Assembly: GCA_003167365.1 (NCBI GenBank)
Contig: PMTM01000006.1
Span: 268,391-332,390 of the forward strand
Reading direction: 5' to 3'
DNA: 64,000 nucleotides
Source: Spartobacteria bacterium
GTDB taxonomy: Bacteria; Verrucomicrobiota; Verrucomicrobiia; Chthoniobacterales; UBA10450
This document shows, in pieces, positions 1 through 64,000 of this stretch. Position 1 is the stretch's first letter; each line of letters begins with the position of its first letter. A program made the translations under genes and the position numbers. The notes under the pieces are model-generated. The model was not told where the DNA came from. It saw nothing but the letters and a program-made list of their open reading frames with translations, and made no database searches.

Positions 1-1605
1 CGCGGCGACCGCGTGCCGGTGAGCGCGTTGCCCAACGACGGCACTTTTCCCACGGGCACAACGCAATGGGAAAAACGCAACCTTGCTGCGGAAGTGCCGG
101 TGTGGGACGCGGAAGTCTGCATTCAATGCGGCAAGTGCGTGATGGTCTGCCCGCACGCGGTCATTCGCAGCAAAGTTTACGAGACGGCTGTCCTCGAGGG
201 CGCTCCCACGTCGTTCAAATCGCGTGAGGCGCGACTGCCGGAATGGAAAGGGCTGAACTACACTCTGCAAATAGCGGTGGAAGACTGCACGGGCTGCGGG
301 ATCTGCGTGGACGTTTGCCCAGCCCGGAACAAATCCGAGGCGCGTTTGAAAGCGATCAACATGCAAACGCAAGCGTCGCTCCGCGAAACCGAGCGCGAGA
401 ACTGGAATTTTTTCCTCTCCATCCCGGAGATGGACCGGCGGCAGGTGCCGCTCGGCAGCGTGCGCGAAATGCAAACGCAACAGCCGCTCTTCGAGTTCTC
501 GGGCGCATGCGCCGGTTGCGGTGAGACGCCTTACATCAAGTTGCTGACCCAGCTCTTCGGCGACCGGCTGATCATCGCGAACGCCACCGGCTGCTCGTCC
601 ATTTACGGCGGGAATCTGCCGACCACGCCTTACACGAAAAATCTCGATGGCCGTGGGCCGGCCTGGGCGAATTCGCTCTTTGAAGATAATGCTGAATTCG
701 GACTGGGGTTTCGCGTTTCCATCGACAAGCAGCAAGAGTTCGCCGGCGAACTGGTGCAGCACCTCTCCCCGCAGATCGGCCGAAGGCTCGCCACGGAAAT
801 CTTGAATGCGCGGCAGCGCGACGAAGCGGACATCTTCGATCAGCGCGTGCGCGTCGCCGAGCTAAAGCGCAGACTTGAATCGTTAGGCGGTGCCGAAGCG
901 AAGCGGCTACTCGCGCTCGCCGATACGCTTGTGCGCAAGAGTGTCTGGATCGTCGGTGGCGATGGCTGGGGTTACGACATTGGTTACGGCGGACTCGATC
1001 ACGTGCTGGCGAGCGGACGCAACGTGAAGGTGCTGTTGCTGGACACGGAGGTTTATTCGAACACAGGCGGTCAATGTTCGAAATCGACGCCGCGCGGTGC
1101 GATCGCGAAATTCGCGTCCGGCGGCAAACGCGGCCCGAAGAAAGACCTCGGCTTAATGGCGATGAGTTACGGCACCATTTACGTCGCGTCGGTGGCGATG
1201 GGAGCAAAAGACGAGCACACCTTGAAAGCCTTCCTCGAAGCTGAAGCGTACGATGGACCCGCGATCATCATCGCTTACAGCCATTGCATTGCGCACGGCA
1301 TCAACATGACTACGGCGATGCAAAATCAAAAGGCGGCGGTGAACTCGGCGCAATGGCTTCTCTATCGCTACAACCCGGATCGTGCGGCATTCGGAGAAAA
1401 TCCGCTGCAACTCGATTCGGCCGCGCCGCGGATAAAGGTGACGGATTATTTCAAACTCGAGAACCGCTTCAAGATGCTGGACAAGATCGATCCCGAAGCC
1501 GCGAAAGAATTGCTGGGCCGGGCGCAGGAGGACGTGAGCGTCCGCCGGGGATTATATGAGTATCTCGCCGCCAGAAAATTTAACCCGCCAACATCAACCC
1601 GATGA
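1..1605 (+). CDS. nifJ: Pyruvate:ferredoxin (flavodoxin) oxidoreductase, C-terminal part (partial at window edge)
   Basis: This is the C-terminal ~535 residues of a family whose members are near 1,200 residues; the reading frame is open to base 1, so the gene begins upstream. It carries a ferredoxin-like domain with two 4Fe-4S motifs (CIQCGKCVMVCP and CTGCGICVDVCP) and then a thiamine-diphosphate domain beginning CAGCGETPYIKLL, with the family stretch ATGCSSIYGGNLPTTPY. The enzyme oxidatively decarboxylates pyruvate to acetyl-CoA and passes electrons to ferredoxin. The missing N-terminal part would hold the pyruvate/CoA-binding domains. The stop overlaps the next start as ATGA. The presence of this oxygen-sensitive enzyme suggests at least episodic anaerobic metabolism. 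Confidence 0.95.
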   Translation, partial: RGDRVPVSALPNDGTFPTGTTQWEKRNLAAEVPVWDAEVCIQCGKCVMVCPHAVIRSKVYETAVLEGAPTSFKSREARLPEWKGLNYTLQIAVEDCTGCGICVDVCPARNKSEARLKAINMQTQASLRETERENWNFFLSIPEMDRRQVPLGSVREMQTQQPLFEFSGACAGCGETPYIKLLTQLFGDRLIIANATGCSSIYGGNLPTTPYTKNLDGRGPAWANSLFEDNAEFGLGFRVSIDKQQEFAGELVQHLSPQIGRRLATEILNARQRDEADIFDQRVRVAELKRRLESLGGAEAKRLLALADTLVRKSVWIVGGDGWGYDIGYGGLDHVLASGRNVKVLLLDTEVYSNTGGQCSKSTPRGAIAKFASGGKRGPKKDLGLMAMSYGTIYVASVAMGAKDEHTLKAFLEAEAYDGPAIIIAYSHCIAHGINMTTAMQNQKAAVNSAQWLLYRYNPDRAAFGENPLQLDSAAPRIKVTDYFKLENRFKMLDKIDPEAAKELLGRAQEDVSVRRGLYEYLAARKFNPPTSTR

Positions 1606-2603
1606 ACCTAACAACCAGTTACCTCGGTTTTAAACTGCGGACACCATTTGTGCCCTCAGCATCGCCGCTTTCGGAAAATCTCGACAACATCAAACGAATG
1701 GAAGACGCGGGCGCTTCGGCCATTGTGTTTCATTCGCTTTTCGAGGAGCAGCTTCGACACGATCGCCATGAGCTGCAGTATTATCTCGATCAGGGGACCG
1801 AAAGTTATCCGGAGGCGTTGAGCTATTTTCCTGAGCCTTCCGAGTTCAAGGTTGGTCCCGAGGCGTATGTCGAGCACATCGCGAAAGCGAAAGCGGCCGT
1901 CGGGATTCCGATTATCGCCAGTCTGAACGGGTCAACCTTCGGAGGTTGGCAGACCTACGCGCGTCAAATCGAACAAGCGGGGGCGGACGCCGTGGAGCTG
2001 AACATTTACTCTTTGCCTACCGATCCGGATCGCTCGGCGGAGGACATCGAAGATAGCTACCTCACCATCCTGGCCTCGGTGAAAGGTCAGTTAAAAATCC
2101 CAGTCGCGGTGAAGCTCAGTCCGTTTTTCACCAACTTCGCGCGCTTCGCCCGCCGGCTTGACCGTCATGGCGCCAACGCGCTCGTGCTCTTCAATCGATT
2201 TTACCAGCCCGATATCGAATTGGAGACTTTGGAGATTACGCCCAACGTGCTTCTGAGCACGCCCATGGCCATGCGGTTGCCCATGCGCTGGATCGCAATT
2301 CTGCACGGCCGCATCGGCGCAAACCTGGCGGCGACGAGCGGAATTCATCGTGCGACCGATGCGCTCAAGCTGCTCATGGCCGGCGCCGACGTGACCATGC
2401 TTTGTTCGGTGTTGCTGCGGCGCGGCATCGACCATATCCGCGTGCTGGAGCGTGAGATGCGGGAATGGATGGAGGAACATGAATACGAATCGGTCGAGCA
2501 ACTTAAAGGCAGCATGAGCCAGAAGAATTGTCCCGACCCGAGTGCATTCGAACGCGCGCAGTACATGCGGGCGCTCTCGACCTATCCGGCAGCCGACATT
2601 TGA
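1602..2603 (+). CDS. Dihydroorotate dehydrogenase-like flavoprotein
   Basis: A 333-residue TIM-barrel protein of the dihydroorotate-dehydrogenase/PreA superfamily. It opens with MNLTTSYLGFKLRTPFVPSA, and the segment IPIIASLNGSTFGGW is typical of the flavin-binding barrel. The start overlaps the nifJ stop by four bases, so the two are translationally coupled. Such proteins recur beside nifJ in other bacteria and are usually annotated only as dihydroorotate-dehydrogenase-like. A role in pyrimidine synthesis is not implied by this context. A ferredoxin-linked oxidoreductase partner of the pyruvate enzyme is my inference. There is no separate promoter space. Confidence 0.85.
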   Translation: MNLTTSYLGFKLRTPFVPSASPLSENLDNIKRMEDAGASAIVFHSLFEEQLRHDRHELQYYLDQGTESYPEALSYFPEPSEFKVGPEAYVEHIAKAKAAVGIPIIASLNGSTFGGWQTYARQIEQAGADAVELNIYSLPTDPDRSAEDIEDSYLTILASVKGQLKIPVAVKLSPFFTNFARFARRLDRHGANALVLFNRFYQPDIELETLEITPNVLLSTPMAMRLPMRWIAILHGRIGANLAATSGIHRATDALKLLMAGADVTMLCSVLLRRGIDHIRVLEREMREWMEEHEYESVEQLKGSMSQKNCPDPSAFERAQYMRALSTYPAADI

Positions 2604-2650
2604 GTCGGAGGACCGGCGCGTTGGAGATTTCGCGACATTGGTGCGGACCG

Positions 2651-4117
2651 TTACTGCACCGCAGCAATGATCCTGGCGACCAATGTCCCCGGCATCACCC
2701 CGAGAAAGAGGACTACGGCCGCGAGTACGGTCAGCGAGATTTCTTGCAAGAAATCGGCGGAGGTTGAGGGGTTGAGGGGTTGAGTTGTTGAGGAAGACTT
2801 TTCGTCAACGAAGATCACCTTCAGCACCATCAGGTAATAATAGAGCGAGATGAGACTGCCGAAGAGCGCGATCGCCACGAGCCAGAGCAGGCCATTGTTG
2901 TCCACAGCGCGCAGCGCGGCACTGAACAAATAAAATTTTCCGAAAAATCCGGCGAGCGGCGGCAAGCCGGCCAGCGAGAGCATGAAGATCGACATGCACC
3001 CGGCCAGTAACGGTGAACGCGACGATAATCCGGAAAAATTCTTTAGGTCGTCGCCGCCGGTTTCGCGTCGTACCAGCGCGACGACGCCGAACGCGCCGAC
3101 GAGGGTGAAGGCGTAGACGGTGGTGTAGAACAGCGTCGCGCTGAATCCTTCGCGTCCGCCGGCGACGAGACCGAGCAGGGTGTAACCGGCGTGAGCGACC
3201 GCGGAGTAGGCGAGCAGCCGGCGGACGTTGGTTTGCGCGAGCGCGACGAGATTACCAATCAAGATCGATAATGCGGCCAGCGCGGCGAGCACCGGCGCCC
3301 AACCGGCGACCATGGCATGCCAGGCCGCGCTCCCCTGCGCCGGACCAAATCCAACGAGCACGATTTTTCCCAGCACAACGAACGACGCCACTTTCGAGCC
3401 CGACGCGATGAAGGCCGCGCTCGGGACCGGCGCGCCCTGGTAAGTGTCCGGCGCCCAAAGATGAAACGGCGCGGCCGCGATTTTGAAAGCGAATCCGATG
3501 AGCGTCATGACGATGCCGACAAAGAGCAGCGGTTGGACGGGTGCAGTCGTCAATTTCTGGCCGATGGCCGCGAGCGCGGTCGTCCCAGTCATGCCGTAGA
3601 TGAAGCTGATGCCGAAAAGCGTGAACGCGCTGGCGGTGCTGCCGAACAAGAAATACTTCAAGCCCGCTTCCGCGGAGCGCACATCGGTTTTATCGAATCC
3701 GGCCATGACATAAAGCGAGAGGCCGGTCAGTTCGAGGCCGATAAAAATCATGAGCAACTCTTCGCTGCCGACGAGCAGCATTAGTCCGATAGTCGCGAGC
3801 AGAACGAGCGCGAGATATTCGCCACGGTTGCGTGAAGAAAGGTCGGCCCGCGCGAGGATGACGGTGAAAAAGGCGAGCACAAGGCAGATGATCTTGAACA
3901 GAGACGTCAGCGGTGTGATGACGAGCATCCCGTGAAATAACGTTGCTTGTTGCGGCAACATGAGGACTGCGGCCACGGCGAACAGGAGTCCGGCAGCCGC
4001 TACTCCGGAACAAAGTCCGGCCGTTCGTTCGTTCGCGAGTCCGAGGGCGAGGACAACCAGCGCCGTGACAACAACGACGGTTTCAGGCGACGCAAGCTTG
4101 AGAAGTTCGATATACAT
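2651..4117 (-). CDS. nuoN: NADH-quinone oxidoreductase subunit N
   Basis: A 488-residue polytopic membrane protein of the antiporter-like complex I subunits, with the conserved segment YSAVAHAGYTLLGLVAGG and many transmembrane helices throughout. It forms part of the proton-pumping membrane arm. It is detached from the rest of the minus-strand nuo arm by about 1.3 kb holding two + strand genes. Near the C-terminus the predicted loop SSSTTQPLNPSTSADF is encoded by four tandem 8-bp units (2761-2792), so part of the protein derives from a repeat. Starts at ATG 4117. Confidence 0.95.
   Translation of the reverse strand: MYIELLKLASPETVVVVTALVVLALGLANERTAGLCSGVAAAGLLFAVAAVLMLPQQATLFHGMLVITPLTSLFKIICLVLAFFTVILARADLSSRNRGEYLALVLLATIGLMLLVGSEELLMIFIGLELTGLSLYVMAGFDKTDVRSAEAGLKYFLFGSTASAFTLFGISFIYGMTGTTALAAIGQKLTTAPVQPLLFVGIVMTLIGFAFKIAAAPFHLWAPDTYQGAPVPSAAFIASGSKVASFVVLGKIVLVGFGPAQGSAAWHAMVAGWAPVLAALAALSILIGNLVALAQTNVRRLLAYSAVAHAGYTLLGLVAGGREGFSATLFYTTVYAFTLVGAFGVVALVRRETGGDDLKNFSGLSSRSPLLAGCMSIFMLSLAGLPPLAGFFGKFYLFSAALRAVDNNGLLWLVAIALFGSLISLYYYLMVLKVIFVDEKSSSTTQPLNPSTSADFLQEISLTVLAAVVLFLGVMPGTLVARIIAAVQ
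2761..2792. repeat. Tandem octamer repeat inside nuoN
   Basis: Four 8-bp units of the form (a/g/t)(g/t)GTTGAG follow one another exactly. The array is in frame in nuoN and encodes a Ser/Thr/Pro/Asn-rich loop near the C-terminus. Confidence 0.8.
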
Positions 4118-4344
4118 CCGGCGCTTTCACCAATGAAGAGGTAACCCTCGCAAAAGGCGAGACTGGAATTAGCGGCGGTTCCAAGGCGATTCCCCCGTTT
4201 TTAGCCTGAATTGCCCTATGTCCGGGTTTCGACCTCAAAACAGGCCTTAACTCGAGGTTTCCCCTCTAGCTACCCAGGCAAAGGCGTGGCACGGGCAGTG
4301 CTTCTAGTAATTATAGTAAGTATCACTTCTATAAGACACTCAAT

Positions 4345-4887
4345 ATGAAAAAAGCTCTTCTTCTCCTAATCGCCTTCCTAGGCCTTTCTAACGCAAGTTG
4401 CTTCGCCGATGCCTTGCTTCTGACCGTAAGCCACACCCCTTACGATCGGCAAATGACCCCAATCCACGACGTGTTGACCTCGACCAGTGCCCGGGCCAAT
4501 GACGTTTCACTCGGTCTCGTCAACGGATGGATGGGTGATCTTCGGAATATCCCCTATGGCTTTCAACCAACGTGGAAGACACCTTCCGAAGTAGAATCCC
4601 GCCAACCGGCTGATTGCAAGGGCAAAGCGGTTACGCTCTATAAGAGAATGAAAGCTCATGGTGCGACCAATGTTCGCCTCGTGATCGGAAAACGCGCTCC
4701 GACCAGCCGGCAGACACACGCCTGGCTCGAGTGGCAGACGGATTCAGGCAGTTACGTTTTGGACCCAACTTTCAATTATACCGCGACTCGCGTTGAAAAG
4801 ATCGGCCGAAGTTCTTACGTCCCCCTCTACGCCTTTGCGGGTAGCAAAAAATTCCGTGCTAGCACGACCTTCGTCGCTCAAAACTAA
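4345..4887 (+). CDS. Exported transglutaminase-like cysteine peptidase family protein
   Basis: 180 residues with a clear signal peptide (charged MKK, hydrophobic LLLLIAFLGL, likely cleavage after CFADA). The rest resembles the transglutaminase-like/BTLCP fold, with an apparent catalytic triad Cys91 (DCKGKA), His125 (THAWLEW) and Asp140 (VLDPTF). The substrate is unknown; cell-envelope peptide or amide chemistry is plausible. A paralogue with the same three motifs lies at 18706-19311. The gene sits on the + strand between nuoN and nuoM and is followed by a strong intrinsic terminator. It looks like an insertion into the nuo arm. Confidence 0.75.
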   Translation: MKKALLLLIAFLGLSNASCFADALLLTVSHTPYDRQMTPIHDVLTSTSARANDVSLGLVNGWMGDLRNIPYGFQPTWKTPSEVESRQPADCKGKAVTLYKRMKAHGATNVRLVIGKRAPTSRQTHAWLEWQTDSGSYVLDPTFNYTATRVEKIGRSSYVPLYAFAGSKKFRASTTFVAQN

Positions 4888-4916
4888 AAGACGCAGTCGT
4901 TCTAAATCTCGAACAG

Positions 4917-4947
4917 AGGCCGGCTTTTGAAGCCGGCCTTATTGTTT
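4917..4947 (+). terminator. Intrinsic terminator after the transglutaminase-like gene
   Basis: A perfect 10-bp stem (AGGCCGGCTT pairing with AAGCCGGCCT, loop TTG) is followed by TATTGTTT. It lies 30 bases past the stop codon. Confidence 0.85.
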
Positions 4948-5009
4948 AAGCGGTCAGAGACGGGCGATTCGATTGCAAGGCTGATGGCGGCATGTAATTC
5001 TCTCGCGCT

Positions 5010-5390
5010 TTGCTGACTGATCTCAAATTGGTTCTGGCCCTAGGCGCTCTCATTCTGGCGTCGTGCGCAACGGTTGGCGAGAGGGAGGAGAACAAATTGG
5101 TCGGTCGATGGCGATCGACCGATCGGCAACACACCGCCGAGTATGCCTTTTTCGAAAATGGCACTTTCAACGGTTCAGTCACCGGCGGAGGCGCGCTGGT
5201 CTCGAAATTTACCGGCAAATGGTTGGTGCGCGATGGCGCGATTCTTTACGAGTATACCGCTGACGAGATGAGGCGAATACCGGTGGGCACCAAGGACAGG
5301 GACAAGCTTCTCCGTATCGGTCGCGACCAATATATTATTGAGGCCGCCGACGGTACCGTCCGCAAATATATACGGGTGAAACGCGATTAA
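5010..5390 (+). CDS. Small putative lipoprotein
   Basis: 126 residues with a TTG start. No in-frame ATG is available, because the nearest one, at 4992, is followed at once by a stop. The N-terminus has a hydrophobic stretch ending in a lipobox, ILASC, so the mature protein should begin at that Cys and be lipid-anchored. The remainder (LVGRWRSTDRQHTAEYAFFENGTF and so on) reads like a small beta-rich lipocalin-type domain of the kind that begins with a G-x-W motif. It is downstream of a terminator and convergent with nuoM. The function is unknown. Confidence 0.6.
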   Translation: MLTDLKLVLALGALILASCATVGEREENKLVGRWRSTDRQHTAEYAFFENGTFNGSVTGGGALVSKFTGKWLVRDGAILYEYTADEMRRIPVGTKDRDKLLRIGRDQYIIEAADGTVRKYIRVKRD

Positions 5391-5421
5391 GAATCACGCG
5401 GCGACAACGCCGGCGATACGG

Positions 5422-6900
5422 TCATTGTTTCAAAAACCGCATCGCTTCAACCGCCGGCATGATGCGATCGAGCAGCAGCCTGGGATAAAGTCCGATCGCG
5501 AGAGTGGCGAACATGAGTAGTCCGGCTCCCCATTTTTCTGCGATCGTGATCGGAGGCAACGCGTTCGCAGATGCGTTGGACGACACGGAGGTCGTGCCTC
5601 CATTCGTTGAAACGGCAGTGTCGAAGAAAGATTTCTTGAGCGCGCGCAGGGTGAACGCAGCGACGAGGACCATGCCGGCACCGGTAATCCACACTGCCAT
5701 CGGATAACTTTTCCAGGTGCCGATGAGGATGGTGATTTCGGCGGCGAACCCGCTGAACCCGGGAATGCCCATGGATGCGGCTGATGCGATGACGAACGCG
5801 AACGCGGCAAATGGCAGCGCGCGACTCAGTCCCATGGTCGATAGCGTATCGAGGTCGCGTGTGTGAGTGCGGCGATAGATCGTGCCGGCAATGGCGAAGA
5901 GGAGCGCTCCGATGACGCCGTGCGAAAACATTTGCAGCACCGCTCCCGAAACACCGAGCGCGTTGGCCGTGGCCAGGCCGAGCAGCACGAAACCCATGTG
6001 GCTCACGCTTGAATAACCGATAACGAATTTCAGGTCGCGCTGGCGCAACGCCACCGCCGCGGCATAAAGGATCCCGATGACTGCGAAAACGGCGATGTAG
6101 CGGCTCCACATGTGGAAACCTTGTGGAAAAATATTCATCGCAACGCGGAGCGCGCCGTAGGCACCGAGTTTCATGACGATGCCGGCGAGCAGCATCGAAC
6201 CGGCGGTCGGCGCGGCGACGTGACCGGTCGGCGCCCAAGTGTGCAACGGCCAGATACCAGCGAGCACAGCGAATCCGAGGAACAACACCGGGAAGGCCCA
6301 CGATTGAAGCTGCGTACTAAATTGGAATTGCGCGAGATCGTAAAGATTAAGTGAGCCGGTGGCCGCGTAGGCGGCGATGATGCCAATGAAAACTAGCGCG
6401 CCCCCGAAGAAGGAATAAAGCGTTAGCTTCATCGCGCCGTATTCCTTGTTGGTCGATCCCCAGATCGCGATCAGGAAATATTTCGGCACGATGACCAGTT
6501 CGTAGAAAACGAAGAGGAGAAAGAGATCAGCGCTGAAAAAAACGCCATACGAGCCTCCGACCACGAGCAACAGCCAGAAGAAGAATTCGTTCTGCCGATG
6601 ATCGACGTCCCACGAGAAAAGCACGGCGCTGACCGCGGTCAGGCCGGTGACGAGCGCGAGCGTCAAGCTGATGCCGTCGACCGCGAGATGATATTCCATC
6701 CCGAGCATCGGCACCCAGGGGATGCGCACGATCGTTTTGAATGTGGCAAGATCGACAATCGGCATTCGAGATAAGGCGAGCAGACTAATCGCGAATCCGG
6801 CAACGGTGGTGGCGAGGGCAATCCAGCGCGCTGAAGTGCGCGGCAGAAAAAGCAGGAGAATCGCGCCCGCAAACGTGACGTAAATGGTCCAGGCGATCAT
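5422..6900 (-). CDS. nuoM: NADH-quinone oxidoreductase subunit M (copy 1)
   Basis: 492 residues of an antiporter-like complex I subunit. Recognisable segments are VDGISLTLALVTGLTAVSAVLFSW, FFYELVIVPKYFLIAIWG, and GYSSVSHMGFVLLGLATANA. It is a proton-translocating membrane-arm subunit. It is one of two nuoM genes in this cluster; the other is at 7506-8966. Its ATG overlaps the stop of the upstream ORF6N gene by four bases, so it is translationally coupled to a gene unrelated to complex I. It carries one exact AAGATCGACAAT motif, read as IVDL. Confidence 0.95.
   Translation of the reverse strand: MIAWTIYVTFAGAILLLFLPRTSARWIALATTVAGFAISLLALSRMPIVDLATFKTIVRIPWVPMLGMEYHLAVDGISLTLALVTGLTAVSAVLFSWDVDHRQNEFFFWLLLVVGGSYGVFFSADLFLLFVFYELVIVPKYFLIAIWGSTNKEYGAMKLTLYSFFGGALVFIGIIAAYAATGSLNLYDLAQFQFSTQLQSWAFPVLFLGFAVLAGIWPLHTWAPTGHVAAPTAGSMLLAGIVMKLGAYGALRVAMNIFPQGFHMWSRYIAVFAVIGILYAAAVALRQRDLKFVIGYSSVSHMGFVLLGLATANALGVSGAVLQMFSHGVIGALLFAIAGTIYRRTHTRDLDTLSTMGLSRALPFAAFAFVIASAASMGIPGFSGFAAEITILIGTWKSYPMAVWITGAGMVLVAAFTLRALKKSFFDTAVSTNGGTTSVSSNASANALPPITIAEKWGAGLLMFATLAIGLYPRLLLDRIMPAVEAMRFLKQ
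6748..6759 (-). repeat. AAGATCGACAAT motif in nuoM
   Basis: An exact 12-mer. In the gene it is read in the frame ATT-GTC-GAT-CTT (Ile-Val-Asp-Leu). Confidence 0.6.
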
Positions 6901-7496
6901 CGTTTTTTGCGCGCCCGATAGCGCGGCGTCCTTTCTCGAACATGAAATCCGATCTCGCGCCGAGGTTTGCTCGACGGAGCCATTAGTTGGCGAATTGCTT
7001 CGAGGATTGCATCGATCTTTTCGCCGTGTTTGCCGACGTGTTTTTCGAGTTCAGTAAATTTCCGCGCCAGCTCTCGATTGGTTTCGAGCGTTTCGCGTAG
7101 TTTCACAAAGGCGCGCATGATCGCGATGTTCACTTTCACCGCGCGCTTGCTGTTTAGCACGCTGGACAACATCGCCACGCCTTGTTCGGTGAAAGCGTAG
7201 GGCAAATGTCGCCTTCCTCCCCTGCCTTTTGATCTTCCAAATTGGAATATTAAATGCGATCCAGTCTTTTTGTTTGAAATCACAAATTGTGATTTCAAAT
7301 TCGTAAACTCCTCAACCGTAAGCTGAAACACGAAGTCTTTCGGGAAACGATTCGCGTTTCGTTTCACCGCCTGCGTTAGAGCGCCCAGAGTTACGCCATA
7401 GAGCAAGGCCAAGTCCTGGCCCAACATTACCTTCTGCTCGCGTAGTAAATAAATCGACTGCGCGATCCGGTCGATTGGAATGATCTCTTTGCTCAT
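6897..7496 (-). CDS. ORF6N-domain DNA-binding protein embedded in the nuo operon
   Basis: 199 residues. The N-terminal ~110 residues match the ORF6N domain of phage antirepressor/KilA-N-like proteins (IDRIAQSIYLLREQKVMLGQDLALLYGV, then NRFPKDFVFQL and AFTEQGVAMLSSVLNSKRAV). A coiled-coil region follows (RETLETNRELARKFTELEKHVGKHGEKIDAIL), then a basic tail. Such proteins are common in mobile and prophage contexts. Here it lies between two nuoM genes, 9 bases from the stop of one and overlapping the start of the other by 4, so it is co-transcribed with complex I. Its role is unknown; a gene-level insertion that kept operon coupling is likely. Confidence 0.85.
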   Translation of the reverse strand: MSKEIIPIDRIAQSIYLLREQKVMLGQDLALLYGVTLGALTQAVKRNANRFPKDFVFQLTVEEFTNLKSQFVISNKKTGSHLIFQFGRSKGRGGRRHLPYAFTEQGVAMLSSVLNSKRAVKVNIAIMRAFVKLRETLETNRELARKFTELEKHVGKHGEKIDAILEAIRQLMAPSSKPRREIGFHVRERTPRYRARKKR

Positions 7497-7505
7497 TCCG
7501 GCAGC

Positions 7506-8966
7506 TCAGGCAAACAAGCGCGCCATTTGAATGACGGTGGTGTTGAAAATATTGAACATAAATTGCGGGGCGATGCCGATGGCGAACATGATGAGGGTCA
7601 CGGGGACGACGACCCATTTTTCGTTTCGGCCGAGATCGGGAAAGGCGTTGCAGCTCTTCGCGAGCGGACCGCTGAAGAGCGCTTGCATCATGCGCATGAA
7701 GACGATGGCCGTAACCAGAAGACCAATCACCGCCACGGCCGTGAACGAAGCTGCGACCGCGAATGAGCCTTTGAAGATGAGAAATTCGCCGATGAATCCG
7801 TTGAGCCCGGGCAAGCCGAGCGATGAAAACATGGCAACGCTCATCCAGCCGCAGAGCAACGGGGTTCGTTGCATCAGTCCGCCAAAATCGTCGATCCCAC
7901 GCAGTCCGCGGCGTTGCTCGAGCAATCCGACGTAGTAGAACAACGCGGCCGCAGTGATGCCGTGGTTGAAAATTTGCATGAACACGCCGCTCAACGCCGC
8001 GTGCATGTCGATCAAAGACGACGATCTTGCCGTTACCGCGAAGAGGCCGAGCATGCAGTAGCCGAGATGGTTGATCGAAAGATACGCGACCATGCGTTTC
8101 AAATCGGACTGTGCCCACGCCGCCAGCGAAGCGAAGACGATCGTGCAAACCGCCAGCCCGAGCAGCCACGGAGCGAGGACCTGGATTTCGTGCGGGAAGA
8201 GCGGAAGGAGCAGGCGCACGAAACCGTAAACGCCCATCTTTGAGAGGACACCGGTCAAGACCATCGCCACGCCGGTCGGTGCGGTTTCGTAAGCGTCGGG
8301 CAACCAGGTGTGAAACGGAAAGAGCGGCACTTTGACCGCGAGTCCAAGAAAGATTCCGGCAAAGGCAAACCACGCCATGTTGCCGGTGAGCAATCCGTGT
8401 TTTCCGAGATCGGCCAGCGTGGCGAAGTCGAACGTTCCTTTCGCGAAATAGATGCCGAGAAACGAAAGCAACATCGCGACACTGCCAAGAAAGGTGTAAA
8501 CGAAAAATTTTGTCGCGGCGCGGTCCCGATTTTCGCCGCCCCAGATTTTGATGAGCAGGAAGGCGGGGATGAGGCTCATCTCGTAGAACAAGAACCAGAG
8601 AATAAAATTCTGCGCGGTGAACGTGCCGTAGAGCGCGGATTGCATGATCAGCATCAAGACGCAGGAGCCGCGGCCCATGCGTTGCGCGAGAAATGCGAAC
8701 GGAAAGATGAGCGATGTCAGTATGACAAGCAGCAGACTCAAGCCGTCGATGCCGACGAGATATTCAGCGCCGATTGCGGGAATCCAGGCGTGGCGTTCGA
8801 CCAGCTGGAGGCCGGCGGCTGTGGAGTCGAAGTTTTTCCACAACATGAAAACCAGAATCGCGGTGATGGCATTGAACTCGAGAGCCATCCGGCGGGCATA
8901 GTTGGGTTGCGCCGCGCTGACGAAAAAAGCGCCGACGAGCGGCATAAGAATCAGCACCGTGATCAT
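7506..8966 (-). CDS. nuoM: NADH-quinone oxidoreductase subunit M (copy 2)
   Basis: 486 residues from ATG 8966; a GTG at 8975 is an alternative. I chose 8966 because it overlaps the nuoL stop as ATGA. It is an antiporter-like complex I subunit with VGIDGLSLLLVILTSLIFP, WFLFYEMSLIPAFLLIKIWG and YLSINHLGYCMLGLFAV. It differs clearly from copy 1, so this is an old duplication rather than a recent one. Two M-like subunits in one cluster could mean an extra pumping module or alternative complex I forms; the sequence does not decide between them. Confidence 0.93.
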   Translation of the reverse strand: MITVLILMPLVGAFFVSAAQPNYARRMALEFNAITAILVFMLWKNFDSTAAGLQLVERHAWIPAIGAEYLVGIDGLSLLLVILTSLIFPFAFLAQRMGRGSCVLMLIMQSALYGTFTAQNFILWFLFYEMSLIPAFLLIKIWGGENRDRAATKFFVYTFLGSVAMLLSFLGIYFAKGTFDFATLADLGKHGLLTGNMAWFAFAGIFLGLAVKVPLFPFHTWLPDAYETAPTGVAMVLTGVLSKMGVYGFVRLLLPLFPHEIQVLAPWLLGLAVCTIVFASLAAWAQSDLKRMVAYLSINHLGYCMLGLFAVTARSSSLIDMHAALSGVFMQIFNHGITAAALFYYVGLLEQRRGLRGIDDFGGLMQRTPLLCGWMSVAMFSSLGLPGLNGFIGEFLIFKGSFAVAASFTAVAVIGLLVTAIVFMRMMQALFSGPLAKSCNAFPDLGRNEKWVVVPVTLIMFAIGIAPQFMFNIFNTTVIQMARLFA

Positions 8967-10936
8967 GTGAGCCACGCGTAGAGAATGAGCAACGCCAGCA
9001 CGCTGACGGCGGCGGCGCGCAGATAAGTTTGGATTTGGCCGGAGTGCAGCGCGGACATCAAACGACCGAGACCGCGCGTGCCACCGGTGGCTTCATCGAC
9101 TCCGGCGTTGATGCCGCGCTCGTCGAAGTCTGCGCTGAAAATTCCAAAAAACTGGCCGAGTCCAGCGAACGCGCGCACGAGGCCGTCCCAAACATTGCGA
9201 TCCATCCAGTCGGACAAACGCGCAGCCATTTTGCTCAAGCCGATGACCGTCCAGTCGTAGAGTTCGTCCAGCCACATCTTGCTTTCGAGGAAGTGAAACA
9301 ACGCGGGCTGTGCTTGCTCTACCGGATCTGTCTCGGCGACGTTGCGATAGATCAACCAGCCGAGCCCGATGCCGGCGGCGACGAGCGCGAGCGAAACGAA
9401 GAGCATCGGCTGAATCAAACGCGCGATGTGAAAGTGTGCCGGCTCTCCATTGAGATAGCTGTGGAGCCACGGCCATGCGGGAGTGAGCGCAATACTGAGA
9501 ACAATTGAGCACCCCGCGAGCATCATCAGCGGCATGGTCATCACGCGCGGGCTTTCATGCGCATGTGTCGAAGCCGCGCGCTTGTTGCCGAAAAACACGT
9601 AGATCATCTGCCGCGTCATGTAGAGCGCGGTCAGCACGACCCCGACGAGCATGAGGTAATGCGGCAAGTGCGACACATGCCAATGCGTGGTGGCCTGCAG
9701 GATTTCCTCTTTCGTCCAACCTCCAGAAAAAAAGAACGGCACACCGCTGAGATTCATCATGCCGATGGCGTAGGTAAGAAACGTGACCGGCATGAGCCAG
9801 CGCAGTCCGCCCATTTTGCGAATGTCTTGCTCGTGGTCACAGCCGTGAATGACCGAGCCGGCGCCGAGAAACAAAAGCGCTTTGAAAAACCCATGCGCGA
9901 TCAAGTGCATAATGCCGGCCGCAACACCACCGACGCCGAGCGAGACCATCATCAAGCCCAACTGCGACACAGTTGAGTAGGCGAGGATGCGTTTGATATC
10001 GAATTGCGCGAGCGCGATGAGCGCCGCCATCACTGCGGTGATGACACCGATCGATACGACCACGGTCAGCGACGGAGTCACGCCGTCGATCGCGCCGGCA
10101 GAAAAGAGCGGATAGACGCGCGCCACCAGAAACACGCCGGCCGCGACCATGGTGGCGGCGTGGATAAGCGCGCTCACCGGCGTCGGGCCTTCCATCGCGT
10201 CCGGCAACCAGACATGGAGCGGGAATTGTCCCGACTTGCCGACTGCGCCGCAGAAAATCAGCAGCGCGACGAACGTGGCGCTGGCGCCGAGCAAAAGGAG
10301 CCCGGCGTTTTCGAGGCAACCATGGCCATTGTCGTAAAAGAGCAGCGTGCCGCTGCCGCTGTAGAGCCAGAGAATGCCGAGGAAAAATCCGATATCGCCG
10401 ATGCGCGTGGTGATGAACGCTTTTTTTGCGGCGGCGGCGGCGCTCGGTTTGTCTATCCAGAATCCAATGAGGAGGTAGGACGCGAGCCCGACCAATTCCC
10501 AACAGACGAATAGGAGAAGCAAACTGTTCGCGATGACCACGCCGAGCATCGCGGCGGAGAAGAACGAGAGATACGCGAAGAAGCGCGTAAAGTTTTTGTC
10601 GTCCGCCATGTAGCCGACGCTGAAGACAAAAATGCAGAGCCCGACGAGCGTGATCATCACCAGCATGGCGGCGGCGAGCGGATCGAGGACCCAGCCGATG
10701 CGCAGCGCTTGTTCGCCGAAAGTGAACCAGGTGAAATTATGGAAAGCGCGCCAGCCGGGTGCTTGCAGCGTGGGCACGAATGCGATGACCGCCATTACGA
10801 GCGCGACGATCTGGCCGAGAACTGCGAGCGCCGCCGCTCCCTTACCCCGCGAACTATTGAGGCACAAGATCGACAATGCGGCCGCGAGTGGTATCGCGGG
10901 AATCAGCCAGAGGTTAGCGACGATCCAGTGATTCAT
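8963..10936 (-). CDS. nuoL: NADH-quinone oxidoreductase subunit L
   Basis: 657 residues, the longest antiporter-like complex I subunit, with typical segments CWELVGLASYLLIGFW, HVWLPDAMEGPTPVSALIHAATMVAAGVFLV and AYSTVSQLGLMMVSLGVGG. The C-terminal amphipathic (piston) region and a last transmembrane helix (LRAAAVSVLALLILYAWLT) are present. The stop is coupled to nuoM. One AAGATCGACAAT motif lies near the start, read as Leu-Ser-Ile. A short REP-like hairpin lies just upstream, so a small break separates it from nuoK. Confidence 0.96.
   Translation of the reverse strand: MNHWIVANLWLIPAIPLAAALSILCLNSSRGKGAAALAVLGQIVALVMAVIAFVPTLQAPGWRAFHNFTWFTFGEQALRIGWVLDPLAAAMLVMITLVGLCIFVFSVGYMADDKNFTRFFAYLSFFSAAMLGVVIANSLLLLFVCWELVGLASYLLIGFWIDKPSAAAAAKKAFITTRIGDIGFFLGILWLYSGSGTLLFYDNGHGCLENAGLLLLGASATFVALLIFCGAVGKSGQFPLHVWLPDAMEGPTPVSALIHAATMVAAGVFLVARVYPLFSAGAIDGVTPSLTVVVSIGVITAVMAALIALAQFDIKRILAYSTVSQLGLMMVSLGVGGVAAGIMHLIAHGFFKALLFLGAGSVIHGCDHEQDIRKMGGLRWLMPVTFLTYAIGMMNLSGVPFFFSGGWTKEEILQATTHWHVSHLPHYLMLVGVVLTALYMTRQMIYVFFGNKRAASTHAHESPRVMTMPLMMLAGCSIVLSIALTPAWPWLHSYLNGEPAHFHIARLIQPMLFVSLALVAAGIGLGWLIYRNVAETDPVEQAQPALFHFLESKMWLDELYDWTVIGLSKMAARLSDWMDRNVWDGLVRAFAGLGQFFGIFSADFDERGINAGVDEATGGTRGLGRLMSALHSGQIQTYLRAAAVSVLALLILYAWLT
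10866..10877 (+). repeat. AAGATCGACAAT motif in nuoL
   Basis: An exact 12-mer, here read through the complement in the Leu-Ser-Ile-Leu frame. The next ten bases, GCGGCCGCGA, are similar to those following a near-copy in nuoN at 3261. Confidence 0.6.
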
Positions 10937-10938
10937 TT

Positions 10939-10964
10939 GTTGTAGCCGCGATCGCTGATCGCGG
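10939..10964. repeat. REP-like hairpin between nuoL and nuoK
   Basis: TGTAGCC leads into a perfect 8-bp stem CCGCGATC / GATCGCGG with a GCT triloop (10946-10964). It is a single-palindrome member of the family found doubled at 17438-17520. Confidence 0.65.
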
Positions 10965-10982
10965 AACTAACCCGAAGAAAAC

Positions 10983-11010
10983 GCCGAACGCCCAACGCCC
11001 AACGTCGAAT
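10983..11010. repeat. Degenerate heptamer array in the nuoK-nuoL gap
   Basis: Four consecutive 7-bp units, GCCGAAC, GCCCAAC, GCCCAAC and GTCGAAT. The array is noncoding. Confidence 0.65.
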
Positions 11011-11026
11011 TCAGAAGGGAAAGTCG

Positions 11027-11338
11027 TCATCCTTTGAGCTGGTTAAGTCGATCGACGTTGGTCGTTCGATAGTGGCGGTAAACTGAGATGACCAGCGCCA
11101 GCCCGACGGCCACTTCCGCGGCGGCGATGGCGATTGAAAAAATGGCGACCATTACGCCGGTGGGTGTTTGCGGCTCCGGACCGAAGCGCCAGAACGCGAC
11201 GAAATTCAGGTTCGCCGCGGCGAGCATCAGCTCGATGCCGATCAAAATGAAGATGGCGTGACGCCGGCTCAACGCGGCGAGCAGGCCAATGCAGAACAAC
11301 GCTGCGGATATGACGAGCAAGATCGACAATGTGGTCAT
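11027..11338 (-). CDS. nuoK: NADH-quinone oxidoreductase subunit K
   Basis: 103 residues with three transmembrane helices. It includes the conserved IFILIGIELMLAAANLNFVAF with its membrane Glu, and GVMVAIFSIAIAAAEVAVGLALVI with the second conserved Glu. I chose ATG 11338 (MTTLSILLV) because it fits the family length and overlaps nuoJ by four bases; the longer reading frame to 11419 lies inside nuoJ. It works in the proton-channel part of the membrane arm. An exact AAGATCGACAAT motif overlaps codons 4-7. Confidence 0.95.
   Translation of the reverse strand: MTTLSILLVISAALFCIGLLAALSRRHAIFILIGIELMLAAANLNFVAFWRFGPEPQTPTGVMVAIFSIAIAAAEVAVGLALVISVYRHYRTTNVDRLNQLKG
11319..11330 (+). repeat. AAGATCGACAAT motif at the start of nuoK
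   Basis: An exact 12-mer eight bases from the nuoK start codon, read through the complement as Leu-Ser-Ile-Leu. Confidence 0.6.
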
Positions 11339-11820
11339 CGACGCTTTTCCTCCATCACCAGAACCAGCGCGCCGATCAAAGCGGCGGTGAGCAAGAGCCC
11401 GACGCATTGCAGCGGCCAAACGTAATTCGTCAGCAACACTTCGCCGATCCGCTTCACGGTCAGCGGTGGGATTTGCGCTGCGGCGATGGCGACGGACGGC
11501 GTTTTGAGAATCGCCCAGAGCAAACCGCCGAACACCGCGACGGCTACGACAATGCCGCCCCAGTTGAACTTGTCCGGCTTGCCCACGTCACGGCGCGTCA
11601 ACAAAATCGTGAAGACGATCAAGACCGCGACTGCGCCGACATACACGAACAGTTGTACCAACCCGACGAACTCGGCGCCGAGGAAGAAAAAGAAAGCGGC
11701 CAGACCAACAAACGCCACGATCAGGCAAAGCGCGGCATGAATGAGTTTCGGTAGGGTGGCGGCGGCAAGGGCGCCGGCCAGCGTCACAATAGCGATGACA
11801 AGAAAAGCGGCGTTGTTCAT
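11335..11820 (-). CDS. nuoJ: NADH-quinone oxidoreductase subunit J
   Basis: 161 residues from ATG 11820, with five predicted transmembrane helices and the conserved LVQLFVYVGAVAVLIVFTILLT. The longer reading frame to 12099 runs into nuoH and is not the gene. It overlaps nuoH and nuoK by four bases at each end, so H-J-K are tightly coupled. NuoJ is part of the membrane-arm channel next to NuoH and NuoK. Usually nuoI lies between H and J, but here it has moved to the other arm. Confidence 0.94.
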   Translation of the reverse strand: MNNAAFLVIAIVTLAGALAAATLPKLIHAALCLIVAFVGLAAFFFFLGAEFVGLVQLFVYVGAVAVLIVFTILLTRRDVGKPDKFNWGGIVVAVAVFGGLLWAILKTPSVAIAAAQIPPLTVKRIGEVLLTNYVWPLQCVGLLLTAALIGALVLVMEEKRR

Positions 11821-13013
11821 TCGGCAAAGCGATAAGTGCGAGTGGCAAATTTTTTCCCCGTATCGAGAAACCACGACAGCCCGAGGTAAACAATCGCGAC
11901 AACGGCCAGCGACCAAAGCCACCCGGCCACGCCGCGTCCCTGATAATGCCAGACCGCGGCGGCGACCACGCATGTGAACGCCATCGGCAGCATGAATTTC
12001 CAAGCGAAAGCCATGACTTGATCGATGCGGCTGCGTGGCAGCGTTCCGCGAATCCAGATAAAGGTGAACAACAGCACACCAAGCTTCGCGAAAAACCACA
12101 GATAGGATGGAATGAACTGGAGCCCTGCGATTGGCGCCTGCCAGCCGCCGAGAAACAACGTCACCGCCAGACCGCTAACAGCGAACATTCCAAAGTATTC
12201 CGCCATGAAGAATAAGGCGTACTTGAATCCGGAATATTCGGTCATGTGTCCGGCGACGATTTCCGATTCGCCTTCCGGCACATCGAACGGTGTGCGGTTG
12301 GATTCCACCAGGCTGGAGACAAAAAACAAAAGAAACGCGGTCGCGCCCCACGGCGTCGTGACAAACCAATGCGGCACGATGCCGAACGTGTAGCCGTTTT
12401 GTGCGGCGACAATCGCGTCGGGCGAAAGCGCGCCGACGACCATCACCACCGGAAGCGTAGTGATAATAAGCGGCAGCTCGTAGCTGACCATCTGCGCGAT
12501 CGCGCGCATGGCGCCGAGCATCGAGAATTTGTTGTTACTCCCCCAGCCGGCGATGAAGACCGCAAGCTCCGTTGTCGATCCAACGGCAAAGAAAAATAGA
12601 ATGCCGCCGTCGATCGCGAACGGCGTCATGTTTCGGCCATAAGGGATTACGCCGAGGGTTAGGATTGCCGTTGCGGCAATCATGATAGGTGCAAGAAAAT
12701 GAAGGAGCTTATCGGCGCGTGCCGGCACGATGTCTTCCTTGATGAGCATCTTGATGCCGTCAGCCACCGGTTGAAAAAGTCCGAACGGCCCGACGCGATT
12801 CGGTCCGTAACGATTTTGGATGCGCCCAAGAATTTTTCGCTCCAGCACGGAAATGAGCGCGAAGAGCGTGAGAAATACACCGAGCAGCGCGGCGATGTTG
12901 ATGAGGCTGGATGCGACCTGCATCAGCCAGTCGGGTGCGCCGGTGAGAAGCGAGAGCAGCCACTGCTTCGCGCTGATGAAGATCTGGTCAAGAAAGTCGC
13001 CGCTCATTGTCAT
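11817..13013 (-). CDS. nuoH: NADH-quinone oxidoreductase subunit H
   Basis: 398 residues with about eight transmembrane helices. Family segments are VLERKILGRIQNRYGPNRVGPFG, LQPVADGIKMLIKEDIVPARAD, and the quinone-chamber loop around FDVPEGESEIVAGHMTEYSG. It connects the peripheral and membrane arms. It is the first gene of the minus arm, with ATG 13013 only about 100 bases from the divergent nuoA start. The C-terminus has an extra hydrophobic helix relative to short NuoH proteins. Confidence 0.96.
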   Translation of the reverse strand: MTMSGDFLDQIFISAKQWLLSLLTGAPDWLMQVASSLINIAALLGVFLTLFALISVLERKILGRIQNRYGPNRVGPFGLFQPVADGIKMLIKEDIVPARADKLLHFLAPIMIAATAILTLGVIPYGRNMTPFAIDGGILFFFAVGSTTELAVFIAGWGSNNKFSMLGAMRAIAQMVSYELPLIITTLPVVMVVGALSPDAIVAAQNGYTFGIVPHWFVTTPWGATAFLLFFVSSLVESNRTPFDVPEGESEIVAGHMTEYSGFKYALFFMAEYFGMFAVSGLAVTLFLGGWQAPIAGLQFIPSYLWFFAKLGVLLFTFIWIRGTLPRSRIDQVMAFAWKFMLPMAFTCVVAAAVWHYQGRGVAGWLWSLAVVAIVYLGLSWFLDTGKKFATRTYRFAE

Positions 13014-13114
13014 GAAGGAAAGCGATGCCCAATTCTTTAATCAAGGCAGAATGCACTGGCAGGAGCAAGCTCCCTCGGTTAACAAACTTGGTGGATGATG
13101 TAATCCTTATCGCC
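13014..13114. promoter_or_regulatory. Divergent promoter region of the two nuo arms
   Basis: About 100 bp separate the start codons of nuoH (-) and nuoA (+), so promoters for both arms must lie here or overlap the genes. A small hairpin GGAGCAAGCTCC is visible at about 13062-13073. I cannot point to convincing -35/-10 boxes. Confidence 0.5.
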
Positions 13115-13507
13115 ATGACGCCCAATCCTTATTTTTTTATCGTCATTTTTTGCGGAGTGGCGGTGGTGTTTCCGTTAATGCCGCTGGCGCTGGCCTGGCT
13201 TTGGAGACGATTTTTCCAGCCGCCCAGGCCGGGGGCGGGAAAAAATGCGACGTATGAGTGCGGGGTCGAATCGGTCGGGGAGGCGCATGTGCAGTTTCAA
13301 TCGCAGTATTATCTCTACTGCGTCATTTTTTTGATCTTCGACGTGGAGGCGATTTTTCTCGTGCCATTTGCCGTGGCCTTCACCGGTTTGCCGGTCGGCG
13401 CATTCATCTCCATCCTGGTTTTCCTCCTGCTGCTGATTGAAGGACTGGTTTGGGCATGGAGCAAAGGTTGTTTAGATTGGGGAAGTAAAAGGCTGAGCGC
13501 GAGATGA
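13115..13507 (+). CDS. nuoA: NADH-quinone oxidoreductase subunit A
   Basis: 130 residues from ATG 13115, with three transmembrane helices. The conserved loop [22 protein letters not shown] has the signature YECG, and [20 protein letters not shown] follows. The reading frame extends upstream to 13025, but the extra residues are not family-like. It is the first gene of the plus arm. The stop overlaps nuoB as ATGA. NuoA helps form the quinone-binding interface with NuoH, B and D. Confidence 0.95.
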
Positions 13508-14127
13508 GCGACCAAATCGACGGAGGACTTCGCAGTGAGCTGCAAAGACAGGGCATCTGGGTGACCTCGATGGAGGAGCTTTACAATTGGGGGCGCAAGA
13601 ATTCGATCTGGCCGCTGCAGTTCGGGCTGGCCTGTTGCGCGATCGAGATGATCGCAACCGCCGCGTCGCGTTACGACATCGCACGGTTCGGCGGCGAAGT
13701 TTTCCGGCCATCCCCGCGTCAGGCGGACCTGATGATTGTGGCCGGCACGGTGACAAAGAAAATGGCGCCGCAAATTGTGCGGCTCTACAACCAGATGCCC
13801 GATCCAAAATACGTCATCTCGATGGGCGCGTGCGCAATTTCCGGTGGACCGTTCAAACAAGGCTACAACGTGTTGAAGGGAATTGATCGTTACATTCCGG
13901 TCGATGTTTACATTCCTGGTTGTCCGCCTCGACCCGAAGCGCTGCTGCATGCTTTCATGGAGCTCCAGCGCAAGATCGACAGTCAGAAACTGACCGGCAA
14001 CGCCAAGGCCGAGCATCTCGATCCGATGCAACCGAGCGAATTTCCCGTGCCGGCCTTTGGTGCGCACGATTTGGAGCCGGCAGCGAATCCGCGTCTGTTC
14101 CAGCCGCCAAAAATCGAGCGGTCATGA
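13504..14127 (+). CDS. nuoB: NADH-quinone oxidoreductase subunit B
   Basis: 207 residues carrying the N2 4Fe-4S cluster ligands: the tandem Cys pair in [10 protein letters not shown], Cys in [11 protein letters not shown], and Cys in [13 protein letters not shown]. This cluster hands electrons to quinone. The gene is coupled by four-base overlaps on both sides (nuoA and nuoC). The C-terminal ~45 residues after the core are a low-conservation tail. Confidence 0.97.
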
Positions 14128-14795
14128 CGATGGAGTCGCTCGAACAGATCAAAACGCGCGTTGAGGCCGCTGTTCCCGGCGCCAAGATCGACATCATTCC
14201 CAATCCAGGTCCGGCGCAGCAATCGTCGCTGTTGATCGACAACGAACATGCGGCTGCGGTTGCGAAGTTTCTGCGCGATGATTCCGCGCTGCGACTCGAT
14301 TTTTGCTCGAATGCGACTGGCGTGGATTGGCTCGATCGCACGGTAAAGAAAACCGTGAAGGTGAAGAAGATTGTCGATGGCGAAGAAAAGGAAATCGACG
14401 AAACGACCGAGGAGTTCTTTCCCGGCTACCTCGAAGCGGTCTATCACCTTTACTCGATGACGCATAAGCATGGGCCGGTGATCATTCGGATGCGCACGGC
14501 GGATCGCGCCGAGAACGCGCGTTTACCGTCGCTCACTCCGGTTTATCGGAGCGCTGAATTCCAGGAGCGGGAGATTTTTGATCTTTATGGCGTTCGCTTC
14601 GACGGCCACCCCGATCTGCGGCGCATTCTGATGTGGGACGAATTTGTCGATTACCCGATGCGGAAAGATTATCGGGAGCCGGACGATTACGAATACGAAC
14701 CGACGCCGCACGACGACGTGTTGGAAAAAGCGAAAATGCATTACAGCGCGCGGCCGCAATTGGATGGCGCGGAGAACATCACCGCGCAATCATGA
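14124..14795 (+). CDS. nuoC: NADH-quinone oxidoreductase subunit C
   Basis: 223 residues from ATG 14124; the longer frame to 13920 is inside nuoB. The signature [30 protein letters not shown] is complete. A charged insertion ([23 protein letters not shown]) interrupts the N-terminal half, so the protein is somewhat longer there than compact NuoC proteins. It is a separate polypeptide, not fused to NuoD as in some enterobacteria. It is part of the peripheral arm and overlaps nuoD by four bases. Confidence 0.95.
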
Positions 14796-15943
14796 ACACG
14801 ACAGAAATGCTCCAGCCGCCACCGGCGATGACTTCGAGACTCGACGGCGAGTTAATGGAAGTGTCGATGGGACCGCAGCATCCCTCGACCCACGGCGTCT
14901 TTCGCATGAACGTCGCGCTCGACGGCGAGATGGTGGTCAAGCTCAAGCCGGTCTTCGGTTATCTACACCGCAATCACGAAAAGATCGGCGAGAACACGAG
15001 CTATCTCGGCTCGATGCCATACACCGACCGGCTCGATTATTTTTGTTCGATGACCAACAACTGGGCCTACGCGCTCAGCGTCGAAAAGCTGGCCGGCATC
15101 GAAGTTCCCGAGCGCGCCGAATATCTGCGCGTGATCCTGGCCGAACTAACGCGACTTCAGAATCACGCCTCGCTGCTCGGATTTCTGCTCAGCGACATGG
15201 GCGCGTGGGGCACTCCGCTCATGTATGCGTTCCGCGAGCGCGAGAAAATTCTCGACCTGTTCGAGTCGCTCTCCGGCTCGCGTATGATGTGCGATTACAT
15301 GCGCTTCGGCGGATGCCGGGTCGATGCCGGACCGGATTGGATGGAGCGCGCAAAGAAGATTGTCGATCTTTTCCCGAAGTTTCTCGATGAGTTCGAGAAA
15401 CTGATCCTTTCGAATGAGATCGTCATCATGCGGACGCAGGAAGTTGGCAAACTTTCCGCCGAGTTGGCGATCAACGCCGGCATGACTGGCCCAATGTTAC
15501 GCGCATGCGGAGTGAACTATGACATCCGGAAGGTGGATGGTTACGGTTTTTATCCGCGCTTCAAATTCCGCGTGCCGCTCGGCGAACACGGCGATTGCTA
15601 CGACCGCTTGATGATGCGCGCGCTCGAAATGCACGAGAGCGTCGGAATCTTGAAACAGGCCATGGAGCAAATACCGGCCGGACCCGTAATGAATCCGAAG
15701 GTGAAGATCCGCGCCTTTCGTCCACCGGTGGGCGAAGCTTACGGACGGATCGAAGGACCGAAGGGCGAACTCGGTTTCTATTTAATCAGCGACGGCGGAA
15801 CGAATCCGTATCGATACCGAGTGCGGCCGCCGAGTTTTATTAACCTGACGGTGCTGGAAGATCTCTGTCTCGGACATACGGTTGCGGACGTCATGGTCAT
15901 TCTCGGCAGCGTGGATATTGTGCTGGGAGAAGTAGATCGATGA
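14792..15943 (+). CDS. nuoD: NADH-quinone oxidoreductase subunit D
   Basis: 383 residues from ATG 14792, the hydrogenase-like 49-kDa subunit that lines the quinone site. Signatures are MGPQHPSTHGVFRMNVALDGE, GYLHRNHEKIGEN, and the C-terminal DIVLGEVDR. An exact AAGATCGACAAT motif occurs in the complement orientation at 15359-15370 (Ile-Val-Asp-Leu). The stop overlaps nuoI by four bases. Confidence 0.97.
   Translation: MNTTEMLQPPPAMTSRLDGELMEVSMGPQHPSTHGVFRMNVALDGEMVVKLKPVFGYLHRNHEKIGENTSYLGSMPYTDRLDYFCSMTNNWAYALSVEKLAGIEVPERAEYLRVILAELTRLQNHASLLGFLLSDMGAWGTPLMYAFREREKILDLFESLSGSRMMCDYMRFGGCRVDAGPDWMERAKKIVDLFPKFLDEFEKLILSNEIVIMRTQEVGKLSAELAINAGMTGPMLRACGVNYDIRKVDGYGFYPRFKFRVPLGEHGDCYDRLMMRALEMHESVGILKQAMEQIPAGPVMNPKVKIRAFRPPVGEAYGRIEGPKGELGFYLISDGGTNPYRYRVRPPSFINLTVLEDLCLGHTVADVMVILGSVDIVLGEVDR
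15359..15370 (-). repeat. AAGATCGACAAT motif in nuoD
   Basis: An exact 12-mer on the strand opposite to the gene, read as Ile-Val-Asp-Leu. Confidence 0.6.
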
Positions 15944-16563
15944 TCGGTACCGGAATATTGAAGGGCATGGCGGTGACGGCGCGGAACTTCGTCGGAAGTT
16001 ATTTCGAGAAGGACCGCCTGATCACGGTGCAATATCCGGAGGAGCGCAGCCCGCTTCCCGAGAACTATCGCAACTTTCCGTTCCTCATTTACGACACCGA
16101 CGATCCCGAGGCGGGACTGCGCTGTGTGGCCTGCAAGATCTGTGAGAAGGAGTGCCCGCCACAGTGCATCTATATTATTAAGAGCGAAGACAAGAAGCCC
16201 GATTATATGGGCAAACCGCAGTTTTATGCTGCCGTTTTCGATATCGACATCTCCGTCTGCATGAGCTGCCAGATCTGCGTCGAAGTCTGTCCGTTCGAAG
16301 CGATCAAGATGGACAAGGTCTTCGAACTAAGTAAGCGCGAACGGTTCGATGCCTTGTTGCAACGCAAAAACGAGCTGGCCAAATCGAACGAGTATTATCA
16401 CAGCATTCATCCGATTGAAGCCGCTGAGGTCGATGCCAAATTGGCGGAAGCAGCAGCCGCCGCCGCGAAGAAAAAGGCCGCGGCCGCGGCAGCCACCGCT
16501 GCGGGATCGACATCGGCACCTGGCACGGTGCCTGTGGCCCCAGCGCCACCGACCACTCCCTAG
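15940..16563 (+). CDS. nuoI: NADH-quinone oxidoreductase subunit I
   Basis: 207 residues with two 4Fe-4S motifs, CVACKICEKECPPQC and CMSCQICVEVCPFEA, that carry clusters N6a and N6b. The last ~50 residues are an Ala-rich and then Pro-rich low-complexity tail not needed for the ferredoxin fold. The gene is last in the plus arm and coupled to nuoD. No nuoE, F or G gene follows, so the NADH-oxidising module is either elsewhere in the genome or missing. Confidence 0.96.
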   Translation: MIGTGILKGMAVTARNFVGSYFEKDRLITVQYPEERSPLPENYRNFPFLIYDTDDPEAGLRCVACKICEKECPPQCIYIIKSEDKKPDYMGKPQFYAAVFDIDISVCMSCQICVEVCPFEAIKMDKVFELSKRERFDALLQRKNELAKSNEYYHSIHPIEAAEVDAKLAEAAAAAAKKKAAAAAATAAGSTSAPGTVPVAPAPPTTP

Positions 16564-16594
16564 CTTCATTCGGGAAATCTCCGCGCGCAGCAAT

Positions 16595-17422
16595 CTAGGA
16601 AAGATCGACGCGTTCAATGTGGGAATAGATATTGAACGAGGGCGGACGCAGGAAACCGATCAAGGTCTGGTTACTTTCGCGCGCGAACTCCATCGCAAGG
16701 GTTGAAGGCGCGGAGACCGACGCCACAATCGGAATTCCGGCCGACAGCGCCTTTTGCATGATCTCGAACGAGGCGCGGCCGCTGACGAGAAGAACTTGTC
16801 GATCTAACGGAAGTTGTCCGTCCAGGAACGCGCGGCCAATCACTTTATCGACCGCGTTATGGCGTCCAATGTCTTCGCGGACAACCTTCGTTTTACCGTC
16901 GAGATTGAAAATGCCGGCGGCATGGATTCCGCCGGTCCGGGCGAACTCGCCTTGTTGTTCTCGCAAAAGCGGCGGCAACGAAAGCAGAGTTTCGATTTCG
17001 ATCCGAACATCTTTCACCGAAACAATCGGCGGAAAATTTTGTCGAATCGCGTCAATGCTCTCTTTGCCGCAGATACCGCAGCTGCTCGAGATCGTTCCGA
17101 ACCGTTTTGCGGTACCGAGTTTTACTTTCACACCTTCCGCAAGTTGAACTGTGATGATGTTCTCGCGATTGCGCGCCTCCGTCGGGCGTGAGAACTGACC
17201 GATCTCGTCGTGGGTTCTCACAATTCCTTCCGAAACCAGAAAACCGGCCGCCAGCTCTTCGTCGTGGCCGGGGGTACGCATGGTGGTCGCGAGAGTCTTG
17301 CGGCCGATTCGAATTTCGAGCGGCTCCTCGACGGTGAGATCGTCGTGATGATACTCGAGCGAACCATCCTGCTTTCGCCGAATAATTTGACCAGAACCAA
17401 TGCCGTTAGACTTCTTTTTCAC
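16595..17422 (-). CDS. fdhD: Formate dehydrogenase accessory sulfurtransferase
   Basis: 275 residues with a GTG start at 17422. FdhD transfers sulfur from IscS to the molybdenum cofactor, an essential step for active formate dehydrogenase. The functional cysteine motif is present (SSSCGICGKESIDAI), along with GIHAAGIFN and REDIGRHNAVDKVIG. It fits with the formate dehydrogenase operon 10 kb downstream and the mobA gene next door. Its 3' end faces nuoI. A double REP-like palindrome lies upstream. Confidence 0.95.
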   Translation of the reverse strand: MKKKSNGIGSGQIIRRKQDGSLEYHHDDLTVEEPLEIRIGRKTLATTMRTPGHDEELAAGFLVSEGIVRTHDEIGQFSRPTEARNRENIITVQLAEGVKVKLGTAKRFGTISSSCGICGKESIDAIRQNFPPIVSVKDVRIEIETLLSLPPLLREQQGEFARTGGIHAAGIFNLDGKTKVVREDIGRHNAVDKVIGRAFLDGQLPLDRQVLLVSGRASFEIMQKALSAGIPIVASVSAPSTLAMEFARESNQTLIGFLRPPSFNIYSHIERVDLS

Positions 17423-17437
17423 GTCTTGGTCACACCA

Positions 17438-17520
17438 TTGTAGCCGAGATCGCCGATCTCGGTCAGTCTAAGATATCTGCCGGGTTTGCGAAGGCCGCGA
17501 TCAACGATCGCGGCTACAAC
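17438..17520. repeat. Double REP-like palindrome between fdhD and the MOSC gene
   Basis: Two perfect 8-bp stems are present: CCGAGATC / GATCTCGG with loop GCC (17444-17462), and CCGCGATC / GATCGCGG with loop AAC (17495-17513). They are enclosed by TTGTAG on the left and CTACAA on the right, so the whole 83 bp is also an inverted repeat. It lies in the divergent fdhD/MOSC promoter region. Confidence 0.75.
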
Positions 17521-17547
17521 TTTCACTCAGGGCTGCGCGATGTTATC

Positions 17548-18036
17548 ATGGCGCCGGTGGAAATTTGTCATCTTTACATTTCGCCGGGTCACAATTTTGT
17601 CGGACACCACGATCGCGAACCGGGCAACCATCCGGCGATTGAAGTTCCGATGATCGAGTGCGTGGCCGGTCGCGGTTTACTCGGCGATCGCTATTTCGAT
17701 TTTAAGGATGATTACAAAGGACAAATCACATTTTTTTCGCTCGAAGTTTTCGATGAGCTTTGCGGCGCGCTCGAAGTCCGGGATTGCTCGCCTGCTTTAG
17801 TGCGCCGCAACGTGATCACGCGCGATGTCGATCTTAACGAACTGATCGACCAGGATTTCGAAGTCCAGGGAGTTCGTTTTTATGGCACGCAAGAATGCAG
17901 CCCGTGCTATTGGATGGATCGCGCCATTGCTCCCGGCGCGGAGAAATTTCTCAAGGGCCGCGGCGGTTTGCGTGCGCGCATTCTCACGGACGGCACATTG
18001 CGTTCGACGGCGCGCATATCTGAAACGGTTGGATGA
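17548..18036 (+). CDS. MOSC-domain protein
   Basis: 162 residues of the MOSC (molybdenum cofactor sulfurase C-terminal-like) superfamily, with VAGRGLLGDRYFD near the N-terminus and RRNVITRDVDLNELI in the middle. A Cys-containing motif, QECSPCYWMD, lies near the C-terminus. MOSC domains bind molybdenum cofactor or carry sulfur for metal-sulfur centres. The stop overlaps mobA as ATGA, so the pair form a molybdenum-cofactor operon divergent from fdhD. The exact reaction cannot be read from the sequence. Confidence 0.85.
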   Translation: MAPVEICHLYISPGHNFVGHHDREPGNHPAIEVPMIECVAGRGLLGDRYFDFKDDYKGQITFFSLEVFDELCGALEVRDCSPALVRRNVITRDVDLNELIDQDFEVQGVRFYGTQECSPCYWMDRAIAPGAEKFLKGRGGLRARILTDGTLRSTARISETVG

Positions 18037-18605
18037 GCATCACCGCCGTGCTTCTGGCCGGCGGCGAATCGCGACGAATGGGCCGCGACAAAGCGACCCT
18101 TGAGTGGCGCGGCCGGCCATTGTGGGAATGGCAGATTGAAAAATTACGCGCCCTGCGTCCGGAGAAGATTTTGCTTTCGGCACGGTCGGACGTTTCCTGG
18201 CGTCCCGCCGATGTCGGATTAATCCTCGATGTCCCTGCTTCGCGCGGACCGCTGAGCGGTTTGGCGGCGACGCTCGCTGCGGTTGAAACGGACCATCTGC
18301 TCGCACTGGCGATCGACATGCCATTGATGAGGACCGAACATCTGCGCCATCTGTGCGGTCTCGCTGCGGACGGAACCGGAGTGATTCCGATGATTGATGG
18401 AAACGCCGAACCGCTCAGCGCAATTTATCCCAAGGAAGCGCGATCCATTTTTCTGGAGGCATTGCAAAGCAAGGATTCCTCGCTGCAACCGATCATCCGG
18501 AAGTTGATCGCTGCTAATGTGCTTCGCGTATTGCCGGTCTCGGGTCCGGCTCGCGAGTTTTACAAGAACATCAACGAACCGCGCGACGTCGATTGTCGAT
18601 CTTAG
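18033..18605 (+). CDS. mobA: Molybdenum cofactor guanylyltransferase
   Basis: 190 residues of the nucleotidyltransferase fold. The N-terminal LLAGGESRRMGRDKATLEW is the GTP-binding signature, and the central LLALAIDMPLMR carries the metal-binding Asp. MobA joins GMP to molybdopterin to make the bis-MGD cofactor used by formate dehydrogenases. It is coupled to the MOSC gene. The last codons are formed by an exact AAGATCGACAAT motif in complement, running into the TAG stop. Confidence 0.93.
   Translation: MSITAVLLAGGESRRMGRDKATLEWRGRPLWEWQIEKLRALRPEKILLSARSDVSWRPADVGLILDVPASRGPLSGLAATLAAVETDHLLALAIDMPLMRTEHLRHLCGLAADGTGVIPMIDGNAEPLSAIYPKEARSIFLEALQSKDSSLQPIIRKLIAANVLRVLPVSGPAREFYKNINEPRDVDCRS
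18592..18603 (-). repeat. AAGATCGACAAT motif at the mobA stop
   Basis: An exact 12-mer in complement, read as Asp-Cys-Arg-Ser followed by the stop codon. Confidence 0.6.
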
Positions 18606-18705
18606 GCACCGGCGTTGCCGATTCCTTCGACCGGGCAACCTGGAGCGCAATGAAATCGCAAGGCAATCCGGCGGCACGAGCGCTGCTTTAAGACTTCCGC
18701 CAAGT

Positions 18706-19311
18706 ATGATTCTAGTATCGCTATCGCCTTTACGTTTACGGAGATGCCTTTCGTCGCTCGTCGCGTGCGCCGGTATCACAGCAACGTACTGTTTTGCACA
18801 ATCGATATTCTACCCGGTCGAGTCCACGCCGTACGATAATCAGATGGCGCGTGTCCAACCGGTCCTGGCTTCAAGCGGCAGCGCGCCGGCGGAGGAGGTT
18901 TCGCTGGCCATTGTTAATCGATGGATAAACAAACTGCGCCGAGTTCCATACCGATATTCCAAGCAATGGATGACACCATTTGAGGTCAGCACGACAAAAA
19001 CCGCGGATTGCAAAGGCAAGGCGATAACTCTTTATGAAGTCATGCAAGCAATCGGCGCGAAGGATGTCCGTTTGGTTATCGGCAAACATCGTGCCGGCGA
19101 CTGGTTCACACACGCCTGGCTGGAATGGGAAACGGCCGATGGCAACTACGTTCTCGATCCGACATTCAACTGGCGCGCCGTTAAAGCGGAGCAGCAACGT
19201 TCGAGAAAATACCTACCTTTGTACGCGTATGAAGGCGTGTTCGCGTACCGCGCCGTCAGCGCGACTCTTGTCTCCGAGACACTGCCGCGCGCGGTTGCGT
19301 CTGGAAGGTAG
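18706..19311 (+). CDS. Exported transglutaminase-like cysteine peptidase family protein, paralogue
   Basis: 201 residues from ATG 18706; the frame is open further upstream but only the shorter form has a signal-peptide-like N-terminus (basic LRLRR, then hydrophobic SSLVACAGITATYC). It is a clear homologue of the protein at 4345-4887 with a putative triad Cys102 (DCKGKA), His136 (THAWLEW) and Asp151 (VLDPTFN). Both copies share the strings STPYD/HTPYD-x-QM and VRLVIGK. The target is unknown. It follows mobA on the same strand with a gap of 100 bases. Confidence 0.7.
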   Translation: MILVSLSPLRLRRCLSSLVACAGITATYCFAQSIFYPVESTPYDNQMARVQPVLASSGSAPAEEVSLAIVNRWINKLRRVPYRYSKQWMTPFEVSTTKTADCKGKAITLYEVMQAIGAKDVRLVIGKHRAGDWFTHAWLEWETADGNYVLDPTFNWRAVKAEQQRSRKYLPLYAYEGVFAYRAVSATLVSETLPRAVASGR

Positions 19312-19386
19312 ACCTGAGTTAAGCCCCCTTTGGACTGGCGGAGTTGCGCGCTCTTGATCGCACCGCATAGTCCCGGCGCCGCATTT

Positions 19387-19421
19387 GAAATCGGCAATCG
19401 CAAATCTAAGATCCAAAATAG
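19387..19421. repeat. Degenerate heptamer array next to the tRNA remnant
   Basis: Five consecutive 7-bp units, GAAATCG, GCAATCG, CAAATCT, AAGATCC and AAAATAG. The array is noncoding and abuts the tRNA-Leu-like fragment. Confidence 0.65.
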
Positions 19422-19424
19422 CGA

Positions 19425-19470
19425 GGCCAAGTGGCGAAATTGGCAGACGCGTCAGACTTAGGATTGCGAA
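19425..19470 (+). pseudogene. tRNA-Leu 5' half (remnant)
   Basis: The stretch from about 19425 matches tRNA-Leu from the acceptor through the D arm to the anticodon loop. It shares GGCGAAATTGGCAGACGCG and then CAGACTTAGGAT with the intact tRNA-Leu(UAG) at 46210, differing by one base in that block. The match stops inside the anticodon loop. The 3' anticodon stem, variable arm, T arm and acceptor strand are missing. It is probably a recombination or integration scar beside a pseudogene. Confidence 0.7.
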
Positions 19471-19515
19471 ATCATCGATTTCAAAACGTCGCTCGCCGTT
19501 TCAATGCGAAAGCGG

Positions 19516-20310
19516 TTAAAAAATCGAGTGCACGATGCCGCCTTCGACGCGCAACGCTGCGCCATTGGTTGCCGACGAGAGAGGGCTGGCGACGAACGTC
19601 ACCAACGCGGCAACTTCATCTGTGGTGGCGAAACGTTGCAAGAGCGAGCCGGGCCGGGCTGTACGAAAGAATTCCTTTTCTATGTCGCCGGGCGTCACGT
19701 TTTTCGTTCCCGCCATGTCCGCGATGAATTTCTCAACGCCTTCCGAGCGTGTCGGGCCGGCCAGCACCGAATTTACCGTGACAGCAGTGCCCGCCGTGGT
19801 CTCCGCCAAACCTCGCGCGAGAGCTACCTGCATCGTCTTCGTGACGCCGTAGTGAATCATCTCGGCAGGGATGTTCGCGGCCGATTCACTGGAAATGAAA
19901 ATGATGCGTCCTCAATTCGCGGCTTTCATTTGCGGCAGATAATGACGCGACAGGCGGACCCCACTCATAAAGTTCGTCTCGATAATCGCGTGCCAGTCGT
20001 CATCGGCGATTTGCTCGAACGGTTTCGGCTCGTACACGCCGAGATTGTTGACTAGAACATCGACGGCCGACACGGCCTGGATGGTTTTCGAAATCCCATC
20101 GCGCGCAGCAAGATCGGCGGCGATTCCGCTGACTTTCGCGCCGTGAATCTCTTTCTGGATGTTCTCGATTGCGTTATCCACGCGATGCTGCGTGCGGCCG
20201 GTGATGGTGACCGACGCTCCCTCTCTCGCGAGGGCGCGGGCAATTGCGAACCCAATTCCGGCCGTCGAGCCTGTGACCAACGCTTTCTTTCCATCCAATT
20301 GCAGATTCAC
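19516..20310 (-). pseudogene. Short-chain dehydrogenase/reductase, interrupted by one in-frame TGA
   Basis: From GTG 20310, which has an AAAGGA ribosome-binding site, the frame encodes an SDR. It has the nucleotide motif TGSTAGIG, the NNLGVYEP segment, and a stop after QMKAAN. The same frame then resumes with GRIIFISSES and the catalytic YGVTK, ending at 19516. The interrupting codon (19912-19914) is TGA where SDRs of this type usually have Trp (NWGRI), so a single G-to-A change explains it. No SECIS hairpin is evident. It follows the response regulator by 20 bases and is probably the third gene of the sigma-factor operon. The alternative is a sequencing error. Confidence 0.85.
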
Positions 20311-20330
20311 AGTGTTGTTCCTTTCTGTGC

Positions 20331-20768
20331 TCAGGACGCTGTGCGTGCAGGCAGGTTTTCTTCGATGCCTTCGATCAAGTCCGAAAAACTGATCGGCTTG
20401 GCCAGAAATGGAAGTCCCTGGATATTCAAGCCCGATCTTGTTTTGTCCTTTGTCACAAGAGCCGTAAGGAAGACAATTGGCGTTCGGTGCAATGCCGGAT
20501 CGGATTGAATCCGCGCGGCGACTTCCCCGCCGTCCGTTTCCGGCATCGCCACATCCAGCAGGATAAGATCCGGCTTAAGATTCTGCGCCGTTTCATGAGC
20601 CTTGTTCGCGTCATTCTCTTCAAAGACGAAGTAGCGGCCCGTCTTCTCCAGTGCAAGTTTGGCAGAGCGAGTAAGGTCGTGGTTGTTATCAACAATCAAG
20701 ATGCGCGGCTTATTCTCGATCGCTTCAGAGTCTTGCGGGAAAAAGTCTACTTCAATGGTTCTGCTCAT
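20331..20768 (-). CDS. Single-domain response regulator (CheY-like)
   Basis: 145 residues: a short N-terminal extension, then one receiver domain with the acidic pocket (ILIVDNNHD), phospho-acceptor Asp72 (LILLDVAMPETDGG), the Thr/Ser position in VFLTALV and the Lys of FLAKPIS. No output domain is present. The ATG lies 8 bases after the sigma-factor stop, so the two are co-transcribed. This suggests the receiver influences the sigma factor or a partner kinase, but no anti-sigma or kinase gene is adjacent. Confidence 0.9.
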   Translation of the reverse strand: MSRTIEVDFFPQDSEAIENKPRILIVDNNHDLTRSAKLALEKTGRYFVFEENDANKAHETAQNLKPDLILLDVAMPETDGGEVAARIQSDPALHRTPIVFLTALVTKDKTRSGLNIQGLPFLAKPISFSDLIEGIEENLPARTAS

Positions 20769-20776
20769 AATATCTT

Positions 20777-21625
20777 TTAGATTGCAACCGAAAGCCCGAT
20801 GGGATCCTCCCTTTGGTTGAGCGCGTGGCGCAGTTTCGAGAGCGCGATGTTCTGCAATTGGCGGATACGTTCGCGCGTGACGCCCAATGCCGCGCCGACT
20901 TCCTCGATCGTCTTCCGCGCTCCGCCGTCGAACCCGAAACGCTGGGAAATAATCTTCTTCTCTCGGTCGTTGAGCACGTCGAGCAACCCGCCAACTTCGT
21001 TGTTCAGGTCTTTGTCGCGCAATGATTCAAACGGCGTTCGCGCCCCTTCGTCCCCGACACTTTCTCCAAACTCCGTCAAATCATCGTCACTGATGGGGGC
21101 GTCGAGCGAAGCAGGCTGAATCGCAACGGTTTTCAATTGCGAAACCTTTTCACTGACGATGCCGATCTCTTCGCCGAGCTCGTCATCAGTTGGTTCGCGC
21201 CCGAGCTCCTCGCTCATCTGCAGCGCAACGCGGCGCATCTTCGACACTTTATCGCCGAGATGAACGGGCAATCGGATTGTCTTGGCCTGATTGGAGAGGG
21301 CGCGCTTAATGGATTGCCTGATCCACCATGCCGCATAAGTGCTGAGCTTTGCGCGTTTGGATGGATCGAACCGCTCGACGGCTTTGATCAATCCGATGTT
21401 TCCTTCGGAAATAATGTCGAGAAGGGGCAAACCGAGATTCACGTAGCCGCGTGCGATCGTCACCACGAGCCGCAAATTCGAACTGATCATGAGCGCGCGC
21501 GCCTTGCGATCGCCTTTCTTAATTTTGGCGGCGAGTTCGATCTCCTGTTGCAGCGTCAAGAGCGGGATTCGCCCGATCTCACGCAGATAAAGCCTTATTC
21601 CAGTATCGTTATTTTCGGCAATCAT
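20777..21625 (-). CDS. RNA polymerase sigma factor, sigma-70 family (RpoD/RpoS-like group)
   Basis: 282 residues with sigma regions 1.2 to 4. Region 1.2 is DTGIRLYLREIGRIPLLT, region 2 includes LRLVVTIARGYVNLGLPLLDIISEGNIGLIKAVERFDP and YAAWWIRQSIKRAL, and region 4 has TIEEVGAALGVTRERIRQLQNIALSKLR. There is no region 1.1, which points to an alternative (group 2) factor rather than the housekeeping one. The upstream leader carries copy A of the conserved leader element. It is co-transcribed with the response regulator. It is a natural candidate to control the stress genes nearby, but that is inference. Confidence 0.93.
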   Translation of the reverse strand: MIAENNDTGIRLYLREIGRIPLLTLQQEIELAAKIKKGDRKARALMISSNLRLVVTIARGYVNLGLPLLDIISEGNIGLIKAVERFDPSKRAKLSTYAAWWIRQSIKRALSNQAKTIRLPVHLGDKVSKMRRVALQMSEELGREPTDDELGEEIGIVSEKVSQLKTVAIQPASLDAPISDDDLTEFGESVGDEGARTPFESLRDKDLNNEVGGLLDVLNDREKKIISQRFGFDGGARKTIEEVGAALGVTRERIRQLQNIALSKLRHALNQREDPIGLSVAI

Positions 21626-21681
21626 ATAGCTTTAATGAAGTGGTTGTTAAACGCTCAAACCTATCCGCGCTCTCCTATTTA

Positions 21682-21756
21682 CCGCCATTGGACGATTGTA
21701 GGATTTTGCCATGCCACTTAAGAACTGATGGGTGCTCCCTCTTTTGAGATAGAGGG
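21682..21756 (-). promoter_or_regulatory. Leader element copy A, upstream of the sigma-factor operon
   Basis: On the minus strand a CCCTCT...AGAGGG hairpin (with inner CTC-AAAA-GAG) ends in GAGGGA. Exactly 28 bases follow (21735 down to 21708), then AAAATCC at 21707-21701. It starts about 130 bases and ends about 57 bases before the sigma-factor ATG. It also covers the run-on 3' end of the broken dehydrogenase gene. Confidence 0.75.
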
Positions 21757-21757
21757 A

Positions 21758-22648
21758 AGGGGGGCTGCCGGACTGGCTCTTGACCAGTATCTCCCATCGT
21801 GAATTCGTAGATGGCCGAAAAATCCTCGGTGTCGTGTCCTCCGCGCATCGCCAGCCGATAGACTTCTTTGGTTACGTTCGTTAGGGGCATGGCCACGCCG
21901 GCTTCGTACGCGCTCACCGCGGTGAGATGCATGTCTTTCTGCATCCAGCGCAATGGAAATTCGGCTTCGTAGTTGCCACTCTCGATCTTCTCCCGCTTCG
22001 AAGCGAGAAACGGCGCAACCGCAGGCGTGCCAAGCAATGAATCGAACAACAGCTTTGACGAGAGCCCGAGCCCTTTGCCCAAAGCCATCGCTTCGGCGAA
22101 CGCGGCCATTCCGGTGCCTAACAAAAGATTGATCACCATTTTCATGGAAGTCCCGCTGCCATGTCCGCCGGTATGAACAATTTTACTGCCCAAGTACAGC
22201 AGGAGCGGGCGAATCCTTTCCAAGTCTTCCGTATCGGCGCCCACCCAAAAGATGAGCTTCACCACGGCGGCCACGGGAGCCGAGCCGGTCACAGGCGCAT
22301 CGACAAAACGAATCTGCCGTGCTGCGGCTGCCGTCGCCATTTTCTTGGAGAAAGATGGATTGACCGAACTGCAATCGACCCAAAGCGCCCTCGGCTTGAG
22401 ATGATTTAGAAAGCCGTTGCGACCCAGCGCCGCCTGCTCCACTGCATCCGGATGCGCCAGCATTGTGAACAAGACTCCACCTGCTCGGCAACTTTTGCTG
22501 GCGATTCCGTGAATGTTGCGCCGTTGTCGATCAACGGCTTCGCTTTCGCGCGCGTTCGATTGAATACGACCAAGTCGTAGCCGTGCTTTTGCAGGTTCGC
22601 CGCCATACGGCTCCCCATTATGCCTAAGCCAATGAATCCAATTTTCAT
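21758..22648 (-). pseudogene. 3-hydroxyisobutyrate dehydrogenase-like NAD(P) oxidoreductase, frameshifted
   Basis: From ATG 22648 (with an AAAGGA site upstream) the frame encodes a Rossmann start, MKIGFIGLGIMGSRMAANL. At about 22473-22477 one base is missing relative to the intact paralogue at 38832, and the rest (FTMLAHPDAVEQAAL to IYEFTMGDTGQ) continues in another frame. The paralogue reads GTGGACGTGTTG where this copy reads GTGGAGTCTTG. The sequences are otherwise very similar through the whole length. The normal stop is also lost, and the second frame runs on to 21675 through leader element A. It was probably co-transcribed with the aldo/keto reductase upstream. Confidence 0.85.
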
Positions 22649-22660
22649 TTCCGCTTCCTT

Positions 22661-23659
22661 TCAGGCTGCGGTGACCAACTCCGGTTCGTGGGTGTTTCTT
22701 CCTTCGATTTCTGCAATTTCCTCGTCGGCGAGACGAAGATCGACAGCGCCAACATTGCCTTCGACCTGCTTCGCGTTGCGTGCGCCGACGATGGCTCCGG
22801 TAACGGCAGGATTTCGCAGCGCCCAGGCGATCGCGACTTGACCCGGAGGACGTCCCTGCCGTTTACCGACTTCTCGCAGGCGTTCAACGAGCGCGAGATT
22901 TTTCGAAAGCTTCGGCTCCTGAAACTCGACATCGCGGCTCCGCCAATCGCTGTCCGGAAGACCTGCCGCGCGTTCGCGCGTCATCGCGCCGGTCAACAAG
23001 CCGGATGCCATCGGCGAATAGACGATAACGCCCAGTCCGTTAGATCGACAATAAGGCAGAATCTCTTGTTCGACTTCGCGACGAACTAACGAATACGGAG
23101 GCTGCAGTGAAGTGATCGGCGCGATCGCTTGCGCTCGATGTATCTCTTCAAGGTTGAAGTTAGAGACGCCGATCCAGCGAACCTTTCCCTCTTTCTGGAG
23201 CTGAGCCATTGCGCCCCAGCCTTCTTCCAAGTCCTCGGTCGACCAGTGGATTTGATAAAGGTCGATGACATCGACATTCAGCCGGCGGAGACTGTCCTCG
23301 CACTCGCGACGGATGGAGTCTGCGTTCAAAGAGCGATGAACGTATCCCTGTTCGTCCCAGCGCAGGCCACATTTGGTGAAAACGTAAGGCCGAGGGCCCG
23401 ACCAGGTGCGCAACGCTAACGCGACGACTTCCTCGGAGTGGCCCATTCCGTAAACGGCCGCCGCGTCGATCCAGTTAATGCCAAGCTCGAGCGCGCGATG
23501 AATCGCGGCGATAGACGCTTTGTCGTCCTGCTCGCCCCAACCAAATTCCCAGCCCGATCCCCCGATGGCCCATGCCCCAAAGCCCAGGGGCGTGATAAAC
23601 AAGTCTGAGTTGCCGAGCTGCCTCGTGCTCATATCAATCTTTTTAGGTTTCGTTTTCAT
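22661..23659 (-). CDS. Aldo/keto reductase
   Basis: 332 residues from ATG 23659, chosen because AAAGGA lies 9 bases upstream; an ATG at 23695 lacks this. It is a TIM-barrel NADPH oxidoreductase with the active-site Asp/Tyr segment WIDAAAVYGMGHSEEVVALAL, the Lys in VFTKCGLRW and the His in DLYQIHWS. It likely reduces aldehydes or ketones; the substrate is not identifiable. It lies 47 bases after the Gly-rich protein gene and 12 before the broken dehydrogenase, so it belongs to the operon led by element B. Confidence 0.9.
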   Translation of the reverse strand: MKTKPKKIDMSTRQLGNSDLFITPLGFGAWAIGGSGWEFGWGEQDDKASIAAIHRALELGINWIDAAAVYGMGHSEEVVALALRTWSGPRPYVFTKCGLRWDEQGYVHRSLNADSIRRECEDSLRRLNVDVIDLYQIHWSTEDLEEGWGAMAQLQKEGKVRWIGVSNFNLEEIHRAQAIAPITSLQPPYSLVRREVEQEILPYCRSNGLGVIVYSPMASGLLTGAMTRERAAGLPDSDWRSRDVEFQEPKLSKNLALVERLREVGKRQGRPPGQVAIAWALRNPAVTGAIVGARNAKQVEGNVGAVDLRLADEEIAEIEGRNTHEPELVTAA

Positions 23660-23706
23660 GTTCTGAGTTCCTTTGGCTTTCGTATGTTGAAACAACTCCT
23701 CGTTCC

Positions 23707-24555
23707 TTAGCTCGTCGCTACTTGCTGGATTCCCAGTGACTGCAGTGTCGCGGTAGTCAGAGTTCCGGTTACGGCGAGGTGCTGGTCGGTTTGATAGCGC
23801 GCGAGTGCATCACGTGTATCCCGCCCGAAGAGCCCATCGATTGCGCCGTGGTAATAACTCAACCTTGCTAGATCGGTCTGAACGGCAGTGACGTTAGGGT
23901 CCGGGCTTTGATCGCCAGAACTGGACACGCCGGCGTTGTAATACTCTGGTTCAACGTCCGCGTAATAACCTGGGTAGTAGTCGTACGGGTAATAGTCGTA
24001 TGCATAGTAAGGGTAGTAATCCCAAGGATAGTACCCCGCATCCAAGCCGATCCAGGCATCCCCGTCGTAACACCACCAGTGGCCGTTCCGGTAATGGGCG
24101 CTGCGGCGATCCCAACCACGCTGCCAATTATTGTCATGGCGGGCAAAGATGTGACCGCTTGCGCTTATGGGCCGTTGATCCGTTGGCTTTGCAACCGGCG
24201 GGCGCGATGTTTGTCCGGTGCGATTGCCAGTTGCGATACGACGATCTTGCTGCCGATTAAGTGCTGTTGTTGCGCGCGCAGACCGAGCTATCGACCAGCT
24301 GCCTGATCTGGCGTAGACAGGACGCCCATAGACTGGACGCGCCCCAAAAGAGAAGCGCGCTCCGGGGCTCATGTGCGCCGCGCCGCCAAAACCACCACCA
24401 CGGAAACCTCCTCCACCGCCAAAACCACCGCCACCGAAGCCGCCCCCACCATGGAAGCCGCCGCCGCCGCCTCCACCGCCGCCGCGGCCAGCTGCGGCGT
24501 GAGCGAGGGCTATCGATGTGATGCCGACTAGACTCAATAATGTTAATTTTTTCAT
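23707..24555 (-). CDS. Exported Gly-rich protein with C-terminal peptidoglycan-binding domain
   Basis: 282 residues from ATG 24555, with a signal peptide (MKKLTLLSLVGITSIALAHA). A run of Gly/Phe-rich repeats follows (residues ~25-60), then a Tyr/Pro/Asp-rich middle with WDYYPYYAYDYYPY-type repeats. The C-terminal ~60 residues resemble a PG_binding_1 domain (VTAVQTDLARLSYYHGAIDGLFGRDTRDALARYQ). It is probably attached to the cell wall or periplasmic peptidoglycan. It is the first gene of an operon with the aldo/keto reductase, under element B. TTG 24561 is an alternative start. Confidence 0.8.
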   Translation of the reverse strand: MKKLTLLSLVGITSIALAHAAAGRGGGGGGGGGFHGGGGFGGGGFGGGGGFRGGGFGGAAHMSPGARFSFGARPVYGRPVYARSGSWSIARSARATTALNRQQDRRIATGNRTGQTSRPPVAKPTDQRPISASGHIFARHDNNWQRGWDRRSAHYRNGHWWCYDGDAWIGLDAGYYPWDYYPYYAYDYYPYDYYPGYYADVEPEYYNAGVSSSGDQSPDPNVTAVQTDLARLSYYHGAIDGLFGRDTRDALARYQTDQHLAVTGTLTTATLQSLGIQQVATS

Positions 24556-24581
24556 ACCCAAAGATCGTTACTCTTCGGTTC

Positions 24582-24655
24582 ACTGCTATTGCGCGTCTGC
24601 GGGATTTTGCGGTCTCACGTAAGAGTTGCCGCTCGCTCCCTCCTTCGAGTGAGAG
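24582..24655 (-). promoter_or_regulatory. Leader element copy B, upstream of the Gly-rich protein operon
   Basis: On the minus strand, a CTC-GAAG-GAG hairpin and GAGGGA are followed by 28 bases (24636-24609). These contain a second possible hairpin, CTC-TTACGT-GAG. AAAATCC is at 24608-24602, followed by CGCGCAATAGCAG. The end lies about 30 bases before the start codon. Confidence 0.8.
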
Positions 24656-24718
24656 TCCCGGGGCGCTGCAGCAATCAATCGATAACACCAAGTTGTTTTC
24701 GCGTTCACGACGTGAACT

Positions 24719-24946
24719 TCAAAAGAGCGGCCAGAACATTAGGATCAACAGGCCTAAGGCCAGCAGCGAGACGAGGACTGCGTCCCGTGAACTCGCACGC
24801 GGTGGCGCGGAAAGATGGACAGGTTGATTTGTGCGGTGCCCAAACACCAGGCCGAGACTGTCGGGATGGTTATCAAAGATCAGAATGCGCCGTATTTTCT
24901 TGCGTGTGCCAGTTGTTGACCCCAAGCGTTTTACCTGCTTGACCAC
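24719..24946 (-). CDS. Small membrane-anchored protein
   Basis: 75 residues from GTG 24946. I chose this start because a strong GAGGAGG site lies 7 bases upstream; a TTG-initiated frame to 25042 has none. The protein has a basic N-terminus (VKQVKRLGSTTGTRKKIRR), a segment resembling the first strand of a receiver domain (ILIFDNHPDSLGLVFG), and one C-terminal transmembrane helix (AVLVSLLALGLLILMFWPLF). I do not recognise a family. It has its own leader element (C), so it is probably expressed with the stress set. Confidence 0.6.
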   Translation of the reverse strand: MVKQVKRLGSTTGTRKKIRRILIFDNHPDSLGLVFGHRTNQPVHLSAPPRASSRDAVLVSLLALGLLILMFWPLF

Positions 24947-25101
24947 GAAAATCCTCCTCGAGCGGACGCCGGGCTGTCCGTTTGTAGAAGCTAGGCGAGC
25001 CAGATCCTGAAGATCGGTGATTGGCCTAACGAAGCGCGCCAAGGACGGCAGGGCCCGATAGCGAGAGTCTTTCCTTTTTATAAGCTCACGCTATGACAGA
25101 G

Positions 25102-25181
25102 CAGCACATCGCCGCGACGGCGCATGCGTGGGATTTTATGATCTTACGCGAGAGGCGATCACAACCACCTCTTTTGGGAGA
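25102..25181 (-). promoter_or_regulatory. Leader element copy C, upstream of the small membrane protein
   Basis: On the minus strand, CTCTCCCAAAAGAGG leads into the hairpin end GAGGTG, a slight variant of GAGGGA. Then come 28 bases (25165-25138) and AAAATCC at 25137-25131, followed by CACGCATGCGCCGTCGCGGC, nearly identical to the tail of copy E. The rest of the 245-bp gap holds nothing else I can identify. Confidence 0.75.
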
Positions 25182-25191
25182 GCGCCGTTCG

Positions 25192-26409
25192 CTAAATGGT
25201 TGCTTTCGCGGCAACGCGCGGAGGTCGCACCAGGATCGGCAGCAGAATTGAAACCGCCATGACTCCAGCGATGACGTGAAGGGCGCCGCGATATGTACCA
25301 GCCGTCTCGCGCATATGTGCGATGAACAGGGGACCGAACGCGCTGGCAAATCCCCACGCGGTCAGCATTAAACCGTAGATGGGACCGACGTTCTTTGGAC
25401 CAAAATAATCAGCCGCAAACGCGGGCATGGTGCCAAACCCGCCGCCATAGCACATCAACACGATGAACGTAATGATCGTCATCAACGAGACGGTTGCGAT
25501 GCTCGGAAGAAACCAAAAAAGCAGAACCTGAAAAATGAACATGACGGCGAAAGTTGCTCGCCTTGTAATCACGTCGGAAACCCATGCCCAGAATACTCGA
25601 CCAACTGCATTGCCGATGCTGGCCAGTCCCACCATGCCCGCCGCGACGATTGCACTGGCTCCGGTTAATTCCTGAAAAATCGGAGCCTCCTGCGAGATGA
25701 TGGAAATGCCTGCGCAAGTATTTAGAAACAGCAGCAGCCAAAGGGCGTACCATTGCCAGGTCTTGAGCGCCTCAGTCAGCGTGAAATCGTGGCTCGCGCG
25801 GTGCGAAGTTTCGGTTGCCGTCGGCACCCAACCCTCAAGCTTCCAACCCTCGGGCGGGTTCTGCATAAAGGCGCCGGAAATTATTGTCACGACGAGATAC
25901 GCGATGCCCAAGTATGCGAATGTGCTCAAGACGCCAACGCTCTGAATGAGCCGGGTCGCCACCGGCGCGGTGATGAGCGCGCCCGCTCCAAACCCGCCCA
26001 CCGCGATGCCGGTGATGAGTCCCCGTCGATCCGGAAACCACTTCACCAGCACGGCCACCGGCACGATATATCCAAAACCGAGGCCGATTCCGCCGATCAA
26101 GCCGTAACTAAGATATAACCACGACAGGCTATGCGAGAAGCTGGCGAGGAAAACTCCCAGCCCATAGAGCACGCCGCCGGTCAGCGCGACAATGCGCGGT
26201 CCTTTGCGGTTCAGCCACAGACCACCGAAGAACGCGGCAACCCCCAGGACAAAAATGCTGATCGTAAAAGTCAGCGTTATTTCTGAAATGCTCCAGCCGA
26301 ATTGCTTTGCGAGGGGCGCGCGGAAAACGCTCCAGGCGTAGACCGCGCCGAGCGCGATCTGGAAGAACACTCCCGCGATGGCGATTACCCAGCGATTATT
26401 TGTTCGCAT
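25192..26409 (-). CDS. MFS transporter of the oxalate/formate antiporter (OFA) family
   Basis: 405 residues with 12 transmembrane helices. The N-terminus, NNRWVIAIAGVFFQIALGAVYAWSVF, is typical of the OFA family that includes OxlT, and GYIVPVAVLVKWFPDRRGLITGIAVGGFGAGA is the central MFS signature. The neighbourhood (an oxalate-decarboxylase-like cupin directly upstream and formate dehydrogenase nearby) supports oxalate import or oxalate/formate exchange. Family members also carry other anions such as pyruvate, so the substrate is not proven. It lies 24 bases after the cupin and shares its operon. Confidence 0.85.
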   Translation of the reverse strand: MRTNNRWVIAIAGVFFQIALGAVYAWSVFRAPLAKQFGWSISEITLTFTISIFVLGVAAFFGGLWLNRKGPRIVALTGGVLYGLGVFLASFSHSLSWLYLSYGLIGGIGLGFGYIVPVAVLVKWFPDRRGLITGIAVGGFGAGALITAPVATRLIQSVGVLSTFAYLGIAYLVVTIISGAFMQNPPEGWKLEGWVPTATETSHRASHDFTLTEALKTWQWYALWLLLFLNTCAGISIISQEAPIFQELTGASAIVAAGMVGLASIGNAVGRVFWAWVSDVITRRATFAVMFIFQVLLFWFLPSIATVSLMTIITFIVLMCYGGGFGTMPAFAADYFGPKNVGPIYGLMLTAWGFASAFGPLFIAHMRETAGTYRGALHVIAGVMAVSILLPILVRPPRVAAKATI

Positions 26410-26418
26410 AAAGTCCTC

Positions 26419-27188
26419 CTACGATAGCGGCGTTATGGAAACGCCATTCTTTGGTATCGTATCGAAGGTGGCTTTGTCGATGTGTAAGTGCGCCATGACA
26501 AGTTCCGGCGGGGTGTGAGCCAGCCACTCCGAGAATGAAAGGTCCTGAAAGCGATCGGCCTTGAATATCTCGAGGAACACCAAAACGGTGTCGCCCGTGT
26601 TCTCGACGTAGTGCAGCAAGCTCTTCTGCACGTATCCGACTCTCCCTCCTGAAAGTCCATTGTCCGAGCTTTGTTGCCGGTCGCCACCACAGTCATTCGT
26701 CCCTTGCCGGCGATAAAATACTGCCACTCGTCCGCGTTCGGGTGCCAGTGCAGTTCCCGCATTCCGTCCGGATGAACGGTGACCATCGCCATCGCTGTGG
26801 TTGAGACTTTGAAATTGCTCGAATCGACGATGCGCACCTCGCCCCCTTTCGTCTGCTTCGTCGGCGGCATTTCCATCGTGCGAAAAGCAAAATCCTTTGG
26901 TGATTTTCCAAGCGCTCCGGCCGCTGCTTTCTGATCGGCCTCTAGTCCTCCTGGAACATCCGCTTGGAGAATGAATAGCTCTTCTTTGGGCACATTCTTA
27001 AACGCTTGTTCGCCAACCCCGAAATTTTTTGACAACACCCCGGGCGGTAGATGCGCCACCGCGTCGCTCAACAACACCGTCTCTGACTCGGAAAACCCAC
27101 CGTCGTCGAACACGAGCATGAATTCGCAGCCGTCGGGATTGAGACCTTGGATCTTTCCGATGAAACTTCGACGAGTGAATGTGCTCAT
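26419..27188 (-). pseudogene. Oxalate-decarboxylase-like cupin, frameshifted
   Basis: From ATG 27188, with a GGAGATATT ribosome-binding site, the frame encodes a bicupin-like protein with a metal-binding HWHPNADEW (H-x-H-x4-E type). After TMDFQEG the frame becomes nonsense. The true continuation, VGYVQKSLLHYVENTGDTVLVFLEIF to NGVSITPLS, lies in another frame ending at 26419. One missing base near 26640 explains it. Oxalate decarboxylase makes formate and CO2 from oxalate, which fits the OFA transporter next to it. The gene is either a recent pseudogene or an assembly error; all other parts look conserved. Confidence 0.85.
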
Positions 27189-27203
27189 AATATCTCCTGA
27201 AGG

Positions 27204-27231
27204 TTTTGAGTTTGGGTTTCGGGTTTGAAGT
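27204..27231. repeat. Degenerate heptamer array upstream of the cupin gene
   Basis: Four 7-bp units, TTTTGAG, TTTGGGT, TTCGGGT and TTGAAGT, fill most of the 51-bp gap between the small membrane protein gene and the cupin gene. Confidence 0.6.
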
Positions 27232-27239
27232 CGTTCATG

Positions 27240-27506
27240 TCAGGCGCGCCAAACTTGGATGAGGATGAAGACCAGCACCGTCGTCAATCCGCCCCAAACA
27301 AGTAAGATCTCTTCCTCACGATTGTGTCGAACCTCCGGGACATCGTTCCGGACGTTCGGATCTCGATCGAAAAATTGGTGTCGCCTGCGCCAGATGAAAA
27401 CTCCGGCAAACAAAAAGATGATCACCGCGATGGTGAATGCGGCGCGCAGCGCCGGAACGCCAGCCTGTTCAATCACCGCTATCACAAGGGAACCGTTCGT
27501 TTGCAT
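27240..27506 (-). CDS. Small two-helix membrane protein
   Basis: 88 residues with two predicted transmembrane helices (LRAAFTIAVIIFLFAGVFIW and EILLVWGGLTTVLVFILIQVW) joined by a polar loop with RRRHQFFDRDPNVRNDVPEVRHNREE. No family is recognised. It is the first gene of an operon with the oxalate-decarboxylase-like cupin and the OFA transporter, and leader element D lies about 50 bases upstream. A helper role for transport or for a membrane enzyme is possible but unproven. Confidence 0.65.
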   Translation of the reverse strand: MQTNGSLVIAVIEQAGVPALRAAFTIAVIIFLFAGVFIWRRRHQFFDRDPNVRNDVPEVRHNREEEILLVWGGLTTVLVFILIQVWRA

Positions 27507-27536
27507 GCGAAAACGAGTACAGATGCTTTCAATCGG

Positions 27537-27606
27537 TTGCTACGACGCGTTCGTAGGATTTTCCGTTGGCTCTGAAGGAGGGATTGCGACTCCCTCTTTA
27601 GGGGTA
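27537..27606 (-). promoter_or_regulatory. Leader element copy D, upstream of the oxalate operon
   Basis: On the minus strand, CCC-CTAAAGA-GGG leads into GAGGGA, then 28 bases (27590-27563) with an inner CTC-CTTCA-GAG hairpin, then AAAATCC at 27562-27556. It ends about 30 bases before the ATG at 27506. Confidence 0.8.
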
Positions 27607-27645
27607 AACACAGAGATCGAGAGCCTCGCGATCTTGGTGTCGTCG

Positions 27646-28632
27646 CTAGTAGTGTTCCGCAGCGAAGACAGATTCCGGATCGGAGCCGGAAACTTTGCCC
27701 ACCGCAATCCAGCCGAAGCGACTAACCAGCGCGCCGATCAAGAATGAAATCGCCGCGAATGGAACGAGGGAGAACAACCGCAGAACAAGAGCAAGCGGAC
27801 CGGTCAGGATCTCGCCGATGCGAATTAGCCAACCCGAAGCGTGTTCGTGGATCGCACGATCGGCGGCTCCATGTTTGTCGACGCTAAGCCAGATCAAAAG
27901 CGCCGACTCGACTGCGGCGGCGTAGTACCCGAGTGCGTTGAGCGCCGCGATGCGATGGCCGAGCAATTCCAACAATGCGGCCGCAGATCCTAATCCGGCC
28001 GTGCCAAAATGAATCGGCAAAAGCACGCGATGCAAAAACCACGCCGGGATTGCAGTCGCGCCGATCAACACGCCGGTGTAGGTGGCGAGCAACATTCCGA
28101 AAATTGCCGACCCGAAGATGAGAAAGCTGGCGGCAATGCGAAGCAACTGATCCATCGGCCCGGTGAAAACTTGAAGGGCATGAAGTTCGAGCGCGATCAA
28201 ACCGGGAACGACGCACGTAATAAACATCACCAGGATCCAAACGCCCATCGACATGGCCGATTGAGGTTTGAAAACTCGCAGCATGTTGATGAAAAGGCGC
28301 GGGCGGCCGAGGTCCATAATCAGCAAAATCGGTGAGAGGATTGAGCCGGCCGCGGCCAGCCACATGGCGGCGCGCGCAAGATCGACATGGTGAAATGTGA
28401 ACGCTGCGCTCGCGATCACCGCCGACATTCCGCCGGCGCCGCCGATGAAAAAATAGAACGGGATTTCCCACGTCCAAACCGGCGGTTTCACCACGGGCTG
28501 ACCGTAGTAACCCGGCTGGCGCGGAATCGGTCCGCCGGCGACATCGACGCCCTTGCCCGGAACGACACCGTCTTTCCACGCCTGCTCGCGCAACTCTTCG
28601 AGTCGCTTCTCGGATGGTGAATTGCTCGTCAT
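27646..28632 (-). CDS. Formate dehydrogenase membrane subunit, NrfD/PsrC family
   Basis: 328 residues from ATG 28632, which overlaps the stop of the iron-sulfur subunit gene as ATGA; the longer frame to 28701 lies within that gene. It has about eight transmembrane helices and typical NrfD features (WTWEIPFYFFIGGAGGMSAVIA, SILSPILLIMDLGRPRLFINMLRVFKPQSAMSMGVWIL). NrfD-type subunits pass electrons between a cofactor-bearing partner and the quinone pool. Unlike FdnI-type subunits they lack haem ligands. It is the last gene of the fdh operon. Confidence 0.9.
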   Translation of the reverse strand: MTSNSPSEKRLEELREQAWKDGVVPGKGVDVAGGPIPRQPGYYGQPVVKPPVWTWEIPFYFFIGGAGGMSAVIASAAFTFHHVDLARAAMWLAAAGSILSPILLIMDLGRPRLFINMLRVFKPQSAMSMGVWILVMFITCVVPGLIALELHALQVFTGPMDQLLRIAASFLIFGSAIFGMLLATYTGVLIGATAIPAWFLHRVLLPIHFGTAGLGSAAALLELLGHRIAALNALGYYAAAVESALLIWLSVDKHGAADRAIHEHASGWLIRIGEILTGPLALVLRLFSLVPFAAISFLIGALVSRFGWIAVGKVSGSDPESVFAAEHY

Positions 28633-29495
28633 GAAAAAAAGGCGAACGCTGCCAACGCCGCGATGAGGGACGCAATTGCCGTGGCGAACGCAGAGGTCCA
28701 TGCCGATTTAAGATAGATGGTTGGGATCTGGGGCTTTGGCGGAAGTCCGTATGCCTCGGGTTCGCCGAGAATCAAAAAGAACGCGTGAATGCCCCGGACG
28801 GATGTTTCCGTCGGATCGTAAAGCTGCGCGTCGTTGTAACCACTTTGTTGCAACTGCTGCACCCGTTCGGCTCCGCGCGCGCGCAAATCATCGAGCCGAC
28901 CAAACACAATCGATTCGGTCGGACAAACTTTGGCGCAGGCCGGAACGAGTCCGCTCTTCTGTCGATCGTAACAAAATGTGCACTTGAACGCGCCGCCTGC
29001 GTCGGGAAGCGGCTCCGGCCGGCGATCGATCACGCCGAACGGACAGGACACAACACAATAGCCGCAGCCGTTACAAACGTCGTTCTGCACCAGTACCGAG
29101 CCAACTTCAGTGCGTACGATCGATCCGGTCGGACACGCCTCAAGACAGCCGGCCTCTTCACAGTGCTTGCAGACATCGGACAAGAAAACCCAGCGGAACG
29201 GATCTTCCGCCTCCGTTAGGCCCATTGGGCCCGTAATCTGATTTCCCTTTTGTCGGTCTTGCTCGAGGAACATGACGTGGCGCCAGGTCGATGCGCCGAG
29301 ATGGCCGGTGTTGTCGTAAGAATTTCCCGACCACGTAAAGCCGTCATCCGGTACCTGGTTCCATTCTTTGCACGCGACCTCGCAAGCTTTGCAGCCAATG
29401 CAAACACTCGGGTCAGTAAAGAAACCAACCTCGACGCGATCTTGCACGTAGGAATGCTTCCGCTGATTCGTGCTCTGGATTCCTTCGCCGATCAT
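28629..29495 (-). CDS. Formate dehydrogenase iron-sulfur subunit
   Basis: 288 residues from ATG 29495, which overlaps the stop of the catalytic subunit as ATGA. It has four 4Fe-4S motif groups: CIGCKACEVACKEW, CKHCEEAGCLEACP, CNGCGYCVVSCPFG and CTFCYDRQKSGLVPACAKVCP. A C-terminal transmembrane helix (SAFATAIASLIAALAAFAFF) anchors it to the membrane, as in FdnH/FdoH. It carries electrons from the molybdenum subunit to the NrfD-like subunit. Confidence 0.93.
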   Translation of the reverse strand: MIGEGIQSTNQRKHSYVQDRVEVGFFTDPSVCIGCKACEVACKEWNQVPDDGFTWSGNSYDNTGHLGASTWRHVMFLEQDRQKGNQITGPMGLTEAEDPFRWVFLSDVCKHCEEAGCLEACPTGSIVRTEVGSVLVQNDVCNGCGYCVVSCPFGVIDRRPEPLPDAGGAFKCTFCYDRQKSGLVPACAKVCPTESIVFGRLDDLRARGAERVQQLQQSGYNDAQLYDPTETSVRGIHAFFLILGEPEAYGLPPKPQIPTIYLKSAWTSAFATAIASLIAALAAFAFFS

Positions 29496-32400
29496 CGTGA
29501 GTCGATCTTTCCCTGGAGGCCATGACCACCAGCTTCTGGGCCGGGAGAGGCACCCGGCGGCGGTTGTTCCGGGTGCAAATTCGGCGGACCACCTTGCGGC
29601 ACATATTTTTTGATCCACTCCTCGAACGCCGGTCCGCGCGGCAACCGGCCCGGGACAATGTTGCAAGCGAGCGCCTTGGCCTCCATGATTGTGACATTTG
29701 GCTCGCCTGAAATCGGAACCAAATCATTAGTGGCGCCGCCCTTCACCGGGCCGGCCGAACCGAAATGAAAAGGCATCGCGATTTGATGCACGGTCTTCCC
29801 GTTGAGATGCACCGGTCGCATGCGGCGGCTAACGAGCGCCCGCGATTCGATTGCTCCGCGTAAGCTCACAATCGAAATGTAGTCGCCGTTGTCGATCTTT
29901 AGCTCGGCAGCGAGCTCGGGGGACATTTCCGTAAACAATTCCGGCTGCAATTCCGCGAGGTGACTAAGGAAGCGCGACATGCCGCCGGCCGTGTGGTGCT
30001 CGGTCAGCCGGTATGTCGTTAAGACAAACGGAAATCGCGGGTCGCCCGGCGGTGCAAACCGATTTTCCTGGCGGGTAAACCAATTGACCGCCGGGTTCGT
30101 ATCGCGCGAGTAAAGCGCGTTGTGCACCGGCGACTCGAGCGGTTCGTAATGCGTCGGCATCGGTCCGTCCTGCAAACCTTGCGGAACATGAAGCCGGCCG
30201 AGCCCGTCTTCGTGCAACATGAACGGCGCGTCACCCGGGATCGCATCAAGCCCGCTCTCGTTTCCGGTTGGTCGAAACTCCGGCGGCTTTTCGGGCGGAA
30301 AATCGGGGACGTCGACGCCGGTCCATTTGCGCTGCGCCTGGTCCCACCAGATCAATTTCTTGCGCTCGCTCCATGGCTCGCCGGTCGGACTGGCGCTCGC
30401 TCTATTATATATGATGCGCCGATCGCCTGGCCAGGCGAAGCCCCAGCCGTGCCCGAGATAGTCTTTCGAATTACGCGTGTTCGCTTTGTTAATCTTGTCG
30501 GGACCAAGGACGCCGGAGTAAATCCAGCCCCCGCTTGCGGTCGAACCGTCGGCCTTCAGTCGTGGAAAACCGTCAACCTGCGGACCGTGATGCGGCTTGC
30601 CGTCGCGATCGACACCGAAGACCACTCCGTCTGCCAATGTGGGAGGGGCCTCAGTGCCGCGACCGAGCGTGTACCAACCGTTGATCTCTGCTAGCACGGA
30701 CTCCATGTGAGGTTCCCCGTGCTCATCTTCCGGATACCACCAGTCGAGTGAACGCAACGGCTCGTCGAGCGGATCGTTCGATTGCTTCGCCTTGGCAATG
30801 AGTCGCAAAGCGAGTTGATGCATGAACCAACCTTCCGATCGCGCGTCACCCGGCGGGTTCACCGCTTTCTCGCGCCACTGCAGAAGGCGTTGCGTGTTGG
30901 TGAAGGCGCCTTCCTTCTCCGCGTGCCCGGCCGCCGGAAAAAAGAAAACTTCCGTTTCGATTTCTTCCGTCTTCAATTCGCCGCGCTCGATCTCGGGCGA
31001 GTCGTACCAAAATGTGGCCGCTTCAATTTCGACCATATCACGGACGACCAGCCATTTTAGTTTCGAGAGCGACGTTCGCTGGAACCTGGAGTTAGCCGCA
31101 GCCACCGCCGGATTCTGGCCCATCATGAACATGCCTTCCATTTTTCCGTCGGCCATGTCGTAGAGATATTCGAAGAACGAATGATTGCCGGTGAGCTTGG
31201 GGACCCAACTGTAGCCGAAGTCGTTTTCGGCTGTCGCGTTCTTGCCGTAATAGGCCTTCATCAAGCTGATGAAGTAGTTCGGATAATTATTCCAGAGACC
31301 GGTCGGCTTGGTTTGATGCGCAAGGTAATCGCGCAATGTTTCCTCGCTGCCATCGCCGCGCGGCATCGAAAGGTAGCCGGGCAAAATATCGTAGAGCGTT
31401 GGAATGTCGGTTGATCCTTGAATCGAGGCATGACCGCGCAGCGCCATAATTCCGCCGCCCGGACGACCGATGTTGCCGAGCAAGAGTTGCAGGATCGCCG
31501 CCGTGCGAATGATCTGAACGCCCTTTGAATGTTGCGTCCAACCGAGCGCGTAACAAATCGCTGCCGTTTTCTCGGGACCGGAAGCAGCGACGAGCGCGTC
31601 CGCCACTTTGTAAAAGAGCGCCGGCGAAATTCCACAAATTTTCTCCACCATTTCGGGGGTGTAGCGCGCGAAGTGGCGGCGCAACGTTTGCAAGACGCAG
31701 CGCGGATGTTGCAAGGTCAGATCGCGTTCCGGAAAACTGAGGCCGCCATCGCCGTTGTAAGCCCAGCTCTTCTTGTCGTAGGCGCGTTGCCCTTCGTTCC
31801 AGCCCGAGAAAAAGCCGGCCGCCCCTTCTTCCGTGTCGCGAAAATCTTCGCGCAGAATGCAGGATGCATTGGTGAAGTGCACCACGTAATCGCGGAAGAA
31901 AAGATTGTTTTCGATAATGTGCCTGATAATGCCGCCGAGAAACGCGATGTCACCGCCGGCGCGCATCGGCACCCAGATATCGGCCAGCGCGCTCGTGCGC
32001 GAAAATCTAGGATCGACATGAATAATAGTCGCGCCGCGCTCTTTTGCTTTCATGACCCAGCGGAAGCCGACCGGGTGCGCTTCGGCCATGGACGAGCCCT
32101 CGATTAAAATGCAATCGGCGTTAGCGAGATCTTGTTGCGCGGTCGTAGCTCCGCCCCGGCCAAAGCTGGTGCCCAGACCGGGCACCGTGCTGCTGTGTCA
32201 TATCCGCGCCTGGTTGGATATGCATACCATCCCCAGGCCAAGAGTGAATAGTTTTCGGATGAGATAATTTTCTTCGTTATCGAGCGTGGCGCCGCCGAGA
32301 TGACAGATCGCCGTCGTGTGATTAATCGTCGCGCCGTCTTTTTTATGAACGAACGTGCGCTGGCGCGACTCCCAGACGCGGTCGGCCACCATATCCATCG

Positions 32401-32764
32401 CGCGATCGAGTGGAATTTCCGTCCACTCTTTGGCGCGCGGCGCGCGATATTTCATTTTCGTCTCGCGGCGGTCGTGCGTGAGCAATTGATACGAAGCCGC
32501 GCCTTTCGGGCAAAGATTCCCCTGGCTGATCGGACTCTCCGGATCGCCTTCGATCGAAACCAGTTTGCCTTTCTTGTGGTAGATGAGCTGCCCACATCCA
32601 ACGCCGCAGTACGGGCAAATCGAGCGCGCAACCTGCGCGTCATCGGTACGCGCATGCATGGCCCGCGTCTTGGCCGACATCGCTTCAAGCCCGGTGCCAT
32701 CCGCCCGCTCACGAAGTTGCCGAATGAGCGGCCATTTTAAGAGCAAACCAGTGAGCGACACCAT
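29492..32764 (-). CDS. fdhA: Selenocysteine-containing formate dehydrogenase catalytic subunit
   Basis: About 1,090 residues from ATG 32764 (TTG 32773 is an alternative), translated through an in-frame UGA. It is a molybdopterin bis-MGD oxidoreductase with a 4Fe-4S motif (Cys50, Cys53, Cys57, Cys85). The in-frame TGA at 32198-32200 falls in NQARI-U-HSSTVPGLG, exactly where E. coli FdnG has its active-site selenocysteine, giving Sec189. A SECIS hairpin follows 11 bases later. The rest (GRGGATTAQQDLANADCILIEGSS to the C-terminal cofactor domain) is intact. It oxidises formate to CO2. No twin-arginine signal is visible, so the enzyme may face the cytoplasm. Confidence 0.93.
32168..32186 (-). promoter_or_regulatory. 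SECIS element of the formate dehydrogenase gene
   Basis: A perfect 7-bp stem, GGTGCCC pairing with GGGCACC, has a GGTCT apical loop and starts 11 bases after the UGA. The GGUCU loop and the spacing match the bacterial SelB-binding SECIS of E. coli formate dehydrogenase mRNAs. Confidence 0.92.
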
Positions 32765-32858
32765 ATTGTTCAATCGCTTAAGCAGTCGTGTTCGTTGTTA
32801 TCTTTTTCATGCCTGATGGTAAAGCGCAAATGATTCGCGGCTCGCCGATTCTTTCCGT

Positions 32859-33749
32859 TCAATCCACCCTCGCCAGGCTCTCCAATCCTTCCGTTATTGA
32901 ATCATCGAGATCGATCAGGGCGGCGGCAGTATTCTCATCGAGGTGTTTGACCGCCGAAGTCCCGGGAATCGGGAGTATTACCGGAGATTTCCGAAGCAGC
33001 CAGGCGAGCGCAACTTGGGCCGGTTGTGCCTGAAGGCGCTTCGCTGCGCGCGTCAGCGGACCGTCGTGTTTCGCGAGTTCGCCTGTGGCAAGCGGAAACC
33101 ATGGAATGAAGCCAATGTTTTCCCGGGTACAATACTCGAGCACGTCCTCGGAATTTCTATCGACCAGGTTATATCGATTCTGGACCGAAACGATCGGGGT
33201 GATACGCCGGACCGCCTCGATCTGCTTTACGTTGACTTCAGATAACCCGATGTGACGGATCTTGCCCTCGCGCTGAAGATCGACCAGCGCGCCGATCTGA
33301 TCTTCCATCGCAACTTTCGGGTCGATCCGGTGCAGTTGTAAGAGATCGATCCGCGAAAGATGGAGCCGCTTGAGACTGCCCTCGACCGCGGCGCGCAGAT
33401 GTTCGGGGCGGCCATCCTCAACCCATTTGTTAGGCCCGGGCCGTTGAAAGCCGGCCTTGGTCGCGATCAGAAGATCGGCCGGATATGGATGCAGCGCCTC
33501 GGCGATGAGACACTCGGCAACCATAGGCCCGTAAGAGTCGGCGGTGTCGATGAGATTGATTCCCAACTCCACTGCTCTTCGCAGGACGGCAATCGCCTCG
33601 GAATGGTTAGCCGGTTCTCCCCACACGCCGGCGCCAGTGAGTTGCATCGTGCCATAACCGAGCCGGCGAACGGGAATGTCGCCGCCGATTAAAAATGTTC
33701 CGCTCGCTTCCGCGGGCCGGGCGTTCGTCGTGGTAGAGGTCGTACTCAT
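32859..33749 (-). CDS. Aldo/keto reductase (second copy)
   Basis: 296 residues of the NADPH-dependent aldo/keto reductase barrel. Features are VRRLGYGTMQLTGAGVWG, the active-site segment GINLIDTADSYGPMVAECLIAEAL, the Lys in LLIATKAGFQRPGP, and the Asp/His region LLQLHRIDPKV. It belongs to a different subgroup from the 22661 protein. It starts 23 bases after dps and ends 94 bases before fdhA, so it may be transcribed with dps from leader element E. The substrate is unknown. Confidence 0.9.
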   Translation of the reverse strand: MSTTSTTTNARPAEASGTFLIGGDIPVRRLGYGTMQLTGAGVWGEPANHSEAIAVLRRAVELGINLIDTADSYGPMVAECLIAEALHPYPADLLIATKAGFQRPGPNKWVEDGRPEHLRAAVEGSLKRLHLSRIDLLQLHRIDPKVAMEDQIGALVDLQREGKIRHIGLSEVNVKQIEAVRRITPIVSVQNRYNLVDRNSEDVLEYCTRENIGFIPWFPLATGELAKHDGPLTRAAKRLQAQPAQVALAWLLRKSPVILPIPGTSAVKHLDENTAAALIDLDDSITEGLESLARVD

Positions 33750-33772
33750 ATATGTAAGTGCGATTTCCTCGA

Positions 33773-34306
33773 CTAAGAGTTGCGCCTTGTTTCCGATAAG
33801 AACCAGGTGCGACGCTCGGTCTCATCGATCCAAACTTCGATCAGACTCGCTGTGGCAACGTCACGATGCTCGTCACAGACGTTGTGCGTCTCACGAAGAC
33901 GCGCGGCTAGCGTTTTATTGTCGTCGGCCAACTCGGCGATCATGTCCGGTGGATCGACATAATCGGCGTCGTTATCGAGCACGCGCTGAAGACGCGAGAT
34001 ATGGCCGATCGACTTGATCGTAAGTCCTCCAATCTTTCGAATTCGCTCCGCGATTGGATCTGTCATGGCGAAAAGCTGGTCGCCGTGTTCGTCGAGAAGT
34101 AAGTGGTAATCACGGAAGTGCGGACCGCTCATGTGCCAGTGGAAATTTTTGGCTTTCAGGTAGAGCGCGAACACATCCGCCAGAATAGCGTTCATGGCGC
34201 CAGCAATGTCTTTGGTGGCCGAACGCGTGAGATCGGTCGGTGTTGCCAGTGGAGCCTCGCGTCTCTGCCGAAGCTCTGAAATTTTTGTCGAACCATTTCT
34301 ACGCAT
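33773..34306 (-). CDS. dps: Dps, DNA-protecting ferritin-like protein
   Basis: 177 residues from ATG 34306, preceded by an AAGGAAAA site. The ferroxidase region KNFHWHMSGPHFRDYHLLLDEHGDQLF has the expected ligands His56, His68, Asp72 and Asp76. The N-terminal tail is basic (MRRNGSTKISELRQRRE), as in Dps proteins that bind DNA. Dps stores iron using peroxide and protects DNA in starvation or oxidative stress. A full leader element (E) lies upstream, which anchors the stress interpretation of that element. Confidence 0.94.
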   Translation of the reverse strand: MRRNGSTKISELRQRREAPLATPTDLTRSATKDIAGAMNAILADVFALYLKAKNFHWHMSGPHFRDYHLLLDEHGDQLFAMTDPIAERIRKIGGLTIKSIGHISRLQRVLDNDADYVDPPDMIAELADDNKTLAARLRETHNVCDEHRDVATASLIEVWIDETERRTWFLSETRRNS

Positions 34307-34403
34307 ATACTTTTTCCTTTGTTTGAGTTTGATTTTGTTTTGTCTGAACCGCTGTAAACCGGGATCGCTCTGGCATATTCCGCAAAGCTATCGATCGCAG
34401 AGT

Positions 34404-34478
34404 GCTGCCGCGACGGCGCAAGCGTGGGGTTTTGAAATGCCACCGCCGAGGGGATGCTCGTTCCCTCTTTGGGGGTAG
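34404..34478 (-). promoter_or_regulatory. Leader element copy E, upstream of dps
   Basis: On the minus strand, CCCCCAAAGAGGGA is followed by 28 bases (34461-34434) containing CCCCTCGGCGGTGG. Then comes AAAACCC at 34433-34427, a one-base variant of AAAATCC, and CACGCTTGCGCCGTCGCGGC. About 100 bases separate it from the dps ATG. Confidence 0.8.
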
Positions 34479-34487
34479 ACTTGGTAG

Positions 34488-34531
34488 GGACATCGCGCTG
34501 CGATGTCCGCGGACGCCGCAGCGCGGCGTCC
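34488..34531. repeat. Double REP-like palindrome between leader E and the regulator gene
   Basis: Two perfect 9-bp stems stand side by side: GGACATCGC / GCGATGTCC with loop GCT, then two bases, then GGACGCCGC / GCGGCGTCC with loop AGC. They lie just past the end of the response-regulator gene (34569) and could also act as a bidirectional barrier. Confidence 0.75.
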
Positions 34532-34568
34532 TTACCCATTGTTGACAATTTCGACTAAAGCTCCGGTG

Positions 34569-35282
34569 TTACAACTGAATCAAGCCGCGGCGCGTAGCAT
34601 TCGCCACCGCTTCGGTCCGGCTGATGACATTCATCTTGGCGAAGATGCTTTTCACATGCGACTTCACAGTGCCTTCACTAATAAAGAGGGCCGACCCGAT
34701 CTCTTTGTTGCTTTTGCCTTGAGCCATCAGCTTGAGTACGTCGATCTCGCGTTCGCTCAACGTTTCGCCGCTGACGCGTCGCGCGAGTTTGGCGGCGAGG
34801 TGCATCGGCACGCAGGTTTCGCCCGCGTGCACCCGGCGAATGCAATCCATCAATGCTTCGCGCGGTGCGTCCTTGAGCAGGTAACCTTTGGCGCCGGCTT
34901 GAATGGCGCGGTAAATATCTTCATCTCCGTCGAACGTCGTTAACACGATGATCCGCGCTTTCTGGTCGTTGCCACGAATTTCTTTAAGCGCACCGACGCC
35001 GTCCAGCTCGGGCATGCGCAAATCCAGCAGCGTTACATCGGGGCGATGTTGCTTCCAAAGATCGACGGCTTCGCGTCCATTGCCCGCTTCGCCGATAACG
35101 GTCATGTCCGCTTTCCGAGTGATGAGTGAAACCAGGCCTTCGCGGACAACGCTGTGATCGTCGGCGATCAGCACCGTTATCCGAGATTTTTTTGCCTCTC
35201 CACCTTTCGGCGCTTTCTTCGCAGATTTTGGTTTCTTTGCAGACTTCTTGGAATTCACCGCTGTTTTCTTTTTGGATGTCAT
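34569..35282 (-). CDS. NarL/FixJ-family response regulator
   Basis: 237 residues from ATG 35282, which overlaps the kinase stop as ATGA. It has a Lys-rich N-terminal tail of about 33 residues (KKK, KKSAKKPKSAKKAPK), then a receiver domain (IADDHSVVREGL, phospho-acceptor Asp87 in LLDLRMPELDG, Thr in VLTTFD, Lys in LLKDAP) and a LuxR-type helix-turn-helix (SEREIDVLKLMAQGKSNKEIGSALFISEGTVKSHVKSIFAKM). It is the partner of the upstream kinase. The histone-like tail is unusual and may add nonspecific DNA binding. Confidence 0.94.
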   Translation of the reverse strand: MTSKKKTAVNSKKSAKKPKSAKKAPKGGEAKKSRITVLIADDHSVVREGLVSLITRKADMTVIGEAGNGREAVDLWKQHRPDVTLLDLRMPELDGVGALKEIRGNDQKARIIVLTTFDGDEDIYRAIQAGAKGYLLKDAPREALMDCIRRVHAGETCVPMHLAAKLARRVSGETLSEREIDVLKLMAQGKSNKEIGSALFISEGTVKSHVKSIFAKMNVISRTEAVANATRRGLIQL

Positions 35283-37282
35283 GACATCGATTCTCCGTTG
35301 CACTGCAGTAGCACGGTGATCTTCGTGCCCTTACCACGTGTGCTGGTGATTTCCAATTCGCCGCCCATTTGCTCGACCCGCTCGCGCATTCCAGTTAGAC
35401 CCACGCCGTCATGTCGATCTTTGACTTTGAATCCGTCGCCGTCGTCACGCAATTCCAGACGAAGTTCTTTCGCCTTGTAGGTTAGCCGCGTTTCAAAGTT
35501 GCGCGCGTGCGCGTACTTGAGCGTGTTGGTCAGAGCCTCCTGGCCGATGCGGAGAAGATTTACCTGCCAGGGCTGAGGAAGCTCCGGAATTTTGCCTTTC
35601 GCTTCAAACGTTGCGTGAAGCGCTGTTCCAACGGTCGTGTTCTTAATAGTACCTTTGAGCGCCTCCCAGAAATTGTGTTCTTGCAAGGCTTGGGGACGCA
35701 ACGCGTGCACGGAGCGGCGCGCTTCGCTCAGACTGCGCCGAGCTAGCTCGCCGGCGCGGTGCAAATGATTGTCCGCTTCCTTACGGGAACCCAGGGAAAT
35801 TGCATCTTCGGCTGCTTCCAACTGGACAATTACGCCGGTAAAACCTTGCGCCAGCGTGTCGTGAATGTCCCGCGCCATTCGATTTCGTTCTTCGAAGACT
35901 GCAGCTCGCTGCCCTTGCTCGGCAAACTCATTGAGTTGAAGCGCAAGCATGACTTGATGCGCGAGCGCCTGAGTCAATTCGATTTCTTCAGGCCGATACG
36001 AACCGCCATAGAAATGGCGAATGCCAACAAAACCTCTGACCTCTCCACCTATGAACATCGGAACCGCGAGAAACCTTTTTGTCCCTCTTCGCTTCAAGTA
36101 ATCGGCCCAATCGCCACTGACTCGGGGATCAGTCTCGATGTCATCGCAAACCACGGGAGCTCCTGTGAAAATCAGTTCCTGCATGACCGGGTTCTGTTTC
36201 CACATCAATGGGTCCTTGATGAACGGATGCTCCGGGTCCGGCCCGGGCAAGTTTCCGTCTTCCCATGCTGAGCGTAAAAGAAGCGAGTCAGTGGATTTAT
36301 CCCATAGCCACAAAACGACGCTTTGCGCGTTCAACAAACGAGCAATTGTGCTGAGCATCTGTCCAATAAATTTTTCTGGATCAGGCGCGGTGGCCAGCAC
36401 ATCCAGACTCTGGGTCATCGCCTCCACCTGTCCGCGCGCCACTTGTTCGGACGCGCGCAGTGCTTCATTGCTTCGGCTGAGGTCGGCCGTTCGTTCTTTG
36501 ACTTTGCCTTCCAGCCCATCTCGCGCTTCCCGCAGCTCGTATTCGCTCTGGCGCAGAGAGGCCTCGGCTTGTTTGTGGTCGGTGATATCAGTGCAGGTCC
36601 CAAACCATTTCTCGATCTTACCTTCCTCGTCCCGGATCGGCACGCCACGCGTCTTGAACCAACCGTAAACACCATCCTTCCGTCGGACTCGGTACTCCAC
36701 ATCGTAAGGCGCGTGCCCCGAGACCGAATCCGTCCAGAATCTTCGGGTTGGCTCGTGGTCGTCGGGATGCAGCAACTTCATCCACTGCCAGCCAAGCAGA
36801 TCGATTTCGGGCACACCGGTGTAGTCTGTCCACTGCGTGCTGAAGTAGTCGCACGCGCCATCCGACGTGGCTCCCCAGACGAGTTGTGGCAGCGCTTCGG
36901 TCAATCCGCGCCAGCGTTGCTCACTGTCGCGCAGGCGATCCTCGGCGCGTTTGCGGCTGGTGCTCCATGAGCTAATAACCAACGCTGAGAGAAGAAATGC
37001 GACCGTGGTAGGGATATCCTGAACACTAAATTGAAATGCGAAGAACGGTTCGGTGAAGAAAAAGTTGATCGACAAAGTCGATAGCAAGACTGCCAGCAGC
37101 CCAGGTCCCGTGCCGCCAAACCACGTGCTCAGCAGAACGGCCGGGAAAAAGAGGGAGGTTCGTACGCCAAAACTTTCCAGCGGGAACGTAATGGCAGTGG
37201 AGATCGCGACTGATAGACCGGACAGACCGTACCGCCAAACGGCCGGCGCAACTCGTCCCAAACCAAGATCTGACTTCGACAT
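35279..37282 (-). CDS. Membrane sensor histidine kinase with PAS and GAF domains
   Basis: 667 residues. The N-terminal ~110 form about four transmembrane helices resembling the DUF4118 sensor region. A PAS domain follows (WRGLTEALPQLVWGATSDGACDYFS to GTCTDITDHKQAE, ~125-250), then a coiled coil, a GAF domain (~290-440), a HisKA_3 dimerisation domain with phospho-acceptor His474 (ARDIHDTLAQGFTG), and an HATPase (LTNTLKYAHA, DDGDGF, GVGLTGMRERV). It pairs with the NarL-type regulator by a coupled start. The signal is unknown. The leader-like fragment F upstream points the other way. Confidence 0.94.
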   Translation of the reverse strand: MSKSDLGLGRVAPAVWRYGLSGLSVAISTAITFPLESFGVRTSLFFPAVLLSTWFGGTGPGLLAVLLSTLSINFFFTEPFFAFQFSVQDIPTTVAFLLSALVISSWSTSRKRAEDRLRDSEQRWRGLTEALPQLVWGATSDGACDYFSTQWTDYTGVPEIDLLGWQWMKLLHPDDHEPTRRFWTDSVSGHAPYDVEYRVRRKDGVYGWFKTRGVPIRDEEGKIEKWFGTCTDITDHKQAEASLRQSEYELREARDGLEGKVKERTADLSRSNEALRASEQVARGQVEAMTQSLDVLATAPDPEKFIGQMLSTIARLLNAQSVVLWLWDKSTDSLLLRSAWEDGNLPGPDPEHPFIKDPLMWKQNPVMQELIFTGAPVVCDDIETDPRVSGDWADYLKRRGTKRFLAVPMFIGGEVRGFVGIRHFYGGSYRPEEIELTQALAHQVMLALQLNEFAEQGQRAAVFEERNRMARDIHDTLAQGFTGVIVQLEAAEDAISLGSRKEADNHLHRAGELARRSLSEARRSVHALRPQALQEHNFWEALKGTIKNTTVGTALHATFEAKGKIPELPQPWQVNLLRIGQEALTNTLKYAHARNFETRLTYKAKELRLELRDDGDGFKVKDRHDGVGLTGMRERVEQMGGELEITSTRGKGTKITVLLQCNGESMS

Positions 37283-37363
37283 TCTCTTGACTCAAAAAGT
37301 CTACGTGAGGCGATCAAGCCCCTGAAAGTTTAACGAACCAACGCTCGACACGCCACTCTTCTT

Positions 37364-37410
37364 TCCTCCCTCGAAAGAGGCACTGACAAATCTTACCACT
37401 GCTTGGTGGT
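37364..37410 (+). promoter_or_regulatory. Degenerate leader element copy F
   Basis: CCCTCGAAAGAGG forms the hairpin with a GAAA tetraloop, but only 5 bases separate GAGGCA from AAATCTTACC instead of 28. It looks like an internally deleted copy. It reads toward the small + strand frame at 37455 and lies upstream of the divergent kinase gene. Confidence 0.45.
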
Positions 37411-37454
37411 GACGGTCGGCATGGCCGCTAACATTGGAGACATACGAAATCACA

Positions 37455-37619
37455 ATGAAAACCAAACAACGTGAAAACAATTTCAGCAGCTCACTTCGCA
37501 AGATCTTTCGACGACACGCACGCAGGCACGACCCCATGCTCGTGCTCAACATGTCGACCTTTAATTTCACCGACGGATGGAGCCGCACGTTTTCAAAACG
37601 GGAATACGCGCGGTCCTAA
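37455..37619 (+). CDS. Hypothetical small basic protein
   Basis: 54 residues, MKTKQRENNFSSSLRKIFRR and so on, rich in Arg/Lys/Ser. A TTG at 37434 could start a 61-residue form. No strong ribosome-binding site is visible and no family is recognised. It is listed because it follows leader fragment F in the sense direction and precedes the SRPBCC gene on the same strand. It may not be a gene, in which case the ~370 bp between the kinase and the SRPBCC gene is noncoding. Confidence 0.3.
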   Translation: MKTKQRENNFSSSLRKIFRRHARRHDPMLVLNMSTFNFTDGWSRTFSKREYARS

Positions 37620-37657
37620 GCCTGACGAACCGAGGTTAAATAAGGGGACCGCTGGCA

Positions 37658-38077
37658 ATGAACGCTGCGAAAGGATCAATCGTGGTCAAGGCGCCCGTGG
37701 CCGACGTCTACGAACGCTGGCTGGCATTTGAAGATTATCCAAAGTTCATCACCGCGATCAAACGGGTGCGGAAATTGGATGCAAACCATTTTGTCGCATC
37801 GCTCGCTTTCAACGGAAAGCAATATGACGCGATGCTTGAAATTATGCTGCGGGTCTTTGAGCGAAGGCTGGCGTGGCGAACTATTTCCAACGGTCATGCG
37901 CCCGATCACCTCGCGGCTGGAGTCGTTTCGTTCACGTCGCTTTCCGACCAGAACACGTGCGTGACCCTGAAGCTGACCTCAAGCTTCGGCGGCGCCGTCT
38001 CGCGTCGAGTCGACGGGTATCTGGACAATTTCAAACGGTTAATCGAGGGACCGGCGGGATCGAAGGCGAACGCCTGA
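37658..38077 (+). CDS. SRPBCC-fold (polyketide cyclase/START-like) protein
   Basis: 139 residues matching the SRPBCC helix-grip fold: SIVVKAPVADVYERWLAFEDYPKFITAIKRVRKLD is the typical opening of coenzyme-Q-binding/cyclase-like family members, and the last helix is RRVDGYLDNFKRLIEG. Such proteins bind hydrophobic ligands in a deep pocket; the ligand is unknown. There is no signal peptide, so it is cytoplasmic. It is the first well-supported gene of the + strand stress cluster. Confidence 0.8.
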   Translation: MNAAKGSIVVKAPVADVYERWLAFEDYPKFITAIKRVRKLDANHFVASLAFNGKQYDAMLEIMLRVFERRLAWRTISNGHAPDHLAAGVVSFTSLSDQNTCVTLKLTSSFGGAVSRRVDGYLDNFKRLIEGPAGSKANA

Positions 38078-38093
38078 TGGCTCGAACGACGGC

Positions 38094-38174
38094 GAACTCT
38101 ACCTCGAATGGGGGAGCTCGCATCACCCCGGCGGAGGCGACTGAAAATCCCACTCATGCGCAATGGCTGCAGCC
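38094..38174 (+). promoter_or_regulatory. Leader element copy G, upstream of the CPTC-protein operon
   Basis: ACCTCGAATGGGGGA has a G-U pair replacing a Watson-Crick pair in the stem. It is followed by 28 bases (38116-38143) with CACCCCGGCGG, then AAAATCC at 38144-38150 and CACTCATGCGCAATGGC. Similarity to copy H continues downstream to the ribosome-binding site (TGAAAAC..ACTGCT in both). Confidence 0.8.
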
Positions 38175-38240
38175 TGATTGCACGCGATACCTTGACGTGT
38201 GAAAACGAACTGCTTCGAACCCTTCCCGGAGGAAATTACC

Positions 38241-38456
38241 ATGTCTCAACAAATTCATTCTTACAGCGAGCTTCAGCAGCAGATCCACCAAGACCTGCGC
38301 CGCCAACATCCGGACTGGGTTGAGCCCAACGGCAACTGTCCCACCTGCGACTCCTACGAGTTGCGTTTAGCCGAACTGATCGGACTCAGTCGGTCCTCGA
38401 ACGCCATACCAACGTTCGAATCATCATCCGCGATGAGCCAGGCCGCAGCGGCTTGA
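38241..38456 (+). CDS. Small protein with a CPTC motif
   Basis: 71 residues from ATG 38241, chosen because of a strong GGAGGAAATTACC site; an ATG-less longer frame begins at 38199. It has a helical N-terminus (SQQIHSYSELQQQIHQDLRRQHPDWVEPNG), a single NCPTCDSYE motif, and a polar Ser/Ala tail. One CxxC alone could bind a metal as a dimer or act in redox chemistry. I do not recognise a family. It is the first gene of an operon with the thioredoxin-like gene. Confidence 0.65.
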   Translation: MSQQIHSYSELQQQIHQDLRRQHPDWVEPNGNCPTCDSYELRLAELIGLSRSSNAIPTFESSSAMSQAAAA

Positions 38457-38487
38457 TAATAGTGAATATCAAACACGAGGCTGAAAC

Positions 38488-38826
38488 ATGAAAACGACCA
38501 TTGAGATCAATGAAGCGAACTTCGAAACCGAAGTTTTGAAATCCAGTCAACCGGTGCTGGTCGAGTTTGCCACGGGATGGAGCCTTCCTTCGATGATGAT
38601 GAACGGAGCGATGGACGAAATTGCCGCCGAGTTTGTCGATTGTCTGAAGGTCGCCCGCGTTAAACTCGATCGCAGCCCGAACCTCGGGTTGTGGTACGGG
38701 ATTCGATGCCTTCCGGCGATATTGTATTTCAGCGACGGCGAAGTGCGCATTGGGATTTTTGGAACCACCAGCAAGGACGCAATTCTTTCTCAGTTGAGAC
38801 CAGTTATGGACTCAGGGCGCATATAA
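38488..38826 (+). CDS. Thioredoxin-fold protein lacking the active-site cysteines
   Basis: 112 residues that align to thioredoxin along the whole length: PVLVEFATGWSLPSMMMNGAMDEIAAEF where thioredoxin has the WCGPC active site, then VARVKLDRSPNLGLWYGIRCLPAILYFSDGEV with the cis-Pro region (RCLPAI). Both active-site cysteines are replaced by Ser (Ser32 and Ser35). It therefore cannot do dithiol exchange in the usual way. A binding, chaperone or scaffold role is inferred. A ribosome-binding site is weakly visible (GAGGCTGAAACATG). It lies 31 bases after the CPTC gene. Confidence 0.85.
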   Translation: MKTTIEINEANFETEVLKSSQPVLVEFATGWSLPSMMMNGAMDEIAAEFVDCLKVARVKLDRSPNLGLWYGIRCLPAILYFSDGEVRIGIFGTTSKDAILSQLRPVMDSGRI

Positions 38827-38831
38827 TTAGA

Positions 38832-39722
38832 ATGAAAATTGGATTCATTGGTTTAGGCATCATGGGTAGCCGCATGGCGGCGAACCTGCAAAAGCGCGGC
38901 TACTCCCTGGTCGTATTCAATCGAACGCGCGGCAAAGCGCAGCCGTTGCTCGATCAAGGTGCGACATTCGCTGATTCGCCGCCAAAACTGGCGGAGCAGG
39001 TGGACGTGTTGTTCACAATGCTGGCTCATCCCGATGCAGTCGAACAAGCAGCGTTGGGCACGAATGGATTTTTGAGTCATCTCAAGTCGAATGCGCTTTG
39101 GGTGGATTGCAGCTCGGTTAATCCTTCGTTCTCGAAGAAGATGGCGGCGGCGGCCGCGGCCGGCCGGATCCGTTTTGTCGACGCGCCCGTGACCGGTTCC
39201 GCGCCGGTGGCCGCCGATGGGAAACTCATTTTTTGGGTAGGCGGTGATGCCGCGGACGTGGAAGCAATTCGCCCGTTGTTGCTGTGCATGGGAAACAAAA
39301 TTGTTCATGTCGGCGGACATGGGATGGGCACTTCCATGAAAATGGTGGTCAATCTTTTGTTAGGCACAGGAATGGCCGCGTTCGCCGAAGCAATGGAGCT
39401 TGGCCAGGGGCTGGGGCTTTCGCAGAAGATGCTGTTTGATTCATTGCTCAGTACGCCGACGGTCGCGCCGTTTCTTGCGTCCAAGCGGGAGAAAATCGAG
39501 AGCGGAAATTACGAAGCTGAATTTCCGTTGCGCTGGATGCAGAAGGATATGCATCTCGCTTCGGTTAGTGCCTACGAAGCCGGCGTGGCCTTGCCCGTAG
39601 CGAACGTAACCAAAGAAATCTATCGGCTGGCAATGCGCGGCGGACACGAGAGTAAGGATTTTTCGGCCATCTACGAATTCGCAATGGGCGACGACGGAAA
39701 GGAGCGGGGAACTCAACCATGA
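38832..39722 (+). CDS. 3-hydroxyisobutyrate dehydrogenase-like NAD(P) oxidoreductase
   Basis: 296 residues from ATG 38832, directly after the thioredoxin-like gene. It has the Rossmann motif GFIGLGIMGSRMAANL, the substrate-binding segment FVDAPVTGSAPVAADGKL and the catalytic Lys region GTSMKMVVNLLLGT. The family includes 3-hydroxyisobutyrate, tartronate semialdehyde and succinic/glyoxylate reductases. It is the intact near-twin of the frameshifted copy at 21758-22648, so one arose by duplication within this region. The stop overlaps the next gene as ATGA. Confidence 0.9.
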   Translation: MKIGFIGLGIMGSRMAANLQKRGYSLVVFNRTRGKAQPLLDQGATFADSPPKLAEQVDVLFTMLAHPDAVEQAALGTNGFLSHLKSNALWVDCSSVNPSFSKKMAAAAAAGRIRFVDAPVTGSAPVAADGKLIFWVGGDAADVEAIRPLLLCMGNKIVHVGGHGMGTSMKMVVNLLLGTGMAAFAEAMELGQGLGLSQKMLFDSLLSTPTVAPFLASKREKIESGNYEAEFPLRWMQKDMHLASVSAYEAGVALPVANVTKEIYRLAMRGGHESKDFSAIYEFAMGDDGKERGTQP

Positions 39723-40651
39723 TAAAGACAATCTCCTATCTCGGTCTCGGGACCATGGGCAGCGGCATGGCCTCGAACCTTCTCAAAGCCGGCTACGAAC
39801 TTACCGTCTGGAACCGGAGCGCTGAAAAATGCGAGCCGTTCGCCAGGAAAGGCGCGCGCGCCGCCGATACTCCAGCCGACGCCGTCCGCGATGTGGATCT
39901 TATCATGTATAGCTTGAGTAACGACCAAGCGGTCGAGGAAGTTGTCTTTGGCGCGAAAGGAATTCTAAGTGGAATCAACGAAGGCCAGATCGCGATCGAT
40001 ATGAGCACGGTCCTTCCCGCGACGAGTTTGCGAGAAGAGGAAGCTTATGCAAAAGACGGTGTCGATTTTCTCGACGCGCCTGTCTTTGGTAGCAAACGAG
40101 AATCCGCGGACGCCAAGCTATGGATTATGGCCGCGGGCAACCAGGCCATCTTTGAAAAAGTGAAACCCATCTTGGAGCATTTGGGGCAAACCGTTCACTA
40201 CTTTGGCAAGAACGGAAACGCCGCAGCCATGAAGCTGGTGGGAAACCTCATCGTCGCGTTGGAAATGGAAGCGCTCGCGGAAGGCCTGGTCCTCGCGCAA
40301 AAGGCCGGCCTTGATCTGAATACCGTGATGGAAGTCGTAAAAGTCGCCGACTTCCGCTCACCGTTGCTCGTCAGCAATGGTCAGAATATTTTGAAACGCG
40401 ATTTTTCGGCCAGCTTCGCCCTCAAGCTCATGCTCAAGGATGCGGGCCTTATTGAAAAATTTGGTGACAGTCTGAAGTCACCCATTCCCGCACTGCGCGT
40501 TGTCGAAAAAAACCTCGCAACGGCCGTTGCCCTTGGCTTCGGAAATGAAAATGCCTCTGCCTTAATCAAGGCGCTCGAAAAAGAAGCCGGTGTCGAAGTG
40601 AAAGGCGTTCCCACTCGACAGAACTTGCAAATAAGTCGGAAGCAATCATGA
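39719..40651 (+). CDS. NAD-dependent beta-hydroxyacid dehydrogenase family protein
   Basis: 310 residues of the same superfamily as the gene before it but clearly divergent: SYLGLGTMGSGMASNLLKAGYELTVWNRS at the N-terminus, FLDAPVFGSKRESADAKLW for substrate binding, and the catalytic Lys in NAAAMKLVGNLIVALEMEALAEG. It is coupled at both ends (ATGA overlaps with neighbours on each side). Two sister dehydrogenases in tandem suggest sequential or heterologous use on small aldehydes or hydroxyacids such as glyoxylate derivatives; the substrate is unproven. Confidence 0.88.
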   Translation: MIKTISYLGLGTMGSGMASNLLKAGYELTVWNRSAEKCEPFARKGARAADTPADAVRDVDLIMYSLSNDQAVEEVVFGAKGILSGINEGQIAIDMSTVLPATSLREEEAYAKDGVDFLDAPVFGSKRESADAKLWIMAAGNQAIFEKVKPILEHLGQTVHYFGKNGNAAAMKLVGNLIVALEMEALAEGLVLAQKAGLDLNTVMEVVKVADFRSPLLVSNGQNILKRDFSASFALKLMLKDAGLIEKFGDSLKSPIPALRVVEKNLATAVALGFGNENASALIKALEKEAGVEVKGVPTRQNLQISRKQS

Positions 40652-41259
40652 AAAAACAACGAGCGAAGATAAAAACTTACCTATTCATTGCAGGAGGACT
40701 CATCTCTATGGCTGGAGTTCAAACACCAATTGTCGCGGCGGAGGAAGACAGCGGGGCCTATGTGGCTTCTCAAAAGGTCGAGAAAGGCAAAGCTCCTGGG
40801 ATGCGAGTTCAGCTTTTGAGTGAAAATCACGGGCGCAAGGAATATGCGGTGATTTTCAGCAAAGGAGACGAAGCATTCTCAGGCTTGAATGAGTTTGCCG
40901 AGAAATATCGGGTGACGAGCGCTCATTTCACGGCAATTGGAGCTTTGCGTGGAGCGACGCTCGCTTGGTTCTCCCCCGAGCGGAAAATGTACAAGAGGAT
41001 CCCCGTAGAAGGCCAGCTCGAGGTTGCTTCAATGATCGGCGACATCGCGCTATTCAATGGAAAGCCCGTTGTTCATACCCATATGGTAATCGGCCTTCCT
41101 GACGGAAGCGCCAGGGCAGGACATGTTCTCGAAGCACACGTTTGGCCTACGCTCGAGGTGATGGTCACGGTCGAACCGAAGGCCATGCGCAAGCGCCTCG
41201 ATCCAGAAACTGGATTATCGCTGATTGATCCAAGTTTGGTGAACGAGGAACAGAAATAA
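40648..41259 (+). CDS. Exported PPC/DUF296-domain protein
   Basis: 203 residues. The N-terminus is a signal peptide (KKQRAKIKTYLFIAGGLISMAG, likely cleavage near VAAEED). The rest is a PPC (DUF296) domain: SAHFTAIGALRGATLAWFSPE, then PVVHTHMVIGLPDGSARAGHVLEAHVWPTLEVMV, with a His cluster (His143, His145, His159) placed as in metal-binding members. Most bacterial PPC proteins are cytoplasmic, so an exported one is less usual. It ends the operon that starts at 38241. The function is unknown. Confidence 0.8.
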   Translation: MKKQRAKIKTYLFIAGGLISMAGVQTPIVAAEEDSGAYVASQKVEKGKAPGMRVQLLSENHGRKEYAVIFSKGDEAFSGLNEFAEKYRVTSAHFTAIGALRGATLAWFSPERKMYKRIPVEGQLEVASMIGDIALFNGKPVVHTHMVIGLPDGSARAGHVLEAHVWPTLEVMVTVEPKAMRKRLDPETGLSLIDPSLVNEEQK

Positions 41260-41310
41260 TATTTGTTTAAGGCCAGTCACGTGAGCTTGGCCCTGAGTAG
41301 CTAATCTCGA

Positions 41311-41391
41311 AACTCTCCCTCGAATGAGGGATTACTGATCACCTCGGCGGCGGGAATAGAAAATCCCACCCTTGCGCAATAGCGCTTGTTA
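41311..41391 (+). promoter_or_regulatory. Leader element copy H, upstream of the RND pump operon
   Basis: This is the cleanest copy: CCCTC-GAAT-GAGGG forms a perfect 5-bp stem and tetraloop. A is followed by 28 bases (41332-41359), AAAATCC (41360-41366), and a third small hairpin GCGC-AATA-GCGC at about 41375-41386. The pump ATG is about 90 bases on, preceded by GGAGG. Confidence 0.85.
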
Positions 41392-41457
41392 ATCGCGCAG
41401 CGAAATTCAGTGGATGAAAACAGACTGCTCTAGCCTTAGCCAGATCGGAGGGACGTT

Positions 41458-44400
41458 ATGTGGATCATTCGTCTAGCTCTTAATCGGCCTTACACGTTTG
41501 TAGTAGCAGCGCTGCTTCTACTCTTAGTAACGCCGTTTGTCCTGATTCGCACACCGACGGATATCTTTCCGTCGATTAACATTCCGGTGGTCAGTATCAT
41601 TTGGGGCTACACCGGGCTGAGCGCGCGCGACATTGAGCAGCGCATCATTTACACGCAGGAACGCGCGCTGACCACCACGGTCAATAACATCGAGCATATC
41701 GAGTCCACCTCGTACGATGGGATCGGCATTATCAAACTTTACTTTCAGCCGGGCGTTACGATCTCCACCGCCGTCGCTCAAGTCACCGCCATCTCACAGA
41801 CGATCCTAAGGCAGCTCCCACCTGGCTCGACACCACCGCTCATCATCCAGTACGACGCCGCCACCGTTCCCGTTCTGCAATACGGCATTGGCAGCAACAC
41901 GCTTTCCGAACAACAGACTTTCGACATCACGCTCAATCAGATTCGCGTCGGTCTGGTCAGCGTGCCGGGCATCGCCATTCCTTATCCTTTCGGCGGCAAG
42001 CAACGACTGGTCTCGGTCGATCTCGATCCGAGAAAGCTGCAGGAAAAGAACCTGACACAAACCGATGTCACGAACGCGATTAACAATCAGGCGCTGGTCT
42101 TTCCCAGCGGCACAACCAAGTTTGGCGCGATCCAATACCCGATCGACATCAATACTTTTCCGGGGCGTATCGACAGCCTGAACGATCTGCCGATCAAAGT
42201 AGTCGATGGCACGCAGATTCTAGTCGGCGACGTCGCCCAGGTGCGTGACGGTTACGACCCGCAACAAAACATTGTTAGGCAGGATGGCGTTCGCAGCACC
42301 CTGCTTAGTGTTTTCAAGAGCGGCAGCGCTTCCACTCTCAGTGTCGTCTCCGGAGCGAAGCAGGCGATGGCGAACGTTCTGAAAACGGTTACGACCGCCG
42401 TTCAGGTAAAAGAGTTCGCCGATCAATCGCTCTTTGTCCGCGCGGCGATTAGCGGCGTTGCGAGAGAGGGTATCATCGCCGCCGCCTTGACCGCGCTAAT
42501 GATACTCTTGTTTCTAGGTTCGTGGCGCAGCACAATTATCATTGCCATATCGATCCCGCTCGCGGTGCTGTCATCGATCGCGATCCTTAGCGTAATCGGC
42601 GAAACAATTAATCTGATGACACTCGGCGGCCTTGCTCTGGCCGTCGGTATTCTCGTGGATGACGCCACCGTAACGATTGAAAATGTCGAGCGTCACATGA
42701 GTCTGGGAGAGAAGCTGGAGGACGCAATTCTCAAGGGCGCCGGGGAAATCGCGCTGCCGGCGTTCGTCTCAACACTCTGCATCTGCATTGTGTTTGTCCC
42801 GATGTTCCTTCTTTCGGGGGTGGCGCGTTACCTTTTCGTCCCGCTGGCCGAGGCCGTCATGTTCGCAGTCGCCGCCTCCTATCTCCTGTCCCGCACTTTG
42901 GTGCCGACACTGATCATGTGGTTCGAGCGCAACCATCACAAAGTCGTCACGGCGACTCCGTCCGATGGCGGACAGGGCGAAGCGACTTCGTCACGTAGAG
43001 GAGATAGCGACAAGCAGCAAGTTGCACTCTGGATCCGGCCGTTTGCTGCTCTCCAACAACTGTTTGAGCGCGGGTTCGATCGCATGCGCACCAGTTATCA
43101 CGACTTGTTAGGCACGATCCTGACGCACCGTCTTGTCTTTGCCGTCGTCTTTCTCGCGCTTTGCACAGGTTCATGGATCCTCGTGCCCTTTCTCGGTCAA
43201 GACTTCTTCCCGGCGGTGGATGCGGGATCATTTCAATTGCACGTGCGCGCGCTGGCCGGAACGCGCGTCGAAGAAACAGCCAACCTCGTCGATCAAGTAG
43301 AAGCCGCGATCAGAGCGCGGGTCCCGGCGCAGGAACTCCAGGGAATTGTCGACAATATTGGCCTTCCAACCTCCGGGATTAATTTGAGTTACAACAACAG
43401 TGGCGTAGCTGGATCGGCCGACGCTGACGTTCTCGTCGCACTGAAACCAAACCATCAGCCGACCGCAAATTACGTGCGGCAATTGCGGCTCGATCTGCAC
43501 CAGAAATTTCCCGGCGCCGAGTTCTATTTCCTGCCGGCCGACATCGTTACCCAAACAATTAACTTTGGACTACCGGCGCCGTTCGACATTCAGATTTTAG
43601 GCCGCGATCTGGCGACGGACCACAAGATCGCCGGAGAGCTGGCGCAGAAGCTCCGGCGCGTAACCGGCGCGGTCGATGTTCGTGTGCAACAGCCTGCGCA
43701 TTTGCAACGACTCCGATTTGACATCGACCGAACCAAGGCTGCTGGCGTCGGGCTCACCGAAAGCAACATTGCTAGTTCGGTCCTATTAAGCCTCAGCGGT
43801 AGTGGCCAAACGGCGCCGAGCTATTGGGTCGATCCAACCACGGGAGTTAATTATCTCGTTAATGTCCGCACACCGGAGTACCGGCTGACATCGCTCGACG
43901 CACTCCAATCGCTGCCGGTGAGCGCTCCGACGACGCCGGGCGCCGCTAACGGACAGCTCTTGACGAACCTGGCTTCATTTACCCGGACGAACAGCCAACC
44001 GATTTACTCGCACTACAACATTCTGCCCGTGGTCGATGTTTACGGCGGAATTTCTAATCGCGATCTCGGCGGCGTCTTGAGCGACATCAAGCCGATCATT
44101 GCCGAAGCACAAAAAACTTTGCCGCGCGGCACTTCAATCATGCTGCGTGGTCAGGCGTTAACGATGAACTCCAGTTTCATCGGACTGAGTGTTGGTCTGA
44201 TCATGGCGGTCGCGCTTATTTACCTGCTGCTCGTGGTGAACTTCCAAAGCTGGCTCGATCCTTTCATCATTTTAACGGCATTGACCGGCGCGCTCGCCGG
44301 CGTGATCTGGGGACTGTTCGTCACGGGGACAACGCTGAGCGTGCCCGCAATGATGGGTGCGATCATGTGCATGGGCGTCGCGACTGCCAACTCGGTGCTG

Positions 44401-44739
44401 GTTGTTACCTTCGCGCGGCAGCAACTCGATGAAGGATTGGATCCATTGCACGCCGCATGGGAGGCGGGCACGACACGCTTGCGGCCGGTGTTGATGACCG
44501 CCTTGGCCATGATCATCGGCATGTTGCCGATGGCGCTTGGTCTGGGCGAAGGCGGCGAACAAAATGCCCCGCTCGGCCGTGGTGTCATCGGCGGTTTGAT
44601 GATCGCCACGGTCGCCACATTATTTTTCGTGCCGGTGGTGTTTAGTCTTCTGCACCGGTCGTCCGCTGCGCAACGCAATTCCAAACCTGAGGAAACAAAT
44701 CCGGCGCAAGGATTGGGCGCAGCCCTTCCTGCAACCTAA
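41458..44739 (+). CDS. RND-family efflux permease (AcrB/MdtB-like)
   Basis: 1,093 residues with the RND layout: a first transmembrane helix at ~10-30, a large periplasmic loop (MFP-docking and porter subdomains), six helices at ~330-490 with the proton-relay segment ALAVGILVDDATVTIENVERH, a second porter loop, and six more helices to ~1060. An additional polar insertion of ~45 residues (HKVVTATPSDGGQGEATSSRRGD) lies in the central cytoplasmic loop. It is a proton-driven efflux pump, probably for small hydrophobic compounds. The adaptor follows; no outer-membrane channel gene is adjacent. Leader element H precedes it. Confidence 0.95.
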   Translation: MWIIRLALNRPYTFVVAALLLLLVTPFVLIRTPTDIFPSINIPVVSIIWGYTGLSARDIEQRIIYTQERALTTTVNNIEHIESTSYDGIGIIKLYFQPGVTISTAVAQVTAISQTILRQLPPGSTPPLIIQYDAATVPVLQYGIGSNTLSEQQTFDITLNQIRVGLVSVPGIAIPYPFGGKQRLVSVDLDPRKLQEKNLTQTDVTNAINNQALVFPSGTTKFGAIQYPIDINTFPGRIDSLNDLPIKVVDGTQILVGDVAQVRDGYDPQQNIVRQDGVRSTLLSVFKSGSASTLSVVSGAKQAMANVLKTVTTAVQVKEFADQSLFVRAAISGVAREGIIAAALTALMILLFLGSWRSTIIIAISIPLAVLSSIAILSVIGETINLMTLGGLALAVGILVDDATVTIENVERHMSLGEKLEDAILKGAGEIALPAFVSTLCICIVFVPMFLLSGVARYLFVPLAEAVMFAVAASYLLSRTLVPTLIMWFERNHHKVVTATPSDGGQGEATSSRRGDSDKQQVALWIRPFAALQQLFERGFDRMRTSYHDLLGTILTHRLVFAVVFLALCTGSWILVPFLGQDFFPAVDAGSFQLHVRALAGTRVEETANLVDQVEAAIRARVPAQELQGIVDNIGLPTSGINLSYNNSGVAGSADADVLVALKPNHQPTANYVRQLRLDLHQKFPGAEFYFLPADIVTQTINFGLPAPFDIQILGRDLATDHKIAGELAQKLRRVTGAVDVRVQQPAHLQRLRFDIDRTKAAGVGLTESNIASSVLLSLSGSGQTAPSYWVDPTTGVNYLVNVRTPEYRLTSLDALQSLPVSAPTTPGAANGQLLTNLASFTRTNSQPIYSHYNILPVVDVYGGISNRDLGGVLSDIKPIIAEAQKTLPRGTSIMLRGQALTMNSSFIGLSVGLIMAVALIYLLLVVNFQSWLDPFIILTALTGALAGVIWGLFVTGTTLSVPAMMGAIMCMGVATANSVLVVTFARQQLDEGLDPLHAAWEAGTTRLRPVLMTALAMIIGMLPMALGLGEGGEQNAPLGRGVIGGLMIATVATLFFVPVVFSLLHRSSAAQRNSKPEETNPAQGLGAALPAT

Positions 44740-44753
44740 CAAGTCAGATATTT

Positions 44754-45986
44754 ATGAACGGAACCACCATTAGTAATATTCCATTAGCCAAACCGGCGCC
44801 GCAGTTCATCGGAACGAGGAAGCCCGCGCTCGGCAAACGCGGCTGGCGCCTGCTCCTCATTATAGGGATAACGCTGTTGCTGCTCGCCGTCATTGCCGGC
44901 GTGTTGCCGCGATTATCGCAACGTAAGCAAGCAACAATCGACACCAAGCAACTAGCGGTCGCCACCGTATCCGTCGTCTCGCCGAGCGCTGCTGCGCCGC
45001 CCGATGGACTGATGCTGCCGGCTGAAATCAAACCGTGGCAGGAAGCGAGTATCTTTTCGCGAGTCAATGGATATCTCAAAAGCTGGGTGGTAGACATCGG
45101 CGCACATGTCGATCAAGACCAGTTGCTCGCTGAGGTCGACACGCCGGATCTTGATCATCAACTCGAGCAAGCCCGTTCCCAGGCTGCGCTGGCACAAAAA
45201 AGTTTCGACCTGGCGAAACTCACGAACGATAAATGGCAGCAATTATTCAAGGAGGGTGTCGTCTCCGATCTCGACGCCCAGAACACCGCCACCGCCCAAG
45301 AGACTAGTAGGGCCAACGCGGATGCGTTTGCCGCCAATCTTCGGGTTCTCGAACAGCAGGTCGCATTCAAACGTGTGACTGCGCCATTCGCCGGGACAAT
45401 CACGGCGCGCAACTTGAACGTCGGTGACCTGATCGTAGCGAATAACACGGGCATGGAAATGTTTCATATCCAGCAAATGAATCCGCTGCGTATTTATTTT
45501 CGCGTCCCGCAAGCGAACGCCACCGACATTCGCGTCAACCAACCGATCGATGTCGTCTTCCCCGATCAAGGGGGCAAGACGTTGCAGGCGACAGTGGCGA
45601 CAACTTCGGAATCAATCGCGGCGAATTCCCGGACGCTGCTGGTCGAACTTCACCTCGACAATCCGGACAATCAGATTCCACCGGGCAGCTATGCGCAGGC
45701 GCGCCTGACTTCCGGTTCATTAGGGCAAATCGTTACTTTGCCGAACAACACCTTGTTGTTTCGCGCCCAGGGATTGCAAGTTGGAGTGGTGAAGCCGGAC
45801 AACAGTGTCGAACTTCGCGACATCAAAGTGGGCCGCGACTTCGGGACCACGATCGAAATCGTGCAGGGCGTTACTCCCTCGGATAAAGTCATCCTCAATC
45901 CAGCTGACTCACTTGTGACCGGCGACGTTGTTCGTGTCGCCGCGACGCCCGCTCCTTCACGAGCTCTTGCAGTGGCGAAGAAATAA
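44754..45986 (+). CDS. RND pump periplasmic adaptor (membrane fusion protein)
   Basis: 410 residues. One N-terminal transmembrane helix (GWRLLLIIGITLLLLAVIAGVL) follows a ~40-residue cytoplasmic start. The barrel-sandwich halves (EASIFSRVNGYLKSWVVDIGAHVDQDQLLAEVD and RVTAPFAGTITARNLNVGDLI) flank a coiled-coil hairpin (LDHQLEQARSQAALAQKSFDLAKL to RANADAFAANLRVLEQQ). It bridges the inner-membrane pump and an outer-membrane channel. It starts 14 bases after the permease. The permease-before-adaptor order is the reverse of acrAB. Confidence 0.94.
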   Translation: MNGTTISNIPLAKPAPQFIGTRKPALGKRGWRLLLIIGITLLLLAVIAGVLPRLSQRKQATIDTKQLAVATVSVVSPSAAAPPDGLMLPAEIKPWQEASIFSRVNGYLKSWVVDIGAHVDQDQLLAEVDTPDLDHQLEQARSQAALAQKSFDLAKLTNDKWQQLFKEGVVSDLDAQNTATAQETSRANADAFAANLRVLEQQVAFKRVTAPFAGTITARNLNVGDLIVANNTGMEMFHIQQMNPLRIYFRVPQANATDIRVNQPIDVVFPDQGGKTLQATVATTSESIAANSRTLLVELHLDNPDNQIPPGSYAQARLTSGSLGQIVTLPNNTLLFRAQGLQVGVVKPDNSVELRDIKVGRDFGTTIEIVQGVTPSDKVILNPADSLVTGDVVRVAATPAPSRALAVAKK

Positions 45987-46115
45987 TTTCGACATGTCCA
46001 CATTGGCCAAACGTCCTCTCGTGCGAAAAGCGCTCGCGTCCGGGAGGGTGGAAGCGCCTTCGTCGACGAAATCCGATCGTGCGGCGTGAATTAGCACACC
46101 AAGGAGGTTTGCTCC

Positions 46116-46193
46116 ATGGACCGCTTCGCCACGCCATTCGGATTTAGTTCTACGGCCGATGAGTCATTTAGGGTTTCGGCGTGGCGTAAATGA
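46116..46193 (+). CDS. Possible 25-residue microprotein
   Basis: MDRFATPFGFSSTADESFRV and five more residues to a TGA. It is supported only by an ideal AAGGAGG ribosome-binding site eight bases before the ATG and by lying in an otherwise empty 223-bp gap between the pump operon and tRNA-Leu. No homology is recognised. Confidence 0.3.
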   Translation: MDRFATPFGFSSTADESFRVSAWRK

Positions 46194-46209
46194 GATTAAA
46201 ATCAACGAT

Positions 46210-46291
46210 GCCAGGGCGGCGAAATTGGCAGACGCGCCAGACTTAGGATCTGGTGGAGAAATCCTTAGGGGCTCGAGTCCCCTTCATGGCA
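46210..46291 (+). tRNA. tRNA-Leu (anticodon UAG)
   Basis: 82 bases fold as a class II tRNA. The acceptor GCCAGGG pairs with TCATGGC (one G-A mismatch and one G-U pair). The D arm is GCG...CGC and the anticodon stem CCAGA/TCTGG has the loop CTTAGGA, giving anticodon TAG. A long variable arm is present, and the T arm AGGGG/CCCCT has the loop CTCGAGT. The 3' CCA is not encoded. The first T-loop base is C rather than the usual T. Confidence 0.9.
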
Positions 46292-46330
46292 GTTGTCGAT
46301 CTTAGTGGACCGGTGGATCGGAATGTCGGA

Positions 46331-47056
46331 TCAGATAACTTCTCGCGCCTTCGCCAGCATTCGCTCGATCGACCTCTGAAGTTGCTCCGGCGGTCTATCG
46401 AGATGAACACTCCAGCCCCTTTCTCGATCCAGCTGTGTCCTTCGGTCGCGCAATTCTTTGGTTCGAGAGACGAGATACTCAGCGCCCAGATGTTTATAAT
46501 GAAGCAGCTTGACCTCGCGCGTCGGCGAGAAGACAACGCGACCTGTCGGAGCCGCTTCGTGCCGGCCGATCTCGTAATTCATTTCCTCGATCGCGTCCGG
46601 ATTGAAAACAGCTGGCTTGTCCATCCAATGAAGCGGCACGCCGCGGCGAATTGTCTTCGTCAGGTCGGACTCTGAGTCCGGAAAATCGGTGCTAACCATG
46701 TCCATTCCGATCGGTTGCAGTATGGTAAAGCCGTTCGCGGTACATTCCGCCAGATAGTCGCGCAAACGCGGGTGATAAAAGAACTCATCGATATCGGCGA
46801 TGATCACCCAATCGGCACGACCGCGGCTTTCTTTCCAGCAGCGATTCATCTCCGTCATCACCGTGATGTTAGAAGACTCGCCTTGATCGAGCTGCCGCAA
46901 TTCGACTTTTGCGGACTGCTGCCATAACTCGCGCGACCGATCGGAGGACCCGTCATCGAAAATCACGATGCGGTCCGCGATCGGCTCATAATGCCGGAGA
47001 AAGAACGGAATCATGCTTTCTTCATTCCAGCACGGGCCATAGAGATCGATGCGCAT
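46331..47056 (-). CDS. Family 2-like glycosyltransferase
   Basis: 241 residues with an N-terminal GT-A nucleotide-binding fold: MRIDLYGPCWNEESMIPFFLRHY, then RIVIFDDGSSDRS (the DDGS motif) and WVIIADIDEFFYHP with the DxD metal motif. It resembles short glycosyltransferases annotated as family 2 that lack large C-terminal domains. No membrane helices are seen. It probably decorates a surface polysaccharide or lipid. The acceptor is unknown. It is adjacent to a sugar kinase on the same strand. Confidence 0.8.
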   Translation of the reverse strand: MRIDLYGPCWNEESMIPFFLRHYEPIADRIVIFDDGSSDRSRELWQQSAKVELRQLDQGESSNITVMTEMNRCWKESRGRADWVIIADIDEFFYHPRLRDYLAECTANGFTILQPIGMDMVSTDFPDSESDLTKTIRRGVPLHWMDKPAVFNPDAIEEMNYEIGRHEAAPTGRVVFSPTREVKLLHYKHLGAEYLVSRTKELRDRRTQLDRERGWSVHLDRPPEQLQRSIERMLAKAREVI

Positions 47057-47133
47057 GATGTCTTGCTCGCAATCGGCTACGGCATCGCCACGTGCGCGAC
47101 GCGATTGTCGATCCTAGCGCGACCGCGTGGGCC

Positions 47134-47823
47134 TTAGAGGATCCGCCATTTTGGTTTGCTCGAACGCGGTTCGGTTTCCCATAACCGAACGCCGCCGCGA
47201 AACGCGTTCTCGTTTTGCCCCGGCTCGATCCCTTCCGGCAATCGTTTGAAACGCTTGGCGTTGCCTCCGCCCAGCACGACATAGTCGGCGATGAGGGACT
47301 TCTTCAATTGCTGTACCGCGTAAAGGACCTCGCGTTTCCATTCTTTCTCGCCAAGCCGTTTCAGTCCGGGAATGCCGAGCCATTCTTCGATGATATCGTG
47401 GTCGCCATACGGCAAATCTCCCAGCTCGAGCGGCAGCAAATTATTTTTCCATGCCAGGGCCGATCCGAGCCCGGTGCCAAGTCCGAGAAAGAGCATTCGC
47501 CCGCCACGATAGCTGCCGAGCGCTTGCATGGCTGCATCGTTGATCACGCGGACGGGTTTACCGAGCGCGCGCGAAAAATCGAATCCGACCCAGCCTTTGC
47601 CGAGATGTTTCGGATCCCGGACTATTCGGCCCTGGCGCACTGGGGCCGGAAATCCGATCGAAATCGCATGGAATTTCCATCCGGTCACAATTTTCTTAAT
47701 CTTCGCGACCATCTCGCGCGGTTTGAGCGCCGGTCCCGAATCGAATTTGCGCTCATCTCGCATCGACATAAGCAGCTTCACGTGCGTGCCGCCGATATCG
47801 ACGACGAGAACTCTTTTCTTCAT
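47134..47823 (-). CDS. ROK-family kinase, polyphosphate-glucokinase-like
   Basis: 229 residues from ATG 47823; the longer frame to 47868 overlaps the neighbour. It has the phosphate-binding VVDIGGTHVKLL motif, a second phosphate loop MLFLGLGTGLGSALAW, and the C-terminal LGGGNAKRFKRLP. Its size and these features resemble polyphosphate glucokinase-like ROK proteins more than repressors, since no helix-turn-helix is present. It likely phosphorylates glucose or a related sugar using ATP or polyphosphate. It ends 77 bases before the glycosyltransferase start. Confidence 0.82.
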   Translation of the reverse strand: MKKRVLVVDIGGTHVKLLMSMRDERKFDSGPALKPREMVAKIKKIVTGWKFHAISIGFPAPVRQGRIVRDPKHLGKGWVGFDFSRALGKPVRVINDAAMQALGSYRGGRMLFLGLGTGLGSALAWKNNLLPLELGDLPYGDHDIIEEWLGIPGLKRLGEKEWKREVLYAVQQLKKSLIADYVVLGGGNAKRFKRLPEGIEPGQNENAFRGGVRLWETEPRSSKPKWRIL

Positions 47824-47851
47824 AATTGAGCTTCGCTCGTCGGCGACGAAG

Positions 47852-50023
47852 TTATTCGCCAGCGCCAATGGAACGCGCGAAACGCTGGAACATGCCTTTG
47901 CGTTCCGGTTTTACCGCCGTGCTCGGCGGCCAGCATTCGACGATCTCGAGGGCGAGAAATCGAAAAAGCGTCAGGCGCGCAAACTTCAAATCCATCCGCA
48001 GATTCTTGGCGATTTGCTGGATCGATCGAGCGCCGTTGAATTGGGACGCGAACTGCGCTTCGGCCACGGTAAGGCGAAGATCTTGCACCCGTTCAAAACC
48101 GTCACGTGTGTAAGCTGGAATGGAGGCCTGATCGTAGTTCGCGCGCTGGCCAAGCTCTTGAAATTGAATAAAGCGCAAAGTCGCGAGCGCCCAATTGTCC
48201 ATGTCCCCGTCAGTCGGAACCCCGCTCGCGTAGCTGGGAAGTTCGCCTTGGTGAAAAACAAAACGGACGCGTGGCGCAGTCCAAAGATAGGCGAAGAGTT
48301 TTTGGCCGTAATGTTCGACTAACTGCGTCGCGGGCTCCTGGAGGATGAGACCCTCTTGCGCGAGCGTGGTAAAAAGTGGACAGCCATTCTCGATCTGCAG
48401 CGCGCGTGCCGCGGCGACTCTGTCGGGATCGAGGTTGACCAGCGTGATGGGCGCTTCCGAGCAATAGAGTTCGGGATCGCGCGTGGTGGCGAGCACGACT
48501 TCTCCGTTCTGCGTCAGAAGGTCGACAGAGTCTTTGTGCCAAAAGGAGCGAAGTGCGCCGGTCAGTTTTTGTTTGGCAATTGTTTGCAGCGCCCAATTCA
48601 ATGAAAAGAAATTCGTATCGCCGCAGAAATAGGCGCCGCCGGTCACGGATTCATCCGGCAGATTCTCGGAGACTTCGGGAGCAACGCTCTCCGGCGTTGT
48701 CGCAAAAGAAGAGCCGTAAGCATCGGCATTCGCCGTTGGATTTGGCGTGGCAGTTTGAGGTTCGGGAACCGTCGTGCCCGGTTCGCTCCACCACGATGCT
48801 TCACTGGATGGTGCCGGCTCCTGAAAAATGGGTTCTGGTTGCGAAGGAGCGTTCGCCGCGGCATCGGGCGTATCTCCACTCTTTGGCATCTCAGTTTGGT
48901 TTTGCTCCGGCTCTTCCGATGATTTCGGCATATGCGTCTCCACGGTTTTAATAAGCAAATCCGATGTGAAGGGTTTATTCAAGAATCCAATCACATTCGG
49001 AGTGGCGCTTCGGTCCGGTTGCAGGTCGCCCCCGAATCCGGAAACGTAAACAACCGGGATCTTGGCCGTCGCCGGATTTTCCAGCAATTTACGACTGACT
49101 GCGTCACCCTTCATGTCGGGAAGGACGTAATCGAGAAGGATCAGCTCCGGCCGAGCTGATTTGACCGCACGCAGGCCTTCTGCCCCAGTCGGCGCGGTCG
49201 TGACCTGATAATTCGCTTCGCGCAACATTTCCTCGACGAAGCTCAGCAGCATCAAGCTGTCGTCGATCACAAGCACCCTTCGTTTCGACGCGGTTCTCGG
49301 CTGGCTGAGATTCGCGAGACGCGCCGCACCGACCTCATCAAAATTTCGCACTGCTTCCATGAGCAGCACCTGCCAGTCGAGATCGATCGAGTGCGGACTT
49401 TTCCCAGCTTGAAAAACTTCGGAAATTTTCCCGCCTTTCCACGACACGATTTCGTTAAACGCCGCCATGCCTTCCTTCCCCGGCGCGGTTGCGTGCCGCA
49501 CTTGTCCGTTCTCAAAAAACACGCGCGCTTTCTCACCACGTGGCCCGGTGAACTCCAGGACGGAGGTCGAGCCGCTCATGCACTTCAACTGAATGATGTC
49601 GGCGATGTGCAGGTCGCTTAAGGTGCCCTGAAATTTTTCATCCTCCGCGCCGCTCGACGGTCGGAGCAAAGCCTGAACCAGATCGACAAAGTCACTGTGC
49701 GGGAATGGTTTCTCGAGAAAATGAATCGCGCCGAGCCCCGCCGCCTGTTCGCGTTGCGCGGCCAAATGAATCGCGGTCAGAATAATCGCGCGCGCATCCG
49801 GATGACTCGTGCGCAGGTCGTAAAGAAATTCCTGCCCGAGATCGTAAGTCGCGTCGACGTCGAGAACGAAGAGATCGGGTTTGATTCCGGGCACGAGCCG
49901 TTGCGCTTCTTCCAGGCTGTGAGTGACATCAACGTGGGCGCCGGGCGCTGCTTCCTTTAGCGCTTTCAAAATTGCGGACGTCAAATGGTCGTCCGGTTCC
50001 AGAATCAGGATGCGCCCGTTCAT
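47852..50023 (-). CDS. Multi-domain response regulator with two receiver domains and DUF4388-type segments
   Basis: 723 residues from ATG 50023. The order is: a first receiver-like domain (MNGRILILEPDDHL to LEKPFPHSDFVDLV); a DUF4388/PATAN-like domain (FQGTLSDLHIADIIQLKCMSGSTSVLEF, GPRGEKARVFFENGQVRHA); a second receiver (RRVLVIDDSLMLLSFVEEML, Asp in LILLDYVLPDMKG, Lys in FLNKPFT); a Pro/Glu/Ser-rich linker of ~110 residues; and a C-terminal DUF4388-like domain. The architecture resembles myxobacterial or PatA-type regulators that act through protein contacts rather than DNA binding. The input is unknown. Confidence 0.85.
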   Translation of the reverse strand: MNGRILILEPDDHLTSAILKALKEAAPGAHVDVTHSLEEAQRLVPGIKPDLFVLDVDATYDLGQEFLYDLRTSHPDARAIILTAIHLAAQREQAAGLGAIHFLEKPFPHSDFVDLVQALLRPSSGAEDEKFQGTLSDLHIADIIQLKCMSGSTSVLEFTGPRGEKARVFFENGQVRHATAPGKEGMAAFNEIVSWKGGKISEVFQAGKSPHSIDLDWQVLLMEAVRNFDEVGAARLANLSQPRTASKRRVLVIDDSLMLLSFVEEMLREANYQVTTAPTGAEGLRAVKSARPELILLDYVLPDMKGDAVSRKLLENPATAKIPVVYVSGFGGDLQPDRSATPNVIGFLNKPFTSDLLIKTVETHMPKSSEEPEQNQTEMPKSGDTPDAAANAPSQPEPIFQEPAPSSEASWWSEPGTTVPEPQTATPNPTANADAYGSSFATTPESVAPEVSENLPDESVTGGAYFCGDTNFFSLNWALQTIAKQKLTGALRSFWHKDSVDLLTQNGEVVLATTRDPELYCSEAPITLVNLDPDRVAAARALQIENGCPLFTTLAQEGLILQEPATQLVEHYGQKLFAYLWTAPRVRFVFHQGELPSYASGVPTDGDMDNWALATLRFIQFQELGQRANYDQASIPAYTRDGFERVQDLRLTVAEAQFASQFNGARSIQQIAKNLRMDLKFARLTLFRFLALEIVECWPPSTAVKPERKGMFQRFARSIGAGE

Positions 50024-50195
50024 TTTTGAAGAATTTTCAGAAGGTTTTCGCGTTGTGTTGTTAGCAATTCGACAACGTTGACGCAACCCGTGTGCCCCGC
50101 GACACGCTGCTTCTTAGCAATGCCTGCTTCTCACCAAATGCAAAGCATTTTCTTGGCCTAGTTCCCACGATTCCACCCCCTCGCATGCAGCGAAC

Positions 50196-51653
50196 TCAAC
50201 CATCCGTGGTCGAACGTCGAGCGTTGAACGTTGAGCGCTGAGCGTTTTCTGCTCCAAACCGCCGGGCCAATTCTCTCCGGCTCGTCTTCCCGCGTTCGTT
50301 CACCGGAATTTCATGGACAAGAAAAATACGCTTTGGCACCTGCCAAGCGCTCAATTCCGCCCGGCAAAATTCGAGAAGGCTCGCCTCGGTAAAATCGACA
50401 TCCGCAACCACGCAGGCCGCCACTTCCTCATTGCGCAGCAACGACGGGAAACCGAACACGACCGCTTGGCGCACGCCCGCGAAGCGCAAGAGATGAGCCT
50501 CCACTTCGGCCGGATTTACCTTTTTGCCCGCGACATTAATCACATCGGAGATGCGACCGGCGATTTTGAATCCGGAGCCGCGACGCGCCAGCAAATCGTC
50601 CGGAACAAAAAGGCCGGCGCCCAATCTCTCTGCATCCGGCTCCGGAAAATAACCGTCGCCTACCGCCGCGCTCCGGACGCGGACCTGACTCGCCGCCGCC
50701 GTTTGATCGACAATCTCAAGATCGACGTCCTCCATCGCCGTACCGACGAAGCCGTCTTCGAAAATCGTTCCATCGCGGTCGTAGCAAATCCCGCCGCATT
50801 CCGACGATCCATAGAACGAATGGATCGGTTGTTTGAATTTCTCATGAAACTTCCGCGCCACGGCAGCCGAAAGCGGAGCGCCGGCAGAGATGCACAATCG
50901 GAGCTTGGGCAACGCGGGAATTTCCTCCATATCGCCAAACGCCTGATAAAAGAGAGGCATACCCGGAAAGACGGTCGCGTTCGTGCGCGCAAGATCGACA
51001 AGCACGGCACGCGGCAATCGATCGCGGCTCAACACCATCGGCACGCCGCGCGCAATCAGCGGCGTGAGCAAATTGCTGAAGCCGTATGAATGCGAAACGG
51101 GAATGACGCCGAAGTTAAGGTCGATGTCGGAAATTCCCATCGTCCGGCAAATCTGATCGCAATCGGCCAGCAACTGTTCGCTGCGAAAACGAATCGTGCG
51201 TGGCGCGGCTGTCGTGCCGGAAGTTAGCTTCAATAGTGATGGCACCTGTTCGCCCCAATTGCATTCTGGTGTAGAGGTGGCTGTCCCCAGCCGCAAAACA
51301 TCCGGAGATTTGCCGCTAGGGGAATCGGCCTCTATAACGCCAGTGGCTTTACAAATCTCCAGAGCCGCATCGCGCTCGCGTTCGCTGGTCGATCGCTCGA
51401 GCGGAAGAACGACCAGCTGCTTGCGCAAACATGCGAGCATAATGGACGGCCAATCTTCGTGATTACCGATTTGGATCGCGACGACTTCGCCGGCACGGAA
51501 CAGGTCGATCTTGTCTGCAAAACGGCGGGCGTTTTCTTCAACGTCGCGGAACGTGCGCAAGACTTCGCCGGTCGTCGCCAGAATGGCGGCCGCGTTGCCT
51601 TTTCGTGCGAGAATTTTATCCCACTCGGCGAGCAATGGATCGAGGGATTTCAT
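50196..51653 (-). CDS. AMP-dependent acyl-CoA synthetase/ligase
   Basis: 485 residues from ATG 51653. A TTG at 51701 would leave only two bases to the divergent rpmE start, so I prefer the ATG. It is an ANL-superfamily adenylating enzyme with P-loop motif LLKLTSGTTAAPRT, the FYGSSECGGI motif, the hinge region SGFKIAGRISDVINVAGKKVNP and the C-terminal Lys region NERGKTSRREL. It is shorter than classic ligases. The last residues (AQRSTFNARRSTTDG) come from a heptamer array. The substrate is not evident. Confidence 0.88.
   Translation of the reverse strand: MKSLDPLLAEWDKILARKGNAAAILATTGEVLRTFRDVEENARRFADKIDLFRAGEVVAIQIGNHEDWPSIMLACLRKQLVVLPLERSTSERERDAALEICKATGVIEADSPSGKSPDVLRLGTATSTPECNWGEQVPSLLKLTSGTTAAPRTIRFRSEQLLADCDQICRTMGISDIDLNFGVIPVSHSYGFSNLLTPLIARGVPMVLSRDRLPRAVLVDLARTNATVFPGMPLFYQAFGDMEEIPALPKLRLCISAGAPLSAAVARKFHEKFKQPIHSFYGSSECGGICYDRDGTIFEDGFVGTAMEDVDLEIVDQTAAASQVRVRSAAVGDGYFPEPDAERLGAGLFVPDDLLARRGSGFKIAGRISDVINVAGKKVNPAEVEAHLLRFAGVRQAVVFGFPSLLRNEEVAACVVADVDFTEASLLEFCRAELSAWQVPKRIFLVHEIPVNERGKTSRRELARRFGAENAQRSTFNARRSTTDG
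50209..50243. repeat. Heptamer array forming the C-terminus of the acyl-CoA ligase
   Basis: Five 7-bp units, GTCGAAC, GTCGAGC, GTTGAAC, GTTGAGC and GCTGAGC. The ligase frame reads through them in complement and stops just beyond. Confidence 0.75.
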
Positions 51654-51703
51654 CGCTTGCGCGAGTAACTGAGCGCGGCTAAGTTCCGCGCTCGTTTCCA
51701 AAC

Positions 51704-51931
51704 ATGAAAGCGGACATTCATCCTGAATATTACGAGACCGATATCGCCTGTGCGTGCGGCGCGGTTTATCATACCCGCTCCACGCGCCGCGACATTAAAA
51801 TCGGCATCTGCGCCGCTTGCCATCCGTTTTTCACCGGCGAACAGAAATTTGTCGATACCGCTGGACGCGTGGAAAAATTCGCGCGCCGCTACGGCAGCAC
51901 CACAGCCGTGCGGACTCCGAAGAAAGCTTAG
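51704..51931 (+). CDS. rpmE: 50S ribosomal protein L31
   Basis: 75 residues with the zinc-binding form of L31: [49 protein letters not shown]. The CAC and CAAC motifs give four Cys ligands. The zinc-free paralogue (YkgM type) lacks these, so this is the primary L31. It starts the + strand cluster with prfA, prmC and murA. A double REP-like palindrome separates it from prfA. Confidence 0.97.
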
Positions 51932-51946
51932 CTGATTTCTGTCGCT

Positions 51947-51986
51947 GGGGTCGCTGACCCCGGCCCAGCCGCGGTCAGCGACCGCG
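51947..51986. repeat. Double REP-like palindrome between rpmE and prfA
   Basis: Stems GGGGTC / GACCCC (loop GCT) and CGCGGTC / GACCGCG (loop AGC) lie next to each other, flanked by TGTCGCTG and GGCCACAG. The second ends 12 bases before the prfA ATG, so it could affect prfA translation. Confidence 0.65.
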
Positions 51987-51997
51987 CGGCCACAGTT

Positions 51998-53077
51998 ATG
52001 GATTTTAATCTTCTTATTGAACGCAAGCGTGAGCGCTTCGAACAACTCGAGCGCGAAATTGCCGACCCGAAGCTTTTCGAAAATCGCAAGCGCGCGAGCG
52101 ATCTCATGCGCGAGCACGCGAACACCAAGCAGCTGCTTGCGCGTTGGGAAGAAGTGGAAGCCGCGCGAAAGCAATTGGATGATACTCGCGAGCTGGCAAC
52201 ATCACGCGACGTCGAAATCGCGGCCATGGCCGATGATGAAATTCCGGATTTGGAAAAGCGAGTTATCGATCTTGAGCGCGAAATTCAAATCGGATTGTTG
52301 CCGCCCGATGAAAACGAAAATCGCGATGCCATCGTGGAAATTCGTGCCGGCACGGGCGGAAGCGAAGCCGCGATTTTCGCGGCTGACCTTTATCGGATGT
52401 ACACGCGCTACGCTGAAACGGCCGGATTGAAGACGGAAGATCTCGAATCGAGCCCATCAGAATTAGGCGGATTGAAGGATGTGATCTTCCGCGTTTCCGG
52501 CGAATCGGTTTTTCGGAAACTCCGCTACGAAAGTGGAGTCCATCGTGTGCAACGCGTGCCCGCGACCGAAGCGCAGGGCCGCATTCATACTTCCACTGCG
52601 ACGGTGGCGGTGTTGCCGGAGGCGGAAGACGTCGAGCTTGAGTTGAAGCCGGAGGATTTGCGGATCGAAGTTTGTCGCGCTGGCGGGCCGGGCGGTCAGG
52701 GCGTGAACACGACTGATTCCGCGGTGCAGGTCATGCATATCCCGACCGGAACGATTGTTCGGTGCCAGGATGGCCGAAGTCAGCAAAAGAATAAGGAAAA
52801 GGCGTTGTCGATCCTGCGCGCGCGTTTGCTCGAGAAAAAGCAACGCGAAGAAGAAGCGAAATATTCGGCCACGCGCAAAAGTCAGATCGGCTCCGGGGGC
52901 CGAGAAGAAAAAATTAGGACTTATAATTTTCCACAAAACCGCATCACGGATCATCGGATCGGCCTCACGCTTTATAATCTCGACCGTGTAGTGGAGGGCG
53001 ATCTCGGCGAAATGATCCAAGCGCTCCAGGCGGCGGATGTCGCTGAGCGACTCGCGGTGGAGGGCGCGGTACCGTAA
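51998..53077 (+). CDS. prfA: Peptide chain release factor 1
   Basis: 359 residues. The anticodon-like motif PAT (residues 188-190 in RVPATEAQGRIHTS) identifies RF1, which reads UAA and UAG, rather than RF2. The catalytic GGQ is at 232-234 (AGGPGGQGVNTTDSAV) and its Gln is the target of the PrmC methylase encoded next. The N-terminal coiled coil is complete. A short palindrome (53081-53102) separates it from prmC. Confidence 0.97.
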   Translation: MDFNLLIERKRERFEQLEREIADPKLFENRKRASDLMREHANTKQLLARWEEVEAARKQLDDTRELATSRDVEIAAMADDEIPDLEKRVIDLEREIQIGLLPPDENENRDAIVEIRAGTGGSEAAIFAADLYRMYTRYAETAGLKTEDLESSPSELGGLKDVIFRVSGESVFRKLRYESGVHRVQRVPATEAQGRIHTSTATVAVLPEAEDVELELKPEDLRIEVCRAGGPGGQGVNTTDSAVQVMHIPTGTIVRCQDGRSQQKNKEKALSILRARLLEKKQREEEAKYSATRKSQIGSGGREEKIRTYNFPQNRITDHRIGLTLYNLDRVVEGDLGEMIQALQAADVAERLAVEGAVP

Positions 53078-53080
53078 TTT

Positions 53081-53102
53081 GGGACGCGACAGAACGCGTC
53101 CC
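53081..53102. repeat. Palindrome between prfA and prmC
   Basis: GGGACGCG and CGCGTCCC form an 8-bp stem with a 6-base loop, ACAGAA, starting three bases after the prfA stop. It has no T run. Confidence 0.6.
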
Positions 53103-53120
53103 TCCATCAATTAAAAAAGA

Positions 53121-53963
53121 ATGACTGTTCTCGAGGTGCTGCGATCGAGTGCGGACTACTTCGCCAAACGCAAGATCGACAATCCCCGTTTGAACGCAGA
53201 GCACTTGCTTGCGCACGTTCTTGGACGCAAGCGACTCGAGTTGTATTTGGAATTTGAGCGCGAATTGGACGAAGCGGAATTGGCACCGTTGCGCGACCTG
53301 GTTCGACGCCGCGGAGAAGGCGAGCCTCTCCAGCATTTGCTCGGCACCGTGGAGTTTAGCGGCCACACATTTCTTTGCGACAAACGTGCCCTGGTGCCAC
53401 GGCCGGAAACCGAGGAACTGGTGGAGAAGATAATTTCAGATTTCAGATTTCAGATTTCAGATTTCAGGATTCTCGATGTCGGAACAGGCAATGGCGTGAT
53501 TGCGCTCAGTCTGGCGGCGAAATTTCCCGACGCGGAAGTTCACGCAGTCGATGTTTCCGACGACGCGCTCGCTCTCGCGCGTGAAAACGCGGCACGCCTC
53601 GGACTAAGCGAGCAAGTTCGGTTCGCGGAAAGCGATCTACTCGATGCAATCGAGGGCGACTTCGATCTCATCGTCGCGAATCTCCCTTATGTTTCCACGC
53701 AAGATCGACAATCTCTTTCGCGCGAAGTTCTGCACGATCCTGAAACGGCGCTATTCGCCGGCGAACGCGGCGACGAAATTATTCGTCAATTGATCGAGCA
53801 AGCGCGGGCGCGCTTGCGGACGAACGGTTTGCTCGCTCTCGAAATTGGACTCGGCCAAAGCGCCGCGCTTTCAGCGTTCTTAAGTGGAAAAAATTATCAC
53901 GACATCGAATCGAAAACGGATTATTCAGGTATCCCGCGTTTTCTATTTGCCAGGTATGGATAA
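53121..53963 (+). CDS. prmC: Release factor glutamine methyltransferase
   Basis: 280 residues. PrmC methylates the GGQ Gln of release factors using S-adenosylmethionine. It shows the N-terminal helical domain, VPRPETEELVEKI, the SAM motif RILDVGTGNGVIALSLA, and NLPY at 187-190 in place of the usual NPPY. Between VEKI and RILDVG the segment ISDFRFQISDF is encoded by five tandem ATTTCAG units, an insertion at the domain junction. Gain or loss of one unit would shift the frame. It overlaps murA by 8 bases. Confidence 0.95.
   Translation: MTVLEVLRSSADYFAKRKIDNPRLNAEHLLAHVLGRKRLELYLEFERELDEAELAPLRDLVRRRGEGEPLQHLLGTVEFSGHTFLCDKRALVPRPETEELVEKIISDFRFQISDFRILDVGTGNGVIALSLAAKFPDAEVHAVDVSDDALALARENAARLGLSEQVRFAESDLLDAIEGDFDLIVANLPYVSTQDRQSLSREVLHDPETALFAGERGDEIIRQLIEQARARLRTNGLLALEIGLGQSAALSAFLSGKNYHDIESKTDYSGIPRFLFARYG
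53172..53183 (+). repeat. AAGATCGACAAT motif near the start of prmC
   Basis: An exact 12-mer read in frame as Lys-Ile-Asp-Asn (codons 18-21). Confidence 0.6.
53433..53467. repeat. Perfect ATTTCAG x5 array inside prmC
   Basis: Five identical 7-bp units with no substitutions, the only perfect array of this class in the window. Perfect repeats point to recent copying or slippage. Confidence 0.9.
53701..53712 (+). repeat. AAGATCGACAAT motif, second copy in prmC
   Basis: An exact 12-mer 529 bases after the first prmC copy but in another frame, read as Gln-Asp-Arg-Gln-Ser. Confidence 0.6.
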
Positions 53964-55215
53964 GATTCTCATCCACGGCGGCCATCCGCTTTCCGGCTCG
54001 ATCAAGATCAGCGGCTCGAAGAACTCAGCGCTACCCATTCTGGCGGCGACGCTGCTGACGCGAGAGCCGTGCATTCTCCGGCGCGTGCCGGATCTGAGCG
54101 ACACGCATTACATGCTTCAGATTCTGATGCATCTCGGCGCGCAAGTGGAACGCGCCAGCGGGACGGTGAGTGTGACTGCGGAGAAAGTGGAATCGATTGC
54201 ACCCTACGAAGTCGTGCGCAAGATGCGCGCATCGGTTTGCGTGCTCGGTCCGCTGCTCGGCCGTTGCAAGGAGGCGACAGTGTCGATGCCGGGCGGTTGC
54301 ATCATCGGGGATCGCCCGATCGATTTGCACTTAAAAGGTTTCGAAGCACTCGGCGCGGCGGTGCGGGTCGAGGGCGGCAACGTGAAAGTTTTTGCACCGA
54401 AGTTGGTCGGCGCGGTAATTAATTTGCGTGGAAAATTCGGACCGACGGTTCTCGGCACCGACAATGTGATGATGGCGGCGGTGCTGGCCGAGGGAACGAC
54501 CGTGATCGAAGGCGCGGCGCAGGAACCGGAGGTGGTCGATCTTGCGAATTTTCTGAACAAGATGGGCGCGAAGATCGAAGGCGCCGGCACGCGTCGCCTG
54601 ATTATCGAGGGCGTTGCCGAGTTGCACGGCGCCGAACACGACATTATTCCCGACCGGATCGAAGCGGGAACATTTTTGGTCGCGGGCGCGATTTGCGGCA
54701 ACGGAATCACGATCAAGCGCGTGGTGCCGGAGCACGTGAAAGCGGTCACAAGCGCACTGAGCAGCTGCGGGTTTCGGATTGAATCAACGCCTGACACAAT
54801 CACGGTTTCGCCAAACGGAGCCGCGAAGCCGCTGGAACTCGCGACCGAGCCTTACCCTGGGTTTCCCACCGACATGCAGGCGCAAATGTGCGCGTTGCTT
54901 TCGACGACGCCGGGAATCAGCGTGATCACGGAAAATGTTTTCCCGCAGCGTTACATGCACGTAGCCGAGTTGAAGCGAATGGGCGCACAAGTGCAGCTTG
55001 AAGGCGCGACCGCGATCATCCAGGGCGTCGATCATCTTTTGGGCGCGCCGGTGATGGCGAGCGATCTACGCGCGTCGGCCGCGCTCGTGCTCGCCGGTTT
55101 GAAGGCGAAGGGAACCACAGAAGTGGGCCGCGTTTATCACATCGATCGTGGCTACGAACATCTCGATGAAAAATTGAGCGAGCTCGGGGCGCACATCGAG
55201 CGAGTGAAAAATTGA
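53956..55215 (+). CDS. murA: UDP-N-acetylglucosamine 1-carboxyvinyltransferase
   Basis: 419 residues from ATG 53956; the longer frame overlaps prmC. MurA adds enolpyruvate to UDP-GlcNAc, the first committed step of peptidoglycan synthesis. The active-site Cys is at position 115 ([16 protein letters not shown]), as in fosfomycin-sensitive enzymes. [20 protein letters not shown] is the N-terminal signature and [15 protein letters not shown] lies near the C-terminus. Confidence 0.97.
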
Positions 55216-55217
55216 TT

Positions 55218-55571
55218 ATGGAAACAGCAACCCCTTCAAGCACGCGAACTTGGTGCGTGCTCTGTCACGCGGCCGCGTTGAGCGGCATTTTTCTTCACGT
55301 GGTTGGGCATATTTTAGGACCGCTGATTGTTTGGTTGATGAAGCGCGCTGATTCGCCGGAAATCGACGCACACGGCAAGGAATCGCTCAACTTCCAATTG
55401 TCGATGCTTATCTACAACGTGATTGCAGGCATCCTATGCATTATCCTCATCGGAATTCCGATTCTGATCCTGCTCTACCTTCTTAACATTATCTTTGTCA
55501 TCGTTGCCTCGATTAAGGCGAGCGAAGGCCAACTATATCGCTATCCCATAACGATCCGGTTTCTAAACTGA
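55218..55571 (+). CDS. DUF4870-type small membrane protein
   Basis: 117 residues from ATG 55218. There are three hydrophobic segments: AALSGIFLHVVGHILGPLIVWLM, a short polar loop with HGKESLNFQLS (the DUF4870 hallmark), IYNVIAGILCIILIGIPILILLYLLNIIFVIVASIKA, and a basic end. The function is unknown in the family. It starts 2 bases after the murA stop region and is probably co-transcribed. A GTCATTCC-type inverted repeat lies downstream. Confidence 0.8.
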   Translation: METATPSSTRTWCVLCHAAALSGIFLHVVGHILGPLIVWLMKRADSPEIDAHGKESLNFQLSMLIYNVIAGILCIILIGIPILILLYLLNIIFVIVASIKASEGQLYRYPITIRFLN

Positions 55572-55578
55572 CTGCGCT

Positions 55579-55695
55579 GTCATCCCGAATCCGCCTGAGG
55601 CGGATGAGGGATCTCACATCGCGTGCCGCATTAACGCGCGAAAATGGCGTGACTTATCACCCAACGAGAGGTTCCTCGCTCCGCTCGGAATGACG
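55579..55695. repeat. GTCATTCCGAG-type inverted repeat, copy 1
   Basis: TGTCATCCCGAATCCGCCT, with the small palindrome ATCCGCC-TGA-GGCGGAT, runs to GAGGGATCTC at one end. GAGAGGTTCCTCGC...CGGAATGACG is at the other end as the inverted arm. It is a short noncoding, MITE-like element between DUF4870 and nfo. Confidence 0.65.
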
Positions 55696-55715
55696 AAGCT
55701 TTGCGCGCGCGTTCG

Positions 55716-56630
55716 TTACAGAAGATCGCGCAACGTCTTCATATTCACGACGTCTTCGGCGAGGTCTTTGCCTTTCGGCGTCTCGAGAACTTTTGGAATC
55801 CTGCGGAAGCGACGTTCGCGCATGATGAAGCGGAAAGCGTCGAGGCCGATCTGGCCCTTGCCGATGTGTTCATGTCGATCTACGCGGGAGCCGCGCGCTG
55901 TTTTCGAATCATTCACATGAATGGCGGCCAGACGGTCGAGGCCGATGACGCGATCGAATTCACGAAACGTTTTGCGCACCGCTTTCTCGCTCCCGAGATC
56001 GTAGCCCGCGGCAAAGATGTGCGCGGTATCGAGACAAACACAAAGCCGATCAGGTTCGCGCGCGTTGTCGATGATGCAGGCGAGGTGCTCGAACTTTTCC
56101 CCAAGACATGAACCTTGCCCAGCCGTGGTTTCAAGCGCGATCTTTGTTTTCACTTTTGGAATTCTCGCGAACACGCGGTTGATCGATTTGGTAATCTTTT
56201 CGAGCCCAGCCTCTTCGCCGGCCCCAAGATGCGCGCCCGGATGCAAAACGAGGAACGGCAGCTCGAGTTGAGCGGCGCGCGTCAATTCTTCGGATAAAGC
56301 GCGCAATGAGTTTGCGTGAAACTGCGGGTTCGTGGCGGCCAGATTGATCAGATAATTGGCGTGTGCAAAGATCGACAATAATTCGCCGTGCTGCGCGTGA
56401 TTGAGGAAGCTGCGGATTTCTTCCTTTGTTAGCGGTCGCGCGAACCATTGCATGTTGTTCTTTACGAAAATCTGCATGGCCGTGCAGTTGATCGAGCGGG
56501 CGCGCTCAATCGCCATGTGCACGCCGCCGCCGATCGACATGTGGGCGCCCAAGAGGATTTCGGATTTCGGAGTGCGGATTGCGGATAGAGTGCGCGACGA
56601 GTTTCGCCGTTGATTCTTTGCCTTCTTCAT
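55716..56630 (-). CDS. nfo: Endonuclease IV (AP endonuclease)
   Basis: 304 residues. It is a TIM-barrel zinc enzyme that cuts at abasic sites in base-excision repair. Motifs include LLGAHMSIGGGVHMAIERA, SIFAHANYLINLAATNP, LDTAHIFAAGYDL and IHVNDSKTARGSRVDRHEHIGKG with metal ligands. The first ~22 residues before LLGAHMS are encoded partly by a heptamer array, so the true start may be further in or the N-terminus may be an acquired extension. It is convergent with DUF4870. Confidence 0.94.
   Translation of the reverse strand: MKKAKNQRRNSSRTLSAIRTPKSEILLGAHMSIGGGVHMAIERARSINCTAMQIFVKNNMQWFARPLTKEEIRSFLNHAQHGELLSIFAHANYLINLAATNPQFHANSLRALSEELTRAAQLELPFLVLHPGAHLGAGEEAGLEKITKSINRVFARIPKVKTKIALETTAGQGSCLGEKFEHLACIIDNAREPDRLCVCLDTAHIFAAGYDLGSEKAVRKTFREFDRVIGLDRLAAIHVNDSKTARGSRVDRHEHIGKGQIGLDAFRFIMRERRFRRIPKVLETPKGKDLAEDVVNMKTLRDLL
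56368..56379 (+). repeat. AAGATCGACAAT motif in nfo
   Basis: An exact 12-mer, read through the complement as Leu-Ser-Ile-Phe. Confidence 0.6.
56557..56584. repeat. Heptamer array in the nfo N-terminal region
   Basis: Four units, ATTTCGG, ATTTCGG, AGTGCGG and ATTGCGG. In complement they encode part of SAIRTPKSEI, immediately before the conserved LLGAHMS. Confidence 0.7.
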
Positions 56631-56648
56631 TCCGCAATCCCCAATTCC

Positions 56649-59036
56649 CTAAAATCTCTTCGGATGCCAATCCGGCTTCTTCAGGCTGCCTTCGCCTTTG
56701 TATTCGAAAAGTTTGTAGACGGGGGTGAGCAGCATTCCGGGGCCGCGGGGATCGATGCGCAAATCGAAATCAAGTTTGTCGTCGAGGAAACGGAGATCGC
56801 CGTGGCCGACCATGGCGAAGAGTTTACCGGCCGCATTGAAATCTTCGGTGTGAATGACTCCGTCCTTGATCGCAAAACTCGCGGTCGCTTTGCGGGCGAT
56901 GCTGTATCCGCTGCCAGGCAGGATTGTGCCCAGAATTTCGGAGATTGGTCCGAAGACCGGAATGGCGAAGACGTCGCCGTTAGTCACTTCGACTTTGCCG
57001 TTGCCACTCATTAGGCGGGCGTTATCACCCAGGCCCTTGAAATCGTAGGTCCCGCTCAATTGGCCCTGCACTGTTTTGTATTGGTAATACAAGTCGGTCA
57101 GACGCGGGAAATCGATGTCGTTCACGGAAATCTTGGCGCGATAATGGGGATCGCCATGGGCAAGGGAAATATCGGCGCTGCCACGCGCCGTTCCGGAAAA
57201 CAGCGCCCCGGTAAGATCGACAAGCTGCAATCGGTCATTGGTGAAAATCAATTTTCCGGTAACGCGATTGAAAGGAAGCGTCTTGCCGAGAAAGACGTAA
57301 TCCATTCCGCCAGGCGCATCGACGTTAATGTCGAGACGTGTGTTTTTGCCGCCGCGAAATTGGTAAACGCCATTTGCGGTAATGTTTGGCGATTGCCGAA
57401 ATTTGTAGGGAACGACGTTTTTGTATTGGTCCGGCTCGATCCAAAAAATCGCATCGCTTGGTCGAACCGAGCTTTTGAGATTTGAGACACGCACTTCGTG
57501 TTTCGCGAAATCGTAGGTGAAAGAACCCGTGCCGACACCTTCATCCCGTGTCACCCGGAGATTGTTGTACGTGACCGCGCCGTCGCCGAAGTGGACATCG
57601 GCGCGCGCATTGTTCATCCAGATGCCGCGGAAGCGGGTGCGGTTGAGCTCGACAGTCCCATCGCCTTGCCAGGTGGCCGGATGCCGATTCTGTCCACGAA
57701 TCGCGAGGTGGACTGTGGGTGGACGTTGCCATTCCCATTCGCCCAAAAATTGACGCATCTCGACGGACCCCAATGCGCCGAGCACGCTCGGATTGATAGT
57801 GCTGTCGATGTTAAGACGAAAATCGTTCGGCCCGTCGAAGAGATTCGCGTTGAGCTGGCCGCCCTGACTGCGCACACGAACGTCGTGGAGCAAAGTCCGC
57901 GCGCCATCCCAGGAAAAATTCGCGCTCAGGTCCGTGAGCGGGACCGTGCGGTAAGCGAAGCTTCCAATTGCGATGTGTCCGATGATTTTTAACCACGGAT
58001 TTTCTTCACCCAAATTGGCGGAGCCGGAGAATTCGATCGCGGGCGGCGTATTAAACGTCAGATCGCTGACCAGCTCGCCAAAACCGAGAGTTTCGAGAAA
58101 CGATTTTAGCTCGATGCTGCTGCGCGCTTGAAAAGTCGCTTCATCGGTTTGGCGGCTCCAACTGGCTTGCCCCGAAAAGGTTCCCGAGCCATCCTTCCAT
58201 TCACACTGCGCGATATTTAACCTCTGATCCGCCCATTCAACGCTCGCGAACAAATCGTGCATCTCGTATTTGTCGCGCCGGAGCGATTCGCCGCGAAGAG
58301 TGGCGTCAACCCGCGCATTCTCGAGCCGCGCGATGTCGCCACTGAAGTTCACTTGCAGCGACGGATGGCTGTGTGGAAATGAAAACTTTTGCAGCTCGGT
58401 CACCACATTTTGCAAGATCGACAATCGCTTCTGCCAGTCCTCGTCCGAGAGCGGTGGCGAAGGTTGATAATTGTCGCGTTTGATCAATTGGCCGGTCGCG
58501 GAAATGCGCACGCCGCAGAAGATTCCTTCCGCCTGGCTGACATAAATTTGCTCGGGCGGAAAATAAACGTGCGCGCGAAAGTCTTTGAGCTGCGCGTTGT
58601 CGATCTTTCCCTCAGCGCCCTTAAGCGGCAGGCTTACCTGTGCGTTGCGCACGTCGAGCGCGTTGAGAAACGGCTGATGATGGAGCAACGCCGCATAATT
58701 GATGTCGAGCGAGATCTCGCTGATGAGCGCAAGCGTGTTCTCGCGCTTCTTGTAATCGAAAATTCTTACGTCTTGCGCAACCAGGCCGCGGAACGGGTCG
58801 AGCGTCAATCGCCTGATGGTGGCTTCCACGCCGCGCTTGCGCAGTTCTTCGGTGATGCGCCCGCGCCAATGCCGGCCGAAACCTTTTCGCGCGAGGTACC
58901 ATCCGCCGACGAGGAGCGCGGCTATAACGATGACGACGGCGAGGCGAAGCGCGCTCCTGGCAAATCGGCGCGCAAAGGCCGATTGTTGACCTGGCACGGG
59001 CTCGGACGCTTCCGCTGGTTCGAGAATGGGTGGCAC
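56649..59036 (-). CDS. AsmA-like exported or anchored protein
   Basis: 795 residues with one N-terminal transmembrane helix (RLAVVIVIAALLVGGWYLA) after a ~30-residue cytoplasmic start. The rest is a long beta-rich periplasmic part typical of AsmA/TamB/DUF3971-type proteins, with repeated segments such as FSGDIARLENARVDATL, FRLNIDSTINPSVLGAL and GNGKVEVTNGDVFAIPVFGPISEILGTILPGSGY. The last is a recognisable AsmA-like C-terminal motif. These proteins are linked to lipid transport between membranes or to envelope homeostasis. It ends 18 bases before nfo begins. Confidence 0.78.
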   Translation of the reverse strand: MPPILEPAEASEPVPGQQSAFARRFARSALRLAVVIVIAALLVGGWYLARKGFGRHWRGRITEELRKRGVEATIRRLTLDPFRGLVAQDVRIFDYKKRENTLALISEISLDINYAALLHHQPFLNALDVRNAQVSLPLKGAEGKIDNAQLKDFRAHVYFPPEQIYVSQAEGIFCGVRISATGQLIKRDNYQPSPPLSDEDWQKRLSILQNVVTELQKFSFPHSHPSLQVNFSGDIARLENARVDATLRGESLRRDKYEMHDLFASVEWADQRLNIAQCEWKDGSGTFSGQASWSRQTDEATFQARSSIELKSFLETLGFGELVSDLTFNTPPAIEFSGSANLGEENPWLKIIGHIAIGSFAYRTVPLTDLSANFSWDGARTLLHDVRVRSQGGQLNANLFDGPNDFRLNIDSTINPSVLGALGSVEMRQFLGEWEWQRPPTVHLAIRGQNRHPATWQGDGTVELNRTRFRGIWMNNARADVHFGDGAVTYNNLRVTRDEGVGTGSFTYDFAKHEVRVSNLKSSVRPSDAIFWIEPDQYKNVVPYKFRQSPNITANGVYQFRGGKNTRLDINVDAPGGMDYVFLGKTLPFNRVTGKLIFTNDRLQLVDLTGALFSGTARGSADISLAHGDPHYRAKISVNDIDFPRLTDLYYQYKTVQGQLSGTYDFKGLGDNARLMSGNGKVEVTNGDVFAIPVFGPISEILGTILPGSGYSIARKATASFAIKDGVIHTEDFNAAGKLFAMVGHGDLRFLDDKLDFDLRIDPRGPGMLLTPVYKLFEYKGEGSLKKPDWHPKRF
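58414..58425 (+). repeat. AAGATCGACAAT motif in the AsmA-like gene
   Basis: An exact 12-mer, read through the complement as Leu-Ser-Ile-Leu. Confidence 0.6.
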
Positions 59037-59094
59037 TAGTTCATTCCTACGAGAGGCGACTGTGATTTCAAGCAGGCGGCGCTTTCATGTGTTT

Positions 59095-59170
59095 GTCATT
59101 CCGAGCGAAGTCGAGGAATCTCTCATTATTGCCAACAGTAAGAGATGTCTCGACTTCGCTCGACCTGACA
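59095..59170. repeat. GTCATTCCGAG-type inverted repeat, copy 2
   Basis: GTCATTCCGAGCGAAGTCGAG and its inverted arm CTCGACTTCGCTCGACCTGAC enclose about 30 bases including GGAATCTCTC. It lies immediately before the DUF420 start codon, so it forms that gene's leader. Confidence 0.75.
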
Positions 59171-59174
59171 AAAA

Positions 59175-59624
59175 ATGAACATCACTGATTTGCCCGCGAT
59201 CAACGCATCGCTCAATCTTGTCAGCACCGTTTTCATTTCGACGGGCTGGTATTTTATCCGGCGCGGCGCGTGGCGGCGACACGTCGCGTGCATGATTACG
59301 GCGGTAATATCGTCGTCGCTATTTCTCGTGGGTTACGTGGTCTATCACGTCCATATGGGCGAAAGATCGACGCACTTTTCTGCCGGTGGTTTTGTGGCGG
59401 CGATCTATTTCCCGATGCTGGTGTCACATATCCTGTTGGCGTTTGTCACCCTGCCACTTGTGATCTTGACGCTCATTCCGGTGTTTCGCCGCCGATGGGA
59501 TCGGCATCGGCGGATCGCGCGCTGGACGATGCCGATCTGGCTTTATGTGTCGGTGACGGGGGTAATCGTTTACCTAATGCTCTACAAATGGTTTCCGCCG
59601 CTGAATCTTGCACTCGGGCGGTAG
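59175..59624 (+). CDS. DUF420 membrane protein
   Basis: 149 residues with four transmembrane helices (LVSTVFISTGWYFI, ITAVISSSLFLVGYVVY, FPMLVSHILLAFVTLPLVILTLIPV, MPIWLYVSVTGVIVYLMLY) and conserved His residues at helix ends (VYHVHMG, VSHIL, DRHRRIARWTMP). DUF420 proteins such as YozB/CtaM are associated with cytochrome oxidase assembly in some bacteria. No oxidase gene is nearby. The ATG follows the repeat at 59095-59170 by four bases. Confidence 0.82.
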   Translation: MNITDLPAINASLNLVSTVFISTGWYFIRRGAWRRHVACMITAVISSSLFLVGYVVYHVHMGERSTHFSAGGFVAAIYFPMLVSHILLAFVTLPLVILTLIPVFRRRWDRHRRIARWTMPIWLYVSVTGVIVYLMLYKWFPPLNLALGR

Positions 59625-59675
59625 TTGTTGTTTGATCCTGGATGGCGCAGAGGATGCGCCGGCAAAATTAAGATT

Positions 59676-60122
59676 ATGGTCACAGTCGCCACGTTTAACG
59701 ATGCCGCTAAGGCGAAACGCCTGAAAGAGCGCTTGCAACAAGCAGGATTGCGGGCCGACATGATTAACGAAGGCCACATCCAACAAGTCGCCTTCATGTC
59801 GAAGCCACAGGCGAACGTGAAAGTGAAGGTGGACGACAACGATTTTGAAAAAGCGCGAGGGCTCATGGTCGAGTGGGAGTCGACCGATCCCGAGGTCGCC
59901 TCCGCCATGATTCGCTGCCCGCAATGCAACTCTTCGCAAATCGAGTATCCGCAAATGACACGCAAGTTTTTGACGCCGGCGCTGGCGAGCGTGCTTTTCG
60001 CCCTGAAGATTTTTCCGAAGGAATTTTATTGCGAGAATTGCCACTTCACCTGGAGCAACGAAGGCCAGGGCGGACTTTTTCGTCTCTGGCATCGTTTTTT
60101 CCCGGGCAAAGAAAGTGCATAG
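59676..60122 (+). CDS. DUF2007-like protein with zinc-ribbon C-terminus
   Basis: 148 residues from ATG 59676. The N-terminal ~65 residues (MVTVATFNDAAKAKRLKERLQQAGLRADMINEGH) resemble the DUF2007/putative signal-transducing fold. The C-terminal part has two Cys pairs, IRCPQCNSSQ and FYCENCHFTW, forming a probable zinc ribbon with a hydrophobic stretch between. The function is unknown. Confidence 0.65.
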   Translation: MVTVATFNDAAKAKRLKERLQQAGLRADMINEGHIQQVAFMSKPQANVKVKVDDNDFEKARGLMVEWESTDPEVASAMIRCPQCNSSQIEYPQMTRKFLTPALASVLFALKIFPKEFYCENCHFTWSNEGQGGLFRLWHRFFPGKESA

Positions 60123-60220
60123 GCGAAGCTCTTGGCCGCCGTTTAGATTCAACGGCCGGCCGGTCCGCCTGTTCTAACTTCCGGTTTGGATAAAAGAATG
60201 ACAGACGTTTTGTTCCTTCC

Positions 60221-61060
60221 ATGAAATGGCTTTTCGTTTTGTTGCTTGCGCTGATCGTTTTCGGCGGCGCCGCCCTGGCCAGCTATTTCCTGTTCTTTAA
60301 ACAGGAGATCGCCGTTCGCCAGGAGCAACGTGGCGAGATTCCGCCAGAGCCGAAGCCAGATTTCGGCGGACCGGAATTCCAAGCCGCGGCCAAACTGCGG
60401 CAAGAGGGGAAACTTACCGAAACGCGCAGTGCGCTCATGGCCTTCATCCAAAAATATCCCAGTGGTGTGCACGTTGAAGAGGCGAAGGATTTGCTCGGCG
60501 AAGTGAACACCGATATTTTGCTCTCGCGCTATCCGTCGCCGGAAAAACAGGAATACACCGTGAGGCCGGGCGACGTGCTGCAGAAGATCGCGAACAAGGT
60601 CAAATCGACTCCCGAGCTGATCATGCGGATGAACAATCTGAGTGGGACGATGCTGCACATCGGCGATCGTCTCTTCGTTTCTCATCCGCAATTTTCGATC
60701 GTCATTCAGCGTAAAGCGAAGCTGGTGGTGGTGCTCGATCACGGCGCGTTTTTCAAGCAATATCACGTGCGCGAAGAGAAATTACCGGGAAACCAGCCGC
60801 CTAAAGTCACGGCCAAAGTCGCCGAAGTGATGGCCTGGCGGAATGGGAAACGCGTGGGCTTCGGCACTCGTGAGTACATCGGTAGCACGCGTTGGATTCG
60901 ACTGACCGCGCCGGGATACACGCTTTTTGCGGTTCCGGATCCAACGCATCCGAATATTTCCGTGCCATCTCCGCCGCAAGGCCTCGGCCTCGCCGCCTCC
61001 GATGTCGAAGAACTGAGCAGCCTTGTAAACAAGCAGACCGCTGTCACCGTTACCGACTGA
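60221..61060 (+). CDS. LysM-domain membrane-anchored protein
   Basis: 279 residues. An N-terminal transmembrane helix (WLFVLLLALIVFGGAALASYFLFF) is followed by a helical stretch with a TPR-like segment (FQAAAKLRQEGKLTETRSALMAFIQKYPSGVHVEEAKDLLGEV). A LysM domain follows (EYTVRPGDVLQKIANKVKSTPELIMRMNNLSGTMLHIGDRLFVS), then ~100 beta-rich residues resembling the start of an L,D-transpeptidase-like region without a visible catalytic Cys. It probably binds peptidoglycan from the inner membrane. It precedes accA by 4 bases. Confidence 0.82.
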   Translation: MKWLFVLLLALIVFGGAALASYFLFFKQEIAVRQEQRGEIPPEPKPDFGGPEFQAAAKLRQEGKLTETRSALMAFIQKYPSGVHVEEAKDLLGEVNTDILLSRYPSPEKQEYTVRPGDVLQKIANKVKSTPELIMRMNNLSGTMLHIGDRLFVSHPQFSIVIQRKAKLVVVLDHGAFFKQYHVREEKLPGNQPPKVTAKVAEVMAWRNGKRVGFGTREYIGSTRWIRLTAPGYTLFAVPDPTHPNISVPSPPQGLGLAASDVEELSSLVNKQTAVTVTD

Positions 61061-61064
61061 CAAA

Positions 61065-62054
61065 ATGGAATCGCATCCACTCGATTTCGAGAAACCAATC
61101 CTCGAGCTGCAACGGCGTTTGCAGGATTTGAAGGACCATTCCGACGAGCACGAACTCGACTTCGATTCGGAAGTCCGGGCCATTGAGACAAAGATCGACG
61201 CCACGCGACGCGAGATTTACGACAACCTCACGGCCTGGCAGCGCGTACAAATCGCGCGGCACACGCAACGGCCTTTCGCGCTCGATTATATCGAGCGCTG
61301 CTTCACCGATTGGGTCGAGCTGCATGGCGACCGTTTGTTCTCGGACGACAAAGCGATGCCGAGCGGGCTGGCCAAGCTTGGGCCATACCGTTGCGCTGTC
61401 ATTACGCACCAGAAAGGGCGCGACACGAAGGAGAATGTGAAACGCAATTTCGGTTGCGCTCATCCGGAAGGTTATCGCAAGGCGCTGCGTTTGATGCGAC
61501 TAGCCGAGAAATTTGGCATGCCGGTGATTTCGTTGATCGACACGCCCGGCGCGTATCCGGGAATCGGTTCCGAAGAACGGCACATTTCCGAGGCGATCGC
61601 GGTCAATCTGCGCGAGATGATGAAACTGCGTGTGCCGACGATCGCCGCGGTCATCGGCGAAGGCGGCTCGGGCGGCGCCCTGGGAATCGGCGTGGCCGAT
61701 CGCGTGTTAATTCTCGAGAACGCGTACTATTCCGTCATCAGTCCCGAAGCTTGCTCGGCCATCTTGTGGCGGGATCGGCGCCATGCCGCGGAAGCAGCCG
61801 AGGCCCTTAAACTAACTGCGCAAGATTTGCTTAAGCTTGGAGTGATCGATGAAATCGTGCCGGAGCCGGAAGGTGGCGCGCATCGCGATTACGATTTCGC
61901 CGCCGCGAATCTTGGCACGGCGCTCCGCCAAAATTTAGAAAAACTTCTCGAGCACCCGATCGAGCAGTTGCTCAAGAAGCGCTATAAAAAATTCCGTGCG
62001 CTCGGAAATTTTGCCGAAGGCAAAACAACCACAGCCTCTTCATCGCGTTCCTGA
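61065..62054 (+). CDS. accA: Acetyl-CoA carboxylase carboxyltransferase subunit alpha
   Basis: 329 residues with the family signatures LDFEKPILELQRRLQDLKDHS, YIERCFTDWVELHGDRLF, HQKGRDTKENVKRNFGCAHPEGYRKALRLM, SLIDTPGAYPGIGSEERHISEAIAVNL and VIGEGGSGGALGIGVADRVLILENAYYSVISPEACSAILW. AccA works with AccD to move carboxyl from biotin to acetyl-CoA, making malonyl-CoA for fatty-acid synthesis. accD is not in the window. Confidence 0.97.
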   Translation: MESHPLDFEKPILELQRRLQDLKDHSDEHELDFDSEVRAIETKIDATRREIYDNLTAWQRVQIARHTQRPFALDYIERCFTDWVELHGDRLFSDDKAMPSGLAKLGPYRCAVITHQKGRDTKENVKRNFGCAHPEGYRKALRLMRLAEKFGMPVISLIDTPGAYPGIGSEERHISEAIAVNLREMMKLRVPTIAAVIGEGGSGGALGIGVADRVLILENAYYSVISPEACSAILWRDRRHAAEAAEALKLTAQDLLKLGVIDEIVPEPEGGAHRDYDFAAANLGTALRQNLEKLLEHPIEQLLKKRYKKFRALGNFAEGKTTTASSSRS

Positions 62055-62056
62055 CC

Positions 62057-62854
62057 GTGATTCGTCGCTGTTGTCGATCTTGCGGTTACGTTGTGGCGAT
62101 TTTCTTCGTCGCCGCTCTCGCCCGCGGCGGGCCGGCGTCCGATTTTCGGTTTCATCGGGACACGCTCTCGTTCGTGAACTCGACTGTCTTTGAATACAGC
62201 GCCGGGCATGCCCGTGTTCGAAACGCGGCCGCGAAGGACAAGACGCAACGCTATACACGTCGTTGTTTCGTCATGAGCCGGACGGTGATGCAATTTAAGA
62301 AGTTCGCGCGCTTCGATCCGAAGGCTCCGCTATTGGATGACAAAACACTCGCCGCGCGTATTCGTGACGTAACGCATCGGCCGCCCTGGCACGATGCGTT
62401 GCCGGCGGCGAAGCGCGTAAGTTTTTCCGGCTACGCGGATCTGCGGGCCTTGAGCGAATCGCGCGGACGCGTATTACAAAAGAATATCGGACTGGGTTGG
62501 CCAACTTACTTACGAGTGGGCAATTCCCGGATGTTCTATTTGCACAGCCCAAAATATCAGGAACAAACTCAAGCCAATCTCGAAGCGACACTTGCGCGCG
62601 GTGAGTTTTTCGTGGCGTATCTTTCCGATTTTCCGATCCTACATATTAATCACTCGGTCCTCGTTTACTCGCACAAACCGATGCGCTTGAAGGATGGAAG
62701 CGCTCACTACCTGGTTTATGATCCGAATCATCCCGACGGGCCGCGCGAGTTGAAATGGTCGCCCGCCAAACGCGCCTTCGATTTCCAAAAGGACAAAGAA
62801 TTTGTCGGAGGTTTTACGCGCGTCTTTCAAGTTTACGGCAGGCCATTGCAATGA
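62057..62854 (+). CDS. Hypothetical exported protein
   Basis: 265 residues from GTG 62057, two bases after accA. The N-terminus is signal-like (RRCCRSCGYVVAIFFVAALARGGP). The central and C-terminal part has a pattern NHSVLVYSHK ... HYLVYDPNHPDGPRELKW, in which a His and an Asp-Pro-Asn sit as in papain-like or C39-like folds, but I see no clear partner Cys, so peptidase activity is unproven. The family is not recognised. It is probably co-transcribed with accA. Confidence 0.6.
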   Translation: MIRRCCRSCGYVVAIFFVAALARGGPASDFRFHRDTLSFVNSTVFEYSAGHARVRNAAAKDKTQRYTRRCFVMSRTVMQFKKFARFDPKAPLLDDKTLAARIRDVTHRPPWHDALPAAKRVSFSGYADLRALSESRGRVLQKNIGLGWPTYLRVGNSRMFYLHSPKYQEQTQANLEATLARGEFFVAYLSDFPILHINHSVLVYSHKPMRLKDGSAHYLVYDPNHPDGPRELKWSPAKRAFDFQKDKEFVGGFTRVFQVYGRPLQ

Positions 62855-62895
62855 TCTCGTCTAAGATACCGGACCACTTAGGCAGTTGTTAGTTG

Positions 62896-63717
62896 TTAAT
62901 GTCGATCTTGCGCCGGCCCGGGCGACGGAAATAAGAAGCGCAACGCTGGATCAACACGCGTCGCCCACGCGCCCTCGCTATGATCTGCGCCTTCGGCTTC
63001 CAGATATTGGAGATCGTCGAACAACTTCCAACCCTTCTCGATCAGGATATCGCGCAACGTGCGGGCGCGTTCCCACCCAGGCTCATTTGTTCCCGTATCC
63101 AGCCAGATTTTCAGCGGCGGTTTGTCACCAATAGAATCGACCAGCCGATAAATCGAGAAATCGTCCCACCAAATCGAGGGCGACATGACGATAAGGCGCG
63201 TGAAAGCTTGCGGATACAAAATTCCAATCGCGAGCGTTACGAGCGCGCCAAGCGATGATCCGCCCAGGCCGGTGAACTCGGCACCGCGCTTTGTTCGATA
63301 TTTCTTGTCGATGTACGGCTTGAGTTCATTGATCAAGAAGTCGCCGTATTGGCGCGCCAATCCGCGGCTGCGTTTTTTGCGTTCCGATGTGTGGTCGTAG
63401 ATGCCGCGCGTCGGCGCGTATTCGTGAATGCGATCTTCGCCCATGTTGAAGACTGCCACGATGATGAGCGGCTCGATCAACCCCTTGCCGATCAATCGTT
63501 GGGCAGTCTCATCGACGCCCCATTCCACGCCGGCGAATGAAGTGGCCGCATCAAAAACATTCTGTCCGTCGTGCAAATACAAGACAGGGTAGCGTCGTGG
63601 CACGAAGCGGCGGTAACCGCGCGGCAGGTAAATAAGAACGTCGCGTCGATTGCCAAGAATCTTCGAAGGAAACGCGCGGTGCTGCTTAATGTTTCCAGTA
63701 AGCGTGTGTTTGGGCAT
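62896..63717 (-). CDS. Esterase of the enterochelin-esterase-like (esterase D) family
   Basis: 273 residues of the alpha/beta-hydrolase fold: RRYPVLYLHDGQNVFDAATSFAGVEWGVDETAQRL is a family signature. The nucleophile elbow is GLGGSSLGALVTL with Ser, followed by a likely Asp (DTGTNE) and His (EGADHSEGAW). It likely hydrolyses small esters; family members also have feruloyl or enterobactin esterase activity. The enzyme has no signal peptide. It is convergent with the accA operon. Confidence 0.85.
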   Translation of the reverse strand: MPKHTLTGNIKQHRAFPSKILGNRRDVLIYLPRGYRRFVPRRYPVLYLHDGQNVFDAATSFAGVEWGVDETAQRLIGKGLIEPLIIVAVFNMGEDRIHEYAPTRGIYDHTSERKKRSRGLARQYGDFLINELKPYIDKKYRTKRGAEFTGLGGSSLGALVTLAIGILYPQAFTRLIVMSPSIWWDDFSIYRLVDSIGDKPPLKIWLDTGTNEPGWERARTLRDILIEKGWKLFDDLQYLEAEGADHSEGAWATRVDPALRFLFPSPGPAQDRH

Positions 63718-63841
63718 ACAAGTCGAAACGCATCGCTGAAGATGTCGATCTTGTCCAACGCGTGGCCAAGAGCAGGAACGAATTCAGGTAGGGGCGATTG
63801 ACCTCAATCACCCGCTCTCTGTATTGTCGATCCTTCCGACG

Positions 63842-64000
63842 ATGAACGAACGTTACATTAAGTGGCACACGCCTTATTTGAACCGCGAGTTTGAAATGCT
63901 CGTTTTCGGTGAAGGCGGGGGCGTTCCGCTCATTCTATTTCCAACTTCGTTCGGCAGTTATTATCAAAACAGGGATTTCGGTCTGGTCGGTGCCGTGAGC
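63842..64000 (+). CDS. Esterase-like alpha/beta-hydrolase, N-terminal part (partial at window edge)
   Basis: The first 53 codons are visible and the gene runs past the window end. NERYIKWHTPYLNREFEMLVFG, then GGVPLILFPTSFGSYYQNRDFGL, resembles short esterase-like proteins that lie beside enterochelin-esterase-like genes. Only the N-terminal strand and part of an oxyanion-region loop are present, so assignment rests on similarity of pattern. A near-copy of the core motif, ATTGTCGATCCTT, lies just upstream at about 63822. Confidence 0.6.
   Translation, partial: MNERYIKWHTPYLNREFEMLVFGEGGGVPLILFPTSFGSYYQNRDFGLVGAVS

Follow-up and report, generated by a model that had tools for sequence, protein, structure and literature searches.

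The element repeated through the stress island acts as DNA and not as an RNA switch, and it is probably an activator operator with room for three dimers that is joined to a promoter, with the response regulator encoded in the island as its predicted reader. The window, i.e., the whole 64-kb stretch of DNA that was analyzed, was searched by pattern and by a position weight matrix built from the elements of the family. GAGGGA-N28-AAAAYCC had five exact matches in the window, where 0.01 were expected, and GRGG-N30-AAAAYCCYRC recovered all seven full copies (A, B, C, D, E, G and H) and no other place in the 3.13-Mb genome. The matrix scores of the seven copies were 71-82, and nothing else in the window scored above -12. 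Both searches thus confirmed the copies reported in the preliminary description, whose account of their constant spacing, sense orientation and gene neighbors also held. The ~75-bp element it proposed is real, but its extent was set too short: the conserved unit starts ~10 bases upstream of GAGG and extends to 61 bases beyond it, and it leads on, with constant spacing, to a -10 box and a start codon. The gapless element was present in 51 of the 83 genomes of this family of soil Verrucomicrobia; it was absent from every other family in an order-wide search, and a phylum-wide search outside the order gave one marginal partial match and nothing more. The copies and the island genes are the following:

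21681..21752, minus strand: copy A, putative three-module operator before the island sigma factor; -10-like CGGATAGGTTTG from 21667
24582..24653, minus strand: copy B, putative three-module operator before the Gly-rich/PG-binding gene; start 24555 is element position 88
25111..25182, minus strand: copy C, putative three-module operator before the small-protein gene sm78; -10-like GTCATAGCGTGA from 25097
27536..27607, minus strand: copy D, putative three-module operator before a small membrane protein (start 27506), first in the cupin-MFS operon
34407..34478, minus strand: copy E, putative three-module operator before dps; -10-like TCGATAGCTTTG from 34394
37366..37413, plus strand: copy F, putative two-module operator, middle 24-bp module missing; -10-like CCGCTAACATTG from 37425
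Downstream of copy F, plus strand: small ORF from 37455, then an SRPBCC gene
38099..38170, plus strand: copy G, putative three-module operator; -10-like GCGATACCTTGA from 38184; GTG start 38199
41315..41386, plus strand: copy H, putative three-module operator before the RND pump; -10-like motif from 41400; possible leader ORF from 41414
34569..35303, minus strand: NarL/FixJ-type response regulator, receiver and GerE HTH; proposed operator binder
35279..37282, minus strand: histidine kinase with DUF4118, PAS, GAF, HisKA_3 and HATPase_c; putative partner of the response regulator
20777..21625, minus strand: Group-2-like sigma-70 factor under copy A; second paralogue, with the core copy elsewhere in the genome
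20331..20768, minus strand: receiver-only response regulator downstream of the sigma gene
33773..34306, minus strand: Dps/ferritin-like protein, predicted target of copy E
41458..44739, plus strand: RND pump, predicted target of copy H

The element consists of three 24-bp modules, each with a 16-bp palindrome TnnCnC-N4-GnGnnA, and this construction accounts for the constant 28-base spacer noted previously. Autocorrelation was positive at lag 24 only, a result reached by 1 of 2000 column permutations, and the key palindrome letters were matched at 5.7/6, 4.6/6 and 4.9/6 at shifts 0, 24 and 48, with at most 3.3/6 at any other shift. A scan for deletions found 24 two-module variants that lack exactly 24 bp and practically none with 20-23 or 25-28 bp missing; apart from such 24-bp steps, the length of the element is practically invariant. 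Copy F, formerly taken as degenerate, is a two-module version that lacks exactly one module, and L039 and L040 have this form in the matching position. The central mismatches of modules 2 and 3 are conserved. Conservation of the AAAATCC block exceeds what the letters of the palindrome would demand, and this counts against the explanation that we prefer. So does the period itself, since 24 bp is no whole number of helical turns and the dimers would therefore not share one face of the DNA.

On the 3' side of the palindromes, a -35-like T-GC and a CGATAnnnT -10 box were found at a fixed distance, and in most cases a start codon follows the box by ~6 bases. In 98 non-redundant sites, TAnnnT occupied element positions 77-79 in 43 (background 0.015) and ATG or GTG positions 87-93 in 69 (background 0.12), so that TAnnnT stands a few bases before the start codon, as in leaderless-type promoters; the extended -10 motif began at 74-76 in 80/98 sites. 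Both signals moved by 24 bp in two-module sites (TAnnnT in 9/18, start codon in 12/18). In 79 of 114 cases, the sense side had a start codon at the element's distance, versus 20 on the mirrored side, and no comparable enrichment was detected before 44 long ORFs of the window. The -10 matches of copies D and H are weak, which speaks against our explanation. The fixed distance to the -10 box and the start codon would place the palindromes near -92, -68 and -44 of a transcript with almost no leader, with the proximal palindrome, P3, at about -44 and T55-x-G-C as the -35, counting from a start site deduced from sequence alone. Leaderless mycobacterial promoters carry a TANNNT -10, often preceded by CGN, with the start codon immediately downstream (PMC3898074). 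The promoters described here share the TAnnnT -10, the CG before it and the start codon just after (PMC3898074), and differ in that the -10 is tied at a fixed distance to an operator array and that the starts were read from the DNA only.

Two other promoter assignments were rejected. AAAAT (34-39) agrees at 4/6 letters with TATAAT in 100/115 copies, yet the CGATAnnnT box and the start codon are found beyond it at a constant spacing, and if it were the -10 box, the core promoter would be covered by palindromes 2 and 3. A sigma-54 promoter has GG at -24 and GC at -12, 10 bp apart; GTGGCA is present, but the -12 position is TC instead of GC in 46-48 of 49 copies.

The island response regulator gave matches to Pfam Response_reg (1.7e-29) and GerE (2.7e-22), as a NarL/FixJ-type protein should, and the adjoining histidine kinase, with HisKA_3 and HATPase_c, has the domains of a cognate kinase. 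VraR of Staphylococcus differs from the island system in regulon, organism and kinase. By sequence, it is the closest solved relative of the response regulator (E=2e-43; PDB 5hev and others). Orthologues of the regulator were found in 28/51 element-bearing genomes of the family versus 0/32 others (p=2.6e-8) and, when only good genomes were considered, in 15/17 with the element versus 0/13 without it (p=1.8e-6); they usually adjoin an element copy. Elements were near 26 of 27 regulator loci of at least 75% identity, often directly after the gene, and near none of the 53 homologues of at most 61% identity. Around the distant homologues outside the family (at most 61% identity), the full matrix found no element, and no three- or two-module arrays of 24-bp period stood clearly above shuffled sequence. 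A single 21-bp direct repeat of a different kind lies near one distant homologue (L166).

The same operator-promoter could be bound by another dimeric regulator, possibly encoded elsewhere in the genome. The motif by itself names no protein, and no orthologue of the island regulator was found in 23 element-bearing genomes, which counts against this protein as the reader; 12 of them, searched again with a loose threshold, yielded only paralogues of 29-38% identity. Most of the 23, which include G029 and G100, are fragmentary MAGs, but G029 is 95% complete and has eight element copies. We regard a different binder as unlikely, because the island regulator strongly co-occurs with the element and is physically linked to it, the sigma factor is the only further protein with a DNA-binding domain among the island proteins scanned, and the 6-4-6 inverted-repeat geometry fits a GerE-domain regulator (ComA, PMC4797271).

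From the motif, its modularity, the promoter spacing, the family-wide conservation and the co-occurrence, all directly observed, we infer the binder, activation rather than repression, the start site and the signal. Each palindrome would bind one dimer of the island response regulator, at three sites centered at about -92, -68 and -44, with the proximal dimer abutting or overlapping the -35. CGATAnnnT at element positions 75-84 would be the -10, and transcription would begin on the start codon, around position 90, or only slightly away from it. The neighboring histidine kinase would phosphorylate the response regulator, and the phosphorylated dimers would occupy its sites cooperatively and bring in RNA polymerase. 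The island would thereby be switched on together: the second sigma factor, Dps, thioredoxin, dehydrogenases, the cupin-MFS (oxalate-type) genes and the RND pump.

The motifs of DevR and of the element differ in sequence. At the DevR/DosR dormancy promoters of Mycobacterium tuberculosis, the sites are closely packed and the proximal one overlaps the -35 (PMC3029386). Tight packing, a NarL-subfamily regulator (as binder here, a prediction) and a stress/dormancy-type regulon are common to both systems (PMC3029386), whereas DevR targets carry one, two or more predicted sites and the array here is rigid, with three and sometimes two. No evidence pointed to hypoxia as the signal of the element regulon. 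ComA promoters of Bacillus subtilis contain hexamer-4 nt-hexamer inverted repeats, with several recognition elements upstream of the RNA polymerase site (PMC4797271), and the element shares this unit, also several times per promoter. Multiple palindromes of ~16-20 bp per promoter, as for ComA and DevR, were found here as three or two at a 24-bp period. ComA has the hexamer TTGCGG and a second site in the form of a direct repeat with a 5-nt spacer (PMC4797271), whereas the element has the hexamer TnnCnC in up to three inverted repeats of exact 24-bp period; with neither TTGCGG nor a 5-nt-spaced direct repeat, it was rejected as a ComA operator proper. That dimers on the array hold the genes off until stress is improbable: the proximal palindrome touches the putative -35 region, but the array is placed ahead of the core promoter and not over the -10 or the start, and a site near -44 with further sites upstream is the usual activator layout of this class (DevR, PMC3029386; ComA, PMC4797271).

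It is very improbable that the element mainly serves the island alternative sigma factor as its recognition sequence, i.e., as a long unusual promoter with incidental palindromes. Copy A does precede the sigma gene, and many genomes with the element also have a second sigma paralogue, but a sigma ~80% identical was matched in 82/83 family genomes, including those without the element, and the island sigma was rejected as the specific reader. Moreover, the three modules extend far past a core promoter, and one may be absent with the -35 and -10 unmoved relative to the proximal module.

The preliminary description left a choice between a structured 5'-UTR RNA and a long operator uniting a stress regulon. 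The operator is well supported by the rigid palindromic modules, the fixed promoter, the sense orientation across the family and the co-occurrence with the response regulator. A riboswitch or thermosensor is hardly credible: CTC-N4-GAG can be drawn as a hairpin and the copies lie upstream of genes, in sense, but RNAalifold gave zero consensus pairs on 44 copies, the hairpin was paired in 81.5% of cells versus 81.1% after shuffling, with many mismatches at two inner pairs, and the larger alignment contained no convincing covariation above shuffles, hence no support for stem arms that change together. An Rfam search of the window at the gathering score detected a tRNA only and nothing at the element. 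The near-fixed length and the mismatches kept in modules 2 and 3 also argue against RNA, and the element, being upstream of the putative -10 box and start codon, is expected not to be transcribed.

Taken together, we tentatively propose, at somewhat less than even confidence, that this is a previously undescribed, strictly modular operator-promoter, with three or two 24-bp response-regulator modules and a nearly leaderless CGATAnnnT promoter, that defines a stress/dormancy regulon specific to one soil Verrucomicrobia family and patchily distributed within it. If true, the 24-bp period implies a fixed helical stack of regulator dimers, not independently placed ones. Together with the two-module variants that occur naturally, the strict 24-bp modularity opens cooperative binding by a NarL-type regulator to a direct test. 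The constant spacing between the element and nearly leaderless starts would also predict the correct start codons of many small proteins in these genomes. For uncultured soil Verrucomicrobia, the element would offer a readable regulon code, in which a single motif flags the stress genes, their promoter, the deduced start and the probable two-component system.

The seven full copies of the element (A at 21682, B at 24582, C at 25102, D at 27537, E at 34404, G at 38094 and H at 41311) were found exactly where the preliminary description had placed them. The pattern GRGG-N30-AAAAYCCYRC recovered all seven and no other site in the 3.13-Mb genome, and all are confined to one 20-kb island. In the window, GAGGGA-N28-AAAAYCC gave 5 matches against 0.01 expected, and the family PWM scored the copies at 71-82, with the next best site at -12. 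The gapless element was present in 51 of 83 UBA10450 family genomes, with a maximum of 32 copies per genome. An order-wide search matched 48 of 213 genomes, all from this family and none from others, while a phylum-wide sample gave full matches in the own genome only and one near-threshold partial match elsewhere. Back-to-back elements, divergent or overlapping, were observed at two related loci (L178:1620 (-) and 1701 (+); L040:18800 (+) and 18819 (-)). Genes for a histidine kinase, a NarL/FixJ-type response regulator and, under copy A, a sigma factor lie within the island:

20777-21625 (-), sigma-70 factor
34569-35303 (-), response regulator
35279-37282 (-), histidine kinase

Positions were numbered from the first G of GAGGGA. 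When the column profile was compared with itself at all lags, only lag 24 was positive, a value reached in 1 of 2000 permutations of columns and in 4 of 2000 of blocks. Each of the three modules bears one palindrome of the form TnnCnC-N4-GnGnnA, with centres at -1.5, 22.5 and 46.5. On average 5.7, 4.6 and 4.9 of the 6 key letters were matched there, and no other shift exceeded 3.3. When columns were removed from the profile before AAAATCC and sites were then sought, 24 further sites were found at exactly 24 bp, with single sites at 25 and at 26, the one at 26 overlapping a 24-bp site, and none at 20-23 or 27-28; these natural deletions support the module as the unit. Copy F (37364), previously regarded as degenerate, is such a two-module site, in which module 1 runs straight into module 3. 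No other site in the genome fits this form without a mismatch, and in related loci L039 and L040 a site of this form occupies the corresponding position between the kinase gene and the SRPBCC gene.

The array is fused to a promoter-like sequence. Of 98 non-redundant three-module sites, 43 have TAnnnT at 77-79 and 69 have ATG/GTG at 87-93, against backgrounds of 0.015 per site and 0.12, respectively; the refined -10 box, approximately CGATAnnnTTGA, begins at 74-76 in 80. In two-module sites, both TAnnnT (9/18) and the start codon (12/18) were displaced 24 bp upstream. Of 114 sites, 79 had a start codon at the expected distance on the sense side and 20 had one on the mirrored side. As a candidate -35, T55-x-G-C would fit, with an 18-bp spacer. 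Since the start codon lies about 6 bases past the -10 box, the transcripts would be nearly leaderless, as are those of Mycobacterium tuberculosis TANNNT promoters (PMC3898074). A start near 90 would place the palindrome centres near -92, -68 and -44.

Judging from sequence, the operator is probably bound by the island response regulator. Its orthologues were detected in 28 of 51 element-bearing family genomes and in 0 of 32 others (p=2.6e-8), and in genomes at least 90% complete the figures were 15/17 and 0/13 (p=1.8e-6). Where the records of orthologue-bearing genomes are named, they are soil or palsa MAGs carrying the label Verrucomicrobia or Spartobacteria. Elements were present at 26 of 27 loci whose regulator is at least 75% identical, commonly beginning less than 200 bases past the regulator gene, and at 0 of 53 loci with homologues at most 61% identical. 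The weak point of the assignment is the 23 element-bearing MAGs with no detectable orthologue; a loose re-search of 12 of them again found none. Among the island proteins scanned, the sigma factor was the only other one with a DNA-binding domain. The sigma factor is less likely to read the element, since most genomes have a copy about 80% identical, whether or not they carry the element. A core sigma-70 paralogue (G000:C1:794505-795341), 81% identical to the island sigma factor, has counterparts in most family genomes, and the copy in the island seems to be a duplicate that was recruited.

The element is not an RNA. RNAalifold predicted no pairs in 44 aligned copies, an Rfam search gave no match, and the length is constant except for 24-bp losses, unlike RNA loops. 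The CTC-NAAN-GAG hairpin proposed earlier did not hold: 81.5% of its cells were paired, against 81.1% in shuffles, and two inner pairs were often broken. A few measures with further pair types exceeded the shuffles (reached by 3/500), an excess that relatedness or a palindromic DNA site can likewise produce. At the centre of modules 2 and 3, the facing bases (T/T and A/C) could not pair in an RNA, but a protein that touches the outer palindrome letters would be unaffected by them.

Under the operator reading, phosphorylated regulator dimers would fill the three palindromes, and RNA polymerase would be recruited from the site adjoining the -35. Binding, the sign of regulation, the start sites and the signal are what we infer here. 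The mechanism would resemble that of DevR promoters, in which the sites are commonly packed close together and the proximal one commonly overlaps the -35 (PMC3029386). ComA shares the 6-4-6 inverted-repeat geometry of the unit, with a different hexamer (PMC4797271). Operators with several sites for a NarL-type regulator are a known kind; a limited literature search turned up no description of this operator sequence, of its strict modularity of 24 bp with naturally occurring two-module variants, of its fixed coupling to a nearly leaderless promoter, or of the regulon.

Several features beside the copies were also observed:

21801-22648 (-), 6-phosphogluconate/hydroxyisobutyrate dehydrogenase-like gene between the aldo/keto reductase gene and copy A, frameshift-split relative to the intact orthologue at locus L038; a pseudogene or a sequencing error
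~25080 (-), sm78 gene past copy C, with ATA replacing the relatives' ATG at position 90 (N-terminus IKRKDSRYRAL versus MKRENSRFRAM); the start is lost or non-standard
37455-37619 (+), small ORF MKTKQRENNFSSSLRKIFRR... past copy F, about 54 aa long and kept in L039 and L040
41414-41476 (+), short ORF MKTDCSSLSQIGGTLCGSFV beginning where transcription from copy H is predicted to start and overlapping the RND start out of frame; a possible leader peptide

In the window, the genes behind the copies encode the sigma factor, a Gly-rich peptidoglycan-binding-domain protein, small proteins, a cupin-MFS operon, Dps, a thioredoxin-dehydrogenase operon, an SRPBCC protein and the RND pump. Orthologous neighbours of the element were found again in other genera, and the gene set fits a stress or dormancy regulon.

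Follow-up and report, generated by a model that had tools for sequence, protein, structure and literature searches.

The window analysed here is a 64,000-nucleotide stretch of a Spartobacteria bacterium contig (PMTM01000006.1), and within it lies a gene cluster encoding a thioredoxin-like protein without catalytic cysteines (the SLPS protein) together with a small protein (CPTC). The genes and motifs of this region are as follows.

33773..34306, − strand: ferritin-like protein (Pfam PF00210), which we take to be Dps
34569..35303, − strand: response regulator with receiver and LuxR/GerE domains
35279..37282, − strand: histidine kinase (DUF4118, PAS, GAF, HisKA_3), divergent from the cluster
37658..38077, + strand: SRPBCC/polyketide-cyclase-like protein (PF03364), first gene of the cluster, with orthologues found
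38241..38456, + strand: CPTC small protein, 71 aa; ATG at 38241, after GGAGG, is the likely start
38488..38826, + strand: SLPS protein, thioredoxin fold, 112 aa, no catalytic cysteines
38578..38592, + strand: WSLPS motif (W31-S32-L33-P34-S35) in place of WCGPC
38707..38715, + strand: Cys74-Leu75-cis-Pro76, a clade-specific cysteine two residues before the cis-proline (cis-Pro76 at 38713-38715)
38832..39722, + strand: NAD-binding beta-hydroxyacid dehydrogenase-type protein 1 (PF03446/PF14833)
39719..40651, + strand: NAD-binding beta-hydroxyacid dehydrogenase-type protein 2 (PF03446/PF14833)
40648..41259, + strand: PCC/PPC-domain protein (PF03479), with a leader-like N-terminus by eye
41458..44739, + strand: RND efflux pump inner-membrane protein of the AcrB family (PF00873, 645.5 bits)

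The SLPS gene starts with an ATG preceded by GAGG, and its product scores 54.3 bits over residues 4-103 with the Pfam thioredoxin profile (PF00085), whose cut-off is 23.5. An AlphaFold model built from a 26-row alignment has a mean pLDDT of 88 and compares closely with E. coli thioredoxin 2trx (TM 0.90, rmsd 0.8). The initial annotation held that both catalytic cysteines of a thioredoxin fold have been replaced by serine with the rest of the fold, including the cis-proline region, conserved, and this is borne out: profile, motif and model together confirm a predicted full thioredoxin fold with WSLPS for WCGPC, and cis-Pro76 and Gly92 are retained in the alignment (numbering follows E. coli thioredoxin, aligned by the motif and the cis-proline). 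The NCBIfam cut-offs for TrxA equivalogs are not reached (TIGR01068, 54.6 of 96.8; NF006898, 64.9 of 138), and PHROGs has no family for either the SLPS or the CPTC protein. Because the dithiol is gone, established thioredoxin chemistry predicts that disulfide-reductase activity has been lost. The same annotation called the protein redox-dead, a term that fits the missing dithiol but is too strong overall, as a conserved thiol, Cys74, remains and may yet be redox-active.

The neighbours named earlier, a CPTC protein, two dehydrogenases and an exported PPC protein, are all present, with export of the last judged by eye only from its N-terminus. Histidine kinase, SRPBCC protein and RND pump make up the most frequent arrangement, in which CPTC, SLPS, the dehydrogenases and the PCC protein are changing inserts; the locus in genome G003 differs in having no SRPBCC orthologue in front. 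At loci L032, L034 and L036 the dehydrogenase and PPC genes are not next to SLPS, and CPTC is the gene found most constantly beside it.

Profile searching across 213 genomes of the order identifies an intact SLPS gene in seven of them, belonging to four genera: the window, G148 (locus L031), G018 (L032), G179 (L033), G152 (L034), G022 (L035) and G003 (L036). These score 212-235 bits, and the five other matches at E 1e-25 or better in the same search score about 95-100 bits and all have CxxC. The other six proteins are 71-86% identical to the window copy; a search of 58 relatives returned orthologues at 86, 78 and 71% plus a partial match in G023, and a scan of GTDB species genomes returned the six loci L031-L036 at 71-86%, followed by a gap to 56% and below. 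None of the seven proteins has the CxxC dithiol; all carry SLPS, as well as the segments EFA[TA]GWSLPS and YG[IV]RC[LIV]P. Every fetched sequence with more than 60% identity is of the SLPS type, and CxxC appears only at 56% or below. The condition that the initial annotation named as refuting it, an ordinary CxxC in near relatives, is thus not seen among them. With seven intact genomes, a shared motif and dN/dS below 0.25, a lone degenerate copy is ruled out, as is a sequencing or assembly error, since the motif recurs in seven genomes.

The SLPS gene is under purifying selection, with dN/dS (Nei-Gojobori) of 0.11-0.24 in all 21 pairs. The codon for S35 is variously TCG, TCA, TCC or TCT, that for S32 AGC or AGT, and that for C74 TGC or TGT; synonymous variation at S35 and C74 indicates that it is the protein and not the DNA that is kept. 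The description of the gene as kept in a stress operon thus holds for its retention; the binding or chaperone role proposed with it is a candidate function, and the stress role is a suggestion from the neighbours, among which the kinase, the LuxR-type regulator, the ferritin-like protein and the RND pump hint at such a role. SLPS is nonetheless dispensable, given its patchy distribution and its decay in one genome. In G023 (G023:C346) a remnant at L177 557-1315 has a broken frame that runs into the PCC gene, and CPTC is missing from the locus, an apparent joint loss of the two genes.

We compared the SLPS proteins with 90 distinct CxxC homologues. D26E, W28A, C32S, G33L, C35S, P40G and V60L are fixed in the clade, K57 is R in six proteins and T in one, and D61, P76 and G92 are unchanged. 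W69 and C74 are fixed in SLPS proteins, which also hold G67, and each of the three is found in 0/90 CxxC homologues, F91 is fixed and found in 0/87 with a letter at that position, and the clade holds G30 (1/90 CxxC homologues), Q102 (rare or absent elsewhere) and P105 (likewise, with only 26 homologues comparable there). The catalytic set thus appears to have changed as a block, with the cis-proline region kept and re-tuned. Retention of Pro76 proves little by itself, since comparison between groups of the thioredoxin fold is reported to find the cis-proline better conserved than CxxC (PMC2757866). R73 and G92 are present in all seven proteins, and position 72 is isoleucine in six of them and valine in the seventh, but residues 72 and 73 are no special sign, being common in ordinary thioredoxins (I72 or V72 in 90/90 CxxC homologues, R73 in 57/90). 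Overall the protein resembles TrxA in its fold, in W31, P34, cis-Pro76 and Gly92, and in being a single domain of about 110 aa with no leader (by eye), whereas it departs from TrxA in its serines, in positions 26, 28, 40 and 57, and in its equivalog scores.

The CPTC protein, whose open frame extends upstream to a GTG at 38199 although the ATG at 38241 is preferred, matches no Pfam, NCBIfam or PHROGs family above cut-off. Its own family is larger than that of SLPS, with 127 matches in 54 of the 213 genomes of the order and up to eight per genome; CPTC therefore does not need SLPS, which only seven genomes hold. The family core is HxxxxxxHPxW...GxCPxC, in which the first cysteine is not strict: H30, H37, P38, W40 and G45 are present in 51/51 distinct members and C50 in 50/50 members with a letter there, and position 47 is Cys in 34 of the 51, Ser in 16 and His in one. 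Both cysteines are kept at the six SLPS loci that have CPTC. The replacement of Cys47 in 17/51 members weakens the case for CPTC as a strict redox CxxC partner, and serine at this position speaks against a fixed four-ligand zinc site formed by H30, H37, C47 and C50. The structure model is poor (pLDDT 55), with two helices predicted at low confidence, and the only PDB sequence match (E 0.32) is taken as chance. CPTC genes are at times located beside kinase and LuxR genes, and some are near two-component and ferritin-like genes. Among viral contigs there were four pattern matches and no relative among them.

CPTC is directly upstream of SLPS in 6/6 assessable loci, the seventh (L031) being left out as its contig begins 25 bases before SLPS. 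We also took SRPBCC orthologues with an identity of 70% or higher as anchors, which gave 12 loci: an intact SLPS gene is present in five of the seven with CPTC and in none of the five without, with G018 counted as positive because its SLPS gene, known from other searches, is just outside the stretch fetched around SRPBCC. Loci G010 and G151 have CPTC without SLPS, four loci have neither gene within about 1.5 kb, the broken remnant of G023 makes up the fifth locus that lacks CPTC, and none of the five without CPTC has a CPTC match elsewhere on the same contig. The association is weak (one-sided Fisher of about 0.03, by hand arithmetic on 12 loci, post hoc), and the linkage may be mere co-inheritance within an operon.

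A LuxR-type response regulator is encoded near SLPS, and NarL is a regulator of this same type. In Salmonella, NarL pulls down wild-type TrxA, and TrxA with both catalytic cysteines replaced is reported still to bind OmpR and most of the other regulators tested (PMC9584953). The contacts reported for TrxA (PMC9584953) correspond, renumbered by the cysteines, to SLPS residues 72-75 and 92-94, of which SLPS shares I72 (V in one protein), R73 and G92, whereas the docking residues G, A and L differ at 74, 93 and 94, residue 94 being T or A in all seven. Salmonella TrxA moreover keeps its redox activity, and its binding is an experimental finding, whereas that of SLPS is a prediction.

Because a thioredoxin without its dithiol can still bind, as Salmonella TrxA does with its cysteines replaced, we favour SLPS as a binding protein: with a probability of roughly 0.55, it is predicted to have lost its reductase chemistry and to be retained as a dedicated non-catalytic protein-binding module, so that it is probably no longer an enzyme and probably serves to bind proteins within a gene cluster that is likely to act in stress response. 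It would grip its partner through the old substrate groove (W31, P34, I72, cis-P76 and G92), re-tuned within the clade by L33, W69, C74 and F91; that these residues line the groove is what known thioredoxin structures lead us to expect. The likeliest partners would be the product of the CPTC gene just upstream or one of the transcription regulators encoded at the locus. The complex would not be covalent, although Cys74 might enter a mixed disulfide when oxidised, and by binding SLPS would protect or control its partner within a two-component-linked stress and efflux cluster. If so, SLPS is a case in which nature has parted the two roles suspected for thioredoxin, chemistry and protein binding, and selection has tested the outcome; the changes fixed in the clade then point to the residues required by a thioredoxin that only binds, with the CPTC protein and the sigma and response-regulator gene products as candidate partners. 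The alternatives considered below overlap with this reading and with each other, and our estimates for them do not sum to one.

Redox-inactive thioredoxin proteins are an already known kind, CnoX and HyaE being examples. SLPS has a weak match to HyaE/HupG (PF07449, 18.5 bits), likewise a thioredoxin-fold family, but this is below the Pfam cut-off of 22, for which reason membership is rejected; the neighbours of SLPS given to Pfam include no hydrogenase family. A rather unlikely alternative is that SLPS is a CnoX-like monothiol protector whose Cys74 forms mixed disulfides under oxidative stress, be it with clients, CPTC or a second SLPS molecule. CnoX/YbbN has a thioredoxin domain without a working dithiol and another conserved cysteine, of which Cys74 of SLPS may be the counterpart, and CnoX proteins with SXXC are reported to hold a second conserved cysteine that in E. 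coli is needed for mixed disulfides (PMC6282202). Cys74 is moreover fixed in exactly the clade that lacks CxxC (7/7 proteins against 0/90 CxxC homologues), and in crystals of shrimp and human thioredoxins molecules are linked by disulfides through Cys73, which likewise precedes the cis-proline by two residues (PMC6270739). The same source, however, calls the Cys73 dimer doubtful in vivo (PMC6270739). SLPS further differs from CnoX in having SxxS for SXXC and another gene context, and at 112 aa it has no TPR domain detectable with Pfam, whereas CnoX has one at its C-terminus; Cys74 may simply pack the remodelled groove.

The origin of SLPS raises a further possibility, which is a refinement of the protein-binding module that we favour. 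In a tree of 63 rows and 108 columns, whose inner forks are poorly supported, SLPS proteins form one clade (support 100/99) with a long stem branch (1.03). This groups with a clade of CxxC proteins from Limisphaerales-type Verrucomicrobiota (96/97) rather than with the family's ordinary TrxA. The long-branch row L048 is also inside this group, and one row of the CxxC clade, L039, is labelled Acidobacteriaceae. Descent from the host's own TrxA is therefore unsupported. In six of the seven rows of this CxxC clade, all except L039, a sigma-70 gene is located 3' of the thioredoxin gene, 9-85 bases away in five rows and about 0.5 kb away in L043. The WCGPC thioredoxin and sigma-70 pairs are at these coordinates.

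L037, 4262-5680
L038, 8001-9381
L040, 8001-9376
L041, 3815-5312
L042, 1917-3600 (sigma factor by BLAST only)
L043, 8001-10108 (sigma factor in a longer open frame)

The sigma factors are otherwise about 340 aa, and this gene order suggests that the neighbours may form a functional pair in these Verrucomicrobiota. In a class-wide sample (286 genomes, 30 loci fetched), a sigma gene is within 1.5 kb in two of the five best-scoring loci (L178, which repeats L037, and L179) compared with 0/25 of the others. In G003, the first-branching member of the SLPS clade, a gene for a 282-aa sigma-70 factor is just upstream of CPTC-SLPS, and the window encodes a relative of it.

20777..21625, − strand: sigma-70 factor, 282 aa, sharing 73% identity with the G003 factor encoded beside CPTC-SLPS

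SLPS could thus be a non-catalytic descendant of a sigma-linked thioredoxin that acts on a sigma factor or a LuxR-type regulator, although we regard this as unlikely. A sigma gene adjoins the locus only in G003 among the seven SLPS genomes, that of the window being 17 kb from SLPS; the inner tree forks are poorly supported with 108 columns; and no sigma gene is near L180-L182 or L039, which their score or tree position places in the same class. Patrx2 of Pseudomonas aeruginosa is comparable as an atypical cytoplasmic thioredoxin tied to a stress sigma factor, but it is reported to keep CGHC and isomerase activity and to be regulated by AlgU (PMC12830090). In its fullest and similarly doubtful form, the idea is that a thioredoxin lineage linked to an RpoS/RpoD-like sigma-70 gave rise to SLPS, which together with CPTC would form a dedicated adaptor controlling the regulator of a soil-bacterial stress island, the regulator being either a sigma factor or a LuxR-type response regulator; a thioredoxin would then have been turned into a pure signalling part. 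Sigma matches number 94 in 83 genomes of the family, of which eight share a contig with a CPTC match, many contigs being too short to judge. Seven of these pairs are 0.4-45 kb apart (17 kb in the window) and one is 488 kb apart, so that the idea of an island rests on seven.

We consider it very unlikely that SLPS is a regulatory decoy that occupies thioredoxin reductase or thioredoxin clients and so damps ordinary thioredoxin. The window's genome does encode an ordinary WCGPC thioredoxin (G000:C11), and the retained W31, P34, cis-Pro76 and G92 would suit such a role, but W28, K57 and G33 have been replaced and bulky residues are new to the clade, a pattern that fits a new partner better than the former ones. 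Least likely of all is a relaxed relic, a thioredoxin copy in which drift erased the catalytic site and whose own loss is under way, for although the patchy distribution (7/213 genomes), the decayed copy in G023 and the long stem branch are in keeping with it, present-day copies have the low dN/dS ratios given above, and the same motif and clade-specific residues recur in seven genomes of four genera, the holding of the same dozen residues arguing against drift.

Among the literature matches listed there is no published CxxC-less bacterial thioredoxin like SLPS and no thioredoxin-sigma gene pair. What appears to be new is thus a stand-alone SxxS thioredoxin clade that is kept by selection, tied to CPTC, and joined to a sigma-linked thioredoxin lineage.

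Two further observations concern other gene groups. The minus-strand run at 20331-22472 of the window, 17 kb from SLPS, contains a further dehydrogenase copy, the sigma-70 gene and a receiver-like protein (the first and last recognised by eye), and is possibly part of the same island as SLPS. In L048 (5049-5387), a Verrucomicrobia thioredoxin has WSDPC and has lost its first cysteine; by eye, its cluster appears to include a sensor gene, a response-regulator gene and UspA-like genes, and it may be a second case of redox loss near regulators.
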